From: Lachnospiraceae bacterium V9D3004
Lineage (GTDB): Bacteria > Bacillota > Clostridia > Lachnospirales > Lachnospiraceae
DNA: 64,000 bases
Assembly (NCBI GenBank): GCA_000621985.1
Contig: JHWW01000010.1
Span: forward strand, 1 to 64,000
Reading direction: 5' to 3'
Shown: piece by piece, positions 1 to 64,000 of the stretch
Layout of the letters: every line of letters begins with the position of its first letter
How positions within the stretch are numbered: position 1 is the first letter of the stretch
Notes under the pieces: generated by a model
The model's database searches: none
Told to the model about the DNA's origin: nothing
What the model saw: the letters and a program-made list of their open reading frames with translations, nothing else
Program-made: the position numbers and the translations under genes

Positions 1-1
1 G

Positions 2-592
2 CGCCTTGTCCACGCACACATGGATTATATCACATCCACGATTTCCGATATAGACTCAATGATCAATTCGCTGGTCGAACCTTATGATAATGCTGTCAAG
101 CTACTGTGTACCATCCCCGGAGTTGACCGCAACAGTGCGATCACTATCATCTCTGAGATTGGTACTGATATGACACAGTTTTCCAATTCCAAACGTTTAT
201 GTTGCTGGGCTGGTCTGACTCCTGGTAATAACGAGTCAGCCGGTAAGAAGAAATCTGTTCGGATCACACGTGCCGGTGTCTACCTCAAACCTGCATTGGT
301 GCAAGTTGCCCATGCAGCCGTGAAATCTGACAAGTCTCCTTACTACAAAGCCAAATACGAACGCATCATGAAACGTCGTGGTAAGAAACGTGCCATCATT
401 GCGATCTCTAGGATGATCCTTACTGCCGCCTATCAAATGCTGTCTACCGGCGAAGTGTGGAATCCTATCGATCTTTACAAAATTGATATGCCTGCGCCTC
501 TCAAGGAAAAGCAGAAAGAGAAAGCCATCAAGCAGGCCAAGAAACTTTTAATTGCCGAGGGTATTTTTACAGCGGAACAACTCGCCTCGTAA
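2..592 (+). CDS. IS110-family transposase, C-terminal part (cut by left window edge)
   Basis: The reading frame is open from the first complete codon of the window, so the N-terminal RuvC-like DEDD catalytic part lies outside. What remains is the C-terminal IS116/IS110/IS902 domain (Transposase_20). It has a helix-hairpin-helix-like stretch around IPGVDRNSAITIISEIG, then AGLTPGNNESAGKKK with the serine conserved in IS110 enzymes, then a basic region (MKRRGKKRAIIAISRM). These enzymes move circular DNA intermediates and usually lack long terminal inverted repeats; none is evident here. The gene ends cleanly with a normal basic tail, so this side looks intact. Nothing ties it to the next genes, which lie on the other strand. 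Whether the element is complete cannot be judged from this window. Confidence 0.9.
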   Translation, partial: RLVHAHMDYITSTISDIDSMINSLVEPYDNAVKLLCTIPGVDRNSAITIISEIGTDMTQFSNSKRLCCWAGLTPGNNESAGKKKSVRITRAGVYLKPALVQVAHAAVKSDKSPYYKAKYERIMKRRGKKRAIIAISRMILTAAYQMLSTGEVWNPIDLYKIDMPAPLKEKQKEKAIKQAKKLLIAEGIFTAEQLAS

Positions 593-752
593 AAGTTCTT
601 ATCAAAATCAACTTTGTCTCAAAAGGCTATTTTTAAATAGCTTGTTTCAGTGCGCCAGTTTTTGGCTGTCCTCTACTTTCTTTCACACTAATCTCCTTCC
701 GGGTTGGTGTTTCATTCCGCACTTCGTGCTACATGTTCCCTCCACCTTGCAA

Positions 753-782
753 AAAACAGGTTAGCGTAGACTAACCTGTTTT
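753..782. terminator. Perfect 12-bp hairpin after the transposase
   Basis: Arms AAAACAGGTTAG and CTAACCTGTTTT flank a 6-nt loop. The A/T ends let it work in both directions. It lies between the plus-strand transposase and the minus-strand Hpt gene and probably ends both transcripts. The remaining sequence from 593 to 752 shows no gene. Confidence 0.6.
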
Positions 783-813
783 ATAATACGTCATCGTTTA
801 TCCTTTGTCAACA

Positions 814-1158
814 TTATATGTATGAGATCAATATCCCATATTTGTCTTTTACTTCGGCGATCTTATCTTTGACGCCCTCAGTGCTTCCTTTACGTGTGAC
901 CTCACATATATCGGTTATCAGTTCATCAAGTTCTGTAAGACCTACATTTCCAAGAGTTCCTTTTAATGAATGGGTAACATCGAATATCACTTCCGCATTC
1001 TCTGTCTCTGCTGCGTTGAACAACATATCAAATGCCGTATCGGATAATACAAGTCTTAAAATCTTCTCATACATATCTTCTTTGCCCATATGATATTCTA
1101 TTCCTTTGGCAACGTCTACGCCGTGTGCCTCCAGCTGTTCTCTTAATGCAGCATCCAT
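814..1158 (-). CDS. Orphan histidine phosphotransfer (Hpt) protein
   Basis: A small, all-helical, acidic protein of 114 residues. The phospho-accepting histidine is in THSLKGTLGNVGL, the typical Hpt signature (HxxKGxxxxxG). Hpt proteins relay phosphoryl groups between receiver domains in multistep phosphorelays. I chose the ATG giving MDAALREQ because GGGGA lies about 6 nt upstream; an in-frame ATG eight codons earlier has no such site. No kinase or receiver gene adjoins it. A second stand-alone Hpt protein with similar layout lies at 50698-51060, so the two may be paralogs. The cognate kinase is not visible here. Confidence 0.85.
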   Translation of the reverse strand: MDAALREQLEAHGVDVAKGIEYHMGKEDMYEKILRLVLSDTAFDMLFNAAETENAEVIFDVTHSLKGTLGNVGLTELDELITDICEVTRKGSTEGVKDKIAEVKDKYGILISYI

Positions 1159-1286
1159 ATTATTCCCCACTTTCGTTAACATATTACCATCTTCGGCCTT
1201 ACGGGCCGGATCCCTGACAGTGATATATTCTTATGTATCTGTGCCTGCAAATGTTCAACATCACAGTTATATATGATATTATAGAC

Positions 1287-1737
1287 CTACAGACACCAAA
1301 ATGCAACCTTTATGTTATCCCAACCGGATCCATCGATCTTAACAGTGTTAACAGGTGCCTGTGTTGTTTTAGTTTCGTCTTTTGAAGACGTATCCGGCTG
1401 TGTGACTGCTTCTCCCGTATACTCTCCGTTTACGACGCCTCCGATATTCGTACCACCTGTCACCTCGTTATAACCCTGGTAACAACCATCCAGAGTGGTG
1501 GCAAATATTCCGATAGATTTGTTGGTTCCAACTATTCCTCCGACATATTTTCCGGAACCTTTGACAGATCCTTTTACTCCGTCAAAATAATACCCTTCTT
1601 CATCGGGATCCATTATACCGATCGGCGTCAATTCCGAACCGATATCAATATCATTATCCAATATTACTCTGTAACCTTTATATGTGTTGCCGTCATTTAC
1701 GGATTCCGAGAATTCCTTCAGATCTTCCAAAGTCATA
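1287..1737 (-). pseudogene. Fragment of a secreted GLUG-type surface protein
   Basis: The readable frame begins MTLEDLKEFSESVNDGNTY and continues into DNDIDIGSELTPIG. This resembles the start of GLUG-repeat surface proteins, where 'I.TLEDLK.FS..VN.G..Y.G..V.L.NDIDL....TPIG' follows a signal peptide. GLUG-like pieces (YVGGIVGTNKS, NIGGVVNGEYTG) and a Thr/Ser linker follow. The frame stops a few residues after GWDNIKVAFW, which looks like the start of a carbohydrate-binding module. No signal peptide or ribosome-binding site precedes it and an in-frame stop lies three codons upstream. I read it as a remnant truncated at both ends. A real small secreted protein is possible but unlikely. Confidence 0.5.
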
Positions 1738-1838
1738 TAATTCTACTTCCCATACAGCCGGTTGACAGCCTTTTTTAGATTTGATAAAATTATTTACATA
1801 GAGACTATCTGATATCATCGTTTTTTTTATATTTTTTA

Positions 1839-1866
1839 TGCAACTGATACATCCGATATTGCGGTA
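1839..1866 (+). promoter_or_regulatory. Candidate ECF-type promoter of the sigma gene
   Basis: TGCAAC (1839-1844) and CGGTA (1862-1866) are separated by 17 nt, about 30 bp before the sigma-factor start. ECF sigma factors often control their own gene through an '-AAC-' type -35 box. This is a by-eye match only. Confidence 0.3.
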
Positions 1867-1897
1867 AATATAATAGAGGACTACAGGAGATACGACT

Positions 1898-2458
1898 ATG
1901 AGTGATGAGGAGATTATCAAGCTTTTTTTCGATAGGGATCAGCAGGCGATCAAAGAGACCGCTGATCAGTATGGGAGGAAACTGTATTCACTCTCCTTCA
2001 AAGTAGTTTATGATTCAGGAACCGCTGAGGAGTGTGTAAATGATACCTATCTTCGAGCTTGGGACAATATCCCGCCGGATAATCCGGCATCGCATTTTTA
2101 TCCGTATCTGGCCCGGATCGTGCGCTGTTTTTCTATAGACCGATACAGGCATATGCATGCTAAGAAACGCGGCGCAGATATCGTTTATCTGACTGATGAG
2201 ATTGATTCATGCCTGATGAGCAAGGGGCCCGGAGAGGGAATCGTCGACCGTCTCGCATTTTCAGAGTCAATGAACAGGTTTTTAGAAGGATTAAAAAAAG
2301 ACCAGCGCTGTGTGTTTATGCGTCGCTACTGGTACATGGAAGATATTAAGGATATTGCAAAGTTCTACGGTTATTCGGAAAGCAAAGTCAAGTCGATGCT
2401 GATGAGGATACGTAATCGGCTGAGAGAGCATCTGCTGATGGATGGCATTTTGGTATGA
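1898..2458 (+). CDS. ECF-type RNA polymerase sigma factor
   Basis: 186 residues with the two-domain ECF layout. Region 2 (about residues 5-85) contains AEECVNDTYLRAWDNIPP, the segment that contacts core enzyme and the -10 element. Region 4 (about 125-180) contains CVFMRRYWYMEDIKDIAKFY followed by SESKVKSMLMRIRNRLREHL, a helix-turn-helix for the -35 element. AGGAG lies 8 nt before the ATG. The next gene encodes a small two-helix membrane protein that is a likely anti-sigma partner. The signal and regulon are unknown. Sigma proteins of this type with a following 'FLDGLSDVD' membrane gene are common in gut Clostridia (established family pattern from memory). Confidence 0.9.
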   Translation: MSDEEIIKLFFDRDQQAIKETADQYGRKLYSLSFKVVYDSGTAEECVNDTYLRAWDNIPPDNPASHFYPYLARIVRCFSIDRYRHMHAKKRGADIVYLTDEIDSCLMSKGPGEGIVDRLAFSESMNRFLEGLKKDQRCVFMRRYWYMEDIKDIAKFYGYSESKVKSMLMRIRNRLREHLLMDGILV

Positions 2459-2525
2459 TGAAATTGCAGGAGCTTGATTATCTGCATGTGAATTCCGGCT
2501 ACGAACTATGATAAGGAGGTGTCAC

Positions 2526-2867
2526 ATGAACGGACTTGATTTTTTGGATGGATTAAGTGATGTGGATATGAAATATATTGCGGAGGCTGATGAAAGACCG
2601 GCCGGACACGTAGTTAAGTGGCAGTATTTTATGTCACTGGCGGCCTGCTTTGCTCTGACTGTCTTCTCCGGCGTGATGCTGATATTCGGAAATGGTTCCG
2701 ATACTTCATCTGTTGAAACAACTGATGGTCTGGCGAGCATGATCAGCTCTTCGACCGGCCTTCTGTGGATGACCGCCACCGCAGGTGTTCTCGGAATGAT
2801 CGTTTCAGTGGTGCTGATCATCAAGTGTCCGAATGGACAGCCTGAAAAAGGAAAAAATTATCAATGA
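2526..2867 (+). CDS. Small membrane protein, putative anti-sigma partner of the ECF factor
   Basis: 113 residues. A cytosolic N-terminus (MNGLDFLDGLSDVDMKYIAEAD) is followed by two predicted membrane helices, at about residues 36-56 and 78-100, joined by a Ser/Thr-rich outer loop, then a short polar tail. The ATG at 2526 has a near-perfect AAGGAGGTG 5-6 nt upstream; an earlier ATG at 2508 lacks one. It follows the sigma gene by 67 nt on the same strand. The 'FLDGL.D.D.KYI.EA' opening is typical of short anti-sigma-like proteins next to ECF genes in Clostridia. The loop is much shorter than a sensory domain. Anti-sigma activity is inferred from position and layout only. Confidence 0.6.
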   Translation: MNGLDFLDGLSDVDMKYIAEADERPAGHVVKWQYFMSLAACFALTVFSGVMLIFGNGSDTSSVETTDGLASMISSSTGLLWMTATAGVLGMIVSVVLIIKCPNGQPEKGKNYQ

Positions 2868-2894
2868 CCCAAAAATTTTGATCACAATTCAAAA

Positions 2895-2941
2895 AACCTC
2901 CGGAATCAGTCTGATATGATCAATTACCGATTCCGGAGGTT
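2895..2941 (+). terminator. Hairpin terminator after the sigma operon
   Basis: AACCTCCGGAATC (2895-2907) pairs with GATTCCGGAGGTT (2929-2941), a 13-bp perfect stem with a 21-nt loop. It sits between the plus-strand sigma operon and the minus-strand kinase gene. There is no clear T-run, so it may act with another factor. Confidence 0.5.
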
Positions 2942-2986
2942 AATTAATGTGAAATAATTCCCACACTTGTATGTTTTTATTTCATT

Positions 2987-3024
2987 TTTTATTTCATGTT
3001 CTATGTTTTATTTCATGTTCTATA
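2987..3024. repeat. Tandem duplication of a 19-bp unit
   Basis: TTTTATTTCATGTTCTATG is repeated directly with one mismatch at the last base. A related partial copy precedes it. The repeat lies just past the stop codon of the kinase gene in non-coding DNA. A role is not evident; it probably arose by slippage. Confidence 0.7.
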
Positions 3025-3044
3025 TTTTGTTTTCAGATATCTTC

Positions 3045-4235
3045 TCAACCCTCTCTGAACATCTGTTTAATAATCTCCGCATTCGGAATAACCATTGGTC
3101 TGAGAAGATACTCCATTATCCTCGGTGCACTCTTTATCGCTCCCTCTGCACCTGTCCCGACAACAAGAACAGCATTGAATGCATATAAAAGTCCCATTTT
3201 CTTCATATATACTTCCAATTCTTCCGGCGAAGTGATCCCGATATATCCTGCAAAGAACATCTGTCCAACCTGCATGATCATTTCTTTTGGCATACCAACA
3301 GATTGTTCAATAACCGATCCAGGGGCCTGGGGGGCAGATATAAGATCACGGAAGATAGCGGCAAGATCATAGATCGGCGGTCCCATTGTAACCTCCGGCA
3401 TATCGATCAGTACAAGTTCCCCATCCTGTATCATGATATTGCCCGGATGCAGATCGTTATGAATTATGGTATCGCAGTCAGGAATACTGTTAATAATATC
3501 CGCTAACACTGATAATTCTTCATCAGAACACCATTCCTTTAATTTGGGAAGCCGCTCTCTAAGAATATCTCTGATGTTCGCAAATGTATTCGCTGGTACG
3601 TGTGTATTATGAAGTGTCTTTGCAAGCTCAACATATTTACCAACATACTCCTTAAGTTTTTCGGGATGGGCTGCCATCTGATGACCTAAAGTATCAGACT
3701 TAAGCATTTCAAATACTATGCCGAAGCAGTCTCCGCATTTTACCATATCATAAGCGATTACAGATGGAATCCCATTTACGAATGCGGTCTTTGCAAAATT
3801 ACGTTCTCTCTCTATCTCCTCAAATGTCATCCATGGTTTGTATACTTTTACTATAGTATCATCATCAAGACGATATACTGTACCATTACCGCCTTTTCCA
3901 ATCTCCGGACAGCCTTCCACGGATATGGTACGAAGCTTCTTATTTACATTTAAGAGTTCGGTAAAACCTGTCGTATCGAATATATCATATACTTCAGGTG
4001 AAACATTCATAACCGTAACTTCTTTTCCAATCTGTTTACGAAGCTTCATCAAAACCCTTAGTCCTGCACTTGATATGTACTCAAGCGCATCTGCGTCAAT
4101 GTAGAAATCATCAGGCTGAATCTCATTAACTGCCTTCATGATCTCCTCTTCGACCTGAGCTGCATTACCTGAATCAACATGCCCTTCCAGTCTTATTACT
4201 CTTTTCCCATCCTGTGTCTGTGTTGTTACTTTCAT
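3045..4235 (-). CDS. STAS domain fused to a phosphotransferase-type kinase (TIGR02172-like)
   Basis: 396 residues in two parts. Residues 1-105 form a STAS (anti-anti-sigma) domain whose YISSAGLR motif carries the serine normally phosphorylated by an anti-sigma kinase. Residues about 110-396 form an aminoglycoside-phosphotransferase/choline-kinase fold. Visible there are a Gly-rich nucleotide loop (GKGGNGTVYRLDDD), a VVKVYK-like lysine strand (TIVKVYKPW), Brenner's motif HNDLHPGN near residue 260 and the metal-binding Asp in LVLIDMPEV. All key residues are present, so kinase activity is plausible. The ATG at 4235 is preferred over one two codons earlier because AGGAG lies 8 nt upstream. The substrate is unknown; phosphorylation of its own or another STAS serine is a hypothesis. 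Confidence 0.85.
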   Translation of the reverse strand: MKVTTQTQDGKRVIRLEGHVDSGNAAQVEEEIMKAVNEIQPDDFYIDADALEYISSAGLRVLMKLRKQIGKEVTVMNVSPEVYDIFDTTGFTELLNVNKKLRTISVEGCPEIGKGGNGTVYRLDDDTIVKVYKPWMTFEEIERERNFAKTAFVNGIPSVIAYDMVKCGDCFGIVFEMLKSDTLGHQMAAHPEKLKEYVGKYVELAKTLHNTHVPANTFANIRDILRERLPKLKEWCSDEELSVLADIINSIPDCDTIIHNDLHPGNIMIQDGELVLIDMPEVTMGPPIYDLAAIFRDLISAPQAPGSVIEQSVGMPKEMIMQVGQMFFAGYIGITSPEELEVYMKKMGLLYAFNAVLVVGTGAEGAIKSAPRIMEYLLRPMVIPNAEIIKQMFREG

Positions 4236-4270
4236 GTTCATCTCTCCTGTCTGCTAAAATTTTATGTAAA

Positions 4271-5025
4271 TCACTCTCTTTCCACCTTCATCCTATGCTT
4301 GCACGCATACATTTCCTTGTCGGCCAGTCTCTCGGCATCATGGATCGAGTAGTCCTGACCGGTGGAGCAGATCGCATGTCCGTAGGCGAAACACAGAGGG
4401 ATCTCGCTCTGTTCGATCTCGTTAAAGTCATCAATCCTTTGTAAAAGCTCCTTTACCACTGCCTGATACGTGGTCTCGGGATCATCACCGTAGATGATTG
4501 CCAGAAATTCATCACCGCCCACACGGTATGCTTCTCCGTGGTCTCCCACCGCAACAGACAGGATATCCGCAGCCGATTTAATAAAATGATCTCCGGCCTC
4601 ATGGCCGTAGTTATCATTTACTTTCTTAAGAAAATTCAGATCCAGTGACATGATCGCAAAGGTAAAATTCTCCTTATCATCTTTACTTTACTCAAACAGC
4701 TTTTGGGAAAGTTCTTTTTCCTTCTCAATATAGGCTCCCTTGTTAAAAAGACCGGTAAGGGCGTCCGTCGTAGATTCGCGCTTGTATATTTCCATCATTT
4801 TTGCATTGCGCTTCATTTTCTATACGCATATTAAGTATAAATGCCGAGTACTCTGTCGGAGTGATGGAGATGGCTATTCTGTTCTGTTTGTCTGCCTGCT
4901 TCAGTGAGACCACATGAAGCGACAGGCCCACGTCCGTACCAGACAGTCCTGCCGCATTCTGATCATACCGGATAAGATCGTATATCGAGTGAAATACAAA
5001 TACCTCTTATCCTCCGTCCTTTCAT
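4271..5025 (-). pseudogene. Broken diguanylate cyclase (GGDEF) gene
   Basis: The C-terminal frame holds most of a GGDEF domain with intact RVGGDEF. It is interrupted by an in-frame TAA at 4688-4690, between ELSQKLFE and SKDDKENFTFAIMSLD. Both sides of that stop match the normal GGDEF start (STTDALTGLFNKGAYIEKE). About 40 codons further upstream a frameshift separates TPTEYSAFILNMRIENE from KRNAKMMEIYKR. A third frame break lies near the probable start at 5025, where AAAGGA precedes an ATG. The N-terminal part looked like an intracellular sensor segment. With at least two lesions no full-length enzyme can be made. An internal start at 4651 could give a stub lacking the first strand. Confidence 0.8.
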
Positions 5026-5044
5026 GAAACATTCCTTTCTATTG

Positions 5045-8000
5045 TTATCTGTTAAGCCACATCTCACCGTATATGGTTTCATCTGATGTATTACCGCCGG
5101 TTATCTCTCCTGCGCCTTTTACACTTCCGTCTTCACGCTGGGCGAACATGTAGATACGGTTCTCCATTGAATTATAATCATCATCGAACCAGACTGCTCC
5201 GTCATTCAATTCCGCTGCTGTCCTGTTGTCATCACATAATACTCTCTCCCATGGCAGATTGTTGGATAGACCTGAGCTTGATACTCCGTCCTGATACGGA
5301 ACGCGGTCTCCCAATGCAAAGGCGATCCTGGTTAACGGTGTCTTAAAGTAATCATTCGGCATGGATGACATCATCTTCCTTGTATCCGTTCCCTGGTTCT
5401 TATTGTACTTCTTGGCGTTGTATATAGTTGTGTAATACATATATATCTTCGGGCCGCTTGTTCCTGCGTTCAGATCAGTATCACTCACCGGCTTATAATA
5501 TATCTGGTTCAGCTCGGTAACAAATCCATCGGGATTATAAGGCTTATCCACGGTACATATTATGTCATAGATCGCCTCCTGAAGCTGGTTCTCTTTCTCC
5601 GTCTCCTTAGCTTCCTTCGTAGCCTTCATACGGATCTTATCCTCGTCAAGGCTGTAACCTTTGTAACCCATATATATATAGTTCCCGCCGGCATTCTCAT
5701 TCAGGTTCATATCGATGAATTCAGTACAATCCTGTTCAAGGAGCTTTGTAAGTGCTTTTTTCTTCATTATATCAGAACCGATGAATAATTTATTAAAGTA
5801 GGTCTTCTGGTCATGCTCATATTCGGCATGGATATAATTGTAAAGCGAGGTGTCGCCGTAGGGCTTCGAGGCATCATCTCCACCCTTGCCATCGGGCCTG
5901 TCGACTACAAGTGTAGTTGACTGACCGCTTATGAATAAATCTTCGGTGACAGTTATATCAGTAATGGGTTTGCCCGGTGTGGCACCCGTATTATAAGTGT
6001 AGTACAGATAATATTTGCTTCCGCCTGCTAAAGTTATCGGCGTAGTATTACTTGCGCAGTAATAGGTCATGGAGTCCACCTTCATTTCCTCAGGTACGGC
6101 TTTTTTATCTGTTTTGTACAGAACCATTCCGGTAATGGCTTCATCCTCCTTGTCGGTTCTTGATACACTTATATAGGCAGCCGGACTCTTCTTGCCTTTC
6201 TCAGGTTCCGTAGCTGCAATTTCCTTTTTAGTCTGATTTCTGTACCACGCATCCTCCTTTGGTACCGATGCATTAACCGGGATTACTTCATCACTTGCCT
6301 GGGAAGTGGCGATAAGAAGCGCCTGGTAATCCACCATCTTATCTACCTCATAGAGCATATCTTCGTTATCATATCCTGATTCTTCCCTTGTATATGCGCC
6401 TACAAATACACGGGAGATATACTTCTTCTTCACAGCCGGTCTTTTCTTATAGATATATAATTCTTTGCCGGCGTCATAATGATCGTTAGAATCATTGGTC
6501 CACTCCGGATATGATATGTTGAAAGCCTTGGTATTGTAAGGTCTCTTAAGCTCCTGGATAGATGAGAACTCACCTGTTGCGGCATTTCCTCCAAGAGTCT
6601 TCTCTCCGGACATATCCGCTACTACCTTGCCATTGATCAGCTCACCATCATGTCTTTTACTGCTGATAACAATATCATCAAGGGTCAATGGTTCTTTGTC
6701 CGATATGTAACCGCTCATGAATATACCCGTCGGAAGAAATGGCATCTTATCATATCCGTAATCGTAATCACCCATAAGAGTAGTTGTATAGGTTTTCGTT
6801 CTTAGTTCTTCATGGCGTCCACTAAGACCGTTAGTGCTTATATATGCATTCTCGGGAAGCAGTCCTCTTCCATTAAACGAAATATCCTTATCCAAGAAAT
6901 TGGTATATGACTGCAAAGGTCTCTGGAATACTATACTTACTGCGGCGTAGCTTTGCTGTTCGGCAGCTTCCCCAAGATTCTTCTTGCTGTACTTCGTTGT
7001 TTTATTTACCGTATAAGGAAGCTCGGACTTATATAATGTTCCCTGATAAGCCTGCACATCATATATGGCACGGTAAGGATTGTAACTCCACAGATAGCCT
7101 ATATGAAGATACTTCTGGTTGCTCTCATTCAGGTAACCTTTATAGTAATAAGATTGTGCAAGATTAATATCACCGAGCAGATTTGAATTCGGAACAGATT
7201 TCATCTTGTCTACAAGCTCGGTGAAAGAAGATTTGACTGCAGCGACTTTCGACCAGGTAGCATGTTCGGAATCAGTACCGAAGGTAAAGTATATACCCGA
7301 CAGATATTTCGTACCTTCCGTATATTTCTCTGTGGGTTCATAGTACATATATCCGTCTGTCTCATTCCATGAATACTCATCTTGTGATGCATATAATGTA
7401 TACTGGTAAGGCGCAAGATATCTTCCGTCACCCCAATTGTTTAACTTGTCATCGGAGGATAGTCTTGTTGTATTAAAGTTATAGGGAAGTCCGCCGAAGG
7501 TTGTGACAGGAACCCATCCTGCTTCCGCCTGATCATGACTTGAGAGCATATGAATCTTTCCTGCAGGAATAGGTGTTCCGCTTTTCTCATTCTTGCTGTA
7601 ATATAACCCGTCCAGATTCGAAGGAAACTTCTCATCTTCTTTATCACTATCCGCCGGGTAACCCAGTGTTCCGGCGCAGGCATAATTAACACACCCGAAA
7701 GTCAATGAAGAGCCGTGCTCGAAAGATGCAACACGGATATCTCTTATGGCATTGGAGGGATCGGTTGTAATCTTATAACCGATATAGGTATACTGAGTAT
7801 CTTTATCACCATTTGTAATACTTTGGTATCCTTCTTTACGATTTCTGGCATCCGGCGTAAGGTTCTGATCCCATACCTGGAATCCCTTCTGGATTATCTT
7901 AGCCTTTGCCTGAGACTCTGTTCTTGCCGAACGTACTATCATATCCGCATAGTATTTTGTTACAGCAGATGTACCGGATTCTGAAGTGTTAACAGCCGAG

Positions 8001-10078
8001 GCTGCGGATTTTGATTTAAGAGAATCCTCTGTAGTATAAAATATATATATTCCGTTCACATCATCATATTCCATGCCCGAATTACAATTACCGGGACTTA
8101 TCTCACCGAAGAAGGTTAAGGATTCCATTCCGTTCCGGTCTGCCGAATCGCCATAAACCACCTTAAATGGATCTCCGGTTTTCGGAACTACCAAAGGACT
8201 TCCGATCCTGGTGTCAGTTGTCTGATATAAGGAAACCCAGCCTCTATGAGCCCTGTAACCGTCCAGATCACCTTTTGAGCCGATATTATTCAGGGTGACC
8301 TTATACTTAACCTGAACAGTCTTATCCATTGTGTCCATAACATCGATCAGATAATCGGGAATTGTTGAATATTCGCTATCGGCGGCCTCCTTCGCCAATT
8401 TGACGAAATAGGTGATAAGCTTATATAAACCGTATCCGATGAGAACAATAAGATCTACGACCAATACATAGGACATGATCGTACTGACTGTAGTTCCGAT
8501 TGCCACTAATGAAGAACACACACTGGTAATACCGGTTACTACCGTTGTTAACCCAAGCTTTGTAAGCACGAATCCCACACCTGAAAGAACTAACGGCAGT
8601 CCATAGGAACCTAGTATGAAGGATACGACAAATACAGTACCGCTTACAATTCCCCACCATTTGTTTACTTCTTCTACGATATCATTTGCTTTATCAAGAT
8701 CAGTAGGTGTTTCCGCGTCCTCAAGGAGCTTTCCTGCCGAATTCTGACGGATCGCATCACTTGTGTAGGCAAAAGTCTTAGTGAAGAGTTCCTCATTTGA
8801 ACCACTCCATATGGAGAAATCATCTTCACCGAGAAGCTTGTATACTTTCCTTCTTGCTTCTTCCAGTGTTTCATCATAGAGGTCGGTTTTCTCATTTTCT
8901 TCAAGGGAACCAATTACAGACATCAGACCTCCGACGCCGATCATCTGACGTTCCGCATCGGTAAAGGAGTCAACTACCGGATACAACTGCCTGTAATCAA
9001 CTTCTTCACTTGTCAGTTTGCCGATGTTGACAAACCATTCTCCAAGGGGCATATCGTCATTGATCTTATAATTATTAAGCTGCTCATAACATCCCATGTA
9101 GAGAAGACTTGTATCCTTCTTATCAAGTTTTTCGGTATCATCCATTGCTTCCTCAATATCGGAACCCTCCTCCTGAAGTTCATCGATCCTGTCTTCATCA
9201 AAATTACACTCGGCATTCTCATACAGAGCAGTAAAGTCCTGAAGCTTCTTGAACAGAGTCTTGGCGCTGTCCATGTAATTCTGATCCATTGAATCCAGTT
9301 CCTCTTCGGTAAGATTGTCCTCTTCCACCTGTTCCCACAACGGATTTTCTATGACTTTTTGCGCCCAGTTCACCGTGATCGCATTACCGTCTTCATCTTC
9401 TTCATTATTGTAAGGAGCCATACCGGCATACAGGAAGGATATTATGGAATTGACAATACCGCTGCTTGCGGTAGTAAGCAGCTTGGCATAGAAATCCCTG
9501 TCCTGATCGTCGCCCATACCTATAATATAATCTCCAAGGCCCTTTTCGCCTGCTTCGGGAACGTATGCCATATTAAGACCTTCATAGGCTTCTATTGCCT
9601 TTGGGCTTCCTTCATGGAAATAATTGGTAAATTCAACAGCTGCGGAACAAAGTGCATCTGCAGCAGCATAATTAGACTGCTTATACTTTTCTTCAAGCTT
9701 CTTGTAATCCCGTATCTCGTATCCTTTGTCCATGGCAAGAAGACCAAGCTTACGGACAGCTTTTGCTTTGTTATCCGTAGTCTTATAGCCGATACATACA
9801 TACTGACCTTTTCTTGTTCCTTCGTTAAGATTGCTCTTAACAGCAGTATAGCCTTCGGCTTCACATTGACTTACGGCATTACTCTCGTTAACTCCGTAGA
9901 AGACTTTGATATCTTCGATATAAGACGCGAAGCCGTCTTCGCCTGCAGCAAGCAGTCGGGTATTCTGAACCCAACCCGCCGGATCAAGTAATGAAAAATT
10001 AAAACACAGAACCCAGGCTATCATTATTCTTAATATTCTATGCAATGTTTTTTTACGAAATACTTTCCTGCGTCTCAT
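5045..10078 (-). CDS. Giant surface protein with five GYKTT-type modules
   Basis: 1677 residues; function not recognised. A basic N-terminus and hydrophobic segment (MIAWVLCFNFSLL) form a signal peptide. I see a diverged module repeated about five times, near residues 52-125, 708-780, 925-1010, 1218-1320 and 1425-1505. Its pattern is an aromatic start, an 'L/EGY..id.NLN' middle, a 'yi.iGYKtt' strand and an 'aI.di.v' end. An acidic helical region, RQLYPVVDSFTDAERQMIG and then an 80-residue hydrophobic block (about 473-555, several membrane helices) follow the first copy. After that come STIPDYLID and GDLDGYRAHRGWVSLY, the same order as in the paralogs at 16762-21713. It has no C-terminal helix. 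The ATG overlaps the previous stop (ATGA) behind GGAGG. It is the last gene of the operon. Confidence 0.8.
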   Translation of the reverse strand: MRRRKVFRKKTLHRILRIMIAWVLCFNFSLLDPAGWVQNTRLLAAGEDGFASYIEDIKVFYGVNESNAVSQCEAEGYTAVKSNLNEGTRKGQYVCIGYKTTDNKAKAVRKLGLLAMDKGYEIRDYKKLEEKYKQSNYAAADALCSAAVEFTNYFHEGSPKAIEAYEGLNMAYVPEAGEKGLGDYIIGMGDDQDRDFYAKLLTTASSGIVNSIISFLYAGMAPYNNEEDEDGNAITVNWAQKVIENPLWEQVEEDNLTEEELDSMDQNYMDSAKTLFKKLQDFTALYENAECNFDEDRIDELQEEGSDIEEAMDDTEKLDKKDTSLLYMGCYEQLNNYKINDDMPLGEWFVNIGKLTSEEVDYRQLYPVVDSFTDAERQMIGVGGLMSVIGSLEENEKTDLYDETLEEARRKVYKLLGEDDFSIWSGSNEELFTKTFAYTSDAIRQNSAGKLLEDAETPTDLDKANDIVEEVNKWWGIVSGTVFVVSFILGSYGLPLVLSGVGFVLTKLGLTTVVTGITSVCSSLVAIGTTVSTIMSYVLVVDLIVLIGYGLYKLITYFVKLAKEAADSEYSTIPDYLIDVMDTMDKTVQVKYKVTLNNIGSKGDLDGYRAHRGWVSLYQTTDTRIGSPLVVPKTGDPFKVVYGDSADRNGMESLTFFGEISPGNCNSGMEYDDVNGIYIFYTTEDSLKSKSAASAVNTSESGTSAVTKYYADMIVRSARTESQAKAKIIQKGFQVWDQNLTPDARNRKEGYQSITNGDKDTQYTYIGYKITTDPSNAIRDIRVASFEHGSSLTFGCVNYACAGTLGYPADSDKEDEKFPSNLDGLYYSKNEKSGTPIPAGKIHMLSSHDQAEAGWVPVTTFGGLPYNFNTTRLSSDDKLNNWGDGRYLAPYQYTLYASQDEYSWNETDGYMYYEPTEKYTEGTKYLSGIYFTFGTDSEHATWSKVAAVKSSFTELVDKMKSVPNSNLLGDINLAQSYYYKGYLNESNQKYLHIGYLWSYNPYRAIYDVQAYQGTLYKSELPYTVNKTTKYSKKNLGEAAEQQSYAAVSIVFQRPLQSYTNFLDKDISFNGRGLLPENAYISTNGLSGRHEELRTKTYTTTLMGDYDYGYDKMPFLPTGIFMSGYISDKEPLTLDDIVISSKRHDGELINGKVVADMSGEKTLGGNAATGEFSSIQELKRPYNTKAFNISYPEWTNDSNDHYDAGKELYIYKKRPAVKKKYISRVFVGAYTREESGYDNEDMLYEVDKMVDYQALLIATSQASDEVIPVNASVPKEDAWYRNQTKKEIAATEPEKGKKSPAAYISVSRTDKEDEAITGMVLYKTDKKAVPEEMKVDSMTYYCASNTTPITLAGGSKYYLYYTYNTGATPGKPITDITVTEDLFISGQSTTLVVDRPDGKGGDDASKPYGDTSLYNYIHAEYEHDQKTYFNKLFIGSDIMKKKALTKLLEQDCTEFIDMNLNENAGGNYIYMGYKGYSLDEDKIRMKATKEAKETEKENQLQEAIYDIICTVDKPYNPDGFVTELNQIYYKPVSDTDLNAGTSGPKIYMYYTTIYNAKKYNKNQGTDTRKMMSSMPNDYFKTPLTRIAFALGDRVPYQDGVSSSGLSNNLPWERVLCDDNRTAAELNDGAVWFDDDYNSMENRIYMFAQREDGSVKGAGEITGGNTSDETIYGEMWLNR

Positions 10079-12372
10079 ACCTGAACCCTCCTCTTTCGTA
10101 TTGTTATTGATGCCGTTATAATTACGGCGCTTATTATTGAAAACAAAATAACTAATTTTATATTACCATCGGATATAAGCGATGCCGACACCGACAAGGT
10201 GGTCTTTTTCTTCACTTTTTCCTTAAGTCCGACGGAACCTTTCGCCGGATGAAAATACTTCAGATGGTATTCACTTATATCATAACCCAGCCGTACTTCA
10301 TCATCATCCGTGGAACCAATTCCTATATAGGAACCGGATGTAAGTCCCACATCAATGACTCTGGCTGTAGAAGAACTGCCATCCTCAAGACACAGATCAT
10401 CACCATCTTCGTTTTCGCAGGAATTGTCCTGAATGATCACTTTGCCTTTAAGTGCCAGATCATAACGGGAATCCACATATACGCCTCCCCCGTATCCGGT
10501 GGCGTGATTTTCAGTTATCTCTGAATCAACAATGGCAACAGCGTCATCACATACTGATACGGCACCGCCGTTATCGTCAGATTCGTTATCCGTAAACACG
10601 CATTTATATATCATGGTCGGTATATGTGCGTCACCGTTATCGCCTACATATATGGCTCCTCCGGCATCTACTGCATGGTTGCCGACAAACTTGCAATTTC
10701 TTGCGGTAAATCGGGTTCCTTTTTTTGATTTGGTATATCTTATGCAGACCGCGCCGCCGTCATTGGTGGCTCTGTTTTCCGTGAATACAACATTATTAAG
10801 TTCAACCACGCATTTTTCAACAGCAATGGCACCGCCGTCGTCTTCAACATAACAGTTCTTGAAGGTGGCATTTTTAATAGACAATGTAGCTGCCCTTGCA
10901 AATATACCGCCTCCGTAGCAGCTGTCGCCGCTGTCAAGTGTATGACAGCTTGATATCATGCCTCCGGTCATGGTAAAGCTGGTTTCTTCCCGTTCATCCA
11001 TGTCCCCTTCTATATACACGGCACCACCATGTTCATTTGTAATACAATCATATATAGTGCCGCCCTTCATTGTAACCTTGCCGCCTTCTTCTATATGGAT
11101 TCCGCCAGCCGTGTCATTTCCTGCGCCTCCGGTGATGACTCCGCCTTTAATTCCGTCATAACCTGCGCTTTCAGGATTGGAATCCTTTATCTCAAGATTA
11201 CACTTTCCTTCCAGGTATATAACACTGCCATCATCTTCAGGTTCGTTATTCAGATTTCTTTTGATGTAATGACCGTTAAGATCAAGAACAACATTGTCAC
11301 CTTCGGAAAGTGAAAGCATTCCTCCAAGATCACAGTCAGCGCCGAGAGTAAGAACAGCCTTTGACGAAGACGAGGATTTGGAAGTTGAATACAACCACGC
11401 GGTTGTTATATCAGCAAAATCCTTCTCAGCCTTTAAAGCTCCGGAAGAATTATATACCTCCACCGTATGAACTTTATTATTCTGGACCTTTTCAACATTT
11501 TTAATGACTTTTACTTCCGAATCGTCATCAGCTTCGCTGATCACATATTTATCATCCTCAGATTTGAATGTGAAGTAATAATTTGCAGGAAGAGAATTAT
11601 TATCACCATATCCTGTAGTTACTACTTCTACGATCTCAGGCATTGAGAATACGATACGGGCTTTTTTATTGAACTTTTCAGTGACTTCCATTACTTTGAA
11701 GCTTTCAAAATATATTCCGTCATTGTCAGTATCAGCCGCATAATTATTCTTAATGCTTATGCGTCCGCCGGCGAAGATGATCCTTCCGCCATTACTATGT
11801 ATTCCTCCGCCGGTAGTATCGGCAGAGTTATCATTGATCTTAGCATTGTTCATTGTAAGAACCGCTTTATCTTCAAGATACAGACCACCTCCTGCTGCTG
11901 CTTCGTTCATGGATACGGATACCTGCTTAAGTGTTAGTTCAGCCTTACTGCTTACATATATTCCGCCGCCGTTTCCCGTATTCATTCCACCTGTAACCGA
12001 GCCTCCTCCTTCTTCAGAGGAGTCAACCAGTGTAAGCTTTGCTTTATTCTCAAGGAATAATGCATATCCGTTATCCGCTCTCTCATCAAGTCCCCTGTTA
12101 AGATCATAACCGTTAAGGTCTATGTTGATCATAACTCCCTCAGGGATAATAAGAGCGCCTTCTTCCTCAGTCGGATACAGATCCGTCGTAAGCCTGTATA
12201 CGATATCTTTTTCAGACGTCTCATTGATCAGATTCTGAAGATCAGTCCAGGTGCCGACCTCTGTCACTTCAAGATCAGCTGATGCGATCGTACCCCCTGA
12301 TAACACTCCGGTTACCGAAGCTGCCAGTGACAATATTAAGACAGGAATTATAAGCCTGATTTTCTTGAACAT
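10075..12372 (-). CDS. Secreted parallel beta-helix protein with C-terminal membrane tail
   Basis: 765 residues. A signal peptide (about 1-32, ending near IASADLEV) is followed by two beta-helix blocks rich in short repeats such as GNGGGIYVSS, AGGGLYLED, EHGGAVYIEG, DAGGAIYVGD and YGGGVYVDS. These are the GGAI(Y)-type turns of Pmp-like and right-handed parallel beta-helix folds used in adhesins. Each block opens with a 'DLNGYDLNRG / DLNGHYIKRN' segment, suggesting internal duplication. The C-terminus has a Lys-rich stretch, the box SASLISDGN, one membrane helix and a basic tail (RKRRVQV). That ending matches other genes of this operon. A GAGGTGG site precedes the ATG. An adhesive or matrix role is inference. 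Confidence 0.85.
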   Translation of the reverse strand: MFKKIRLIIPVLILSLAASVTGVLSGGTIASADLEVTEVGTWTDLQNLINETSEKDIVYRLTTDLYPTEEEGALIIPEGVMINIDLNGYDLNRGLDERADNGYALFLENKAKLTLVDSSEEGGGSVTGGMNTGNGGGIYVSSKAELTLKQVSVSMNEAAAGGGLYLEDKAVLTMNNAKINDNSADTTGGGIHSNGGRIIFAGGRISIKNNYAADTDNDGIYFESFKVMEVTEKFNKKARIVFSMPEIVEVVTTGYGDNNSLPANYYFTFKSEDDKYVISEADDDSEVKVIKNVEKVQNNKVHTVEVYNSSGALKAEKDFADITTAWLYSTSKSSSSSKAVLTLGADCDLGGMLSLSEGDNVVLDLNGHYIKRNLNNEPEDDGSVIYLEGKCNLEIKDSNPESAGYDGIKGGVITGGAGNDTAGGIHIEEGGKVTMKGGTIYDCITNEHGGAVYIEGDMDEREETSFTMTGGMISSCHTLDSGDSCYGGGIFARAATLSIKNATFKNCYVEDDGGAIAVEKCVVELNNVVFTENRATNDGGAVCIRYTKSKKGTRFTARNCKFVGNHAVDAGGAIYVGDNGDAHIPTMIYKCVFTDNESDDNGGAVSVCDDAVAIVDSEITENHATGYGGGVYVDSRYDLALKGKVIIQDNSCENEDGDDLCLEDGSSSTARVIDVGLTSGSYIGIGSTDDDEVRLGYDISEYHLKYFHPAKGSVGLKEKVKKKTTLSVSASLISDGNIKLVILFSIISAVIITASITIRKRRVQV

Positions 12373-12397
12373 AGCCTTCCACCTCGCTTAATTCTGT

Positions 12398-15391
12398 TTA
12401 CTTACAGTCTTTTTTTTTCAAAATGAAGAATCTAACTGCACATAAACATATGATACCCACCGATATGAATGCGATAAAATACCATACCCTGCTTCCGTCA
12501 GAGATCAAAGAACCTGTTACTGACATGTTCTCATTCTCCCATTGTGCGTAAAATGTAATTACATCTCCTCTTTTCCGGGTCAGGTTAATTACCGTTCCTT
12601 TGTTTGCTATAGCTGTTCCCGTTCCGTCCGGCTCTGAATTCCATCCGGTGAACTTGTAGCCGGATCTCTTGTATTGATTGGTTGGAAATGTGAATTTCTT
12701 GTCATAGGTTACGGTTCTGTTTGTTACTGTTCCCTTAACATTCTCCGCATTTTTATCAAATTGTATTGTATAGGTGATAGGTTTCAGAACGGCTGTTATC
12801 GTATCATTATCCACACCGAATATGTAACTGTATCTGCCTGTAAGTTCATCATATATAAGACTTCCGGAACTTCCGTTTTTCTTAAGCTTAGACAGATAAT
12901 AACCCGGCGGTGTGTCAAATGTATCGATCTCCACTGTTTCCGACTGATAACCTTTTTTTGTCATGATCTCTTTGTCATCCATGACTACTTTGATCTTCAG
13001 AGGAAAGACGAACCTTACCGTTATTCTCTGTTCATAATTCCTGAATAATTTGCTTCCGGTCTTATATTTTATAAGAAAGGTACTCTGATGATTGCGCCCG
13101 AGATCACTGCCAACTTTCAGCTTCCTGCCTGAGCTGTCTAATATCTCAACTTTATCATTGTCAGGGAAACTCAGATTCTCAACTGTATAACCGTCATTTC
13201 CGATATTCCAGTTAACACCGTATTGGTCAACTGCCGTAAGTTTGATAATGCCGTCATCCGATTTTCCTGAATCGATCTCTCTTTTGTACTCCGCATCAAA
13301 ATTGGCAGGATAGGGATAATCACTTGCTGCAGTATCAACATAAGTATATCTGTGGAAACATCCCCAGTCTGCCACACGGATATGGGTATTTCCACAATTT
13401 ACACCATTGATCAATACTTTTACATTGGCCTCCCAATCACGCCAGCCTCCACCTGTTCCGAACTTGGTCTCAATAAGAACTTCTGTAGGAAATATATCGC
13501 CACAGTTGATATCGGATCTGTACCAATATCCGTCACCATGATCTACATCATTCTGTATATCACTTGATTCATATGCCTTGACTCGTTTTCCTTTGCCGTT
13601 ATTATCTTTACCATATATATATACATAACAATAATCCCACCAGTCCACATCATCCGTCACATCAATATATATCGAACATTTATATCCTGAATTCCTTGCT
13701 TTGAGAAGCTTCCTGGTCTTTGCCTCCGGATAATCCTCATCCATAAGTATCGTATATTCATCCGAGTCGCAGGTGAATACCTTATCCGGTGCAATATCAT
13801 TATGATCACTGTAATCTTCGGTCAGATCCGTTGCACTGACAGCAACTATACCAATATAACTCTCGTCTTTTAACTGTCCTTTGATCTTAATCTTCATAAA
13901 TGAATAATAGGCTATATTATTGTTGGAAGAATCGTTGATGGAAGTATTATCGTATATATATATACGACCTCCGTTAAAGGTTATCCTGCCGTTTTTTGAA
14001 CTGTTGTCCATATAGACTGCGCCGCCTTTTTTTGCACGGTTATGGGTTATATCACAATTCTCAACAGACAGATTCCTTCCAAGATAAGCAAATCCACCGC
14101 TTAATTTTGTCTGGTTCTCAGAAGCAGAGACATTCTTTATCGTAACATTAACTCCGGTATATGCCCATAACGCCCCTCCGTTATTCTTTGCTTCGTTCTG
14201 AAAGAAGGTTGTGTCTTTGATAACAAGACTGCCCCGGCCACAGGCAATTGCGCCTCCACACTTATCAGACTTATTATTCTTAAAATTACAGTCGCTTATC
14301 GTATATTCCCTTGCAGAATCAAGACACATTCCTGCGCCGTTAGATTTACTTATATTCTCATTTACAGAAGATGAAGATATCTCAAGTTCGCCCTCATCAT
14401 ATATACCACCGCCAAATGTAAATGCATAATTCTGCTTTATCCTGGAACCGGTAATGGTCATCTTTCCTTTGTTGTATATTCCACCGCCGTAGAATGACTT
14501 GTTGCCGGTAATATTACAGTTTTTAATAATTACACTGGTTCCGGGCTCGGTATAGATGGCACCGCCTGCACTTTTTGTATTGTTACTATCGAATTTCTTT
14601 ATTCCAGAGTCTCCGAAATAGAATTCAAACTGTCGGAAAGAAACCTGATCAAAAAGATCACTGAGTCCGTCATTGCCTTCACCTTCTTCCGTAACTCCGT
14701 TCTGATCAAGGGTAACATCCTCCATAGTTACGGAGCCTTTCTTTACATATATACCGCCCCCGTATGTGGCAAAATTATCACGAATACATATTCGGTTTAT
14801 CTGCAGAGTACCATTATCTACAATGATACCACCGCCCTTTTTTGCAATCCCTCCATATATCTTACCTGCATCGGAGGATGAACTATCGATGATCTTAAGA
14901 GTAGAGCCGCCTGATAAGAATATAACTTCTCCTTGAGAAAGCCCGCTCTGATCATCGATCCTGTTACGGAATATACTGTGTCCGTTAAGATCCAGTATGT
15001 AACTCTTTCCGTCCTCAAACTTCAACGCCTCATCCATGCTGATATCTCCGTCAAGAATTACCTTTTCTTTTTTGTTGAATGATTTTTTTAAAGTATTCTC
15101 ATCAAGAATTCCGTTTGGTGAAGACTTCGGAACCGGTGTAACTTCTTCATCAACATTATCAGAAGATCCGTAAGTAGCCTCATTATCCGAACCGGTATCC
15201 CTCACTGACCCTGTATCAGGCTTAACCGCCAGACCTTCACCTGATACTGCCTGATCATTTTCACCTGCAGCGTATACCATGCTGCCCGAAAATGGGAGAA
15301 TATCCATGAAGTTCCATGCAATAAAATATACCGCCAGTATAAAAGATATTATTCTTTTTCTGATATGTTTTCCTTTTCTTTTCCCTTTCAT
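12398..15391 (-). CDS. Secreted beta-helix / InlB-type repeat protein with C-terminal membrane tail
   Basis: 997 residues. A basic signal peptide (MKGKRKGKHIRKRI, cleaved near MVYAAGEN) and a Ser/Asp linker precede a beta-helix domain at about residues 105-480. Repeats such as KKGGGIIVDN, TYGGGIYVKK, FYGGGIYNKG, KCGGAIACGR and KKGGAVYMDN mark it. A region with YCYVYIYGKDNNGKGK follows, then a Listeria-Bacteroides (InlB/Flg_new) repeat, about 880-955, recognised by SGYKFTGWNSEPDGTG and ITFYAQWE. The end carries TGSLISDGS, one membrane helix and LKKKDCK. GGAGGGAG lies about 9 nt before the ATG. It is cotranscribed with the 765-residue beta-helix protein 25 nt downstream. Surface adhesion is likely by analogy but unproven. 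Confidence 0.85.
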   Translation of the reverse strand: MKGKRKGKHIRKRIISFILAVYFIAWNFMDILPFSGSMVYAAGENDQAVSGEGLAVKPDTGSVRDTGSDNEATYGSSDNVDEEVTPVPKSSPNGILDENTLKKSFNKKEKVILDGDISMDEALKFEDGKSYILDLNGHSIFRNRIDDQSGLSQGEVIFLSGGSTLKIIDSSSSDAGKIYGGIAKKGGGIIVDNGTLQINRICIRDNFATYGGGIYVKKGSVTMEDVTLDQNGVTEEGEGNDGLSDLFDQVSFRQFEFYFGDSGIKKFDSNNTKSAGGAIYTEPGTSVIIKNCNITGNKSFYGGGIYNKGKMTITGSRIKQNYAFTFGGGIYDEGELEISSSSVNENISKSNGAGMCLDSAREYTISDCNFKNNKSDKCGGAIACGRGSLVIKDTTFFQNEAKNNGGALWAYTGVNVTIKNVSASENQTKLSGGFAYLGRNLSVENCDITHNRAKKGGAVYMDNSSKNGRITFNGGRIYIYDNTSINDSSNNNIAYYSFMKIKIKGQLKDESYIGIVAVSATDLTEDYSDHNDIAPDKVFTCDSDEYTILMDEDYPEAKTRKLLKARNSGYKCSIYIDVTDDVDWWDYCYVYIYGKDNNGKGKRVKAYESSDIQNDVDHGDGYWYRSDINCGDIFPTEVLIETKFGTGGGWRDWEANVKVLINGVNCGNTHIRVADWGCFHRYTYVDTAASDYPYPANFDAEYKREIDSGKSDDGIIKLTAVDQYGVNWNIGNDGYTVENLSFPDNDKVEILDSSGRKLKVGSDLGRNHQSTFLIKYKTGSKLFRNYEQRITVRFVFPLKIKVVMDDKEIMTKKGYQSETVEIDTFDTPPGYYLSKLKKNGSSGSLIYDELTGRYSYIFGVDNDTITAVLKPITYTIQFDKNAENVKGTVTNRTVTYDKKFTFPTNQYKRSGYKFTGWNSEPDGTGTAIANKGTVINLTRKRGDVITFYAQWENENMSVTGSLISDGSRVWYFIAFISVGIICLCAVRFFILKKKDCK

Positions 15392-15443
15392 AATAATTCT
15401 CCCTCCAATTATACTTTTTCCCTTTCAATTATATATCCGTAAA

Positions 15444-16715
15444 TTACCTTGATACGGTTGCTGATCTTTTTCGTTTATTTATAAATGTCATAAATATACC
15501 TGTTGCTACGGCACCGGCAATAAAACTTAAAGTCAGATATAATATCATGGATTCGTCGGAAACTATGGATCCCGTAGTCTCTATATCAGCAAACTTGACG
15601 CTTTCTTTTGCGGCTTCGTTATTATCGGTTTTATAAGCCTCTTCATCCTGCTTATAATATATACGCAGTTCATGATTTGTAGAAAATATCAGCTTCTGGT
15701 CATGAAGATTATAGGCATTTTTTTCTCCGAACATGTGAATACCGGTTGAATAACCATCAGGAACTGAAGATGAATCATTTCCAAGCTTGACCAATAATGA
15801 ATCCGCAAGTATCGGCGTTGAGCGTTCATATTTCACAGTATACAGAGCCAGCCATTGTTTCCCTGTTACATTTCACGGCACTGTAATAAGCCGTATCATT
15901 CCTGTAAAATTCTTTTTCACCTTTTTCATTTATCTTTGTTATATCTGTTTCCTCAACCATATATTTTGGTATCGGAGAAAAGTCCACGTCATAACTGTTG
16001 GATGAATCAATAATTGATACTGTTATTGTTGCTATAATGGCAGCCAGTCCACCAAGACCTATTGCCACAATATTACAGGTTGTAAGACTTCCGGGTTCAT
16101 TTCCTGCCTGCAGAGCTCTCTGGCGTAAAGCATCATTTGTCAGACCTACGGTTCCCGGTTCAAATATCTCACGATTAACACCTTCATATACTGAAGCAAC
16201 CGGTATATCTTTTAATTCTTTCATTCTATTTTCAAGTTCCAGAATACTGTTTAATCCGGCGTCAATCAGTTCCTGCATTGTCAAAAAATCAAGTCCTGCG
16301 ATCTGACCTTTTGAAAGAGACTCAACCATAGGGTATAATTTTCTGATGTCGTTTCCTTTAAAATTCTTCGCTGGTTGAGCAAAGAATTCACGCATATTTT
16401 CATCATCGGTTTCCCTTTCTTCAAGCTCCATGCTTACAGCTATTCCGATAAAATCCTCCGTCTGATCGAATGTTTCTTTCTGGAGTTCGCCCGTATCCTC
16501 GATAAGCTCATCCTGTTCATCAGAAGTCATTGAAGTGATATCCTGTTCAATATTTTCATTCATTTTATCAGTTATCTCTTCAACATTTTCTTCGACTGCA
16601 TCATTCATATCTTCATAATTAGCAGCAATGCCTGTAAATGAATTCCATTTTTCCAGAATTATCTTTGCTTCATCATTATATTTTTTATCAAGCATTTTAT
16701 CGATCTTTTTTTCAT
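15444..16715 (-). pseudogene. Third, decayed paralog of the three-helix surface proteins
   Basis: This is a remnant of a gene like its two upstream neighbours. An intact start (AGGGAG then ATG AAA AAA at 16715) now runs out of frame after 18 codons. The paralogous frame resumes at KKIDKMLDKKYND, which corresponds to about residue 300 of the neighbours, so the signal peptide, first module and helical part are deleted. A second deletion of roughly 30 codons between AVKCNR and GKQWLALY also shifts the frame. It removes the DLNG segment seen in the paralogs and splits the gene near 15830. The last part still encodes the module through IHMFGEKNAYNL, TGSIVSDES, a membrane helix and KRKRS. Both partial frames could be translated, but neither makes a complete protein. 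Confidence 0.85.
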
Positions 16716-16761
16716 GTAAGTCTCTCCCTATTTATATATACATCATTGTAAATAATCTTAT

Positions 16762-19227
16762 TTATTTAGTTATTTCATTCTTCTTTCTGCGTCCGAAGAT
16801 AAAAGTGCATATCCAGACCGTAAATCCTCCGGCTGCGAACGCAAGTACAAGTTTCATAAAATTAGAACTGTCTGAAACAATTGAACCTGTATCTTCTAAT
16901 TTTGCATCTTTGTTACCGGTTTTATTATCTGCCTCGTCATCTGCCTTGGCATCCTGATCATCATCTGATTTTTTATTAACTTCCGTATCCTGCTTGAAGT
17001 AAATACGAATGGCTTCCGGTTCATTGTGAAGCAGTTTTTTGTTCTGAAGATTATAAGCATTCTTTTCTCCAAACATATGTATACCTGTTTTGTAGCCATC
17101 AGGTACATTCGAAGAGTCATCCCCTACCTTAGGAAGTAATGAATCTGCAAGAATAGGTGTAGAGTCTGATTTTTTTACTGTATAGAGAGCAAGCCATTCC
17201 TTTCCGACATCTCCGTTCAGATCTCCCCTGTCACCCACTTCATCTAAACGTTTTTTATGTAATTCTTTATACTTTGCGTCATTCAGGGATCTTCTGTTAC
17301 ATTCAACAGCTTTATAATAAGCGGTCTCATTCCTGTAGAATTCTTTCTCACCTTTTTCATTGTAACGGGTAATATCTACTTCATCTACCATATATTTCGG
17401 GATAGGAACGAAATCAGTTTCATAAACCGCCATCTCATCTAAAAAATGTGAAACAACCGTTGCAATGATCATGGCAACACAGGCCACAGCAAATGCAATA
17501 GCTACTGCTTTAGCTATTCCGGCATATTTGTAATACTTTGACGGTTGTAATCCATTACCTGATGTAATGCTTTCGCTTCTTGCCACAGCCTCTGATATAC
17601 TGCCTTCACGTTCAAGAACTTCTTCCATCGCAAAGTCGGATTCATAAAAAATATTCATAGCTTTTGTAGTAAACGATTCGTATTTTCCATACGCTATAAA
17701 ACCGCTTATTCCTAAAGTTGCTGTAACTCCAATCATGATAATGGTTCTGCTGCTTATTGTGGTTGTTGAATTCCTTTCCGCTTCCGCATTAGCCTGAAGA
17801 CGCAGTGAATCACTTGTAAGTCCTACAGCTCCTTTTTCATAGAGCTCTCTGTTAACTCCCTCATATATTGAACAGGGCTCCATATCTTTATACTCATCTT
17901 TCTCTATGTTGCTTACATTATTGAAGCCTGCATCTATAAGCTCCTGTAGAGTTACAAAATCAAGTCCTGCGATCTGTCCTTTGGAAAGGGACGCAACGAG
18001 GGGATACAGCTTCCTTATATTATCTCCCTTATATTCAGTGGAAGGTTTACTGAATATTTCAAGGAATTCTCCATCATCATTTTCCTTATCCGCCATCTGG
18101 TCGCATACAGCAACGCCAATTGCCGTCTCAGCCATCATTACAGTATCAGACTGTATATCTTCAAATTCATGAAGGTAATCCACCTTTTCATCAATATCCA
18201 TGTTTTCAGTTTCTTTACCTGATAAGTCATCTATTTTTTCACCCAGTTCCTCGTCCTGATTCATTAATTCATCATGAACATCCTCATGGCTTTCAGCGAT
18301 CTCAGCAAAATCATCCCACATCTCAAGGATTTTTTTTGCTGCATCATTATATTTTTTATCCATTTTTTTATATATATCGCTTTTATCCGCACCGGGATAT
18401 TTATCTTCATATTCTTCCATAAGTTTATCAAAACTCGTCTCTTCGTATCTGTCGATCCATGTATCATCCGAAGAGTCAGCAGCTTTTACAAGCAGTTTTT
18501 CAACCATTGATATTCCTGTCAGATTACCCTGCAAAAACAATGTAACTGCATCAACATGATTCTTCTTTTCATCATCAGACAGAGCATTATATGCCTTATC
18601 ACCCATCTCATATTTTGTTTCATTTAAGAAAAGATCGCCCAGAGGCTTTCCTCCTGTATCGTCATCTGTGAACTTATTGAGCATATCGTGAACTATACTT
18701 GCTTTCTTATAATTGATCGTATTCTTCGGCTTATTATAGTTTTCACGATATTCCTTTATTGTTGCCATGAAACTGTCAACAAAAGGTTTGATCTTGGTGT
18801 CCATATAATTCTCTAACAGAACGTTATAGTCTTCTACACTGTAACCGCCTTTCATATTCATAACAGCAATATCGGTGACAGCATCATTCGGATCTGACGT
18901 TGTCTTATATCCGAGATATACTACCATATAATCAGGATAACCTTTTGCAAGCCACGATTGCGGAGTAGATCCGCTGTTAAGGTCTAATAGCTTATCATCA
19001 TATTTAAGAATGGTGTACCCCTCTGATTCAAGGTATTGCTTCGCTTCATCTGACGTATCTCCCATACCAAGCCTTATATCACTTATATAAAGCTTCTGAC
19101 CGGATTGTGCGGAATCTGCCGCGCCTGCCTTTTTCGTAACAGGCGCTAATGCAGTAGTAACGGTTATTGCAGCCGTCAAGACTCCCGCAATTATTTGTTT
19201 TATTACTTTTTTCATCGTTTTGTTCAT
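16762..19227 (-). CDS. GYKTT-module surface protein with three membrane helices (paralog 2)
   Basis: 821 residues; no known family recognised. Order: signal peptide (about 1-36, ending AGAA); one GYKTT module (VVYLGYKTTSDPNDAVTDIAV); MNMKGGYS; an acidic helical region with FTDDDTGG; RKLYPLVASLSKGQIAGLD; YEGVNRELYEKGAVGLTSD; a membrane helix near 494; a second near 572; then PIPKYMVDEVDIT, NEKGEKEFYRN, GDLNG and WLALY, and a domain ending in IHMFGEKNAYNLQNKK. Residues about 785-821 are DTGSIVSDSS, one helix and FGRRKKNEITK. GGGGAGGAAC precedes the ATG. It is about 50 percent identical by eye over long stretches to the next gene upstream. Both faces of the membrane are probably exposed. Its role is unknown. 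Confidence 0.85.
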   Translation of the reverse strand: MNKTMKKVIKQIIAGVLTAAITVTTALAPVTKKAGAADSAQSGQKLYISDIRLGMGDTSDEAKQYLESEGYTILKYDDKLLDLNSGSTPQSWLAKGYPDYMVVYLGYKTTSDPNDAVTDIAVMNMKGGYSVEDYNVLLENYMDTKIKPFVDSFMATIKEYRENYNKPKNTINYKKASIVHDMLNKFTDDDTGGKPLGDLFLNETKYEMGDKAYNALSDDEKKNHVDAVTLFLQGNLTGISMVEKLLVKAADSSDDTWIDRYEETSFDKLMEEYEDKYPGADKSDIYKKMDKKYNDAAKKILEMWDDFAEIAESHEDVHDELMNQDEELGEKIDDLSGKETENMDIDEKVDYLHEFEDIQSDTVMMAETAIGVAVCDQMADKENDDGEFLEIFSKPSTEYKGDNIRKLYPLVASLSKGQIAGLDFVTLQELIDAGFNNVSNIEKDEYKDMEPCSIYEGVNRELYEKGAVGLTSDSLRLQANAEAERNSTTTISSRTIIMIGVTATLGISGFIAYGKYESFTTKAMNIFYESDFAMEEVLEREGSISEAVARSESITSGNGLQPSKYYKYAGIAKAVAIAFAVACVAMIIATVVSHFLDEMAVYETDFVPIPKYMVDEVDITRYNEKGEKEFYRNETAYYKAVECNRRSLNDAKYKELHKKRLDEVGDRGDLNGDVGKEWLALYTVKKSDSTPILADSLLPKVGDDSSNVPDGYKTGIHMFGEKNAYNLQNKKLLHNEPEAIRIYFKQDTEVNKKSDDDQDAKADDEADNKTGNKDAKLEDTGSIVSDSSNFMKLVLAFAAGGFTVWICTFIFGRRKKNEITK

Positions 19228-19274
19228 AACCTGTTCCTCCCCTCATTTTTTCCTTTCACTATTATATCCGCAAA

Positions 19275-21713
19275 CTATTTTGCCGGGGTTGCAGATTTTT
19301 TTCTGCGTCCAAGAATAACCGTGCATACCCATGCCAATATTCCTCCGGCTGCAAATGCAATTACAAGATACATAAAATCAGTACTGCCTGAAACAAGTGA
19401 ACCTGTATCTTCGATTTTGGTTGTCTTATCTTCTTTTGGAACACCGCTATCCTCCGCAGGTTTCCACACCTCTTTATCCTGCTTAAAATATATACGGAGA
19501 TCATCAGGTTCTTCCCTGAGCAATTTTTTATTTTGAAGATTGTACGCGTTCTTCTCACCAAACATATGGATTCCCGTCGTGTATCCGTCAGGTACATTGG
19601 AAGAACCATCACCTGTCATAACCAAAAGTGAGTCAGCCAGGATCGGTGTGGATTTCTCATACTTTACAGCGTAAAGAGCCAGCCACTGTTTTCCGTCATA
19701 TCCGTTCAGATCCCCGTGGTCACCTATTTCACCAATACGTTTATTGGTTATGTCATCATTTTCACTTATACCATATCTGATACAGTCAACAACCTGATAA
19801 TACGCGGTCTCATTACGATAAAACTCTTTTTCACCCTTTTCATTAATCCTGGTGATATCCGTTTCATCTACTATGTATTTGGGAATAGGTGAATAATCAA
19901 CAGCCTTGTGTTCTTCAACAAACCCGACGATTGACAGTACGAGTCCTGTTATCGCGACCAGAACCACCGCCATTGTCACAGTAATCTTTAAAGCTTTCCA
20001 TAACCTTGCAGCGGAAAATTTATTTGCGGAAGCCGTAGCATAATCAGCTGAAGAACTATAATAGACTCCATCATTATAGTACATAAAGTCTATTTTGTGA
20101 GCCTTTTCCAATTTGAGCGCTTCTTCAGCCCTACTTGCAAAATATTCTGCTCTCTCCGTCAGACTTTCTATTTTTCTGTTGATAGGCTCAAGGCCCTTCA
20201 TTAACCCGTATGATCCCCCTACTGCAGTGATAACAAATATAGCGGTCCCGACATACCTCATAACGGTAAATGAACTCACGTCGTTGTCTTTCTCTAAAGC
20301 ATCCAGTCTCAGGGCGTCATTGGTCATAGCCACTGCCCCAGGTTCATAGACCTCACGATTTACACCATCGTAGATGGAAACCTTTTCGACAGCTTTGATC
20401 TGTTCCTCATCCAGATCTTTTATGTTGTTCAGTCCGGCATCGACAAGCTCCTGCAATGTCAGAAAATCGATTCCCGCTATCTGTCCATCCGAAAGAGAAG
20501 CAACCATCGGGTAGAGTTTCCTTATTTCATCTCCTTTGAAATTATCTGAAGGCTGCGCAAAAAACTCACGCAGATTTCCATCGTCATTTTCTCTTTCATT
20601 CAATGCTTCACTTACTTTGACAGCTATCACTTCTTCTGCCTGATCTATCGTCTCAGTCTGAACATCATCCATTTCGTTGATGGTTTCGACGAATTCCTCG
20701 TCATCCATTTCCGTAAGATCCCCTTCGTACGCTTCTTCGAATCTTTCCGTTGATTCTTCTGCGTTATTTATAAGTTCATCCTGCTTATCCTCATAATCAT
20801 CCGCTATCAGCGCAAAGTCATCCCAATACGTCAATAATGCCTTTGCCGTATCATTATATTTTTTGTCCATCTTTTTGAGAATTTCATTTTTGTCCGCGTC
20901 GGGATATTTGTCCTCAAATTCTTCAATCAGCTTGTCGTAACCGGTTTCCTCTAACCTGTCGATCCATGTGCTCGTCGAGCTGTCTGCCGCCCTGACAAGG
21001 AGCTTTTCCATCATCGTTATACCGGTCATATTTCCTTGCATAAGGAGTGTGACGATATCCATATGTTTTTTCTTTTCCTCGTCCGAAAGCGCCTCGTACG
21101 CTTTGTCACCCAGCTCATATTTTGTCTTATTGAGAAGAAGATCTCCGATCGGTGCACCGCCTGTATCATCATCCGTGAACTTATTCAGGATCTTTCGAAC
21201 CATGTTAGCCCTTTTATAGTTGATGGAATTTTTTGACTTTTTGTAGTTTGAGCGGTACTCCTCAATCGTGTCTATGAATTCCTCAACGAAGGGTTTGATC
21301 TTTGTTTCCATCGTTTTTTTGAGTAGATATTCATAATCACTGAAATTGTATCCGCCCTTCATATTCATGACCGCGAGATCCGTGATACCTTCATTCGGAT
21401 CAGTCGTCGTTTTGTATCCAAGCGCAACTGCTTTCTGATTGGATTTGGATGTACTCTTTGCATTGAGATCCACAGGCTCGCCATCCTTTTGCAATATCGA
21501 GTAGCCTTCATTCTGGAGTCCCATCACCGCATCCTTCAATTCATATCCTATGCCAAGTTTCACTTCCTTGACATAAAGTTTGGAATCTTCGGATGCCGCA
21601 TCATCACCGGATGCAGATGCATACTTACCAAAGTTTGCTAAAGGTCCGGAGACCATAAGTGCAGTGACTAAAAAGACTGCAATGATTTTTTTTGTGATTT
21701 CCGTAATCTTCAT
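19275..21713 (-). CDS. GYKTT-module surface protein with three membrane helices (paralog 1)
   Basis: 812 residues, the same domain order as the following gene. It has a signal peptide (about 1-35); AVALGYKTTTDPNEGITDLAV; MNMKGGYN; a long acidic helical region; RKLYPMVASLSDGQIAGID; YDGVNREVYEPGAVAMTND; helices near 484 and 581; PIPKYIVDETDIT; NEKGEKEFYRN; GDLNG and WLALY; and IHMFGEKNAYNLQNKK. The end is DTGSLVSGST, a helix and LGRRKKSATPAK. Between its two inner helices lies a charged stretch (INRKIESLTERAEYFASRAEEA) that could form a coiled coil. GGGAGGGAAT precedes the ATG. The segment identities with the neighbours show recent tandem duplication. Its function is not known; position after a PrsW-like protease suggests that protease may act on it. 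Confidence 0.85.
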   Translation of the reverse strand: MKITEITKKIIAVFLVTALMVSGPLANFGKYASASGDDAASEDSKLYVKEVKLGIGYELKDAVMGLQNEGYSILQKDGEPVDLNAKSTSKSNQKAVALGYKTTTDPNEGITDLAVMNMKGGYNFSDYEYLLKKTMETKIKPFVEEFIDTIEEYRSNYKKSKNSINYKRANMVRKILNKFTDDDTGGAPIGDLLLNKTKYELGDKAYEALSDEEKKKHMDIVTLLMQGNMTGITMMEKLLVRAADSSTSTWIDRLEETGYDKLIEEFEDKYPDADKNEILKKMDKKYNDTAKALLTYWDDFALIADDYEDKQDELINNAEESTERFEEAYEGDLTEMDDEEFVETINEMDDVQTETIDQAEEVIAVKVSEALNERENDDGNLREFFAQPSDNFKGDEIRKLYPMVASLSDGQIAGIDFLTLQELVDAGLNNIKDLDEEQIKAVEKVSIYDGVNREVYEPGAVAMTNDALRLDALEKDNDVSSFTVMRYVGTAIFVITAVGGSYGLMKGLEPINRKIESLTERAEYFASRAEEALKLEKAHKIDFMYYNDGVYYSSSADYATASANKFSAARLWKALKITVTMAVVLVAITGLVLSIVGFVEEHKAVDYSPIPKYIVDETDITRINEKGEKEFYRNETAYYQVVDCIRYGISENDDITNKRIGEIGDHGDLNGYDGKQWLALYAVKYEKSTPILADSLLVMTGDGSSNVPDGYTTGIHMFGEKNAYNLQNKKLLREEPDDLRIYFKQDKEVWKPAEDSGVPKEDKTTKIEDTGSLVSGSTDFMYLVIAFAAGGILAWVCTVILGRRKKSATPAK

Positions 21714-21791
21714 CGGAATTCCCTCCCTTAAAGTTTTTATAATATTAAGGCCTTCACCCTATTATCCGTAAATCATATCATGCTCGTTGCA

Positions 21792-22448
21792 TTATTCGAA
21801 CCATTTTTTAACTCCGTGTGCCAATACCGGAAGAATAATGATAGTTACAATGATTCCGATAGACATAGACACATACCAGTAAACCGAACCGAACTCGAAT
21901 GCATATTCCAGAAGAAATGCCATACAGTTCAATATACATATGGCGTTGTAGGGGCGTATCGACCTTACAATACCATCCTCCACATCCGGAATTATCAGAT
22001 GCTTGATGTGGAAGTACAGCGAATACAGCGGAACCAGTACAGGGATAAGCATCATAAGCATCTCCGCCGTGTTGAATTCATCATATATAGCAAACAGTAT
22101 CAATCCCGCATAGATCGCCACAGGGATAAATGCCGCGATGATACGATATTTTCTGTTTGATTTTGAACCGTCATCACAAAGGGAATCGAGTGCTCCGATG
22201 GATGCGCAGATCAAAAACAGAAACTGTGCAAGCTGCACAAGTGATGAAACCCTAAAGGTTTCCATGTTCATCTTGCTTTTTACAAGAAGCAGATCCAGAA
22301 ATCCATTGAAGAAACGGCAGCCAACCATACATACCACCATCTGGATAAACAACGGTTTTTTCTGTCTGAAATACTTAAGCATTCCGATAAGTGTGACAAC
22401 AAATGCCGCTACTGTGTATATTATCTCAAATACTATCTCTACAGACAT
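21792..22448 (-). CDS. Polytopic membrane protein in the PrsW operon
   Basis: 218 residues with about six or seven hydrophobic segments (for example IIYTVAAFVVTLIGML near the start and SIGIIVTIIILPVLAHGV at the end) separated by short polar loops. I recognise no family motif. Its ribosome-binding site (AAGGAGGTGG) lies inside the last codons of the PrsW-like gene, and only one base separates that stop from this ATG, so translation is coupled. The two proteins may form a complex. It could be a sensor, a scaffold or a protease partner; the sequence does not decide. Confidence 0.8.
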   Translation of the reverse strand: MSVEIVFEIIYTVAAFVVTLIGMLKYFRQKKPLFIQMVVCMVGCRFFNGFLDLLLVKSKMNMETFRVSSLVQLAQFLFLICASIGALDSLCDDGSKSNRKYRIIAAFIPVAIYAGLILFAIYDEFNTAEMLMMLIPVLVPLYSLYFHIKHLIIPDVEDGIVRSIRPYNAICILNCMAFLLEYAFEFGSVYWYVSMSIGIIVTIIILPVLAHGVKKWFE

Positions 22449-22449
22449 T

Positions 22450-23115
22450 TTACGCCACCTCCTTCGCTGCTTCGGAACCCTGTCCCTTGAAGGTCATAGG
22501 CGCAAGCGCAATGTAGGTTGCAAGTGGAAGCACGAACCCCAGATATTTCAGATCTGTCTGTACAAGCGCATTATAGATAGCGTGATAAGCAGCCGCCACG
22601 CTCAATATGGCAAATATACCGGGAACCAGCAGTTTTTTCTGCTTCATTACGATGCTTAAAACTACTCCGACCATCATAGTCGAGACAGAGTGCATCAGAC
22701 CTGAACCGAAGCCCCTTACAAACGCCCACAGATAGTTAGCGCTTTCGGGATCACTAATGACTGCCCTCAAAAGGATAACAATATTTTCCAGCACCGCAAA
22801 ACCTACTCCCAGACCAAAACCACAGGATAACAGCTTATCTCTCTGGCTTGAAAACCTGAATGCGTATACAAGAAGCGGTATCGCTTTCAGCATCTCCTCT
22901 ATTATTGGCGTTGCGGTTGTGGTGATATAATACACATCTGACAGGCCTATCGCCCGGATCACCGCGCCGCTGACTTCGGAAGAAAACAGGCAGATAAACA
23001 GTCCCAATGCCACACTTCCCGTGAGGAGTCTTGACTCTGCCTTCACCGTTATAGTCATCATAAATAACGGGATCATTATACATATAAAACATATGTATTC
23101 AATCGTACTGTCCAT
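22450..23115 (-). CDS. PrsW/Rce1-like intramembrane protease
   Basis: 221 residues, about seven membrane segments. The conserved set of the PrsW (M82) branch of the Abi/CAAX protease superfamily is visible in order: PIIEEMLKAIP (EExxK, about residue 70), GVGFAVLEN (about 105), FVRGFGSGLMHSVST (about 140) and AYHAIYNAL (about 178). In Bacillus, PrsW makes the first cut in the anti-sigma protein RsiW. Here no anti-sigma gene adjoins; instead it opens an operon of membrane-tethered surface proteins with a shared juxtamembrane box, which are candidate substrates (inference). AAAGGGGA precedes the ATG. A sigma-A-like promoter lies about 40 nt upstream. Confidence 0.85.
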   Translation of the reverse strand: MDSTIEYICFICIMIPLFMMTITVKAESRLLTGSVALGLFICLFSSEVSGAVIRAIGLSDVYYITTTATPIIEEMLKAIPLLVYAFRFSSQRDKLLSCGFGLGVGFAVLENIVILLRAVISDPESANYLWAFVRGFGSGLMHSVSTMMVGVVLSIVMKQKKLLVPGIFAILSVAAAYHAIYNALVQTDLKYLGFVLPLATYIALAPMTFKGQGSEAAKEVA

Positions 23116-23157
23116 ATTATTCCCCTTTCTGAGTACAATTCATTTATTACTAAATTC

Positions 23158-23186
23158 ATTTTATTACGTAACTGTATCATATCCAA
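23158..23186 (-). promoter_or_regulatory. Candidate sigma-A promoter of the PrsW/surface-protein operon
   Basis: On the minus strand TTGGAT (23186-23181) and TAAAAT (23163-23158) are separated by exactly 17 nt. Transcription would start near 23151, about 35 nt before the PrsW-like ATG. The -35 box lies inside the end of the decayed acyltransferase. No other good promoter was seen between the operon genes, though internal starts cannot be excluded. Confidence 0.5.
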
Positions 23187-23787
23187 TGTTCGTATTCACG
23201 TAATTCAATATATCCTGTGCCAACTCAGGTTCAATATCGATCATGACCGGAGGTAAGGCGCAATTTCTGAAGGTGTTCGGAATACCGAGGGCATCCCTGA
23301 AGTCAACAGGAATAGCAGCCTTCATTTTCCTGTCCTGAGGACCCATAACCTTATTCACTGTACCGGCATAGAGAGCAGCAAGAAGAGCCGCCGGGCGAAC
23401 CCCGCATTCCTTTGCATACTTCATATATTCTCTGGCATCTGCCCTGATCAGATAGTGACACGGCTTAATATCTTCATCTTCAAAACCTTTCTGGATAACA
23501 AACGGAGTCTTATCCATAAGTCCGCCTCCCTTGGCATCTACCTTCGGAAGCTTTCTCTCTTCGAATACTTTTTTCGCCACCTCGAAAGGTTCTGCATTTG
23601 CATCATCACAATCCTTTATCTCCGGTACATATACATTACCTTCTGAATATGCAGCATAGGAACACAGCATTTCCTCCATAAATGATGTTATTACTTTACC
23701 ATCGGTCAATCCGTGGAAAGCCGCTACTGTTACTATGTTATCCTTATAGAAGACACCAAACAGATGTTCAGCATAATCAGTCTCCTC
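23164..23787 (-). pseudogene. Fragment of an alcohol-acetyltransferase / condensation-like protein
   Basis: The open frame reads EETDYAEHLFGVFYKDNIVT, then AAFHGLTDGKVITSFMEE, where FHxLTDG corresponds to the HHxxxDG-type motif of the condensation/acetyltransferase fold. Later parts (YMKYAKECGVRPAALLAALY and IPVDFRDALGIPNTFRNCA) match the acceptor-side segments of that family. About 207 codons remain of a family usually near 400 or more. The N-terminal half is missing, no start codon with a ribosome-binding site exists in frame, and the C-terminus ends early. It is a decayed remnant. It may once have modified a lipid or polysaccharide, but nothing here shows the substrate. Confidence 0.65.
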
Positions 23788-24128
23788 TCAGCGATCAAAA
23801 AAAATCACATGATTTACAACATCAAATACATCAAGTGGGTTATAAGTTATATATGGAATAATTAACAGAACACTCTTTTGTGCATATGAAAAAAAGATAA
23901 CACAAAAAACCACATTTTTATGTGGCATTCTACAGCTTTCACGCGACAACTCTGAAAAACTGTCGTGCTATTGCTTCTGCTTTCTATAGATTTTTCGTTT
24001 CCCATAATCTCCACAACCCTTAGTATAAGTTACATACTTTATCTTATGATACCAAAAAAAAATATTATTTTTCAACAAAGTGTGCCAGATTGGCAAACAT
24101 ATATTACATTCATTTAAACTCCAGCCTC
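23788..24128. other. Non-coding spacer
   Basis: This gap separates the decayed acyltransferase from the divergent two-component operon. It is A/T-rich with an A-run near 23889-23935 and a poly-A stretch at 24054-24065. I see no gene, repeat or clear RNA in it. It could hold upstream control sites for either side. Confidence 0.5.
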
Positions 24129-24157
24129 TTGCTTCTGCTATTTTCCTCAGTTATAAT
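24129..24157 (+). promoter_or_regulatory. Sigma-A promoter of the XRE-REC / histidine kinase operon
   Basis: TTGCTT (24129-24134) and a perfect TATAAT (24152-24157) are 17 nt apart. Transcription would start near 24164, leaving a leader of about 44 nt before the ATG at 24208. Confidence 0.65.
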
Positions 24158-24207
24158 AGTTTGAGTGCTAAACATTTAGAATCGTACGAAAAACGGAGTT
24201 AGATATA

Positions 24208-24807
24208 ATGAGTATGCTTTTTGCCGAAAATCTGAGAAAATTAAGAATCGAGAGAAATCTGTCAAGAAGGGAACTGGCAGAACAGTTATTTGTTTCCCCT
24301 TCAGCGATATCCCGTTGGGAAAACGGCAAACGTCTGCCCGATATCGAAACGATATGCCGTCTTGCCGAATATCTTAACGTGAATGTCGACAGACTGTTAA
24401 GCACAGCAGCCAAAAGTGACGAGTGCCCTGCCGTCATCATGGTGGACGACAGTAAGATCGTCCTCAACGGAGGTCTTCCTGTTCTTGAATCGGCACTGCC
24501 AAATGCTTCGGTCATAGGATTCACCAAACCGTCGAAAGCGATTGAATATGCTAAATCAAACCAGGTAGCAATAGCGTTCCTTGATATAGAACTCGGAACT
24601 GCAAGCGGACTCGACTTGTGCACTACACTGCTTAAGATCAATCCTCTAACCAATGTAGTGTTTCTCACCGCCTACGAAGGGTATGCAGTCGATGCCTGGA
24701 GTACCGGTGCAAGCGGATATATATTAAAACCTATCACTGTGGAGAATGTTCAGGCTCAGCTTAAAATACTGCGACATCCATTCGCGTTGGGAGGCACAGG
24801 CGTATGA
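24208..24807 (+). CDS. XRE helix-turn-helix fused to a response-regulator receiver
   Basis: 199 residues. Residues about 6-62 are an XRE/HTH_3 DNA-binding domain (RKLRIERNLSRRELAEQL, SAISRWENGKRLP). Residues about 70-190 are a CheY-like receiver with the acidic pair in VIMVDDSKIV, the phospho-acceptor Asp in IAFLDIELG, the switch Thr in VFLTAYEGYA and the Lys in YILKPI. The usual order is reversed: DNA binding comes first and there is no LytTR or winged-helix domain. GGAG lies 9 nt before the ATG. The kinase gene starts inside its last codon (ATGA), so the two form a pair. It diverges from the PrsW surface operon and could regulate it (inference). Confidence 0.9.
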   Translation: MSMLFAENLRKLRIERNLSRRELAEQLFVSPSAISRWENGKRLPDIETICRLAEYLNVNVDRLLSTAAKSDECPAVIMVDDSKIVLNGGLPVLESALPNASVIGFTKPSKAIEYAKSNQVAIAFLDIELGTASGLDLCTTLLKINPLTNVVFLTAYEGYAVDAWSTGASGYILKPITVENVQAQLKILRHPFALGGTGV

Positions 24808-26078
24808 CGGCTGATACGATACTTATCTATTCTTATTATTTTACAGGCGGCGCATTGTTTCTGCTCGCATTGCTTGGTCTGGCAGTTTCCGCAAAGCTCG
24901 CAATAATAGACAAACACAGCAGACGATTCTTTGTTTCATCTTTTTTTATTCTGGTACTCAGTATCATCGCCTACTTAACCGACCTGCTTGTCTTTTCAGA
25001 TCCGTACCTTGCCTCTATAGAAAAGATCGCTTCATTTTTTGAAACCCTTCTGCCCTTCCTTCTTATGCCAATACTAAGCGCTTATATATTACATTGTTGT
25101 GAAGAAAAACTACGAAACAGTGTCTTATTCAATACAGAGCTGGTTTTGTGGTTCATGTTGTTTGCCCTGTTATGTGTCTCACAGTTCACGAAGGATATCT
25201 ACTACATTACCCCGGATAATCAGTTTGTCCGCGGCAGGTGGTATCCTCTCCTGATATTTCCTATGCTGGCATTAATGTTAGTTAATCTGGCAGGCGTGAT
25301 CCGCAGAAGAAAAAAACTCACAAAAAAATATTTTATAGCTTTTCTTCTCTATCTGATCCCACCTATGATCGCCATGATAATACAGGCATTTGCCACGGTA
25401 TTTCTGCTGATAGTAATTGCCGTGTCCATCAGCGCATTTTCTATGTTCTGGATAATTATAACAGACCAGCACGAACAGTATATACGTCAGCAGAAAGAGA
25501 TCGCTGACCAGCGTACCAGAATAACCATGCTTCAGATGCGTCCCCACTTCATATACAACACGATGATGAGCATCTACTATCTCTGCGAGCAGAATCCAAG
25601 GAAAGGTCAGCAGGTTATAATGGATTTCATAACCTATCTTCGAAAAAACTTCAATGCCATCGCTAGTAATACCACCATTCCGTTTTTGGAGGAATTAGAA
25701 CACACACGGGCGTATCTTGCTGTTGAACAGGCACAGTTTGATGATATCCTTTTCGTTGAATACGATACACCACAAGTACAGTTTCGAATACCTCCGCTTA
25801 CACTGCAGCCCATCGTTGAGAATTCCGTTAAACACGGAATGGATCCGGACTTTGCCGAACCGCTGCGCATCTTTATTAAGACTGAAATAACCAAATCAGA
25901 AAATAAGATAACTGTAAGTGATAACGGTCCCGGCTTTAAAATGACAGGAAAGCCGGAAGCGCATATGGCTCTGGATAATATACGCTTCCGCCTGGAGTCG
26001 ATCGGCGGGCAGCTGACGATAGATTCCGGAAATAACGGCACTAAGGTTGTCATCACGGTTCCAAAGAATGTGCGTTAA
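24804..26078 (+). CDS. LytS/YehU-type sensor histidine kinase
   Basis: 424 residues. The first 230 contain about six or seven membrane helices with little exterior sequence. The cytoplasmic part starts with a short coiled coil (QYIRQQKEIADQRTRI), then the His_kinase (PF06580) box LQMRPHFIYNT with the phospho-acceptor His near residue 247. The ATPase domain shows LTLQPIVENSVKHG (N box) and VSDNGPGFK (G1 box). It overlaps the XRE-REC gene by 4 nt, so it is the likely phosphodonor for that regulator. The signal is unknown; kinases with such membrane bundles often sense envelope state or small peptides. The gene is intact and ends in KNVR. Confidence 0.9.
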   Translation: MTADTILIYSYYFTGGALFLLALLGLAVSAKLAIIDKHSRRFFVSSFFILVLSIIAYLTDLLVFSDPYLASIEKIASFFETLLPFLLMPILSAYILHCCEEKLRNSVLFNTELVLWFMLFALLCVSQFTKDIYYITPDNQFVRGRWYPLLIFPMLALMLVNLAGVIRRRKKLTKKYFIAFLLYLIPPMIAMIIQAFATVFLLIVIAVSISAFSMFWIIITDQHEQYIRQQKEIADQRTRITMLQMRPHFIYNTMMSIYYLCEQNPRKGQQVIMDFITYLRKNFNAIASNTTIPFLEELEHTRAYLAVEQAQFDDILFVEYDTPQVQFRIPPLTLQPIVENSVKHGMDPDFAEPLRIFIKTEITKSENKITVSDNGPGFKMTGKPEAHMALDNIRFRLESIGGQLTIDSGNNGTKVVITVPKNVR

Positions 26079-26105
26079 TAACCCCTATCCAAGCTGCTTT
26101 CCACC

Positions 26106-26133
26106 TGTAAGGGATAGTTCCATATCCCTTACA
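26106..26133 (+). terminator. Hairpin after the histidine kinase gene
   Basis: TGTAAGGGATA and TATCCCTTACA form an 11-bp perfect stem with a 6-nt loop, 27 nt past the stop codon. There is no T-run, so termination strength is uncertain. A smaller GGGATA/TATCCC hairpin follows near 26202. The rest of 26134-26309 shows no gene. Confidence 0.5.
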
Positions 26134-26309
26134 GATTGGATTGCAGTGTTTATGTGGGTTGAGAGAATTTGATGTAAGATTATTTTAACAAAAAGAGACC
26201 GGGATATCTTATTATCCCAGCCTGATAATGTATAATTTCGAATTTCATTTCTATTAGAATATAGAGATAATCTCTTCTTTCATCCAATACTATGATAAAC
26301 ATGAACGTA

Positions 26310-26702
26310 TTATACCTTAATCTTCTCCGAATCCTGCTTCACAAAACAAAACGCTTTTGGTGGTTTCTTTTCCCACAGCTTTGTTATATCCAACTTATGT
26401 CTTTTTAATGTTCTACGAAATTCTATAGGTTTCATCCTATTAACTGCACTCTTAAATGATCCTTCACTCATGCTTTTCGTAAGTTCCTGTGCTTTAATAA
26501 CATCTGTCGAATTCACTATCTCATCTTCAAAATTTAGGACCTGTACAATCGTCAGAAGTTCAACATTTTCACATTGTTTTTTCAGTAGTTCAAACTTCTT
26601 TACCTTTCCCGGCATCAATAATGATGGTTTTTCCTTAAGTGCCTTTATAAGTTTTTCCTCACATTCACCTTCAGTGAGATACACACATTTTCTATTATTC
26701 AT
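26310..26702 (-). CDS. Small TOPRIM-like partner of an AAA ATPase
   Basis: 130 residues, mostly Lys/Glu-rich. The start CVYLTEGECEEKLIKAL resembles the first strand and glutamate of a TOPRIM fold (EGxxE). The later VQVLNFEDEIVNSTDV and KRHKLDITKLWEKKPP look like the rest of the small nuclease-like partners encoded beside AAA ATPases. The middle strand that should carry the DxD metal site is not apparent: sequence passes from KKFELLKKQCEN straight to VELLTIVQVLNFEDE. Either the family is short or an internal in-frame deletion removed the catalytic acids. It overlaps the ATPase gene by 4 nt (ATGA), so the two are translated together. Family assignment is moderate. Confidence 0.55.
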   Translation of the reverse strand: MNNRKCVYLTEGECEEKLIKALKEKPSLLMPGKVKKFELLKKQCENVELLTIVQVLNFEDEIVNSTDVIKAQELTKSMSEGSFKSAVNRMKPIEFRRTLKRHKLDITKLWEKKPPKAFCFVKQDSEKIKV

Positions 26703-27790
26703 AATTCATCCACCTCCAAATCATCAAGAAGCGAATCATCCGGAAGTGAACCAAATACATCATTATCCATAGCACACTTTACAGAGTCTGTATTTCTCTT
26801 GAGATGATCCGAGGCAAATGTTACTGTTACCTTATAATCTCCGTTATCAATCTCTTTTTTCATAAATGCAAATGTATGCTTAGGCAGATTCATGTTAAGC
26901 ATATCGGTATTATGAGTTGTAAATATCAACTGCTCATTATTACCCAGTCTCTCAACCATTAAGCCAAATATACGTTTCTCTATATCGCTCTGAATGAATG
27001 AAAAATGCTCATCACAATAATAAAAACAGTTGTCCTGAGAAATCATGGAAGCAAGAAATACAGCAACATCAATACCTTCAACTGTTCCGCTTGATAATAA
27101 TTCCCTGTTAAGGAGTTTTCCTTCCTGAATAATTATTTCCTTACCCCGTCTTCTGATAACAAATGAATCTTTGAGTTCTTTTGCTACTGATACATCTGTC
27201 AGAGTCGGATCAAGAGTACCAATTACTGCTTTCAAAGTCTTTAACAGAACAGACTTTTTAACATCTGTAAGTCTGAGGGAACTCTCAATCTCGGGATATG
27301 CAAAACGATAATCTAATGTTCCCACCATTTTCTTAAGCGTCTTAAAGTTCTGAACAACATCTTCTGTATGATCCTGCAGTTTATCAACCACCATTTCATA
27401 TGAATCCATCTCACCTATAGCCGCTGAATAATATCTGATACATACATTATCTCCATCCACAACTCCACAGAAACGTTGAAGTACATTCCCTTCATTTACA
27501 AAGTCAACCTGGAATTCAGCAGGGTATTTCCCAGAATAAAATTCACGTAAATGAGCCTCATTAGCTTCTTTAATCGAACTAAATATCTTAAGCAAAATCC
27601 GACCAAGACTTGTTTTCCCTACCGCATTAGTTCCCATAAGGACAACAGCCTTTTTATAACGAAAGCGACTTCTCCCTTCCAGAGCTTCGCTACCTAACAA
27701 TGATACAGACAACTTTCTGGGATATGAGAAGTTCATGTGGAAATCATCAAATCCATATACATGTTTAAGTTTAATATCCATAATAATCAT
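26699..27790 (-). CDS. AAA-family ATPase (AAA_15/OLD-like)
   Basis: About 363 residues. Walker A is GTNAVGKTS near residue 48, after an N-terminal MDIKLKHVYGFDDFHMNF typical of RecF/OLD-like ATPases. Walker B is FYYCDEHFSFI and the following H-loop region is LIFTTHNTDML. Such solitary ATPases with a small nuclease-like partner occur in phage-defence and toxin systems (established for OLD/Gabija/PARIS-type pairs), but I cannot assign this to a named one. I start at 27790 because GAGGCGG lies 8 nt upstream; an earlier ATG at 27814 has no such site. The start overlaps the stop of the chimeric pseudogene upstream, so expression may depend on read-through from it. Confidence 0.8.
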   Translation of the reverse strand: MIIMDIKLKHVYGFDDFHMNFSYPRKLSVSLLGSEALEGRSRFRYKKAVVLMGTNAVGKTSLGRILLKIFSSIKEANEAHLREFYSGKYPAEFQVDFVNEGNVLQRFCGVVDGDNVCIRYYSAAIGEMDSYEMVVDKLQDHTEDVVQNFKTLKKMVGTLDYRFAYPEIESSLRLTDVKKSVLLKTLKAVIGTLDPTLTDVSVAKELKDSFVIRRRGKEIIIQEGKLLNRELLSSGTVEGIDVAVFLASMISQDNCFYYCDEHFSFIQSDIEKRIFGLMVERLGNNEQLIFTTHNTDMLNMNLPKHTFAFMKKEIDNGDYKVTVTFASDHLKRNTDSVKCAMDNDVFGSLPDDSLLDDLEVDEL

Positions 27791-28984
27791 ATTATCCGCC
27801 TCGCAAATTCGCATAATACGATTTTATGATAACGAATATAATAGATAAAGTCAAGTAACAATTCCTCACATCCACACACCTGCCTGCCCTCATGGTCGCA
27901 GTCATAATCCACCTTATATTTCCCCGGCAGGACAAGTTCCGATATTGGCACAAACTCATACCCCTGCCCCTGCAGGGTCGTTATCATTGTTTCAAGTGCC
28001 GCCGGCGTATACTTGGCGCCGTTGTGGCAGAGGATAATGGAGCCTGAACCCAGATGCTTGTGATTGCAGACCGTATTGATTATTGAGTCGGTGCCGTAAT
28101 CTTTCCAGTCTAAGCTGTCAAGTTTGGATATGTTCTTTAATCCTTCATTTGTAAAGTAGTGATAACTCGGAGCATGTTTACCCAGGTGATTGCTCGGAGT
28201 TTCAAAAACACTGTCAATGAAAACAGTGAAATAATTATTGGTAGGATCCCATCCTGTAGGATAAAAATTATAATTTGAAAATAAACATCTGGTAATATTG
28301 ATCATGTCACAACTTCTTGTATTGCCATAATAATCTTCATATGAGATATTCTTCTTATAACCCCCTACCAACTTACCGAAATTACTTCCTCCTTCAGCAT
28401 CCGGAGTCTCACTGTTATTATAACAATAGTCAACGATCTGCCATCCGTCCATATATCCGACAAGAGCTCCGACATAATCGTTACCCTTGATATATGCCAG
28501 GTTATAACACTGACTGACTTTTGCATCTCCCCATTTACATTCAACATTCATTCTGTCAACAGGAGTTATAGAGCCTCTTGCTCCGTTAAGCATTCCAACA
28601 ATTATTCCCTGATTCTCTCCGGCTATACCGCCTACTTTTTCATTTCCTTCAACATCTGCACTTACGGTAAGATTCTTCACGGAACCGTTAAGACCTATAA
28701 ATCCGAAAAGTCCCTGATAATTCTTATCGGAATTCTTAATGGAAAGCCCTGTTATCTTATGACCTTTTCCGTCAAATGTTGTCGCTCATTACGATATCAT
28801 GAATCTTTACAAGCTGTGTGGCAGTTTTGATCACATACGGATCGTCAGCGTTTCCGCTTCCCGTCCATTCTCCCGCTGCCTGTGCAACATCTGTACCCGG
28901 AATAAATGCACTGTCTGTCACAATTCCTGTAAGTATCATACATAATGATGCTAAAATTAATAGTGACATTATTTTCACTTTCAT
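27787..28984 (-). pseudogene. Chimeric remnant: GLUG surface protein joined to polysaccharide deacetylase end
   Basis: The 5' part encodes a signal peptide (MKVKIMSLLILASLCMIL) and AGEWTGSGNADDPYVIKTA, a standard GLUG-protein opening. The frame breaks after IHDIVMSDNI and resumes at TTFDGKGHKITGLSI, so the 'DIDL...TPIG' segment is deleted and the frame shifted. GLUG repeats follow (NEKVGGIAGENQGII, NDYVGALVGYMDG). Then, at about LDSLDWKDYGTDSI, the sequence becomes the C-terminus of a NodB/PdaA-type deacetylase (GSIILCHNGAKYTPAALET, YEFVPISELVL). The catalytic half of the deacetylase is missing. The join is therefore between two unrelated genes. The last frame ends where the AAA ATPase begins. 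Confidence 0.75.
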
Positions 28985-29057
28985 ACCCAGATCTCCCTTA
29001 TATACACCCTGATCATCCTATATATAACATGTCATAAATTGCGTGTCATAAAACCTT

Positions 29058-29690
29058 TCAGGATTCCTGTTTTACTCCGGCTATATCAATACTACCGTAC
29101 AGTTCAAGGCAGGCATTAACCGCCTGTGTAACAGCCTCTGTAGTAACAGTTGCCCCCGAAAGCGCATCAATCCCGTTTTCGTTTTCTTGCCCCTCTTTGT
29201 TGATAACAACTTCATCCGATAACCCTTCGAATTGTTTCTTGAATTCCGGTTCCGTACATTCTGCTCCGAGTCCGGCAGTCTCGTTCATGGACACGATATC
29301 TATCCCTGCGATCTTTCCTTCCAAGGTTATTCCGACAGATACCGTCACCTCTCCGCTGTACCCTTTCGAACCGGCGATAAATGCATAGCCTGCGACATTT
29401 CCATTGCTGTCTTTCATGACTGCAGCGTCGGTTATTTCAGTGTCTTTACCACTTGTATATTTTTTAACCATATCGTTTAGTTCGCTGTCTTCGTACGGTG
29501 TCAATTCATTATTACCGAATGCTTTTTTGTATGCTTCTTCTCTTGCAGCTTTCGCTCCCTCACCAATAGAGGATCCGGTCATATTGAATACCATCACAAG
29601 GATCAGTCCGATCACTGCCATTATTCCAAGTAAGATCAGTCCGTCCCTAAGAAAACTGTCTCCTTTTCTCTTGATCCTGTATCTTGCCAT
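29058..29690 (-). CDS. RnfG-like FMN-binding protein
   Basis: 210 residues. One N-terminal membrane helix (about 16-36) anchors an outer domain with the FMN-binding fold. The motif DALSGATVTT near residue 177 carries the threonine that becomes covalently linked to FMN in RnfG/NqrC-type subunits. VSMNETAGLGAEC is the other conserved piece. No other Rnf genes are nearby, so this is a stand-alone flavoprotein, probably moving electrons outside the membrane. GGAGAG precedes the ATG. It lies 80 nt after the ABC transporter on the same strand and may share its transcript. Its electron donor and acceptor are not shown by the sequence. Confidence 0.88.
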   Translation of the reverse strand: MARYRIKRKGDSFLRDGLILLGIMAVIGLILVMVFNMTGSSIGEGAKAAREEAYKKAFGNNELTPYEDSELNDMVKKYTSGKDTEITDAAVMKDSNGNVAGYAFIAGSKGYSGEVTVSVGITLEGKIAGIDIVSMNETAGLGAECTEPEFKKQFEGLSDEVVINKEGQENENGIDALSGATVTTEAVTQAVNACLELYGSIDIAGVKQES

Positions 29691-29770
29691 GTCGAATCTC
29701 TCCTATCCGGTACATTGTATATATATCATCTGACACATTAGCTGCCTGATCGTGCATATGCTGTTCTTCC

Positions 29771-31501
29771 TTATCTGCTCCATTTATACAGCTGTGCATA
29801 CGCTCCGTTTTTTTCCATCAGCTCGTTGTGAGTTCCGCTTTCTTCGATCCCGTTTTCAGTGAGCACGATTATCCTCTCTGCATTCCTTATCGTTGACAAT
29901 CTGTGTGCGATAACAAGCGTCGTCCTGTTATGAGCCAACCTCTCGAGCGATTCCTTAACTATACTCTCACTCTCATTATCAAGAGCGCTTGTGGCCTCAT
30001 CAAATATCAATATTGACGGATTCTTAAGGAATACTCTTGCGATAGATATTCTCTGCTTCTGTCCTCCCGAAAGCTTGATACCACGCTGTCCTATATCCGT
30101 ATCATATCCGTTCGGAAGTTCTGATATGAATTCGTGCGCATTGGCAAGTTTTGCAGCCTCAATAACTTCTTCTTTTGTGGCGCCCGGTCTGCCGTACAGG
30201 ATATTGTCATAGACTGTTCCCGCAAACAGATATACATCCTGCTGCACGATTCCGATATTATTCCTCAGACTCTTCAAAGTCACATCTCTTATATCCTTAC
30301 CGTCGATCGTTATACTTCCCTTTGTAACTTCATAGAATCTCGGTATCAGACTGCACAATGTCGTCTTTCCTCCGCCCGAAGAACCTACGATCGCAATATA
30401 AGAACCGGCAGGCACATTAAGATCGATATGCTTGAGTACCCTGTGGGCTGTATCATTATATTTGAAGGACACATCATTGAATACGATATCTCCTTTTACA
30501 TCAGTAAGCTCTACCGCTTCGGGACTGTCCTCAATATCCGGTTCGATCTCAAGGATCTCAATGAATCTTTCAAAACCGGAATAACCGTTCTGAAACTGCT
30601 CAGTAAAATCTATCAGTGTTCTTATAGGATCGGTGAATACATTTATATACAATAAAAATGCGATGAAATCAGCAACATTCACCATTCCTTTTGCCATCAG
30701 GATCCCGCCGGTCATTATTACGACCACATTGATCATCATTGTGAATGCAGTCATTCCCGAATGAAAGAATCCCATATAAAAATAACTGTTCTTTTTTGCT
30801 CTTAAGAATCCGTCATTTCCTTCCTTAAACTTCTCATTCTCAATCTGTTCGTTGGCAAATGATTTGACGACTCTTATTCCCGACAGATTATCTTCTATCT
30901 GCGTGTTGATCTCTGCGATCTTGATCCTGTTCTGCCTGAATGCCTTCTTCATTCTTTTGTTAAGAAAATATGCATATATAAACATAGGCGGAACAAGTAA
31001 AAAAGCGGCAAGAGTAAGATATCCGCTTATACTTGAAAGTATCACAAAAGCACCGATTATCTTTATCAGTGATATCGCAACATTCTCCGGTCCGTGATGC
31101 AAAAGCTCGGTAATATCGAACAGATCACTTGTGATCCTGCTCATAAGCTGTCCGATCTTCTGATCATCAAAAAATGAAAACGAAAGCTTCTGATAATGCG
31201 CAAAAATCTCTGCTCTCATATCATATTCCATCTTCGCTCCCATAACATGTCCGATATTGGATATAAAATAATTGGAAATGAACTGTACTAAAACAAGAGC
31301 AATAAGAATTATTCCGATCACGGTGATATTTCTTACTGCCGTATCCGGATCCATATCGGCAATTCCCGAAGTTATATATCTTACAGTAAGCGGTATGATA
31401 AGTGCTATTATCGATGCAAGAAATGCAAAGAACATATCCAGTACAAATATCCCAATATACGGTTTATAATATCCGGCCATTCTCTTAAGATTTTTCTTCA
31501 T
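29771..31501 (-). CDS. ABC exporter, fused membrane and ATPase domains
   Basis: 576 residues in the MsbA/LmrA half-transporter layout. Six membrane helices fill residues about 15-300. The ATPase domain has Walker A GSSGGGKTT near 372, signature LSGGQKQRISIARV near 478, Walker B ILIFDEATSALD and the switch His in LVIAHRLST. All catalytic residues are present. It probably works as a homodimer, since no partner half-transporter gene is near. Substrates cannot be inferred. The start lies 2 nt after the stop of the GGDEF/EAL gene, so it is translationally coupled to it, which is an unusual partner for an exporter. Confidence 0.93.
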   Translation of the reverse strand: MKKNLKRMAGYYKPYIGIFVLDMFFAFLASIIALIIPLTVRYITSGIADMDPDTAVRNITVIGIILIALVLVQFISNYFISNIGHVMGAKMEYDMRAEIFAHYQKLSFSFFDDQKIGQLMSRITSDLFDITELLHHGPENVAISLIKIIGAFVILSSISGYLTLAAFLLVPPMFIYAYFLNKRMKKAFRQNRIKIAEINTQIEDNLSGIRVVKSFANEQIENEKFKEGNDGFLRAKKNSYFYMGFFHSGMTAFTMMINVVVIMTGGILMAKGMVNVADFIAFLLYINVFTDPIRTLIDFTEQFQNGYSGFERFIEILEIEPDIEDSPEAVELTDVKGDIVFNDVSFKYNDTAHRVLKHIDLNVPAGSYIAIVGSSGGGKTTLCSLIPRFYEVTKGSITIDGKDIRDVTLKSLRNNIGIVQQDVYLFAGTVYDNILYGRPGATKEEVIEAAKLANAHEFISELPNGYDTDIGQRGIKLSGGQKQRISIARVFLKNPSILIFDEATSALDNESESIVKESLERLAHNRTTLVIAHRLSTIRNAERIIVLTENGIEESGTHNELMEKNGAYAQLYKWSR

Positions 31502-31503
31502 AA

Positions 31504-33267
31504 TTATCTCACTTTTTCAGGGTCAACTTTTTCCCATACAAGTCCTTTCTTACATGTTGCTTCTCTGCTTTCGTCCATAGGCTGCGGCTTACCGAAATAA
31601 TAACCCTGTGCGCATTCGCAATTAACTTCTTTTAAGAAATTAAAATGCTTTTCTGTTTCCACGCCTTCCGTCAAAGGTTCTATTCCCATAGCTCTTGCGG
31701 CGCTTATGATATATGTTAATATATCTCCCGTTCTCGGAGTATTTTCCATACTTTTTAAGAATATAAGATCAAGCTTCAATACGTTAAATGTATATTCAGC
31801 AAGTATATTTAACGAAGAATAACCGCTTCCGAAATCATCGATCCATACATGATAACCGAGATCGTTGAATCTCTGGGTTGCAATTCGAAGCAGATCGGAA
31901 TTATCATTAAGCGCGCTCTCGGTGATCTCTATGTCTATCATATTGCACGGTACATCATATTCTTCTCTTGCATTTTCAAGTACTTCGAATATATCGCATA
32001 ATTCAAAATCAAGCCTCGACAGATTGATCGATACCGGAACGAGCGGCTCTCCTTTTTCTCTCAAAATACTGTAATCTTCACATACTTTTTTTATCATATA
32101 ACTGTCTATCTTATGTATCAGATGGAACTGTTCAAGCGTATCGATAAAATCAGCCGGAGACAAGAATCCAACCACAGGATCGATCCATCTTGTCAGTGCT
32201 TCATAACCGCATATCTCTCCGGTTTTTACACGGATAACAGGCTGATAATATACTTTTATATAATCATTCTCTATTGCTTCATCAATGTGATCGATAACGT
32301 ACTGCTGTTTACGAAGTTTCTCACGGATAAGCTCATCATATATACAGAAATTAATATCATGTCTGCCCTTCACACTGTTACAGGCAAGCCTTGCATGATC
32401 ACAGGCAAGACCTACTTCAGCGAATCTGTCATCAATAAAATATATTCCCGCTTTCAGTCGTACGCGTTTGTTACTGTCATCCATTCTGAGCACTTTCTGA
32501 ATAGACGAGTCAACCAGCGATATGATCTGCTCCTTATCTCTTGATGCGATACATACAACAAAATGATCATCGGAAAATCTTGCTACTATACCTTCGGAAA
32601 AATATTCTCTCAGAATGCCTGCAACCGCACACAGCAGTTCATCGCCGTTTCTGAATCCATATCGTTCATTGTATAATTTGAAATTGGTGATATCAAAATG
32701 TATAAATGCAACTTCCTGTCTTCTGTATTCTGGCGAGACCATCAAAGACTGCACGCGAAGATAGAAGATCGACATATTGAACAATCCCGTAAGGGAATCC
32801 GTCTCATTGCCCGTAGACAACACCTGTACCTCCGCAAAACTGTTCCTGCTTCTGTTAAGATATTCATCAAGATCAACATCAATTATAAATACATAAAAAT
32901 AACTCTTACCGTTCTGTCCGTGAAGAAGATGTCCGAAATCCTCAATATATCTTATATCACCCTGTTTTGTCTTAATACGATATCTGACATAGTCATGTCT
33001 CTTTTCTCCAAACATCGTCTGGGCATTGATCTCGTTCTCTATCTTCATAAAGTCTTCTTCATAGACCATCCCTTTAAAAGTATTCCCTGTATACTCTCTG
33101 AAATCTTCGATCGAATCACAACCATACAATCTTACTATATTATCATCTGCAAATAATATTGTTTCGTCACCGGATGCTTCATATATGAAAAATCCGCCCG
33201 GAAGCCCGGTTGGAATATGCAACTCATTCGCAGATGTTAATGCATTCTTATTCACTTCAGTAATCAT
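31504..33267 (-). CDS. PAS-GGDEF-EAL cyclic-di-GMP protein, probable phosphodiesterase
   Basis: 587 residues. An N-terminal PAS-like domain (about 15-135; FIYEASGDETILFAD, YIEDFGHLLHG) precedes a GGDEF domain (about 150-290). Its signature is FSDDHF instead of GGDEF, so cyclase activity is very unlikely. The EAL domain (about 310-575) keeps YEALTRW near 352, NLSRLDF, DIEITESAL, IDDFGSGYSSL, LKLDLIFLK and LTEGVETE, the metal- and substrate-binding set. It should degrade c-di-GMP, perhaps under PAS control. It heads an operon with the ABC exporter and FMN-binding gene. No membrane helices are evident, so it is cytosolic. Confidence 0.9.
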   Translation of the reverse strand: MITEVNKNALTSANELHIPTGLPGGFFIYEASGDETILFADDNIVRLYGCDSIEDFREYTGNTFKGMVYEEDFMKIENEINAQTMFGEKRHDYVRYRIKTKQGDIRYIEDFGHLLHGQNGKSYFYVFIIDVDLDEYLNRSRNSFAEVQVLSTGNETDSLTGLFNMSIFYLRVQSLMVSPEYRRQEVAFIHFDITNFKLYNERYGFRNGDELLCAVAGILREYFSEGIVARFSDDHFVVCIASRDKEQIISLVDSSIQKVLRMDDSNKRVRLKAGIYFIDDRFAEVGLACDHARLACNSVKGRHDINFCIYDELIREKLRKQQYVIDHIDEAIENDYIKVYYQPVIRVKTGEICGYEALTRWIDPVVGFLSPADFIDTLEQFHLIHKIDSYMIKKVCEDYSILREKGEPLVPVSINLSRLDFELCDIFEVLENAREEYDVPCNMIDIEITESALNDNSDLLRIATQRFNDLGYHVWIDDFGSGYSSLNILAEYTFNVLKLDLIFLKSMENTPRTGDILTYIISAARAMGIEPLTEGVETEKHFNFLKEVNCECAQGYYFGKPQPMDESREATCKKGLVWEKVDPEKVR

Positions 33268-33336
33268 AGCTCACCCGACCCCTTTCCTGTCTGACCATAT
33301 TCATTGCGTTGCTGCAGGCAGCAATACTTCAAACAA

Positions 33337-33365
33337 ATTATACTACAACATATTCCGTGCCGCAA
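33337..33365 (-). promoter_or_regulatory. Sigma-A promoter of the GGDEF/EAL-ABC-FMN operon
   Basis: Minus-strand TTGCGG (33365-33360) and TATAAT (33342-33337) are 17 nt apart. Transcription would start near 33330, with a leader of about 60 nt. The -35 box abuts the terminator of the preceding gene. Confidence 0.6.
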
Positions 33366-33400
33366 TAAAAATCCGCGGGGCAACGGGTTGCCTCCGCGGA
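33366..33400 (-). terminator. Rho-independent terminator of the Big_2 protein gene
   Basis: TCCGCGG-GGCAA pairs with TTGCC-CCGCGGA around a CGGG loop with one bulged base. On the minus strand it is followed by ATTTTTATT. It lies 23 nt past the stop codon at 33424. Confidence 0.8.
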
Positions 33401-33423
33401 CGGTTAGTGGGAAGAATAGTACG

Positions 33424-34398
33424 CTATTCTATTACAACTATTTCGACAAGTCTGCCGTACTGCGGATTGCACTGCTTTCCGTCTCCACGATACAGATATA
33501 TCTTGTCTCCGACTTTCAGATCGTCATATTTTACTTCGGTGTTTCCGGCAAAGAAATGACAACTTCCGCCTCCGATCACGGACGTGTGATCAACACTAAA
33601 TATCCGTCCGGATTCGTCGGTAAATGAATATATATCACCGTCTTTTTTAGTGACTGTGTAGCTGTATTTTTTTCCGATCATTTCCGGATTTTTATCTTTA
33701 ACGGCAATAGACAGAACATTCTTGTAAACGATCGGATCCGTAAGCCCGAGTGCCCCCGATAATGTTACCGTGATATGATCGCCGACCTCAAGACGCTCAT
33801 AACTGATCTTATTATCACCGTTTGTTATATTGGCTTTGATTGCAACGCTTCTTGTCATTGTTGCATAATAAGAATAATCTTTTTTCTGCGAAAGATACAA
33901 CACATTACCGTCTATATCACAAATATATGCATCATAAGATCTTATATCCGCAGGCACCTCGGTAGGCTTCACTGTTGCTGTGGGTTTCGGCGTTGATGTG
34001 ACCTTCGGAGTTGACGTGGGCTTCACGGTAGCAACCGCAACCGGCGGTGCTGTTATCGGAACCGGTACCAGTGTCGGTACATCGTCATAATCAATATCAC
34101 CGATTTTTTTCCTTACCGTTACTTTTATCGTACTTTTCTTTTTTCCATTCTTCATCGTGATATTGGTTTTTCCTGTTCTGTATGCTTTTACCACACCTTT
34201 TTTTGTGACTGCGGCAACTCTCGGTTTTGAAGAACTCCATTTTACTTTTGACGCTTTTTTCGGTGACGCAAGCTTGATCTTTTCACCCGGTTTCATTGTG
34301 ATCGAATTAACACTTAAAGAAGCATCGGCTTTTGCCATAGGCAAAACTGCCATAGTACATGCGAGTAATCCTATTGCGGCGGATACTGTTTTTTTCAT
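33424..34398 (-). CDS. Secreted Big_2 domain protein with Thr-Pro linker
   Basis: 324 residues. A signal peptide (about 1-25, ending AKADAS) precedes a bacterial Ig-like Big_2 domain (LSVNSITMKPGEKIKLAS, KVKWSSSKPRVAAVTKKG, VKAYRTGKTNITM), then a Thr/Pro/Lys linker (about 115-155) and a C-terminal domain of unknown type with YDAYICDIDGNVLYL and a repeated 'L.VGD.I.' phrase (LEVGDHITV, LKVGDKIYL). That repetition suggests a small beta-barrel. The ATG at 34398 has AAGGAGG 6-7 nt upstream; an earlier ATG has none. There is no wall-sorting signal, so it may bind the wall through its own domains. Function not recognised. Confidence 0.8.
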   Translation of the reverse strand: MKKTVSAAIGLLACTMAVLPMAKADASLSVNSITMKPGEKIKLASPKKASKVKWSSSKPRVAAVTKKGVVKAYRTGKTNITMKNGKKKSTIKVTVRKKIGDIDYDDVPTLVPVPITAPPVAVATVKPTSTPKVTSTPKPTATVKPTEVPADIRSYDAYICDIDGNVLYLSQKKDYSYYATMTRSVAIKANITNGDNKISYERLEVGDHITVTLSGALGLTDPIVYKNVLSIAVKDKNPEMIGKKYSYTVTKKDGDIYSFTDESGRIFSVDHTSVIGGGSCHFFAGNTEVKYDDLKVGDKIYLYRGDGKQCNPQYGRLVEIVVIE

Positions 34399-34502
34399 AT
34401 TATTCCTCCTTTTTCCGGTGATTTTTTGGAGATATTTACATACATTGTTGCTGCTCACTACTTTGATTTTAATTTTCCCTACTTTTTGAAAATCATTACT
34501 TT

Positions 34503-36476
34503 CTATAACGTTATCAATGTAGCACCGGCACTTGATGCCATTGACCTGAATACATATCTGTCAGGTGCGACTATCACAGCCAGTTTTCCACATTCAGCTA
34601 TTGCGCCGTATCCCGAATCAGGCTTTGCGCCTTCCGCGAATGATACGGATCTTAGATTATCACAATTATTTATACAGCCGTATGCAAGTTTTTTGATATT
34701 CTTTCCGATTGCAAGTTCCTTAATCCCGGATACATTCACGAGTGCATCCTTGCCGAGTGTTTTTACGGATGATGGAACGGTAAATGTTTCGCCTGATTTT
34801 TTTGCAGGATATATTAAAAGTGTTGTCATATTTGAATTATACAATACTCCGTCCGACACGCGGAATTTTCTGCCTCTTCCACCGGTGAATTCCGAAAGTT
34901 CCTTACATTCTTCGAATGCATTGCTGTCAAACTTGGCAAGCGATGAAGGAATATGAGCTGTCTTTATTCCGGTTCCTCTGAAAGCTCTGTAACCTATCAC
35001 TTTTACACTGTCGGATATTGTTAAAGAAGCAAGATCAGAATCGGCAGAAAATGCTCCTTCACCAATATTATTTACTCCGTTTTTAAGTACCACGGTGCGC
35101 AGATTATCCATTGATGCAAATGAAAATTTTCCGATATTTTTTGCCGACGTTGTCAGACTCTTAAGATTGGAATTAAACTCAAATGCATGTGATCTGATCG
35201 TATCAACACTACCCGGCACAACAAATGATGCATTCTTTTTATTAAGAGGATACTGAATCAATTTTGTCTTATTTTTATTGTACAATACACCATCCGCAGA
35301 ACTGTATTCCTTATTGTCCGAAGCCACGTTAATAGAGCTCAAATTCACGCAGTTGTTAAATGCTCCCGGATTGATTCCCTTTACACTTGCAGGGATCTTT
35401 ATCGTTGTAAGACTCGCGCAGTTTGCAAATACACGGTTTCCTATGTATGTAACTTTCTTCGGAAGTGATATGTTCTTAACTTTTGTTCCTCTGAAAGCGC
35501 TGTTTCCTATGTAACGCATGTTGTCATTAAGTTTTAATGATGTGAGTCCGCTGTCTGCAAAAGCCTTATCACCGATCGCATAGATCTTACTGTTAAGAGC
35601 GATCTTTTTAAGGTCGCTGCATCCCTTAAATGCGTCGGCTTTGATTATGGAAACTTTAGCGGGAATATTTATTGTTTTAAGGCCGCTGTTTTTGAATAAG
35701 CTTTCAGGAATGTCTTTCATATTGCCGGGAAGATTAATCTTTTTAAGTTCCGTACAGTTTTCAAAGACACCGTTTCCAAGTTTTGTGCCGTTACCGGCGA
35801 ATTCTACCTTTTTAAGTCTCTTGCATTTGTAAAAAGCGTCGTCACCGAGCTCTTTTAACTTTTTCGGAAGTGTGATGCTCTTCAGCATATAATTTTTCGC
35901 AAATGCTCTTTCCTGAATGTATTTTATATTTTTTCCGATTTTGATATTTTCAAGCTTATAACATTTTTCGAATGCACTGATCCCGATCTGCTCAAGTTTT
36001 TTGGGAAGTCTTACTTTCCTAAGATTAATACACTCATAAAAAGCGCTTTCCGGTATAAATTCGAGCGAATCTCCAAGATCGATCTCTTTTAATTTTACAC
36101 AGTTGGAAAATGCTCTGATATCAATATCTTCCAGGTTTTTAGGCATCTTTACCGAGGTGAGTTCCCCGCATCTGCTGAAGGCTCCGTATTGGATCCTTAA
36201 TACCGTATCGGGAAGGCTTATCGACTTATATGTGCTGTCCGCAAATGCGTTGTTACCGATGGCGGTTACTTTATATCCGTTAACTTCAGCCGGAACATTT
36301 ACAGAATCTCCCTCAACCTTACACTCCGTAAGCGTTGCCTCTTCATCCGCGATGCTGTACGTCATATTATTTTCAGTGTAATTCTTTTTTGCGTATGCGT
36401 TGTCCGCCAAAGCAAATACGCAGACGAACATTGTTACAGCTAACCCTGTGATCATACCCTTAATCTGTGTTTTCAT
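34503..36476 (-). CDS. BspA-type leucine-rich repeat surface protein
   Basis: 657 residues. After a signal peptide (about 1-30, ending NAYAKK) come about 20 LRR_5 repeats of the BspA/TpLRR type. Examples are AIGNNAFADSTYKSISLPDT, IGNRVFANCASLTTIKIPAS and IGEGAFSADSDLASLTISDS. Two short islands (SADGVLYNKNKTKLIQYP and VSDGVLYNSNMTTLLIYPAK) interrupt the array and mark its thirds. BspA-type LRRs mediate adhesion in oral and gut anaerobes (known for a few members). No sorting signal or membrane helix is present at the C-terminus. The ATG at 36476 follows GGAG by about 8 nt. It lies 104 nt upstream of the Big_2 gene on the same strand. Confidence 0.88.
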   Translation of the reverse strand: MKTQIKGMITGLAVTMFVCVFALADNAYAKKNYTENNMTYSIADEEATLTECKVEGDSVNVPAEVNGYKVTAIGNNAFADSTYKSISLPDTVLRIQYGAFSRCGELTSVKMPKNLEDIDIRAFSNCVKLKEIDLGDSLEFIPESAFYECINLRKVRLPKKLEQIGISAFEKCYKLENIKIGKNIKYIQERAFAKNYMLKSITLPKKLKELGDDAFYKCKRLKKVEFAGNGTKLGNGVFENCTELKKINLPGNMKDIPESLFKNSGLKTINIPAKVSIIKADAFKGCSDLKKIALNSKIYAIGDKAFADSGLTSLKLNDNMRYIGNSAFRGTKVKNISLPKKVTYIGNRVFANCASLTTIKIPASVKGINPGAFNNCVNLSSINVASDNKEYSSADGVLYNKNKTKLIQYPLNKKNASFVVPGSVDTIRSHAFEFNSNLKSLTTSAKNIGKFSFASMDNLRTVVLKNGVNNIGEGAFSADSDLASLTISDSVKVIGYRAFRGTGIKTAHIPSSLAKFDSNAFEECKELSEFTGGRGRKFRVSDGVLYNSNMTTLLIYPAKKSGETFTVPSSVKTLGKDALVNVSGIKELAIGKNIKKLAYGCINNCDNLRSVSFAEGAKPDSGYGAIAECGKLAVIVAPDRYVFRSMASSAGATLITL

Positions 36477-36733
36477 ACCCATTCTCCTCACTTTTTTTAT
36501 ATCCGGTAACTGCCCGGTTAATTATAGTTCGCGGCTGTTTATTTTTTCTTACACGTTTTCGAATTTTTTTTTAAATGTTGAGTCATTTTAACTGTGAACA
36601 CTCCCGGATCCTTTCAATATTCCACGCATCCTCACATTTCTTAACTATATCTTGGATGTAAAAATCTATATATTTAATCATGAATCCGTCTCTGTATCAC
36701 ATCATTATATATCATCATGAATTCGTCTCAGCG

Positions 36734-37480
36734 TCAAACGAGTCCGTACGATACCTGGCGCACTCTCGGATGTATGAATTCTTCATCATCCGGCATCAGA
36801 TTATGCATATATACTATTGATATACCTTCTGAAGGATCTGCCTCACACCATGAACCGAATGCGCCTGTCCATCCAAACGCACCGACAGAACCGTTATTGC
36901 TTCCTTTTTCATTACTTATAATTGTTCTTACACCATAGCCGTAACCGTAACCTCCATTATATACATCCCTGAAACCATCCGGTCCCGGTGCGTATTCACC
37001 GTTCTCTTTTTTTGAATACAGTGTCACAAGTCTGTCCTTCGTGTCACTAAAAAATACTGCACCAGTGTTATCCATTCCAAGCGGATCGTATATAAGCTCC
37101 TTAAGCGCTTCGTTGATCGGCTTGTCACATAAAACTTCCACGAGTCCCGCAGCGATCTCACTTGAAAAACCGTATATCCATTCTTCACCGGGATTACATT
37201 TTAACGGCGCCTTTGAAACTGCATCAAGCTGTTCTCTTAATGTGTAATATCCTCTTTCATATAACATCATCATTGCGGTATATAGCGGCAGTTTTGACAT
37301 CGATGCCTGTCTGAAAAGAGTATTTTTATCTACCGGTTTTTTTGTATGAATATCAGTTATACCATGATAACCTTCATACAATACTTTTCCGTTTTGTATC
37401 ACATGAAGCGAGCATCCCGGAATTCCTCTCTCATTTATAAATGATTCCAATAATCTGTCTATATCTTTTTTTGTTGACAT
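36734..37480 (-). CDS. Shortened beta-lactamase-family serine hydrolase
   Basis: 248 residues, whereas the family (AmpC/esterase fold, PF00144) usually has about 350-420. The catalytic SxxK is present (RQASMSKLPLY) and the YxN-like Tyr may be in WIYGFSSEI. The late GWTGAFGSWCEADP motif is also kept. Two expected blocks are missing in frame: the 'LLTHTSG' region between YTLREQLDAVSKAPL and KCNPGEEW, and the segment before GYGYGYGVRTI. Folding and activity are therefore doubtful. GGGAGG lies 8 nt before the ATG. The start overlaps the pflA stop by 22 nt, so the two are coupled. It is not evidence of beta-lactam resistance: such proteins are mostly esterases or peptidases. Confidence 0.75.
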   Translation of the reverse strand: MSTKKDIDRLLESFINERGIPGCSLHVIQNGKVLYEGYHGITDIHTKKPVDKNTLFRQASMSKLPLYTAMMMLYERGYYTLREQLDAVSKAPLKCNPGEEWIYGFSSEIAAGLVEVLCDKPINEALKELIYDPLGMDNTGAVFFSDTKDRLVTLYSKKENGEYAPGPDGFRDVYNGGYGYGYGVRTIISNEKGSNNGSVGAFGWTGAFGSWCEADPSEGISIVYMHNLMPDDEEFIHPRVRQVSYGLV

Positions 37481-38241
37481 GTTTTTATCCTCCCATATCT
37501 TATTCCGAGAATCGACTCTGCTTCTCTCACCTGCTCATCTGTCGGAGGAGCGGTGTCAGCAAGTGTGTAAGGAATATTCAGATTCTCCCATTTATATGCA
37601 CCCATCGAATGATAAGGAAGTATCTCGATTTGCTCCACTGTTTTAAGCGAATCTGCGAATTCCTTAAGATTACGAAGTTCCCCCGCATCGTCAGTGACTC
37701 CCGGAACAAGAACTCTTCTTATCCACATAGACTTCCCATTATCCGAAAGCCACTTTGCCATCTCAAGTATGTTCTCATTTGGTTGTCCCGTAAGCTCAAT
37801 ATGCCTAACAGGATCTGTCTGTTTTATATCAAGTATAACAAGATTGGTATAATTCATCAATTCGGTAAATTTACTGAAAAAAGGCTCTTCAAAAGTAAAC
37901 GGATTCCCCGACGTATCAATCGCCGTATGAATTCCCTTCTCATGAGCCATTCTGAAAAATTCTATAAGAAAATCTATCTGAAGTAGCGGTTCGCCACCAC
38001 TAACTGTTATTCCTCCGGTATCGCCCCAATAGGGCTTGCAGCGATATGCTTTCTTAAATAAATCTTCGGGAGTGTATTTTTCGCATTGCGTATCACGGAG
38101 ATTCCAGGTATCGGGATTATGGCAATATCTGCAGCGCATATTACATCCCTGCATGAACACAACATACCTGACACCGGGACCGTCCACCGATCCGAAAGAC
38201 TCTAACGAATGAACATATCCTGCATTATTTTCTACATTCAT
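37459..38241 (-). CDS. pflA: Pyruvate formate-lyase activating enzyme
   Basis: 260 residues of the radical-SAM family. The iron-sulfur cysteines are in CNMRCRYC near residue 33, preceded by ESFGSVDGPGVRYVVFMQG, which is diagnostic for PFL activases. GGITVSGGEPLLQ contributes to SAM binding, and LDIKQTDPVRHIELTG and RRVLVPGVTDD are standard later motifs. It abstracts a hydrogen from the PflB glycine to start fermentation of pyruvate to acetyl-CoA and formate. In most relatives it directly follows pflB; here more than 3 kb and five or more redox genes separate them on the same strand. Confidence 0.96.
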   Translation of the reverse strand: MNVENNAGYVHSLESFGSVDGPGVRYVVFMQGCNMRCRYCHNPDTWNLRDTQCEKYTPEDLFKKAYRCKPYWGDTGGITVSGGEPLLQIDFLIEFFRMAHEKGIHTAIDTSGNPFTFEEPFFSKFTELMNYTNLVILDIKQTDPVRHIELTGQPNENILEMAKWLSDNGKSMWIRRVLVPGVTDDAGELRNLKEFADSLKTVEQIEILPYHSMGAYKWENLNIPYTLADTAPPTDEQVREAESILGIRYGRIKTCQQKKI

Positions 38242-38270
38242 ATATGATCACTTCCGGCTAATGTGTTTTT

Positions 38271-39080
38271 TCACTTCGTTATATAATCCATTATATAATC
38301 CAGGCCTTCGGAATCAAGCATTCCGACTTCGTTATATAATATCTTGCCCTTCGAATCAACAACAATAGTCTGTGGGATGCTTCCCTGTCCGTATGCCGAA
38401 TCAAAAGATCCCGCATAATCGTAGTATACAGGGAAAGAGAATTTTTTTCTTTTTACAAATGATCTTACTGTGGAAAGGCTTCCCCTGTCTTCACAATTTA
38501 TCATTATAAACTTGACTTTATTACCATATTTTCTATAACAGGAATTGAAGTCCGGAAGTTCTTCAACACAAGGGCCGCACCATGTAGCCCAGTAATTGAT
38601 TATGATGGGTTTTCCAAGATAATCGGTAATTTTATACTTATCACTTCCACGATACAATGTCACATTTTTAAGCTTGCTTTTCGGACGTTTTAACGTCTTT
38701 ACCGTTACCGCTTTTGTTTTTTTCGTAACAGAATTTTTTCCGTTATTTTTTACATAGGCCGCTACTTTGAACTGATACGAAGTGCTGCTTTTTAATCCTG
38801 CAAGATCATACTGCAAACCGGTCGTTGTTTTTATCAATTTGAATCCGCCGGTTGACGGATCGCTCTTATATATCATGTACCCGCTTGCCCCGGATACTTT
38901 GTTCCATTTTAAAGTAACAGCTCCCGAATAAGCAATCTTACGTGTTATTCTGAATGAACCTTTTGCCTCTGCCGTATCTGTCTTCAGATTGCTGCCCACC
39001 ACAATAAATGAGCACATTAAAATCACTGCAAACATATGCATGATCTTAAGTCCTGTTTTTTTGATCATCTTTTTTTTCAT
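38271..39080 (-). CDS. Secreted Fn3-TlpA thioredoxin fusion
   Basis: 269 residues. A signal peptide or N-terminal anchor (about 10-37, with AEAKGSF) is followed by a fibronectin type III domain (about 40-130; VTLKWNKVSGASGYMIYKS, SSTSYQFKVAAYV) and a TlpA/ResA-like thioredoxin domain (about 135-269). Its active site is ATWCGPCVEELPD, and the cis-proline is in GSIPQTIVVDS. It should reduce disulfides outside the membrane. The Fn3 domain may tether it to the wall or to a surface partner, an uncommon fusion. It ends 29 nt before pflA, so it probably shares the pfl transcript. A second TlpA-like protein without Fn3 is at 41001-41627. Confidence 0.9.
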   Translation of the reverse strand: MKKKMIKKTGLKIMHMFAVILMCSFIVVGSNLKTDTAEAKGSFRITRKIAYSGAVTLKWNKVSGASGYMIYKSDPSTGGFKLIKTTTGLQYDLAGLKSSTSYQFKVAAYVKNNGKNSVTKKTKAVTVKTLKRPKSKLKNVTLYRGSDKYKITDYLGKPIIINYWATWCGPCVEELPDFNSCYRKYGNKVKFIMINCEDRGSLSTVRSFVKRKKFSFPVYYDYAGSFDSAYGQGSIPQTIVVDSKGKILYNEVGMLDSEGLDYIMDYITK

Positions 39081-39264
39081 AACAATCCTCCCATTCCTAT
39101 TTTTTTAATCAAATAGTATTCGTTTGATTTTCCCATACAGGTGATATAATAATCTGTCCGGTTTCAAATATTGCATTCTCTCCAACCACTGTATATTCAG
39201 CAGCAAGGGCGACAGATACTTTATCCCCGACACTAATGGTATTTATGATATTATCTTTACATAT

Positions 39265-39444
39265 TTATATTTTTATATATTTGCATATAGATTCAAGATG
39301 CCCTGCCGCATTTATCTGCCATTCCTTTCTGTCAAAGATATAATATACATTATTGTCATCAAGCTCCTCAATTTCTAACAACGTCATATTATTAAATCCT
39401 TGAACAGAATAATATGGATACACACCCACTGGACGTAACACTTT
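39265..39444 (-). pseudogene. Possible coding remnant
   Basis: Between the Fn3-TlpA and lipoprotein genes lies 428 nt with no full gene. A short open frame (59 codons) has protein-like composition: RPVGVYPYYSVQGFNNMTL, then LEIEELDDNNVYYIFDRKEW. It has no ribosome-binding site and stops in A/T-rich sequence. I read it as a fragment of a lost gene. The rest of the gap shows no clear signal. Confidence is low because short random frames can look similar. Confidence 0.35.
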
Positions 39445-39508
39445 CTATCATTCACTGACAATATATTCTATCAATATCACAATTCCTGAATGCTCAACAA
39501 ATGATACT

Positions 39509-39976
39509 TCACTTAAGTATTATATCATAACTCCCATATTCTGCATCTGTTTTAAAATCTTTTTCTGATTGTAATTCATAACCATCAGGAATCCTATACA
39601 CATGGATGTCATATTCCATGGGTTCACCGGAATATATTATCTCACCGTTATCATCGGTGGTCTGCATCGTGCAGGCGTCTGAAGTACATATCTGAATCTT
39701 CACACCGGGAACCGGATCACCCTTTTGATCCGTACACACGAATCTGTAGGCACTTGCAGAATTATCGCCGTTATCACTGTAATCTACGATATCTGATTGC
39801 TCATCCTGCATATTATCCGAAGCTGTCTGATTATTATTTTGAATACTATCTGAATCAACCTGATTTCCGTCACTGTCACCGGAACCTTCGCCACAGCCAC
39901 ACATACACATTATCAACACCATTATTATTCCGATAACGATCCGGTAATATTTTATTTTACTCAATTTATTTACCAT
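39509..39976 (-). CDS. Putative lipoprotein with carboxypeptidase-regulatory/SpaA-like domain
   Basis: 155 residues. A basic start and hydrophobic segment (IVIGIIMVLIM) lead into CMCGCGEG, which can act as a lipobox with Cys lipidation. An Asp/Asn/Ser-rich linker follows. The C-terminal 75 residues (YRFVCTDQKGDPVPGVKIQI, TTDDNGEIIYSGEPMEYDIH) form a beta-sandwich of the carboxypeptidase-regulatory or SpaA type. I start at the ATG at 39976, which overlaps the end of the NapH-like gene (ATG..TAA), so translation is coupled. An upstream ATG would add 24 residues that are not signal-like. Close coupling suggests it helps the redox proteins. Its exact role is unknown. Confidence 0.7.
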   Translation of the reverse strand: MVNKLSKIKYYRIVIGIIMVLIMCMCGCGEGSGDSDGNQVDSDSIQNNNQTASDNMQDEQSDIVDYSDNGDNSASAYRFVCTDQKGDPVPGVKIQICTSDACTMQTTDDNGEIIYSGEPMEYDIHVYRIPDGYELQSEKDFKTDAEYGSYDIILK

Positions 39977-40859
39977 CTCCGTTTTTTCCTTCTTTTGTAA
40001 GTTCCTGCAGTATATTATATTTTGTGAGTGCGGAAGTCTGGCATGCATTCAGACACTCTCCGCATCTTATGCATTCTGCAGAATTCGGCGTGACGTCGGG
40101 TTTTATCCCCATCCTGCATACTTTTTCGCAGGCTCCGCAATTCGTACATTTATCTTTGTCGAGTTTGTATCTGTACAGCGCCACAGGATTGAATATGCTG
40201 TAAAATGCTCCGAGAGGACACACGTATTTACAAAATGGTCTGTAATATCCGATCGATGTGACGACAACGATAAGAAGAAGCGCCACTTTCCACAGGAATC
40301 TTATACCTATTATATCACGAAGTGATTCATTTAGGGAAACAAGAGGAATTCCTCCGAACAAAGTTCCGCTTGGGCATATGTACTCGCAAAACCATGGCTT
40401 ACCGATACCGGTAGCATTCAATGCCATAAGCGGCAACAGGATCACGAACAATGCCAGAACTATATATTTTATCCATCTAAGAACCCCATGTCCCGGAAGA
40501 TTCTTTTTCTTTTTAAATATCGGAATCTTGTACAGAAGATCCTGAACAAGCCCGAAAGGACATAACCATCCGCACACGAACCGACCGAACAGGCTTCCGA
40601 AGAATATCAGTATTCCAAAACAATAAAATGCCGGTCTTGAGGCAGGGCTGCTAAGACCGGCTTGAAGTGAACCAATCGGACATGAACCAAGCGCTCCAGG
40701 ACATGAATAACAATTCAGCCCCGGAACACAAAAATCCTTTGATTTACCTGTGTATATTTTTCCTGTCACGAACCCATACAGATAACCGTTCGTAACAGCT
40801 GTCCATATTGCCTGGACGATCAATCTCAGATGTCTGTTTTTCTTTTTTTTCTTATCCAA
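39966..40859 (-). CDS. NapH/CcoG-like membrane 4Fe-4S protein
   Basis: 297 residues with about four or five membrane helices. Between them are Cys-Pro motifs GRFVCGWLCPFG and CKYVCPLGAFY, typical of NapH/YccM/RnfG-associated quinol-linked proteins. Near the N-terminus is GLNCYSCPGALGSCP. The C-terminus has two 4Fe-4S clusters, CTNCGACEKVCRMG and CIRCGECLNACQ. It probably carries electrons across or within the membrane to the TlpA-type thioredoxins. It begins with TTG: a stop codon two codons upstream excludes earlier starts and no ATG occurs for a long way downstream. That TTG overlaps the stop of the CXXC peptide gene. Confidence 0.9.
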   Translation of the reverse strand: MDKKKKKNRHLRLIVQAIWTAVTNGYLYGFVTGKIYTGKSKDFCVPGLNCYSCPGALGSCPIGSLQAGLSSPASRPAFYCFGILIFFGSLFGRFVCGWLCPFGLVQDLLYKIPIFKKKKNLPGHGVLRWIKYIVLALFVILLPLMALNATGIGKPWFCEYICPSGTLFGGIPLVSLNESLRDIIGIRFLWKVALLLIVVVTSIGYYRPFCKYVCPLGAFYSIFNPVALYRYKLDKDKCTNCGACEKVCRMGIKPDVTPNSAECIRCGECLNACQTSALTKYNILQELTKEGKNGDGK

Positions 40860-41001
40860 TTCCTATACACTCCAGACATACGTTTGTTGTTTTTTTTTCG
40901 ACGCTCTCTATATCGCCGTTCATTATTCCGACATTTATCAAAATGATCGCAACAATTATCAGTAAAAATGCTATGATCAATCTATGTTTTTCACCATGCA
41001 T
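40852..41001 (-). CDS. CD1871A-like CXXC membrane peptide
   Basis: 49 residues: a short basic start, one membrane helix (LIIAFLLIIVAIILINVGI) and a polar tail with the motif VCLECIGIG (CxxC). This matches small CD1871A-type CXXC proteins that accompany TlpA and NapH-like genes in Clostridia (family recalled). Its ATG shares a base with the TlpA stop (TAATG), and its stop overlaps the TTG start of the NapH-like gene. The overlaps show it belongs to the redox unit and is not a chance frame. It may pass electrons between the two, or bind haem or metal; the sequence alone cannot decide. Confidence 0.8.
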   Translation of the reverse strand: MHGEKHRLIIAFLLIIVAIILINVGIMNGDIESVEKKTTNVCLECIGIG

Positions 41002-41627
41002 TACTTAATATACCTCTCTACGATCTCTCTAAAATCGTCTTCGGATCTTCCACCAACAAAATTCTCAAGTATCTTACCGTTCTCGTCAACAATATAAGTT
41101 GCGGGAATATAAGTCAGGTCTGAAAACACACCGGTAAGCATGTCATAAGAAGGCACAAGCTGCTTATATGTAACTTCTGTTTCATTATATGCGATATCCT
41201 CGGCAATATCAATCATGTTATTATCAATCTCTCCGTTACCGTCGACGACATCTATGCATATTCCAAGAACCTGAAGGTCGGGTGCGTATTCATTAGCGAT
41301 CTTTTCAATAAATGGCATCTCTTCTATGCATGGGCCGCAGTAAGTCCCCCACACATTGATCAGTGTGATCTTATGACCTTTCAGGATGCTCTCATCAACA
41401 GCATTTCCTGCAAGATCTGTAACTATGAATCTGCTGAAGTCAGTGTTCGAAGTTTCCGTCTGATCTGATTCGCCTTCCTGATTCGAATCATCTTCCTGAC
41501 CTGATGCATCTGTCTTTCCCGACGTACCTGCGCTGTTCGAATTAATCCGATAATTAACGATCGTCACTCCGACGCCTACAGCTATAACCATCAATAATAT
41601 TACAATAACCCATACCTGTTTTTTCAT
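41001..41627 (-). CDS. TlpA/ResA-like membrane-anchored thioredoxin
   Basis: 208 residues. One N-terminal helix (about 5-27) serves as an uncleaved anchor or signal, followed by a Ser/Asp/Glu linker. The thioredoxin domain (about 65-208) has GTYCGPCIEEMPF as its active site (CxxC with Tyr before it) and a cis-proline in TYIPATYIVDE. This is the TlpA type, acting on extracytoplasmic thiols. It starts 14 nt after the pflB stop, so it is very likely on the pflB transcript. With the CXXC peptide and the NapH-like protein it forms a compact electron route from membrane to exterior. Confidence 0.92.
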   Translation of the reverse strand: MKKQVWVIVILLMVIAVGVGVTIVNYRINSNSAGTSGKTDASGQEDDSNQEGESDQTETSNTDFSRFIVTDLAGNAVDESILKGHKITLINVWGTYCGPCIEEMPFIEKIANEYAPDLQVLGICIDVVDGNGEIDNNMIDIAEDIAYNETEVTYKQLVPSYDMLTGVFSDLTYIPATYIVDENGKILENFVGGRSEDDFREIVERYIK

Positions 41628-41641
41628 GCTTTTCCTTTCCG

Positions 41642-43897
41642 TTAAGCCAGTTTCTTATGACATGTTCTCGCTATGACATCCTCCTGCTGCTTTCTTGTAA
41701 GGTCGATGAATTTGACTGCATATCCCGACACTCTGACTGTGAAATTAGCGTATTCTTCTTTCTCCGGATGTTCCATTGCATCGATAAGTTTTTCAACACC
41801 GAATACGTTCACATTCAAATGATGCGCTCCCTGGGCAAAGTATCCGTCAAGTACACTTTTAAGGTTATCAATTCTCTCGGTGTCCGAATGGCCAAGCGCC
41901 TCCGGATTAATGGTCTGAGTGTTGGATATTCCGTCAAGAGACCAGTGATATGGGATCTTGGCTACCGAATTAAGCGATGCGATAAGTCCGCTCTTTTCGG
42001 CACCATATGACGGTGATGCGCCCGGCGAGAACGGGGTGTAAGCCTTACGACCGTCAGGCATTGCTCCTGTAGCTTCACCGTATACAACATTTGAAGTTAT
42101 CGTAAGGATCGAGGTCGTCGGTTCCGAATCGCGATACGTATGACGACGTTTGATCTTCTCAAGAAATGTCTTAAGTAGCCATACACCGATCTGATCTGCC
42201 CTGTCATCGTCGTTGCCGTATCTTGGGAAGTCGCCCTCGATCTCAAAATCTTTTGTAATTCCATCCTCGTCACGGATGATCTTTACTTTGGCATATTTTA
42301 TGGCACTGAGTGAATCGATAACATGAGAGAATCCGGCGATTCCGGTTGCAAATGTTCTTCTTACATCAGTGTCGATAAGCGCCATCTCTGCTGCCTCATA
42401 ATAATATTTATCATGCATATAATGAATGAGATTAAGCACGTTAACATATATATCCGCAAGCCAGTCAAGCCAATATTCATATTTTTCAATGACCTCATCA
42501 TAGTCTGCGTATTCGCTTGTGATGCGCTCCATCTTCGGTCCCACCTGGATGCGGTGCTTCTCGTCAAATCCGCCGTTGAATGCATATAACAGCGCTTTGC
42601 CAAGATTGGCACGGGCTCCAAAGAACTGTATCTCTTTTCCTGTCTGGGTTGCCGATACACAGCAACATATTGAATAATCATCGCCCCATACCGGTTTCAT
42701 GACATCATCATTCTCGTACTGTATCGAGCTTGTCTTTACAGATACGCTTGAAGCATATTTCTTAAAATTATCTCCAAGTGCCGGCGAATAGAGAACCGTA
42801 ATATTCGGTTCGGGTGAAGGTCCCATATTCTCAAGCGTATGCAGGAAACGATAATCTGTCTTCGTAACCATCGAACGACCGTCTACTCCGATACCGCCTA
42901 TCTCAAGAGTCGCCCATGTCGGATCGCCCGAGAACAGCTGGTTATAAGCAGGGATTCTTGCGAATTTGACCATACGGAACTTCATTGTAAGATGATCGAT
43001 AAGTTCCTGTGCCTGCTCTTCCGTGATAATTCCTCTGTCAAGATCACGTTTAATATATATATCAAGAAATGTGGATATTCTGCCTACCGACATTGCAGCG
43101 CCGTTCTGTGTCTTTATGGCTGCAAGATATCCGAAATACAGCCACTGAACGGCTTCCTTGGCATTCTTCGCGGGTTCGGAGATGTCATAGCCGTATATTT
43201 TTGCCATCTCTTTAATTCCGTTAAGAGCGTTGATCTGCATCGCGATCTCTTCTCGGAGACGAATGACCTCATCATACATATTGCCGCATCCGCAATTATC
43301 CTTATCCTTCTTCTTCGCTTCGATAAGATAATCTATTCCATATAATGCAATACGTCTGTAGTCACCGACTATTCTTCCTCTTCCGTAAGTATCCGGAAGT
43401 CCGGTAACAACATGTGTCTTTCTCACCAGTCTCATCTCCGGCGTATATGCTGCGAATACCGCATCATTATGAGTTGTAACATATTCCGAAAATATCTTTT
43501 TAAGTTTGGGGTTGATCTCGTAACCATATGATTCTGCTGCCTGCACAGCCATCTTGATACCGCCGTAAGGCATGAATGCACGTTTAAGAGGCTTGTCGGT
43601 CTGAATTCCTACGATCTGTTCCATATCTTTGAGTGACTCGTCGATATATCCCGGTCCGTATGCCGTAAGACCTGTTACAACTTCCGTCTCACAGTCAAGC
43701 ACTCCGCCGTTCTCACGCTCCTTCTTCTGAAGCTCCTGAAGCGTTTTCCAAAGCTTATCAGTAGCCTCTGTTGGGTCTGCCAGGAATGATTCATCGCCGT
43801 CATAAGGTGTGTAATTCTTCTGAATGAAATCTCGTACGTTAATCTCGTCTTTCCATATCGAACCTTCAAATCCTTCCCATTGCTTGTAGTCTTTCAC
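41642..43897 (-). CDS. pflB: Formate C-acetyltransferase (pyruvate formate-lyase)
   Basis: 751 residues, the usual length. The active-site cysteines are in [11 protein letters not shown] near residue 412 and the glycyl-radical motif RVSGYAVKF is near the C-terminus. [14 protein letters not shown] near the start is also typical. PFL converts pyruvate and CoA to acetyl-CoA and formate under anaerobic conditions, and oxygen destroys the radical enzyme. The common Cys-Cys-Val motif is extended to three cysteines here (CCCVS); this may be a lineage feature. AGGAGG lies before the ATG. The upstream region has paired ACAA/TTGT inverted repeats that could bind a redox or replication regulator. Confidence 0.97.
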
Positions 43898-43930
43898 GAA
43901 ACAACCTCCTTATATTTACCAAATATATAT

Positions 43931-43974
43931 ACAATATATCGTTGTCAATATTTACCTACCACAATATGTTGTGG
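43931..43974 (-). promoter_or_regulatory. Inverted-repeat operator candidates before pflB
   Basis: Two inverted repeats lie 34-77 bp upstream of the pflB ATG: ACAA-7-TTGT (43931-43945) and CCACAA-4-TTGTGG (43959-43974). A minus-strand TTGACA (43948-43943) overlaps the first. The sites are centred about 28 bp apart. They could bind Rex or NrdR-type repressors, whose boxes have similar arms, but neither consensus fits exactly. Confidence 0.4.
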
Positions 43975-44060
43975 CATTAAATAGTGTATCATATCTTTTT
44001 AAAAAATCAAGGGGTTTTTCATGAATAATTGATGGCAATTTGTTACTTCTTAATAAATAC

Positions 44061-44108
44061 GAAAAAACACCCCGATCCATCAGCGCTTAAACGTCTGTGA
44101 ACCGGGGT
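44061..44108 (-). terminator. Rho-independent terminator after the DUF4234 gene
   Basis: On the minus strand an imperfect stem starting CCCCGGTTCACAGACG and ending CGCTGATGGATCGGGG is followed by TGTTTTTTCG. It lies about 50 nt past the stop codon of the gene at 44158-44778. Confidence 0.75.
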
Positions 44109-44157
44109 ATCTGACAAATGTTGGATTCTGTAAATATTCCGTAAGTGATTCCGTATA

Positions 44158-44778
44158 TTACAGTGATGCTTTTACCGTTGCATTCTTATTGAGCTCATCC
44201 TGAATCAAACCGAGAACTGCCGGTGAGAATGCAAATATCGGGAATAATAAGCAGAACAGATCATTCTTTGCCTCTCCCCTTCTGACACGTATCTCATTAA
44301 CCTTCTCAGATGACTTATATGCCCAGAATATAAGATATATTCCGCATGAAAAGATTGAATAAACCAGTACCATTGCCGGTGTTTCATCTTCTTTACCATA
44401 TAATGCATTGAGTTCCTGTGCAACTTTATAAAGCCATATTAACCAGTATATACCGCATGTTATTATTGAAAGTAATATACAAAGACCGATATTCCTTTCC
44501 GTGATAGCTGTACCTACTCCGGCACCGCTTCCGGCATACTGATAGTTTCCTCCCTGCTGCTGATAACCTTGCTGGTAATTCTGCTGATAGTTCTGTTGCT
44601 GATTAAACTGCTGCTGATTAGGCTGCTGCTGATTAGGCTGCTGTCCCTGTTGTTGTCCGGGCTGCTGGTTAGGCTGTTGTCCAAAATCAGGTTGTGGATT
44701 GTTGCTTCTTGGTGTGCCGCATTTCGGACAGAACTGACCGTTATCCGGAAATTCTGCACCACAGTTGTTACATTTCAT
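44158..44778 (-). CDS. Zinc-ribbon DUF4234 membrane protein with Gln-rich linker
   Basis: 206 residues. The N-terminus is a zinc ribbon with two CxxC knuckles (CNNCGAEF and CPKCGTPR). A low-complexity linker (about 30-80) is built almost only of Gln, Asn, Pro, Gly and Tyr. The C-terminal part has the DUF4234 pattern (IITCGIYWLIWLYKVAQELN, IFSCGIYLIFWAYKSSEKVN), with two or three membrane helices. Proteins of this layout are common in Lachnospiraceae and their role is unknown. The linker could form a flexible or phase-separating tail (inference). AGGAGG lies 7 nt before the ATG. It follows the CotH gene cluster on the same strand but with its own terminator. Confidence 0.85.
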   Translation of the reverse strand: MKCNNCGAEFPDNGQFCPKCGTPRSNNPQPDFGQQPNQQPGQQQGQQPNQQQPNQQQFNQQQNYQQNYQQGYQQQGGNYQYAGSGAGVGTAITERNIGLCILLSIITCGIYWLIWLYKVAQELNALYGKEDETPAMVLVYSIFSCGIYLIFWAYKSSEKVNEIRVRRGEAKNDLFCLLFPIFAFSPAVLGLIQDELNKNATVKASL

Positions 44779-44846
44779 AATAAATTACCTCCTCATTTTA
44801 TTCACTAAAATATTACTCCCAATTAATGATTCCGTCAACACTGCCG

Positions 44847-47800
44847 TCATTTGATCTTAACGGTAAATTTGGCTTTACATTTTTTACATACAGCGGTTAT
44901 TACCGCTTTTCCTTTGCTCTTGCCTGCGGTAACATTAACCGAATCTCCCGTCTTCCTGCTTAGTTTTACTTTCTTCTTATATTTTGCGGCTACCGACCAG
45001 GTAACTTTTCCTTTCAGGTTTTTCTTAACGGCCTTAAGTTTGATCTTACCGCCGCACTTTACTGTCTTCTTTCCTGTAATTGATAATCCCGCTTTCTTCT
45101 TTGACACATCTCCGGTCTTATCCGTACCGGCATTGTCTGATGTTCCCTGTCCCGACAATCCGGACTTACCTGCTGGAGCCGGCGTAGGCGAAGCGTAACC
45201 TGCTTGATCCTTTGCCTGTCCGTTATCACCTGAAGGAACTGTCGTAGGAACAATGTCTGTTCCCTCATCAGGTGCTTTTGTAGACGTCGGTTCCTTCGTT
45301 ACTGTCGGAGCTTTTGTAGGTCTTGGCGTAGGCGAAGGCGTCTTATCCGGGAACGGATATGTTGTCGGCGCCGGTACATCCGAAGGTCTCGGAGTCTTAG
45401 TGGGAGCCGGCGTATTAAGCGCACTTGAATCAAAGTCGAATACTGCATAGCTTGCAGCCTTATCATCAATCACATAATCCTTATTATATACAACCGCCTG
45501 AACAATGTTGGAATCATCTTCACGGTTAATAAGATTTTCCGGGACTTCGATACTTGCCTTTTTATTTTCAATATTATACAGATATGCACCTTCGGCAGTC
45601 TCGATCCTTCTTCCGTTAACTATGAATTCCACATATTTTGCTGTATCCTTACCGGCATCAAGCGTAACAGTTACCTTATTGCCGTCTTTCTTTACCGTAA
45701 CCTTATTGTCACCGGATATCGTATTGCCAAGCGATGTATACAATGTGTTGATATCCTTGAACTGCGTATCGAACCATTCTATTCTCTTCTCAACGAATGT
45801 CTTAAATGAGTACACAGCCGGGTCGAACAGCTGGCTGTCCACACGTCTCACAACACCGTCTATAAATGCATCACCGTGATACTTCGAATAACTCCAAGAC
45901 CATTTATCATCATTGGCTTCGGAAGCACGCCTGTATTTTTCAGCGAGCGTATCTATAACACCTCCGTCCTTTATGAGTCCCTCGAATACGGTATTCCTTG
46001 TCGACTTATACTTATTGTACAATTTTAATACAAAATACGGATCTTTCACAAGATATCTGTTCCACTGGTACTTCTGGTATTCCTGCTCGGCAAATCCGCC
46101 CTGTGAAGGACTGCGTCCGGTAAGCGTTGTCTGCCACTCGGTATAATTAAGCAGCTGTGAACTGCTGTACATACATATGTTACCGTATCCCCAGTCATAA
46201 TCCCATGCAGGTCCCATGAATATCTTGCTGTCAATATCTTTGTACATATATGTACTGTTCTTCATTGAATCCCAGTTGTTCGTTATCTCACACACAAACC
46301 AGTATGCAACAAGTGAATCAAGGTCGTACAGATCACTGTAATGACAATCCATTCCCATGTAATCACACAGCCAGTCTCTGCTCTTTATCGCACTCTCGAA
46401 CGCATTTACGTAATTTTCAACGTAATCCATCATAGCCGGACAGCTTACAGCGAATTCCGGTGAATCTACATACATCGGAATAGTATTTGATGATATGAAC
46501 GATGACGGATATTTATTCTTGTCATGGGGACTTCTAAAGTCCATTCCAAGGAGGTAACCACCTGTGATCGCCGGAATCTCACCGCCAAAATAATCACTGA
46601 CTTTATATTTGTTGCCTCCGTAATTGACTACTCCGGTTGTAATAAAGCTGAGATCCTCGCACATCGCCTCTTCGAGATTATCCTGGACGAGGAACAGGTT
46701 CTCCTTGCAGATCGCTTCCGCTATCGTCTCCGCAAGACCTTCCCAGTCATATACATTTATTCTTGATTTTCCTATTCTTACATGCTCGCTAAGCTGGTAT
46801 ACTCCTTCGTAACCACCGTTAAGTATAAGCACAACACTGGTTGACGCCATGGCATATTCAAGCCCCATATCTTTTGAGAAATTATGTGTTATCTCATTTC
46901 TCATATTGGTATGGTCTATCATATTGGCAAGAAGTACCCAGTGCTTGTTCTTACCGTTCTCGCTAAGACCAAGAAGATTGGACTTGGATTCAAGTTTCAG
47001 TTTATACGGTTTCTTAACGCCGAATGCCACCGCCTGACTCCACGTGGAATTACCTCTTCCTTTTATAGTAGTCCTTCCTTCGTACATATTCTTGACATCA
47101 CTGAATTCATTGTTGCCCTGAACCTTGATGTCAGCACCTTTATAGTTATAATTACTCGTTATCTCCGCACCGTCATCCGTGTCAATATATATTACCGGAA
47201 GCTCACTGAAATAAAGCGAAACTTCCCATCTCATCTCAGTATTGTCGGCTTTTACTTCCACGCTGATAACCGACTCAAGATCCTCTTTTTTCGGCGTGTA
47301 TGAAGCCGAATTGCTGCCGACATTCACACCGTTAACCTTCCAGTTGTATGTAAATGTGGCACCCGCTTTGTTATAATCGACTTTAACTTTAAGAGGTTTA
47401 CCGACTTCGGCATAACTGTTTTCAAAATATGCTTTGATATATACTTCGGGTATTACCGTGATCTTAAAATCTTTCTTATAACCACCGGCTGTCGTTGCAG
47501 TAAGTACCACCGGCGTATCGCTGCCGATCTCACTTCTGTCGGGAACCGCACGGTTTCCGTCAATATGCACTACCTTATCACTGCTGCTGGTCCATGTAAG
47601 ATCATATCCTCCGACAGATGAAGGAAGATTTACGGCACTTTTAACTCCCAAAGCACTCTCTCCCGATGCATATGACAGTTCAAGACCGGCAAGATAGATA
47701 TTACCTGCCGCCTTTGAATCGAGACATATCTTAGGCACCGGATAACAGCCCTTTACAGCCTTCCAAACACCGGAATCAAGCTTACTTGGAAGCGTACCCG

Positions 47801-48767
47801 AAGTAAGCGACGCTTTTGACATCACAGTTGCTTCCTGTGAGATTATGTATGAAGAATCCTCAAGATAATAACAATTCGATATATTGGCCACATAATCCGT
47901 ATTGCCAAGTTCGGGTGATGTTACAGCATAATTCATATATCCGTCATACTGTATCGAACCGACATTAAGACAGCCTGACACTTTGCCGATCTTTGATTTT
48001 GCGATCCTTCCGACTATACCGGCAGAATATAATATATCGTGCCTTGTACCGCTTGCGTTAACGTCGACACCATTATATATATTGGTAATGTATATATTAC
48101 TGTTTCCGCCGGATATCGTAGTACGGCATTCACCTATGATACCGCCGATCCCAACCGTGTCGCAGGCAGATGTGGTATTGCCTGTTATCGTTCCGTTGAC
48201 AGCCGATATGTTATCGATCTTTGTATATCCGTTAACTTCTCCGGCCAGTGTACCTATGGCCGCAAAGCCTCCGCTAAAGTCGGCTCTTATATCAACATTC
48301 TCGAATATGAGATTCTTTACTTCCGCAGTTTTATTACTGCTGTCACTTCCGATTATGCTGAACAATCCTACCTGGGCACAGTTACGCGAACCGCTGCCGC
48401 TTGCTGAACCTGACAGATCGATGGTCATGCCCGATATAACATGTCCTTTGCCGTCAAATGTTCCCGAGAACACATTCGCACTTGAATGATCACTGTCACC
48501 TCTGATACCAATATAATTCTCAAGATTATTTGTTTTTCCTTTTCCTCCGATGGGGATCCAGTCCTGACCGGACAGATCGATATCCTTTGTAAGAACATAA
48601 TCCCCATTCATTGGATATTGCGATGAAGTACCTATCTGCGCAAGCTGTGCGGCAGTCGATATCTCAATTGTCGAAGCCGCCTTAGACCCGGCAGGCCGTG
48701 CAAATGCAGCACACATAATTATTAAAAATAATCCGGTAATTATCTTCTTCATGTAATATCTCACCAT
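44847..48767 (-). CDS. Secreted GLUG / Ig-like / CotH-kinase surface protein
   Basis: About 1306 residues. Signal peptide (ends near SKAAS); GLUG-type beta domain (IEISTAAQLAQIG, DIDLSGQDWIPIGG, GTFDGKGHVISGMTI; about 35-310); an Ig-like part; a CotH kinase-like domain (about 510-880) with KGRGNSTWSQ, KPYKLKLESKSNLLG, HWVLLANMIDHTNMRNEI, GVYQLSEHVRIGKSRI and GPAWDYDWGYG; a Thr/Pro linker; and a C-terminal Big_2-like domain rich in Lys (GGKIKLKAVKKNLKGKVTW). CotH kinases of spores phosphorylate coat proteins (known for CotH); here the domain is probably secreted and its substrate unknown. I start at 48767 because AGAGG lies 7 nt upstream; an ATG 5 codons later is also possible. It follows the CE15 gene. 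Confidence 0.88.
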   Translation of the reverse strand: MVRYYMKKIITGLFLIIMCAAFARPAGSKAASTIEISTAAQLAQIGTSSQYPMNGDYVLTKDIDLSGQDWIPIGGKGKTNNLENYIGIRGDSDHSSANVFSGTFDGKGHVISGMTIDLSGSASGSGSRNCAQVGLFSIIGSDSSNKTAEVKNLIFENVDIRADFSGGFAAIGTLAGEVNGYTKIDNISAVNGTITGNTTSACDTVGIGGIIGECRTTISGGNSNIYITNIYNGVDVNASGTRHDILYSAGIVGRIAKSKIGKVSGCLNVGSIQYDGYMNYAVTSPELGNTDYVANISNCYYLEDSSYIISQEATVMSKASLTSGTLPSKLDSGVWKAVKGCYPVPKICLDSKAAGNIYLAGLELSYASGESALGVKSAVNLPSSVGGYDLTWTSSSDKVVHIDGNRAVPDRSEIGSDTPVVLTATTAGGYKKDFKITVIPEVYIKAYFENSYAEVGKPLKVKVDYNKAGATFTYNWKVNGVNVGSNSASYTPKKEDLESVISVEVKADNTEMRWEVSLYFSELPVIYIDTDDGAEITSNYNYKGADIKVQGNNEFSDVKNMYEGRTTIKGRGNSTWSQAVAFGVKKPYKLKLESKSNLLGLSENGKNKHWVLLANMIDHTNMRNEITHNFSKDMGLEYAMASTSVVLILNGGYEGVYQLSEHVRIGKSRINVYDWEGLAETIAEAICKENLFLVQDNLEEAMCEDLSFITTGVVNYGGNKYKVSDYFGGEIPAITGGYLLGMDFRSPHDKNKYPSSFISSNTIPMYVDSPEFAVSCPAMMDYVENYVNAFESAIKSRDWLCDYMGMDCHYSDLYDLDSLVAYWFVCEITNNWDSMKNSTYMYKDIDSKIFMGPAWDYDWGYGNICMYSSSQLLNYTEWQTTLTGRSPSQGGFAEQEYQKYQWNRYLVKDPYFVLKLYNKYKSTRNTVFEGLIKDGGVIDTLAEKYRRASEANDDKWSWSYSKYHGDAFIDGVVRRVDSQLFDPAVYSFKTFVEKRIEWFDTQFKDINTLYTSLGNTISGDNKVTVKKDGNKVTVTLDAGKDTAKYVEFIVNGRRIETAEGAYLYNIENKKASIEVPENLINREDDSNIVQAVVYNKDYVIDDKAASYAVFDFDSSALNTPAPTKTPRPSDVPAPTTYPFPDKTPSPTPRPTKAPTVTKEPTSTKAPDEGTDIVPTTVPSGDNGQAKDQAGYASPTPAPAGKSGLSGQGTSDNAGTDKTGDVSKKKAGLSITGKKTVKCGGKIKLKAVKKNLKGKVTWSVAAKYKKKVKLSRKTGDSVNVTAGKSKGKAVITAVCKKCKAKFTVKIK

Positions 48768-48885
48768 TAGCACACCTCTCATATCTGTCGGAGTCTGTTT
48801 CGGCACATGACTTCACTCCACTTTCGTCATCTATTATGATACCTAGCATCTTTCCACTGTATAACATACTGTTATTCACATTATA

Positions 48886-50670
48886 TCATTCCGGTATCTG
48901 AGCCTCATATACTTCTTTATTATTGATTCCCGAAGGCGTCTCTGTATATTCGAACAATGTTGTCTGAAGATCTTTTATCTCAAAATCATCAACGTCTTTT
49001 CCGTTATACATCTCGTCACAATACTTGAACAGTTTGACAACATCATCATTAAGGATATTATGTCCCATCGATGCATCGTGAAGATTGATTATGATATTAT
49101 TGCTAAGGCCGAGCATATCGAATACATCTTTAGCCTTACAGAAGTTGTACCACAGACTCGGTGTATTCTGCCATATGTCATAATTGAATCCGCCGATGAG
49201 CATAAGCGTTCTGCCTTCCGATGCATACAGAGCCGACAGGAAATGCTGATCAAACGGAAGCTGGTAGATATTCCTGAACTGCAGGAATCTCTGATTGAAC
49301 CAGAATGCTTCACCGCTGCTCTGTATGCTTCCGAGTGTTTCAATGTCGCCCTGCTTATATGTTGCCTTATCCATATAACCGAGACTTGACACATCATATT
49401 CCTGGGTTACTTTAGCATCGGGATTATATCTGAATACACCCATTCCGCCGCATCCCGAACATGTCGGAAGGGCGATCTTGAATCTTCTGTCGAATGCCCC
49501 TGTTATCGCTGTTGCTTTACCGTATCTTGACACACCGCCTACAATTGCGAATTCGGGATCGATACCGTAATCTCTTCCTGCGCCTTCATTAAGCGCATCA
49601 AGCACCTTACTTGCTCCCCATGCCCATGCCATGAGCACACCGGTCTGCTCACGCCAGTCCTGCATATTGTACGGGTACAATGTATAGAATGCACCCTGTC
49701 TCGCGTTGCTGTCTGTAGATACCTGACCTACATCATAATTGATGACCGCATATCCGTGGTCAAGAGCATACTGCTGCTCCGAAAGACTTCCGAGCGCTAT
49801 TATTACAGGCCATCCTTTTTCGGGTGCCGTTCCACCCGGCGTAACCACCTCAACTTCAAATGATGCGCTTCCGCCCTGAACCTGTCCTTCCTCTGAGCCA
49901 GAAGTCTCTATATTGATCTTTAGTTTCGTATCATTTCTGTCATAAGTAACCGTCTCACCTGAGCCGTCTCTCCACATTCCGTACATGTAATACTGATACA
50001 TCTGGCGGATCTCTTCAGCGCGTCCTTCCCAATTCTCCGCTGTCACAGGTGTTCCGTCAATATATGTAAATATATCCGGTATCGTCTGCTGTTCTTTAAG
50101 TTCATTAACCTCTACAAGATTCGCAAACGGGATCGGAGTCGGTGTCGGAACCGGTGTTGCTGTCGGAACTTCGGTAGGCTTTGCCGTCGGTTCCGTATTC
50201 TGTTCCGGTGTCTTAATAACACCTGATGTTGCTGCCGGTGTTGCTGCGGTATTCTGCGTCTGTGCCGGTGCAGCGGTTACAGTGTTGTTATTCGCTTCCG
50301 GATCCGTAACCTTTACATTGCAAGTCATCTTCTTTGTCTTACCTCCAAGCTTATATGCTGCCGTTATCTTTGCAGTACCTTCTTTGATTCCCTTTACAAC
50401 CGCATATGCTTTGTTTCCTTTTGTATTCTTTCCGGTTATCTTCGCTACCGAAGCTTTCTTCGTACTCCATGTTACTTTTGCTTTCTTATTACCGTTCTTA
50501 ACCTTGATCTTAACTGTCTTGCCAACATTAACACTGCATGACGACTTGTTGAGTTTCGGTTTCTTTGCGGCCTGTGCCACATCCCCATTAACCGGTAAAC
50601 TTCCTATGCTTCCTGCCATCAATGCACATACAGTAACCTGCATAATTAATAATTTTACTCCTTTACCCAC
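48886..50670 (-). CDS. Secreted Big_2 and glucuronoyl esterase (CE15) protein
   Basis: 594 residues. A signal peptide (about 1-35, ending AQAAKK) is followed by a Big_2-like domain (SCSVNVGKTVKIKVKNGNKK, VTWSTKKASVAKIT; about 40-125), a Thr/Pro linker (about 130-185) and a CE15 domain. CE15 enzymes cut ester links between lignin alcohols and glucuronic acid of xylan. Catalytic Ser is in GGVSRYGKATA near residue 380; the acidic partner may be in SSGEAFWFNQRF and the His in SMGHNIL near 535. LPFDQHFLSALYA is also typical. The start codon is GTG with AGGAGAGG upstream. It lies 27 nt after an Hpt gene and before the CotH gene, one transcript by spacing. Confidence 0.88.
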   Translation of the reverse strand: MGKGVKLLIMQVTVCALMAGSIGSLPVNGDVAQAAKKPKLNKSSCSVNVGKTVKIKVKNGNKKAKVTWSTKKASVAKITGKNTKGNKAYAVVKGIKEGTAKITAAYKLGGKTKKMTCNVKVTDPEANNNTVTAAPAQTQNTAATPAATSGVIKTPEQNTEPTAKPTEVPTATPVPTPTPIPFANLVEVNELKEQQTIPDIFTYIDGTPVTAENWEGRAEEIRQMYQYYMYGMWRDGSGETVTYDRNDTKLKINIETSGSEEGQVQGGSASFEVEVVTPGGTAPEKGWPVIIALGSLSEQQYALDHGYAVINYDVGQVSTDSNARQGAFYTLYPYNMQDWREQTGVLMAWAWGASKVLDALNEGAGRDYGIDPEFAIVGGVSRYGKATAITGAFDRRFKIALPTCSGCGGMGVFRYNPDAKVTQEYDVSSLGYMDKATYKQGDIETLGSIQSSGEAFWFNQRFLQFRNIYQLPFDQHFLSALYASEGRTLMLIGGFNYDIWQNTPSLWYNFCKAKDVFDMLGLSNNIIINLHDASMGHNILNDDVVKLFKYCDEMYNGKDVDDFEIKDLQTTLFEYTETPSGINNKEVYEAQIPE

Positions 50671-50697
50671 AATACCTCTCCTTTCTGATGCTTAATA

Positions 50698-51060
50698 TCA
50701 ATCCCCGCCAACCAATTCATCAAGTTCCTCCTTGGCATCATGCAGTTCCATCATCTTCTCCGGAACCCCGTCAAAACTGCCGGCCTTCAGAACATGTACA
50801 ATATCAGTCAAAATATCATATATGGGAGTAATTCCGAGATTGCCGTATACGCCTTTCATCGTATGGGCAAGACCATGGGCGTTCTCAATATCCTTATTGA
50901 GAATATACTGATCAAGACGATCTATATCTTCATTCACACAATAACGCTCAATAAATGACAGATAAAGCTCTTCATCGCCGACAAGCCTCTGAATCGCTTC
51001 ATCCGTATCACAGCCCCATATAAACAACTTCTCAATAACCTCGGTATTATCCTGATTCAT
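50698..51060 (-). CDS. Orphan Hpt phosphotransfer protein
   Basis: 120 residues, all helix. The phospho-accepting His is in AHTMKGVYGNLGI near residue 65. A predicted helical hairpin with TPIYDILTDIVHVLKAG follows, which resembles the region TELDELITDICEVTRKG in the Hpt protein at 814-1158, so the two may be paralogs. AGGGGAG lies before the ATG. A good promoter lies about 70 nt upstream. It is unusual for an Hpt protein to head an operon of secreted CE15 and CotH proteins, and no receiver or kinase is near. It may link their expression to a phosphorelay, or simply share the promoter. Confidence 0.85.
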   Translation of the reverse strand: MNQDNTEVIEKLFIWGCDTDEAIQRLVGDEELYLSFIERYCVNEDIDRLDQYILNKDIENAHGLAHTMKGVYGNLGITPIYDILTDIVHVLKAGSFDGVPEKMMELHDAKEELDELVGGD

Positions 51061-51137
51061 AATATCTCCCCTGCATTATATCTGATCATCCACGGCGGTA
51101 ACATGATACCTTAAATCTGTATATAAATAATATTAAC

Positions 51138-51166
51138 ATTTTAACACAAATGATATATATATTCAA
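51138..51166 (-). promoter_or_regulatory. Sigma-A promoter of the Hpt-CE15-CotH operon
   Basis: Minus-strand TTGAAT (51166-51161) and TAAAAT (51143-51138) are separated by 17 nt. Transcription would start near 51131, about 70 nt before the Hpt ATG. Confidence 0.6.
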
Positions 51167-51260
51167 GGAAATTGTCAGACATTAAGATGGTGCGCATAGG
51201 AACCATTCACAGTCCCCCACGCTTTTAACCCATAGCCCATCTGCTTCGCAATTTCCCATG

Positions 51261-51531
51261 AAAAAAAAGGCTGTGGAATTAACTCCACAGCCCCCGTAGT
51301 CAATACTATATGACCATATGTACACCCAAAATGCCGCTCCTTGAATTTTGACTCCTAGCATATGGCTAGGTGGGCGACCGCAAACAAATCTCTGTCTTCC
51401 GTTGTTTGTATATACTGCATAAAGCAGCAGTGACGGCCCGACATTAACTTGAAAATGTAGGAATCCCGTTTAAAGTTTTGTAGGTTCAAAACATCAAGGT
51501 TTATCGAACATTTCAGGCTATTTATTAATGT
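51261..51531 (-). ncRNA. ssrS: Probable 6S RNA
   Basis: A long non-coding transcript has its own promoter (see 51538) and ends in a terminator: GGCTGTGGA (51269-51277 on the plus strand) paired with TCCACAGCC (51284-51292), followed on the minus strand by eight T. Inside, on the minus strand, CGGGCCGTCACTGC near the 5' side and AGCGGCATTTTGGGTGTA near the 3' side correspond to the conserved boxes of E. coli 6S RNA (CGGGCCAGTC and GGCGGCATCTCGG, recalled). The flanks CCTACA and GTGTACA can close a long stem around a central bubble. 6S RNA binds RNA polymerase-sigma-A in stationary phase. The exact mature 5' end is not known. No protein frame competes on either strand. Confidence 0.65.
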
Positions 51532-51537
51532 AAGTAC

Positions 51538-51566
51538 ATATTATCTCATTTCTTGAAAAAAGTCAA
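51538..51566 (-). promoter_or_regulatory. Strong sigma-A promoter of the 6S-like RNA
   Basis: Minus-strand TTGACT (51566-51561) and TAATAT (51543-51538) are separated by 17 nt, a near-consensus match. Predicted start near 51531. The rest of the gap up to 51695 is A/T-rich with a T-run (51569-51599) and no gene. Confidence 0.65.
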
Positions 51567-51695
51567 GCTTTTTTTATACTTTTTTATATTTTTTTTATAA
51601 TTGCCTGTTTCATTGTCAGTTTTCGCTTCTAAATGTCAGACAAATCCCTCATGTGACTGATACGATGCTGTTCCATTCACGATGTTACCGGGCAT

Positions 51696-54167
51696 TTATT
51701 TTGCGATAACTGTCTTGATCGTGCTGTATGCACCGAATACATTAACACCCTTTACGGTCTTGAATGCTCTTACCTTGAAATAGTATGTCTTTTTCTTTGT
51801 AAGGCCGGTCTTTGTATAGCTGACCTTCGTTGCTCCTTTGACATCCTTGATCTTGGTGAACTTTCCTGAGCCGGTCTTCATATAGATCCTGTATCCGGTT
51901 ACACCTGTGATCTTCTTCCACTTAAGCGTGGCTTTTTTGATTCCGGCCTTAGCGGTAAGACTTACTGCCTTGAACTTGGTGTAGGTGTTGAGCTTTGTGG
52001 AATATTTTCCGTAATTCTTAACCTTATTGACAGTTACGTATGCTCTTACACGATATCTGTAGTTGGTTCCCGTCGTAAGTCCCGTATCTGTATATGTGTT
52101 GTTGGCACATCCCGCTACCTGCTTAAGATATGCATATTTCTTGGTTGTAGGATTATATCTGTATACTCTGTAACCCGTAACACCGTCTATCTTATTCCAT
52201 GTAAGAATGATCTTATTCTTATAATTGCCGCTCTTTACAAGATTGGTAACCTGCGGAACTATGATATTGAATGACTGGATCTTAACACCGGCATACTTTC
52301 CTTTTCCGGTAATGGTTACGATTCCGGTTCCAAGCGCAATGTTATTCATATAAGACAGAGTGTAATCCTTGTCAAGAACAAGCTTATAGGTTCCGTTCAT
52401 AATACTTACGTCAGGTGTGATCTCTTTGCCGGTAAATACCTGATCCGGGATAGCATCCGCTACAAGCGAAGCTATGTTATAGCATATACTGAAGCTTCTT
52501 TTGATCGTGAATGAGTATCTTCCGCATCCCTTTATCACGACGGTTGCTGTTCCCGCCTGAATATTATTCTCATAAGAAAGCATGTAATCGGTATTCTGTG
52601 TCAGAAGAACATCTCCGTCCTTAACAACAGGCACGGGCTTGATCTCACTTCCGGTATAATATTGTACATCTATTGCTGATACATTGATACCGACAGGCTG
52701 CTTATATACATTGATTGTAAATACCGCCGAATCATAACCCGGAGCCGATGCCATTACAGTAGCGGTTCCCGTTGATAATGCCTTAAGGACTCCGTCTTTG
52801 CTCACGGTCACAACCGATGTATTGGCTCCTGTCCATGTAACCGGAGTGTTACCTCCGACTGTAGCTACATGAAGCGGATATTCAGCTTTGCCGTCAGTCA
52901 TATATAATGATATCGTACGAGTTGCCGGAATGAGTTTTTTCTTCGTTGACGGAACAAATGTGAAGTCTGCCTTATGACCGTTACCCATATCAAAAGTATA
53001 TTCGATTCCCTGCGGAATGGAATTCTTATTCTCGACACGAAGAGCTGTTCCCGTTACTTCTGCGGTGAGCGCCTGTCCGGTAACGGCACCTGCTGTCTTT
53101 ACTGCCGTGATCCTCTCGACTTCAACTCCGGCTTCGCTTGTGATTATCTCTCCTGCCGTATTAACGAATATATCTCTTTTGTTGCCGTTAACAACCACTC
53201 TGTCCTTATCGAGCTTTGTATTGGCAGCAAGATCAAGCATTGCAAGATTATTGCCCGATGCATTGAGTGATGTCAGTTCGGTATTGGCTGTAAGATCAAG
53301 TGAATACAGTTCATTATCCGACACATCAAGCGTATTCAGTTTTGTAAGCCCACCAAGTTTGATCACTGTCAGCTCGTTGTTGTTGCATGCAAGTGAATCA
53401 AGAGTGTCCGTAAGTTTGATATCGAATATCTTATTGCCCGAACACTCAAGTCCGGTAAGTGATCTTAATCCGCTTACATCAAGTGTTACGATGTTATTAT
53501 ACGAAACATTGACATTTGTTAATCTGTCATTTTCCGACAGATTGATGCTTGTAAGCTGGTTGTTGCTTATATCAAGTGAAGTAAGCGCCTTATTATCTTT
53601 CAGATTGACTGACATAAGCTGATTGTCCGATACATTGAGGATCGAAAGGACTTTGCATCCCGACACATCAAATGTTGACAGTTCATTACCCGAAGCATCA
53701 ACATAACTCAGATCGGCGTTACCTTTAAGATTAAGTCCGTCTATCTTATTGCCGTCACATATCAGTGTACGAAGCTGCTTATTCTTACTTGTATCAAGTG
53801 AAGAGAGATTATTACCTCCCACATTAAGATATGTTAACGCAGTGTTGGAGCCCAAAGATATGCTGCTTATGCTGTTGCTGCTGCAGTTAAGCGACTTAAG
53901 CGAAGTAAAACTTGCTATACCGGTCAGATCGCTAATATTCTTTCCACGGACATTGATCAATGTGACCGCATCAATCTCCGCCTGTGAAAGCACATTATTC
54001 TTATCGGTGTCAAATGATGTCACACATGCTCTGAAATTATCATCAGGGAAATTAACCTGATTGATGGCAACATCCCCCGCAGCCTCAGCCACGGAACAAA
54101 AAACAACTCCTGCAACCATTCCGGCTGCCATACATAAAGTCTTTTTAATATATCCTTTTAACTTCAT
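51696..54167 (-). CDS. Secreted internalin-like LRR / Ig-like / Fn3 protein
   Basis: 823 residues. A signal peptide (about 1-30, ending AEAAGD) precedes a calcium-loop-like FDTDKNNVLSQAEID and then about a dozen LRR repeats of the InlA/bacterial type (LTYLNVGGNNLSSLDTSKN, LTSLDISNNQLTSINLSEN, LNTLDVSDNELYSLDLTAN). A Big_2-like stretch follows (about 420-500; VTVSKDGVLKALSTGTATV), then two repeated domains with DADYTLSY-like phrases (NTDYMLSYENNIQAGTAT and DKDYTLSYMNNIALGTGI) and two Fn3 domains at the end (GVTGYRVYRYNPTTKKY and GVTGYRIYMKTGSGKF). No wall-sorting signal is visible. GGGGAGG precedes the ATG. Its promoter carries four tandem Pho-box-like repeats, so phosphate control is likely. 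Confidence 0.88.
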   Translation of the reverse strand: MKLKGYIKKTLCMAAGMVAGVVFCSVAEAAGDVAINQVNFPDDNFRACVTSFDTDKNNVLSQAEIDAVTLINVRGKNISDLTGIASFTSLKSLNCSSNSISSISLGSNTALTYLNVGGNNLSSLDTSKNKQLRTLICDGNKIDGLNLKGNADLSYVDASGNELSTFDVSGCKVLSILNVSDNQLMSVNLKDNKALTSLDISNNQLTSINLSENDRLTNVNVSYNNIVTLDVSGLRSLTGLECSGNKIFDIKLTDTLDSLACNNNELTVIKLGGLTKLNTLDVSDNELYSLDLTANTELTSLNASGNNLAMLDLAANTKLDKDRVVVNGNKRDIFVNTAGEIITSEAGVEVERITAVKTAGAVTGQALTAEVTGTALRVENKNSIPQGIEYTFDMGNGHKADFTFVPSTKKKLIPATRTISLYMTDGKAEYPLHVATVGGNTPVTWTGANTSVVTVSKDGVLKALSTGTATVMASAPGYDSAVFTINVYKQPVGINVSAIDVQYYTGSEIKPVPVVKDGDVLLTQNTDYMLSYENNIQAGTATVVIKGCGRYSFTIKRSFSICYNIASLVADAIPDQVFTGKEITPDVSIMNGTYKLVLDKDYTLSYMNNIALGTGIVTITGKGKYAGVKIQSFNIIVPQVTNLVKSGNYKNKIILTWNKIDGVTGYRVYRYNPTTKKYAYLKQVAGCANNTYTDTGLTTGTNYRYRVRAYVTVNKVKNYGKYSTKLNTYTKFKAVSLTAKAGIKKATLKWKKITGVTGYRIYMKTGSGKFTKIKDVKGATKVSYTKTGLTKKKTYYFKVRAFKTVKGVNVFGAYSTIKTVIAK

Positions 54168-54201
54168 ATAAATCCTCCCCTTCTGTTTTAAACACCATGA
54201 T

Positions 54202-54255
54202 ACTATAATTGAAATATGGCAGGATTATGACACTATTATGACAGTATTATGCCTG
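54202..54255 (-). promoter_or_regulatory. Pho-box promoter of the LRR protein
   Basis: On the minus strand four directly joined 11-bp units occupy 54255-54212: CAGGCATAATA, CTGTCATAATA, GTGTCATAATC and CTGCCATATTT. They match the PhoB/PhoP box pattern CTGTCATAWAW. A -10 box TATAGT follows at 54207-54202, so the repeats replace the -35 region, as in phosphate-starvation promoters. Start of transcription would be near 54195. Confidence 0.6.
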
Positions 54256-54329
54256 CATTTAATTTATTGTTTGATAATATTCTTTACGGTTTCTTAATGA
54301 AAATGGTGAACAAATTTATAATCTAACGA

Positions 54330-54408
54330 TTGACAAATACCATGCCGTATAGTAAAATAACGATAATAATCAAAGGTGATTACACTCGGAGCACCTTTGA
54401 TTTTTTTT
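54330..54408 (+). promoter_or_regulatory. Strong promoter feeding directly into a terminator
   Basis: TTGACA (54330-54335), 17 nt, then TAAAAT (54353-54358) form a near-consensus sigma-A promoter. The start near 54365 is followed at once by ATCAAAGGTG and CACCTTTGAT (54369-54401, 10-bp stem) and eight T. The predicted transcript is only about 44 nt. It could be a tiny RNA or an attenuator for the GH51 gene downstream. Confidence 0.55.
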
Positions 54409-54558
54409 ATACCTTTTTTACGGGTCACATACTGTTGCTTTTATCATTAATTTATTACCCAATATCTGTCCGGTTCGTTTATTGAGCTCATCCCTTCCTA
54501 AACTACAGGCAGATAACAATAATTTAATGATTACCATAAAGTTAGTTCTCTATTCCCC

Positions 54559-54587
54559 TAAGGCAGGTCTTTCAAAGACCTGCCTTA
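54559..54587. terminator. Near-perfect palindrome before the GH51 gene
   Basis: TAAGGCAGGTCTTT and AAAGACCTGCCTTA surround a single C. As RNA it gives a stem of about 12 bp with a 5-nt loop. It lacks a T-run. It may be a terminator or an operator for GH51. A TATAAT lies at 54651-54656 without a clear -35. The rest of 54409-54804 shows no gene. Confidence 0.4.
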
Positions 54588-54789
54588 ACACTTTTAACCA
54601 ATATTATTGTTCATTTCTTTAATCATATATACTTTCTTTCTTAAAAATGTTATAATCTCCACAACCGGAGATCCGCTTTTTATATCCGGAAGACAATAAT
54701 ATATGGTGTAAAAAATACAAAAGAAAATTGCGATACAAAAAATGAAGTCAAAAAATGTGAAATCGAAAATGCAATGAACAGAAAATTAG

Positions 54790-56307
<1,518 letters not shown>

Positions 56308-56313
56308 AAATGT

Positions 56314-58695
56314 CTACAGCGTCTCGTTAGTATCGGGCTGTGCAGGTTCCGAATTATCCACCGGTGTCTGATTATCATCGGGCGCCGGCTGGCCCTGATC
56401 GGGTTCGGGTCCTGCTGCCGGTGCCTCGGTCGGTGCCGGCGCCGGAACATCCTGTGGTACATCCTGCGGTGTATTGTCCTGCGGCACATCCTGTGGCGTA
56501 TTGTCCTGCGGCACGGTACTGTTCGTATCAGGGATATTCTCTCCGGAATTATCCGTATTCTCGGAATCGTCCGGAACATATTCATATGAGTCTATGTCAT
56601 CGGGAATATTATCCCATTCTTCCTCATCTTCGGGTTTTTCCGTCTTCTCAGGTTTTTTAGTTGCTTTGGATTCCTTTTTCTCTTCATTCTCTCCCGCATA
56701 TTCGGGGAATTCTATATTCTCAAGTCCGTCATGTATATCATTCATAAAATCATGCCATATCCTTATCGGGTAAGTGTTGCCTAACAGATCATCCACACTT
56801 TTTGGAATATCATATCCGACCCATATAGCAGTTGTGTAATATGGCGAAAAACCAACAAACCATCCGTCTTTTTTATCGTTGGTGGTTCCTGTCTTGCCGG
56901 CACAGGCCATATTATCAAGAGCATATCCACGTCCTGTTCCTTTTGTAAGTACGCCCTCCATAACGTCCGTCATCATTGCTGCAGCATCCGGATCGTATAC
57001 CTGCTCGCAATATCTCATGCTGTCATCATATATCTTATTACCCTGCGAGTCGGTTATCGTGACAATACAGCTTGGCTCCCTGTACATTCCTTCATTTGCT
57101 ATGGCAGCATAAGCCGATGCCATCTCAACGGGACTCACGCCGTTTGTCAGACCTCCAAGCGATGCCGCCTGCGTATAATCACGTCTCGATATCTTTGCAA
57201 AATTCATCCTGTGAAGATAATTGATGCAAACCTCCGGCGTCATCTCCTCAAAAAGATTCCACGCAACCGTGTTGACAGACTGTTCCACTGCAGTCCTTAC
57301 CGTAATATTACCCATATATGATGCATGCGAATTCTTTGGTCCGTCCTCGATCGGAGCATCCTTAACTATGTCATCAGGTGTGTGACTCCGTTCAAAATAA
57401 GGTGTGTATATTATGATCGGCTTGATGGAACTTCCCGGCTGCCTGTAGCTCTGATAAGCTCTGTTGAATGTATATCCGGTAACATTCTGTCCTCTTCCTC
57501 CGACGACCGCCACAACGTTTCCGTTATTGTTGTCTATGCACACGCCGGCTCCCTGGAATTTGAATATTCCTTCTTTATTCTTGCCCTTACTGAACTTAAG
57601 CTCATCATTTATCGTCTTCTGAAGCTTCTTCTGCAGCTTCATGTCAATGGATGTGTATATCCTGTACCCCTCACGGAACAGTGACTGCTGACATCGTGAG
57701 TAGGTATCGTTATACAGCTCCTTGTATTCTTCTTCATCCTCTTCCGAATTGAATATATATCTGAATTCAAACCCGTCAAGCTTCATGAGCACACGAATGG
57801 CGCAATTCTGTGCGTATGTTTCCACAAAATTACGTTTCTTGGTCTCCGGGATATTAAGTTCTATCTCATAATTATACGCTTCGTTATATTCAACATCCGT
57901 TATCTTGCCGTCTGCAAGCATCTGATCAAGAATCCTGTTTTTACGTTCAAGCGTATTCTGCTTATTTTCTATCGGATCATATCTTGTCGGGCTGTTTGGA
58001 ATTGAGCATATGAAAGCTATCTGCGCAGTGTTCAGTTCCTTGCAGCTCTTATTAAAATATCCTCTGCTCGCAGCTTCGATCCCATAATATCCGTTTGCGA
58101 AGTATATGTTATTCAGATAGAATTCGAGTATCTGCTCTTTCGAATATTTTTTCTCGAGTTCAAGTGCAAGGAATATCTCCTTAACTTTCCTGTTAAGCGT
58201 CTGTTCGGTACTTAGGAATATGTTACGCGCAAGCTGCTGGGTGATCGTACTCGCACCTCTTGTGATCTCTCCGTTATTTTTTACCAATGCGATAAATGCG
58301 GCACCGATAGCCTTAAGGTCGATTCCGTTATGCCTGAAAAACTTCTTATCCTCGGTGACTACCATTGCGTCAATAGCCTGCTGCGGTATCTCCGACAAAG
58401 GAATATAGTATAAGTCTTTGTCGGCTTTGAGCACGGCGATCTGCTTTCCCTTGGCATCAAATACGAGAGAAGTCTCAGTTGCCCTGAACGTATCTTCCGT
58501 GGATTCGGATACGATCTTTTTCGCCTCATCCCTTGCCTCTTTAATCTGGTCTCCGTATTTAAAGTACAGAAACAAAGTCACGCCGATCATTGTAAGCAGC
58601 ATTACCAGAAATATTATTTTTATAGTAAGCCACAACTTCGGATGCTTTTTTTCTTTCTTCTTTTTCTTCTTACTTCCGGAAGCAATATCTGCCAT
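56314..58695 (-). CDS. Class A penicillin-binding protein (PBP1A type)
   Basis: 793 residues. A short Lys-rich cytoplasmic start and one membrane helix (IIFLVMLLTMIGVTLFLYF) precede a GT51 glycosyltransferase domain with EDKKFFRHNGID near residue 113, GASTITQQLARN and RKVKEIFLALELE. The transpeptidase domain has GSSIKP near 421, SVN near 472 and KTGTT near 602. It polymerises and cross-links peptidoglycan. The C-terminal 130 residues are a low-complexity tail of Pro, Glu, Asp, Gln and Thr, including a repeated 'PQDVPQDNT' phrase, as in many Firmicute PBPs. I start at 58695 (MADIASGS) where AAAGGG lies upstream; an earlier ATG has no site. Confidence 0.95.
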   Translation of the reverse strand: MADIASGSKKKKKKEKKHPKLWLTIKIIFLVMLLTMIGVTLFLYFKYGDQIKEARDEAKKIVSESTEDTFRATETSLVFDAKGKQIAVLKADKDLYYIPLSEIPQQAIDAMVVTEDKKFFRHNGIDLKAIGAAFIALVKNNGEITRGASTITQQLARNIFLSTEQTLNRKVKEIFLALELEKKYSKEQILEFYLNNIYFANGYYGIEAASRGYFNKSCKELNTAQIAFICSIPNSPTRYDPIENKQNTLERKNRILDQMLADGKITDVEYNEAYNYEIELNIPETKKRNFVETYAQNCAIRVLMKLDGFEFRYIFNSEEDEEEYKELYNDTYSRCQQSLFREGYRIYTSIDMKLQKKLQKTINDELKFSKGKNKEGIFKFQGAGVCIDNNNGNVVAVVGGRGQNVTGYTFNRAYQSYRQPGSSIKPIIIYTPYFERSHTPDDIVKDAPIEDGPKNSHASYMGNITVRTAVEQSVNTVAWNLFEEMTPEVCINYLHRMNFAKISRRDYTQAASLGGLTNGVSPVEMASAYAAIANEGMYREPSCIVTITDSQGNKIYDDSMRYCEQVYDPDAAAMMTDVMEGVLTKGTGRGYALDNMACAGKTGTTNDKKDGWFVGFSPYYTTAIWVGYDIPKSVDDLLGNTYPIRIWHDFMNDIHDGLENIEFPEYAGENEEKKESKATKKPEKTEKPEDEEEWDNIPDDIDSYEYVPDDSENTDNSGENIPDTNSTVPQDNTPQDVPQDNTPQDVPQDVPAPAPTEAPAAGPEPDQGQPAPDDNQTPVDNSEPAQPDTNETL

Positions 58696-58855
58696 ATTGA
58701 AAAACCCTTTCTCTATGCTCATATGTGTATACACATTGCATAATAATATAGTATAACACTATATCCCAATATTAACAAGTTGGCAAATATCCGCCCATGT
58801 GAGAGCATATCTGCTCATATAATCACAGCAGGCACTTGTCGGGTTTGTGCAACAA

Positions 58856-58882
58856 AAAGAGACGGGGCGCGCCCGTCTCTTT
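58856..58882 (-). terminator. Terminator of the chemotaxis operon
   Basis: AAAGAGACGGG and CCCGTCTCTTT form an 11-bp stem with a 5-nt loop. On the minus strand it is followed by TTG after five T, and lies 23 nt past the mcp stop. Confidence 0.8.
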
Positions 58883-58904
58883 GATATTTTTAAAGAAGAT
58901 TCAA

Positions 58905-60251
58905 TCAATATTTTCCGAAGTCTGCACTTAGCTTGATCTCATCGTCATAATTCCCTGTGCTCTTGGAACGGATGTTGTTCGTGCGGCTGCCGGAATAATC
59001 GTTATAATTTCCTCCCTTGAGCTTGAATCTCTCGATCGCTGCAAGAAGATTGGATGCCTGTCCCGAAAGCTGCTCGCTTGCTGCTGCACATTCTTCGCTT
59101 GTAGCCGAATTGGTCTGTACAACCTGCGATACCTGCTCGATAGCCTGATCGACCTGGGCGAGCGCTGCTGCCTGATTGTTGGAAGCCTGGGCAATGTTAC
59201 TTGTAATATCAACAATCTTCTGAACCTGCTCAACTATATTGACAAGAGCTGCCTCGGTTTCGTCGGCAAGGGAAGATCCCGCATGAACTTTATCTATGGA
59301 GTCTTCAATCATTGCCGCTGTCTCTGTAGCTGCCTGAGAGCTCTTGGAAGCAAGATTACGTACTTCTTCCGCAACCACCGCAAATCCTTTGCCGTATTCT
59401 CCGGCACGGGCAGCCTCTACCGCTGCGTTAAGTGCAAGAATATTGGTCTGGAATGCAATATCATCGATCACTTTGATTATCTTGGATATATTCTCGGACG
59501 ACTCGTTAATATCTTTCATGGCCGCCTTCATCTCATTCATTCTTCTGTTGCCGTCGGCAGCATCATTACTTGCCATATGTACAAGCCTGTTTGCTTCATC
59601 CGCCTGCTCGGCATTCTCTTTTGTCTTGGCTGCTATATCCCTGATTGAAGCGGTCACTTCTTCTATGGCACTTGCCTGTTCGGTAGAACCCTGAGCAAGT
59701 GACTGGCTTGCCGCAGCAACCTGACCCGATCCGGTATTGACTTCAATTGACGCTCTCTTGATCATGGACATTACTTCGTTGTTATCTTTAACAAGCTTCT
59801 TAAGAGCATTGCCAAGCTTATCCCTATCCGAACGAGGCTTGACATCAACTGTCAGATTATAATCCGCTATCTCAGCCGCTTCGGCAGCACCGATACTTAT
59901 AGCACCGGCACACTCTTTGAACAATCCCATTATCTCGCCGAATTCATTATTGCCGAGATCCTTGAATTCTATATCCGTATCACCTTTTGCAATGCTCTCG
60001 CTCACTTCCGAAAGCTCAGCGATTGATAATCTGATACTCCTGATTATTATAACTTCAAAAAATACCGAGATAAGCACGCCGACTACAAGACATATTATAA
60101 GAACAGCCTGGGCGCCGCCACTCCAGAATGAAGTATCATCCCCCGCAAGATTATTTATCGCCATAATTCCAACAATACAACTTATCAACGTCATTACTAT
60201 CGAAAATGTATACCCCGCAATGAGCCTTGCTCTAATTGATATATCTTTCAT
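58905..60251 (-). CDS. Methyl-accepting chemotaxis protein with minimal sensor part
   Basis: 448 residues. Two membrane helices (about 10-33 and 46-70) enclose only about 12 exterior residues, so there is no ordinary ligand-binding domain. A HAMP-like region follows ([20 protein letters not shown]), then the long signalling helices with the hairpin tip ([22 protein letters not shown]-type; the [21 protein letters not shown] phrase is diagnostic) and [12 protein letters not shown]. Gln/Glu pairs such as [12 protein letters not shown] are possible methylation sites. The tail lacks the NWETF-type pentapeptide. It lies last in the che operon. It may sense membrane state or partner proteins, or act as a cytoplasmic-side adaptor. 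Confidence 0.93.
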
Positions 60252-60302
60252 TTCCCTGCCTCCTGTTATTCCTTTTTAGATCGTATGGATCTATACCTCT
60301 CC

Positions 60303-60845
60303 CTATTCTTCCTCTTCTTCGTCCTCACTGTCGGCATCCGGTTCTTCTTCCTCTTCCGGATCCTTGATCAAACGATCCGGATCAATGAGAAGTTTAACCG
60401 AATCATTCACTTTACCGATGCCGTATATATATCTGTCAACCTGATCATGCAGATATCCGAGATCCGGCGGCGGAAGTATATCTTCTTCGGAGATATTGAC
60501 TACTTCTTCGATCTTCTCGACTATAAGCCCCACTACCGTCCCTTTAACATCTGTAATAATTATACAAGTTCTGTCATTATATTCCAGCTGATCGTATCCG
60601 AACCTCATCCTTACATCTATAACGGGAATTATCTTACCTCGAAGATTGATCAATCCTCTGACATAATCCTCGGTCTCCGGCACGTCGGTAATACTCTGAT
60701 AAGTGATAATCTCATTAACGTATCTGATAGCGATCGCATAGCATTCGCCTGCCGTTATGAATGTCATAAAACGGTCCTTCTGTGTATCCGCCGCAGTTAC
60801 TTCAGTCTCTTCTTCCGCTACCGCATCCTTAACTTCATCACTCAC
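60303..60845 (-). CDS. cheW: Chemotaxis coupling protein CheW
   Basis: 180 residues. The core (about 25-155) is a CheW domain with RFMTFITAGECYAIAIRYV, LRGKIIPVIDVRMRFG and VGLIVEKIEEVV. It links MCPs to CheA. Both ends are acidic tails: the first 22 residues and the last 18 (EEEEEPDADSEDEEEEE), which are unusually long for CheW. The gene lies 18 nt downstream of cheA on the same strand. GAGAGGA-like sequence precedes the ATG. CheW appears intact. The acidic tails may be a lineage trait. Confidence 0.93.
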   Translation of the reverse strand: MSDEVKDAVAEEETEVTAADTQKDRFMTFITAGECYAIAIRYVNEIITYQSITDVPETEDYVRGLINLRGKIIPVIDVRMRFGYDQLEYNDRTCIIITDVKGTVVGLIVEKIEEVVNISEEDILPPPDLGYLHDQVDRYIYGIGKVNDSVKLLIDPDRLIKDPEEEEEPDADSEDEEEEE

Positions 60846-60863
60846 ATGATCATCTCCTCTCTG

Positions 60864-62969
60864 TTAGATTGCAAAAAATCCCGCGGGGTCAAGGATCAGA
60901 GCCAGACCACCGTCTCCAAGCTGGGTACAACCGGACAATCCTTTTATCTTCTTGATGTATGGCGGAATGGGTTTGACAACTATCTCCTGCTCACCTATGA
61001 GTTTGTCGGCAAACAGACAGATAACCCTTCCTTCATTCTCCATAATAAGAATCGATCCTTTCTCAATGTCCTGTTCGGCATTATCGATATGGAACCATTT
61101 TGACAGCCTTATCACAGGATAACATTCTCCTCTTATCATGACACATTCATCCGCTTCATTCTCATGTATCATCATCTCATGCTTAACCTGAACGAATTCC
61201 CTTACACTGCCCGTCTCTATCGCATAATATGCTTCGGCGATCTCCATGATCATTCCGTTGATTATCGCAAGTGTAAGCGGTATCTTCATTGTAAATGTGG
61301 AGCCGCTTCCCGGTACACTGTCAATATCAAGCGTACCTCCGATGGACTGGATATTCTGTACGACAACATCCATTCCGACTCCTCTTCCCGAATATTCAGA
61401 CACTTTCTCTTTCGTTGAAAATCCGGGATATGTAATGAACTGATATACTTCCTTGTCGGTCATGGAAGCCTCGTCTCTTCTTCCTATCAGTCCGTTTTTG
61501 CGGGCCTTCTCAAGAATCTTCTCCCTGTTCATTCCGGCTCCGTCATCCTGAACGGTGATCCATACCTTACCGCCCTCATTCTTTGCGGAAAGATATATAT
61601 GAGCCTTCGGGTCTTTGCCTGCCCTCTTTCTGTCGATAGGAAGTTCAACACCATGATCCACCGCATTTCTTATAAGATGCATAAGCGGATCGGATATATG
61701 CTCGATTATATTCTTATCAACTTCCGTCGCCTCACCTTCAAGTACAAGCTCTATGTCTTTTCCAAGCTTACGCGACACATCGAATACTATTCTGTTCATT
61801 TTCTGGAACGTATTGGTAAGCGGCATCATTCTCATCGACATGATGGCGTCCTGCAGATCCGAAGATATCTTCATCAGCTGCGCAGCCGCTTTTCTGAAAT
61901 TACTGAGTTCAAGACCCGGAACATTAAGATCTTGATTCTGTAATACAACCGCCTCCGATATTACAAGCTCACCGATAAGATCCATGAGCACGTCCATCTT
62001 CTCGACATTAACACTTATAAATGACTGTTTTGCCGCCTGTTTGGTCCTCTTGGCAAGTTTCTTCTTCTTACCGGGTGCCTTGGATTCGATCACGAAATCA
62101 CCGGGCTTTAATTCAGCCTTTTCCTTCGGGCTTTCCTGCTCCTGGTCTTCATGTAATGTAAAATCAAATCCCATCTGGTACTCTTTTGGAGTACATTCCT
62201 TGACATCTATCTTAATGATTCCAGAACCGTCAACAAGCGCCTTGATCTCTTTGTCCGTCGACTGGGACTGAAGCAGCACTCTGAATCCTTCCTCAAGGAT
62301 CGTATCGGCAGACTTCTCGTTAACGAGAATGTCATCCGGCGAATACAGAAGGTCTTCGGCAATGTCCTTCAGCGCATACACCGCATTGTAAGCTCTTATG
62401 TTGGCCATCTCGGTGTCTTTATGATATGTAATTACAATCCTGTAGAAGTTACTTGATTCTGTAGCAACCGGAGCAATATAAAACTGCTGAGGCTGTGCGG
62501 GTGCGGGAGAAGACTCTTCCTTACCTGCTTCAGCATCTTTCTTGTCTCCCTCAGATGATTCGCCTTTGATCTCGTCGAGAAAATCCGATATCTCTCTTAC
62601 AAGATCACCCGAATCACCGTCAGCTTCCTCACCATCGCTTATCTTTCCGAGTTCCTCGGTTATAAAATCCGCCACTGCGAGCACATGTTCAACAAGCTGC
62701 ATATGCGGAACATCATCGGAACCGTTTTCCCTGATATAATAAAAAACATCTTCAAGTTTATGGGCCACTCTTGTGATATCATCAAACATCATGATACCCG
62801 AAGACCCCTTGATCGTATGCATTATACGGAATATCTCGTTGATACCATCCTCGTCAAAGCACTCTTCGTCCTTCTGCTCCAGAACTATATCCTGCAATTT
62901 TTCAAGTAACTGGCTGTTTTCAAACAGGTACATGTCTAACATTCCGTCGTTACCCTGTTCACTAGACAT
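60864..62969 (-). CDS. cheA: Chemotaxis histidine kinase CheA
   Basis: 701 residues. P1 Hpt domain (about 1-105) carries the phospho-His in FRIMHTIKGSSGIM near residue 49. A Glu/Ser-rich linker and a P2-like receiver-binding region (about 165-270) follow. The dimerisation helix and ATPase (about 310-555) contain LMHLIRNAVDHGVE, VQDDGAGMNREK and GRGVGMDVVVQ. The C-terminal CheW-like regulatory domain (about 560-700) ends in LILDPAGFFAI. It autophosphorylates in response to MCP signals and passes phosphate to the response regulators. GGGGGG precedes the ATG. Gene order is cheR, receiver, cheA, cheW, mcp. Confidence 0.96.
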   Translation of the reverse strand: MSSEQGNDGMLDMYLFENSQLLEKLQDIVLEQKDEECFDEDGINEIFRIMHTIKGSSGIMMFDDITRVAHKLEDVFYYIRENGSDDVPHMQLVEHVLAVADFITEELGKISDGEEADGDSGDLVREISDFLDEIKGESSEGDKKDAEAGKEESSPAPAQPQQFYIAPVATESSNFYRIVITYHKDTEMANIRAYNAVYALKDIAEDLLYSPDDILVNEKSADTILEEGFRVLLQSQSTDKEIKALVDGSGIIKIDVKECTPKEYQMGFDFTLHEDQEQESPKEKAELKPGDFVIESKAPGKKKKLAKRTKQAAKQSFISVNVEKMDVLMDLIGELVISEAVVLQNQDLNVPGLELSNFRKAAAQLMKISSDLQDAIMSMRMMPLTNTFQKMNRIVFDVSRKLGKDIELVLEGEATEVDKNIIEHISDPLMHLIRNAVDHGVELPIDRKRAGKDPKAHIYLSAKNEGGKVWITVQDDGAGMNREKILEKARKNGLIGRRDEASMTDKEVYQFITYPGFSTKEKVSEYSGRGVGMDVVVQNIQSIGGTLDIDSVPGSGSTFTMKIPLTLAIINGMIMEIAEAYYAIETGSVREFVQVKHEMMIHENEADECVMIRGECYPVIRLSKWFHIDNAEQDIEKGSILIMENEGRVICLFADKLIGEQEIVVKPIPPYIKKIKGLSGCTQLGDGGLALILDPAGFFAI

Positions 62970-63021
62970 AATGCTGCCCCCCTTTCAAGTAAGCAGTAAT
63001 ATATACTGTATATTGGTCAGT

Positions 63022-63423
63022 TTATTTTTCTTCGATAAGTCCGAGACGCCTCAGCGCATCCTCAAACCTGTTGACATCTAACGGCTTGGCAGAGAATACC
63101 GTACATCCAAGTTCAAAGGCCATCTTAACGTGCTTCTCTTCATTAAGCACTGTTGTCATTATAATCTTAGCCATCTTCTCCGGCGGAATATTTCTCTCTT
63201 TCTCGATATCCCTTATTCCCTTGAGTGCCTGATAACCGTCCATAACAGGCATCATGACATCAAGGCAGATAAGCTCGTAGCCTTCTCCCTCCTCAAGAGC
63301 AAGCATGAATGCGTCAACAGCTTCCATTCCATCTACGGTAACATCGCAGTCGCCGTACTTTGACAGGAATTTGCTCATATATTTTCTTGTTGCAAAATCA
63401 TCTTCTGCTAATAGTATTCTCAT
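63022..63423 (-). CDS. Single-domain response regulator in the che operon
   Basis: 133 residues, only a receiver domain. The acidic pair is in ILLAEDDFATRKYM, the phospho-acceptor Asp in ICLDVMMPVMDG near residue 57, the Thr in KIIMTTVLNE and the Lys in FSAKPLDV. It lacks an output domain, so it could act like CheY on the motor or as a phosphate sink. It is not labelled CheY because the sequence does not show motor binding. The ATG at 63423 is preferred over GTG three codons earlier because GGGG lies 8 nt upstream of it. It sits 52 nt upstream of cheA. Confidence 0.92.
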   Translation of the reverse strand: MRILLAEDDFATRKYMSKFLSKYGDCDVTVDGMEAVDAFMLALEEGEGYELICLDVMMPVMDGYQALKGIRDIEKERNIPPEKMAKIIMTTVLNEEKHVKMAFELGCTVFSAKPLDVNRFEDALRRLGLIEEK

Positions 63424-63442
63424 ATTCTTCACCCCTGCTTAA

Positions 63443-64000
63443 TTATATTAACGGTTTTCTGTAAACCGCCGGCCTTACGTATTCAAACCCGGTCCGTTCG
63501 CTGTCAATACTTTCCGTCATACCTATGAACATGTATCCTCCCGGTTCAAGAATGTCGTACAGTTTCTTAAGTAACTGCACCTTAGTGTTATTATCAAAGT
63601 ATATCATAACATTCCGTATAAATACAGTATGCATTTTCTTTTTAAACAAAAATTTATCCATTAGGTTAAATCTGCTGAATGTGATCTGTTTTCTTATATT
63701 GTCGACAACCTGAAAGGAATCTCTGTCGAGCCTCTTAAAATATCTCTCGCGCCATCCGAAGGGAAGTCCCGATAACGATTCCGTCGGGTATATTCCCCGC
63801 ACCGCTGTCTGTAATGACTGTACGGATATATCGGTTGCAAGTATTCCCATATCCCACTCAAGATCGTCATTTCCAAAGTAATCATTAAGGATCATCTGAA
63901 TAGTGTAAGGTTCTTCGCCGGTGGAGGCCGCCGCGCACCATACACGCAGATCCCTTGTCCCCGCAAGTCTTGTCCTCAGTCCCGGCAACACCTTATCTTT
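63443..64000 (-). CDS. cheR: Chemotaxis methyltransferase CheR, C-terminal part (cut by window edge)
   Basis: The frame is open to the right edge, so the N-terminal CheR domain is outside. The seen part has LRVWCAAASTGEEPYTIQM, the SAM-binding motif I (WCAAxSTGEEPYS in the family), then GILATDISVQSLQTA and KKMHTVFIRNVMIYFD (matching the family phrase RNVLIYF), and GGYMFIGMTESI. It methylates MCP glutamates for adaptation. It is the first che gene in the window. The stop lies 19 nt before the response regulator ATG. No cheB or cheD is seen here. Confidence 0.95.
   Translation of the reverse strand, partial: KDKVLPGLRTRLAGTRDLRVWCAAASTGEEPYTIQMILNDYFGNDDLEWDMGILATDISVQSLQTAVRGIYPTESLSGLPFGWRERYFKRLDRDSFQVVDNIRKQITFSRFNLMDKFLFKKKMHTVFIRNVMIYFDNNTKVQLLKKLYDILEPGGYMFIGMTESIDSERTGFEYVRPAVYRKPLI

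What the first reader, a model, noticed from the sequence alone, without database searches (positions are those of the whole stretch)
5045..23115. Operon linking a PrsW-like intramembrane protease to surface proteins with a shared C-terminal box
Seen: eight genes on one strand, with gaps from a 4-nt overlap to 78 nt. The first encodes a PrsW-like protease with the EExxK, GFAxLEN, MH and HxxxN motifs. Five downstream products end in the same plan: a Ser-rich box (DTGSIVSDSS, DTGSLVSGST, TGSIVSDES, TGSLISDGS, SASLISDGN), one membrane helix and a short basic tail. The proteins before the box are unrelated in fold (GYKTT module proteins versus beta-helices), so the ending behaves like a transferable sorting or cleavage signal. 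Known: PrsW cleaves membrane-tethered substrates near the membrane, and tripartite tails (motif, helix, basic end) mark sortase, rhombosortase or exosortase substrates. Inference: the protease and the polytopic partner (21792-22448) cleave or sort the box-bearing proteins, giving a released or assembled surface structure.
Basis: partly seen in the sequence, partly recalled or inferred. Interest (0 to 1): 0.88.

Follow-up and report, generated by a model that had tools for sequence, protein, structure and literature searches.

The report
Shared tag for a PrsW protease
A gut bacterium appears to mark both a gene-switch inhibitor and several large surface proteins with the same short membrane-edge tag, so that one membrane protease could turn on the surface-protein genes and trim the proteins they make.

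Summary
Confirmed, and bigger than reported. The operon (5045-23115, minus) encodes a PrsW-family protease, a conserved 7-helix partner and secreted proteins with a C-terminal box, helix and basic tail. One of the five tails sits on a broken gene copy, and the 1677-aa protein has none. In 397 family genomes, 27 of the 29 listed tail-profile matches that cover the box lie in genomes with this PrsW branch (28 of 397). The box is roughly T-[AG]-S-[VIL]-F-[SG]-D-G; it is not LPxTG and has no Cys.

An ECF sigma gene (1898-2458) is followed by a two-helix anti-sigma-like protein (2508-2867) with the same box before its second helix. Sister PrsW operons pair the box with a different anti-sigma type. 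A promoter defined upstream of the sigma gene in three genomes recurs exactly before two tail-bearing genes here, and with one mismatch before a third.

Best explanation: the box is a transferable recognition signal for PrsW plus partner. Cutting the anti-sigma frees sigma, which switches on surface proteins that carry the same tag and are then clipped by the same protease. Cleavage is untested. New variant of a known kind.

The parts
22450..23115 (-). PrsW-family intramembrane protease, 221 aa (EExxK, GFAVLEN, MH, HxxxN)
   Evidence: Pfam PF13367 E 2.1e-19; motif columns invariant in an alignment of four; in 69 related PrsW ORFs EExxK in 69, GF[AG]xxEN in 65, a loose Hxxx[NF] pattern in 69
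21792..22448 (-). Conserved 7-helix membrane partner, 218 aa, no Pfam or NCBIfam family
   Evidence: No family hit; 51 of 69 PrsW loci have a partner-profile match; AlphaFold model with seven long helices, mean pLDDT 91.8
21762..21791 (-). Predicted ECF-sigma promoter TGCAAC-N17-CGGATAA, 48 nt before GYKTT1
   Evidence: Exact match
19275..21713 (-). GYKTT1: secreted 812-aa protein, tail DTGSLVSGST + helix + RRKK
19264..19293 (-). Predicted ECF-sigma promoter TGCAAC-N17-CGGATAT, 36 nt before GYKTT2
   Evidence: Exact match
16762..19227 (-). GYKTT2: secreted 821-aa protein, tail DTGSIVSDSS + helix + RRKK
   Evidence: 54% identical to GYKTT1
15444..16695 (-). Remains of a third GYKTT gene: two ORFs (15826-16695, 15444-15836) in different frames, 5' part missing; tail TTGSIVSDES kept
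   Evidence: tail
15433..15462 (-). Promoter-like site AGCAAC-N17-CGGATAT (one mismatch), 41 nt before beta-helix 1
12398..15391 (-). Beta-helix protein 1, 997 aa, tail VTGSLISDGS + helix + KKK
   Evidence: Pfam Beta_helix and Flg_new above cut-off
10075..12372 (-). Beta-helix-like protein 2 (Chlamydia PMP repeats), 765 aa, tail VSASLISDGN + helix + RKRR
   Evidence: Pfam Chlam_PMP above cut-off
5045..10078 (-). 1677-aa secreted GYKTT-module protein without a tail; similar-sized untailed relatives in E. oxidoreducens and RUI364
1839..1868 (+). Promoter TGCAAC-N17-CGGTAAA, 29 nt before the sigma gene (with P6B14 and RUI097, the defining set)
1898..2458 (+). ECF sigma factor, 186 aa
   Evidence: TIGR02937 60.8 bits, cut-off 42.9; Sigma70_r2 and r4_2 above cut-off
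2508..2867 (+). Anti-sigma-like protein, 119 aa: N-terminal segment, helix 1, short loop with box DGLASMISSST, helix 2
   Evidence: Follows the sigma gene; weak N-terminal matches to ORFs directly downstream of sigma homologues in L201, L202, L203, L206; box

Best explanation
A membrane-proximal box (about T-[AG]-S-[VIL]-F/V/I-[SG]-D-G, a few residues before a membrane helix) is the recognition and probable cleavage signal of a PrsW-family protease that works with a conserved 7-helix partner. Steps: (1) the ECF sigma factor is held by a two-helix anti-sigma whose outer loop carries the box (inferred from gene order and weak homology); (2) on a signal, perhaps sensed by the 7-helix partner, PrsW cuts at the box (inferred); (3) a RasP-type protease, present in the genome, finishes the anti-sigma and frees sigma (inferred from B. 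subtilis RsiW); (4) sigma transcribes its own gene and tail-bearing surface-protein genes (promoter matches shown, activity inferred); (5) those proteins arrive at the membrane carrying the same box and are cut by the same PrsW, so they are released, or moved on, only while the protease is active, and they may compete with the anti-sigma for it, giving feedback (inferred).
For: Box on GYKTT, beta-helix, lectin and hydrolase proteins near PrsW. The same box in two-helix proteins of two N-terminal types that directly follow a sigma gene, in 12 of 13 cases within about 1.3 kb of PrsW (20 kb in the window): strict box in 9 of 13 loops (1.6 expected); a relaxed pattern, chosen after seeing them, in 13 of 13 (3.8 expected). 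A tail profile built without any anti-sigma finds the G248 anti-sigma and two-helix proteins of G039, G290 and G355, three of the four next to PrsW. Genomes with box-spanning matches: 8 of 10 PrsW-positive against 28 of 397 overall; leaving out the four that supplied tails, 4 of 6 (chance 1.5e-4). The promoter set by three sigma genes recurs exactly before GYKTT1 and GYKTT2, and before GYKTT1 in RUI097; the genome has 6 exact matches (reversed control 0), of which 3, the sigma site included, are in this locus. The PrsW tree separates a sigma group from a surface group (one branch, 100/99); the window trio lies in the surface group yet has a sigma gene with a different anti-sigma type. M50 protease in the genome.
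Against: No cleavage data exist. 24 of 68 PrsW rows have neither a sigma gene nor a strict box protein detected nearby, though some contigs are short and some neighbours have looser boxes. Of 23 sigma-like ORFs in the loci, 8 are not followed by a two-helix protein. Two box-spanning matches lie in genomes without this PrsW (G027, G257); the G027 one (KASLLSKNGS plus helix plus basic end) looks genuine. Loosening the cut from profile position 8 to 10 adds four matches, all in PrsW-negative genomes. The anti-sigma role rests on gene order and weak N-terminal similarity (E 2e-5 to 4e-3). The promoter is degenerate (2-3 mismatches) in P6B14, not seen before GYKTT2 in either relative, and absent before beta-helix 2, the 1677-aa gene and the PrsW-partner pair. 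Three of the six exact genome matches lie elsewhere and were not examined.
Confidence: 0.66

Rival explanations
1. The tails are non-canonical sortase signals: a sortase cuts at T-G of the box and links the proteins to the cell wall; PrsW only serves the anti-sigma.
For: Genome has three sortase-domain genes; 10 of 35 tails contain TGS; weak matches at E <= 0.1 to LPXTG_anchor in 7 of 35 tails (best E 4e-4) and to Gram_pos_anchor in 2 of 35 (best E 1.4e-3).
Against: 0 of 35 tails match PxT[GNAS]; 20 of 35 have A-S, not G-S; proteins next to two of this genome's sortase genes end in VPKTG and VPQTG (the third has a neighbour with KNTGYS); none of the three sortase genes is on this contig; box-spanning tail matches track PrsW; anti-sigma-like loops carry the same box.
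Confidence: 0.08
2. The box is a docking site, not a cut site: surface proteins bind PrsW and its partner and hold it inactive, acting as sensors that release the protease onto the anti-sigma when the envelope is disturbed.
For: Shared box between anti-sigma-like and surface proteins; surface genes carry the sigma promoter, as expected for feedback; conserved 7-helix partner of unknown role.
Against: None of the other 45 rows of the surface group has a sigma-like gene within 1.6 kb by two sigma queries, so the box is kept where no anti-sigma is at hand; PrsW relatives are proteases and the catalytic motifs are intact.
Confidence: 0.15
3. Another protease (signal peptidase or rhomboid) cuts at the small residues of the box, and PrsW is merely neighbouring.
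For: A or G before S resembles a small-residue site; signal peptidases act as site-1 proteases on RsiV and RsiP (table passage of PMC10202637; title of PMC8844934).
Against: Signal peptidase is nearly universal (recalled), so it would not explain why the box tracks PrsW. Rhomboids were not searched.
Confidence: 0.07
4. The tails are plain membrane anchors; similarity within an operon reflects duplication.
For: GYKTT copies are paralogues, and their tails are the most alike.
Against: The box recurs on unrelated folds and on anti-sigma-like proteins across many genera, at 39 of 54 against 4.2 expected; helix-only matches occur in most of the 397 genomes, box-spanning ones follow PrsW.
Confidence: 0.04

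Closest known systems
B. subtilis PrsW-RsiW-SigW regulated intramembrane proteolysis (passages of PMC8844934, PMC3498285, PMC5358783)
   Same: PrsW-family site-1 protease, ECF sigma factor, membrane anti-sigma, M50 site-2 protease in the genome
   Different: The anti-sigma has two helices and a short boxed loop (RsiW has one helix); a 7-helix partner travels with PrsW; the same box marks large surface proteins, several under the sigma's predicted promoter
Myxosortase MrtX and MYXO-CTERM (PMC11980579, passages read)
   Same: Glutamate-type intramembrane protease paired with a tripartite C-terminal signal on many surface proteins
   Different: MrtX is CPBP family, not PrsW; its signal has an invariant Cys, absent in the 35 tails tested here; no sigma or anti-sigma link in the passages I read
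Rhombosortase and GlyGly-CTERM (PMC3237569, search listing only)
   Same: Many-to-one pairing of a membrane protease with a C-terminal motif-helix-basic tail
   Different: Serine rhomboid protease and a Gly-rich motif, in Gram-negative bacteria
PrsW-toxin fusions (Zhang et al. 2012, PMC3482391, passages read)
   Same: PrsW proposed to release extracellular proteins
   Different: There PrsW is fused N-terminally to toxins in one chain; here it is a separate enzyme with a portable tag
Sortase and LPXTG
   Same: Motif-helix-basic tail on cell-surface proteins
   Different: Motif not met; the tail tracks PrsW

Membership tests
PrsW family (PF13367) | Profile match above curated cut-off | tested here: met
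   70.3 bits against 23.5
PrsW family (PF13367) | Catalytic motifs EExxK, FAxxEN, HxxxN | tested here: met
   Invariant in A3; patterns anywhere in the ORF: EExxK 69 of 69, GF[AG]xxEN 65 of 69, loose Hxxx[NF] 69 of 69
PrsW family (PF13367) | Proteolytic activity on a membrane-anchored substrate | not testable with these tools
   No experiment
PrsW/ECF-sigma regulated proteolysis circuit | ECF sigma gene followed by a membrane anti-sigma gene | tested here: inconclusive
   Sigma above cut-offs and a two-helix ORF follows; of 8 further genome matches to its profile, 4 are ORFs directly downstream of a homologue of this sigma (L201, L202, L203, L206). Sigma binding not tested
PrsW/ECF-sigma regulated proteolysis circuit | Sigma autoregulates and has a regulon | tested here: inconclusive
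   Shared promoter before sigma and tail genes; transcription not measured
PrsW/ECF-sigma regulated proteolysis circuit | Site-2 (M50) protease in the genome | tested here: met
   C3:160221, 391-aa frame
Sortase substrates (LPXTG type) | LPxTG-like motif before the helix | tested here: not met
   0 of 35 tails match PxT[GNAS]; weak LPXTG_anchor profile matches in 7 of 35
MYXO-CTERM and related Cys-bearing CTERM signals | Invariant Cys in the motif | tested here: not met
   0 of 35 tails have Cys in the first 16 residues
MYXO-CTERM and related Cys-bearing CTERM signals | Partner is a CPBP-family protease | tested here: not met
   The protease next to the tails matches PrsW only in Pfam; CPBP genes elsewhere in the genome were not searched
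Any named C-terminal sorting signal in NCBIfam 20.0 | Clear profile match of the tails | tested here: inconclusive
   Only scattered weak matches; most frequent TIGR01167 in 7 of 35, best E 4e-4; cut-offs are not printed in that table

The most novel reading that the evidence does not exclude
A general protease-addressing code: a PrsW plus 7-helix receptor-like partner recognises a portable box that evolution has added to at least two unrelated anti-sigma families and to many unrelated surface proteins. The same proteolytic event then both switches on surface-protein genes and matures or sheds their products, with surface proteins competing with the anti-sigma as built-in feedback.
Probability: 0.45. 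Interest if true: 0.92.

Novelty: new variant of a known kind. Interest (0 to 1): 0.82.

Why it matters
[quoted passage not shown] what it recognises is not stated in the passages I read. Here sequence alone points to a short tag, shared by anti-sigma-like proteins and surface proteins, that can be transplanted and mutated. It would be a PrsW-type tail-processing system alongside sortase, rhombosortase, archaeosortase and myxosortase, spread in rumen and gut Clostridia including named strains (Eubacterium oxidoreducens DSM 3217, E. xylanophilum ATCC 35991), and would show one protease coupling gene control to processing of the gene products.

Tried and rejected
Sortase reading: tested by motif and by this genome's own sortase neighbours; rejected as the general explanation. 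MYXO-CTERM-like lipidation: no Cys. GYKTT1 fold: model pLDDT 73.3, no PDB match better than E 0.29, no PDB sequence match better than E 0.011. Partner fold: confident 7-helix model, but the best PDB match (bacteriorhodopsin, E 0.1) is not significant, so a receptor-like role stays a guess. The window's type of anti-sigma was not found in E. oxidoreducens (G103) or RUI364 (G011) at E <= 0.01; the tail loci there have a histidine kinase and response regulator, although G011 also has two sister-type PrsW operons on other contigs, one with a box-bearing two-helix protein after a sigma gene (L186, L187). Second PrsW of this genome: no box neighbours seen. Literature searches for a prior report showed none in their listings; most subscription papers are not held. 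The PrsW cut site in RsiW (recalled as between Ala and Ser) could not be confirmed, so I do not use it. Rows left out: 8 of 43 boxed tails (three anti-sigma-like, five others) were not put in the tail profile; PrsW ORFs under 180 aa and duplicates were dropped from the tree; near-copies L137 and L189 were dropped. Names RUI097, RUI364 and E. oxidoreducens for G248, G011 and G103 rest on equal contig lengths.
Full report
WHAT IS THERE. The window is a 64-kb stretch of a 3.4-Mb genome, Lachnospiraceae-type to judge by its relatives; its PrsW is closest to that of Lachnospiraceae bacterium P6B14 (86% identity). On the minus strand lie, in order of transcription: a PrsW-family protease (22450-23115), a 218-aa membrane protein (21792-22448), two GYKTT proteins (19275-21713 and 16762-19227, 54% identical), the two-ORF remains of a third GYKTT gene (15444-16695), two beta-helix-type proteins (12398-15391, 10075-12372) and a 1677-aa secreted GYKTT-module protein (5045-10078). 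Five products end in box, helix and basic tail; the 1677-aa protein does not. In the whole genome a profile of the five tails finds only those five.

RELATIVES. In 397 family genomes a GYKTT profile hits 5 at E <= 1e-5, 4 of them strongly (E <= 1e-10); all four strong ones have this PrsW branch (28 of 397 at E <= 1e-10; chance 2e-5). The fifth, G014 at 8.8e-6, does not. A strong partner match (E < 1e-20) occurs in 8 genomes, all 8 PrsW-positive (chance 2e-10), but four of them supplied the profiles; of 6 further weak matches, 3 are in PrsW-positive genomes. A scan of GTDB genomes with the PrsW alignment gave 47 loci, largely from rumen and gut Clostridia by their titles and including E. oxidoreducens, E. 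xylanophilum, Emergencia timonensis and Blautia schinkii. 51 of 69 PrsW loci examined have a partner-profile match, and many have large secreted proteins that end in the same plan. The other domains of such proteins differ: ricin-type lectin, PETase-like hydrolase, beta-helix, GYKTT.

THE BOX. Across 35 tails the consensus is T-[AG]-S-[VIL]-F-[SG]-D-G, a few residues before the helix. The Ser is invariant because the search pattern demands it; the weight lies in the rest. Of 54 C-terminal helices on the PrsW strand in 45 loci plus the window, 39 carry the box against 4.2 expected by shuffling each segment; of the other 13, 4 against 0.6; in L107-L127, unseen when the pattern was fixed, 12 of 18. 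A tail profile run over 397 genomes matches something at E <= 0.01 in 257, mostly by the helix alone. Twelve of the 29 are, or closely resemble, tails the profile was built from; among genomes that supplied none, 4 of 6 are PrsW-positive (chance 1.5e-4). The two exceptions are G027 and G257; the G027 protein has a believable tail. Starting positions 9 and 10 would add four matches, all in PrsW-negative genomes.

THE MISSED PIECE. At 1898-2458 (plus strand) is an ECF sigma factor, followed at 2508-2867 by a 119-aa protein with two helices and the box (DGLASMISSST) in the loop before helix 2. P6B14 and RUI097 have the same pair divergent from PrsW, about 250 nt away. A profile of the three finds, in 29 genomes, 8 further weak matches (E 2e-5 to 5e-3); 4 of these are ORFs directly downstream of homologues of this sigma factor (L201, L202, L203, L206) and 2 more belong to sister-type loci. 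An anti-sigma role is therefore likely but inferred. The surface-protein tail profile found the RUI097 (G248) anti-sigma by itself.

SISTER OPERONS. More distant PrsW genes in the same family sit in operons of a sigma factor (another subfamily), a two-helix protein of a different N-terminal type (MRTNEER...), a multi-helix protein in the partner's place (a partner-profile match in some) and PrsW, with a further two-helix protein after it in some. Of 23 sigma-like ORFs in the loci, 15 are followed by a two-helix protein; of the 13 distinct ones (near-copies L137 and L189 left out), 9 carry the strict box and 13 a relaxed one chosen after seeing them, against 1.6 and 3.8 expected. Some are nearly letter-identical to surface-protein boxes: NASIFSDNS (L184) against SASIFSDGT (L108). 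In a tree of 68 PrsW proteins the sigma-operon type (20 rows, 18 with sigma) and the surface type (48 rows) are parted by one branch of support 100/99, on which the drawing root falls. The window, P6B14 and RUI097 lie in the surface group and yet have a sigma gene, with a different anti-sigma type carrying the box. The simplest reading is that the box was recruited more than once. 24 of the 68 rows showed neither label; several are contig ends or have looser boxes.

PROMOTERS. From the regions before the sigma gene in three genomes I defined TGCAAC-N17-CGGWWAW. In the window it matches exactly three times: before sigma (29 nt; a defining site), GYKTT1 (48 nt) and GYKTT2 (36 nt); with one mismatch it matches before beta-helix 1 (41 nt). 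In the whole genome there are 6 exact matches and none for the reversed control; a Markov model expects 0.017 per 64 kb. The three matches elsewhere were not examined. RUI097 has it exactly 73 nt before GYKTT1; P6B14 has degraded versions (2 and 3 mismatches) before its beta-helix and GYKTT1 genes; neither has it before GYKTT2, and PrsW and partner lack it. So the sigma factor probably drives its own gene and several tail-bearing genes. The pattern was fixed from the sigma genes alone and then held at the surface genes.

MECHANISM. Shown: the shared box, its association with PrsW, the promoter matches, intact catalytic motifs, and a RasP-type protease in the genome. Inferred: PrsW with its partner cuts at the box; cutting the anti-sigma frees sigma; sigma makes boxed surface proteins; PrsW then clips these, releasing or handing them on; and the two substrate classes compete. 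The anatomy follows the RsiW pathway of B. subtilis (passages of PMC8844934; of PMC3498285; of PMC5358783), extended to a second class of substrates.

KNOWN SYSTEMS. Myxosortase shows that a glutamate-type membrane protease can process a tripartite tail (PMC11980579, passages), but it is CPBP family and needs a Cys that these tails lack. Zhang et al. 2012 proposed that PrsW fused to toxins releases them (PMC3482391, passages). I saw no report of a free PrsW with a portable tail, or of a tag shared with an anti-sigma factor, in the listings (open-licence library only). The protease is a PrsW by the tests made; the tail belongs to no named sorting-signal family that I could confirm. Verdict: new variant of a known kind, with a mechanism that is now directly testable.

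Noticed in passing
window 15444-16695: Broken third GYKTT copy: 5' part absent and two ORFs in different frames, yet the boxed tail is kept.
   Followed up: partly
window 5045-10078: 1677-aa GYKTT-module protein without a boxed tail; similar-sized relatives in E. oxidoreducens and RUI364 also lack it.
   Followed up: partly
window 24208-26078: Response regulator with an N-terminal HTH and a histidine kinase beside the operon; in E. oxidoreducens and RUI364 a kinase and regulator pair follows PrsW directly.
   Followed up: partly
window 3045-4241: Looks like a STAS domain fused to a kinase-like domain (by eye); STAS-like and SpoIIE-phosphatase-like genes (by eye) also lie near related PrsW loci (L120, L109, L116, L030), suggesting a partner-switching link.
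   Followed up: no
window 23164-23709: Short TTG-start ORF upstream of PrsW, by eye a fragment of an acyltransferase or condensation-type enzyme.
   Followed up: no
window 2-592: By eye an IS110-type transposase at the window edge.
   Followed up: no
L019 6294-7067 (G000 C4): Second PrsW of this genome has no boxed neighbours that I could see in 13 kb.
   Followed up: yes
L143, L177-L180 (G248 C166, C92, C89, C66, C22): RUI097 encodes over a dozen further large proteins with a C-terminal helix and basic end, many with the box, on several contigs: a family expansion.
   Followed up: partly
L132 1085-7090: A 2001-aa surface protein next to a sister sigma-PrsW operon ends in a sortase-like SPQTGDNSN tail, perhaps the older anchoring mode.
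   Followed up: no
L181 4661-6016 (G027): 451-aa protein with a boxed tail (KASLLSKNGS) in a genome without a detected PrsW of this branch.
   Followed up: partly
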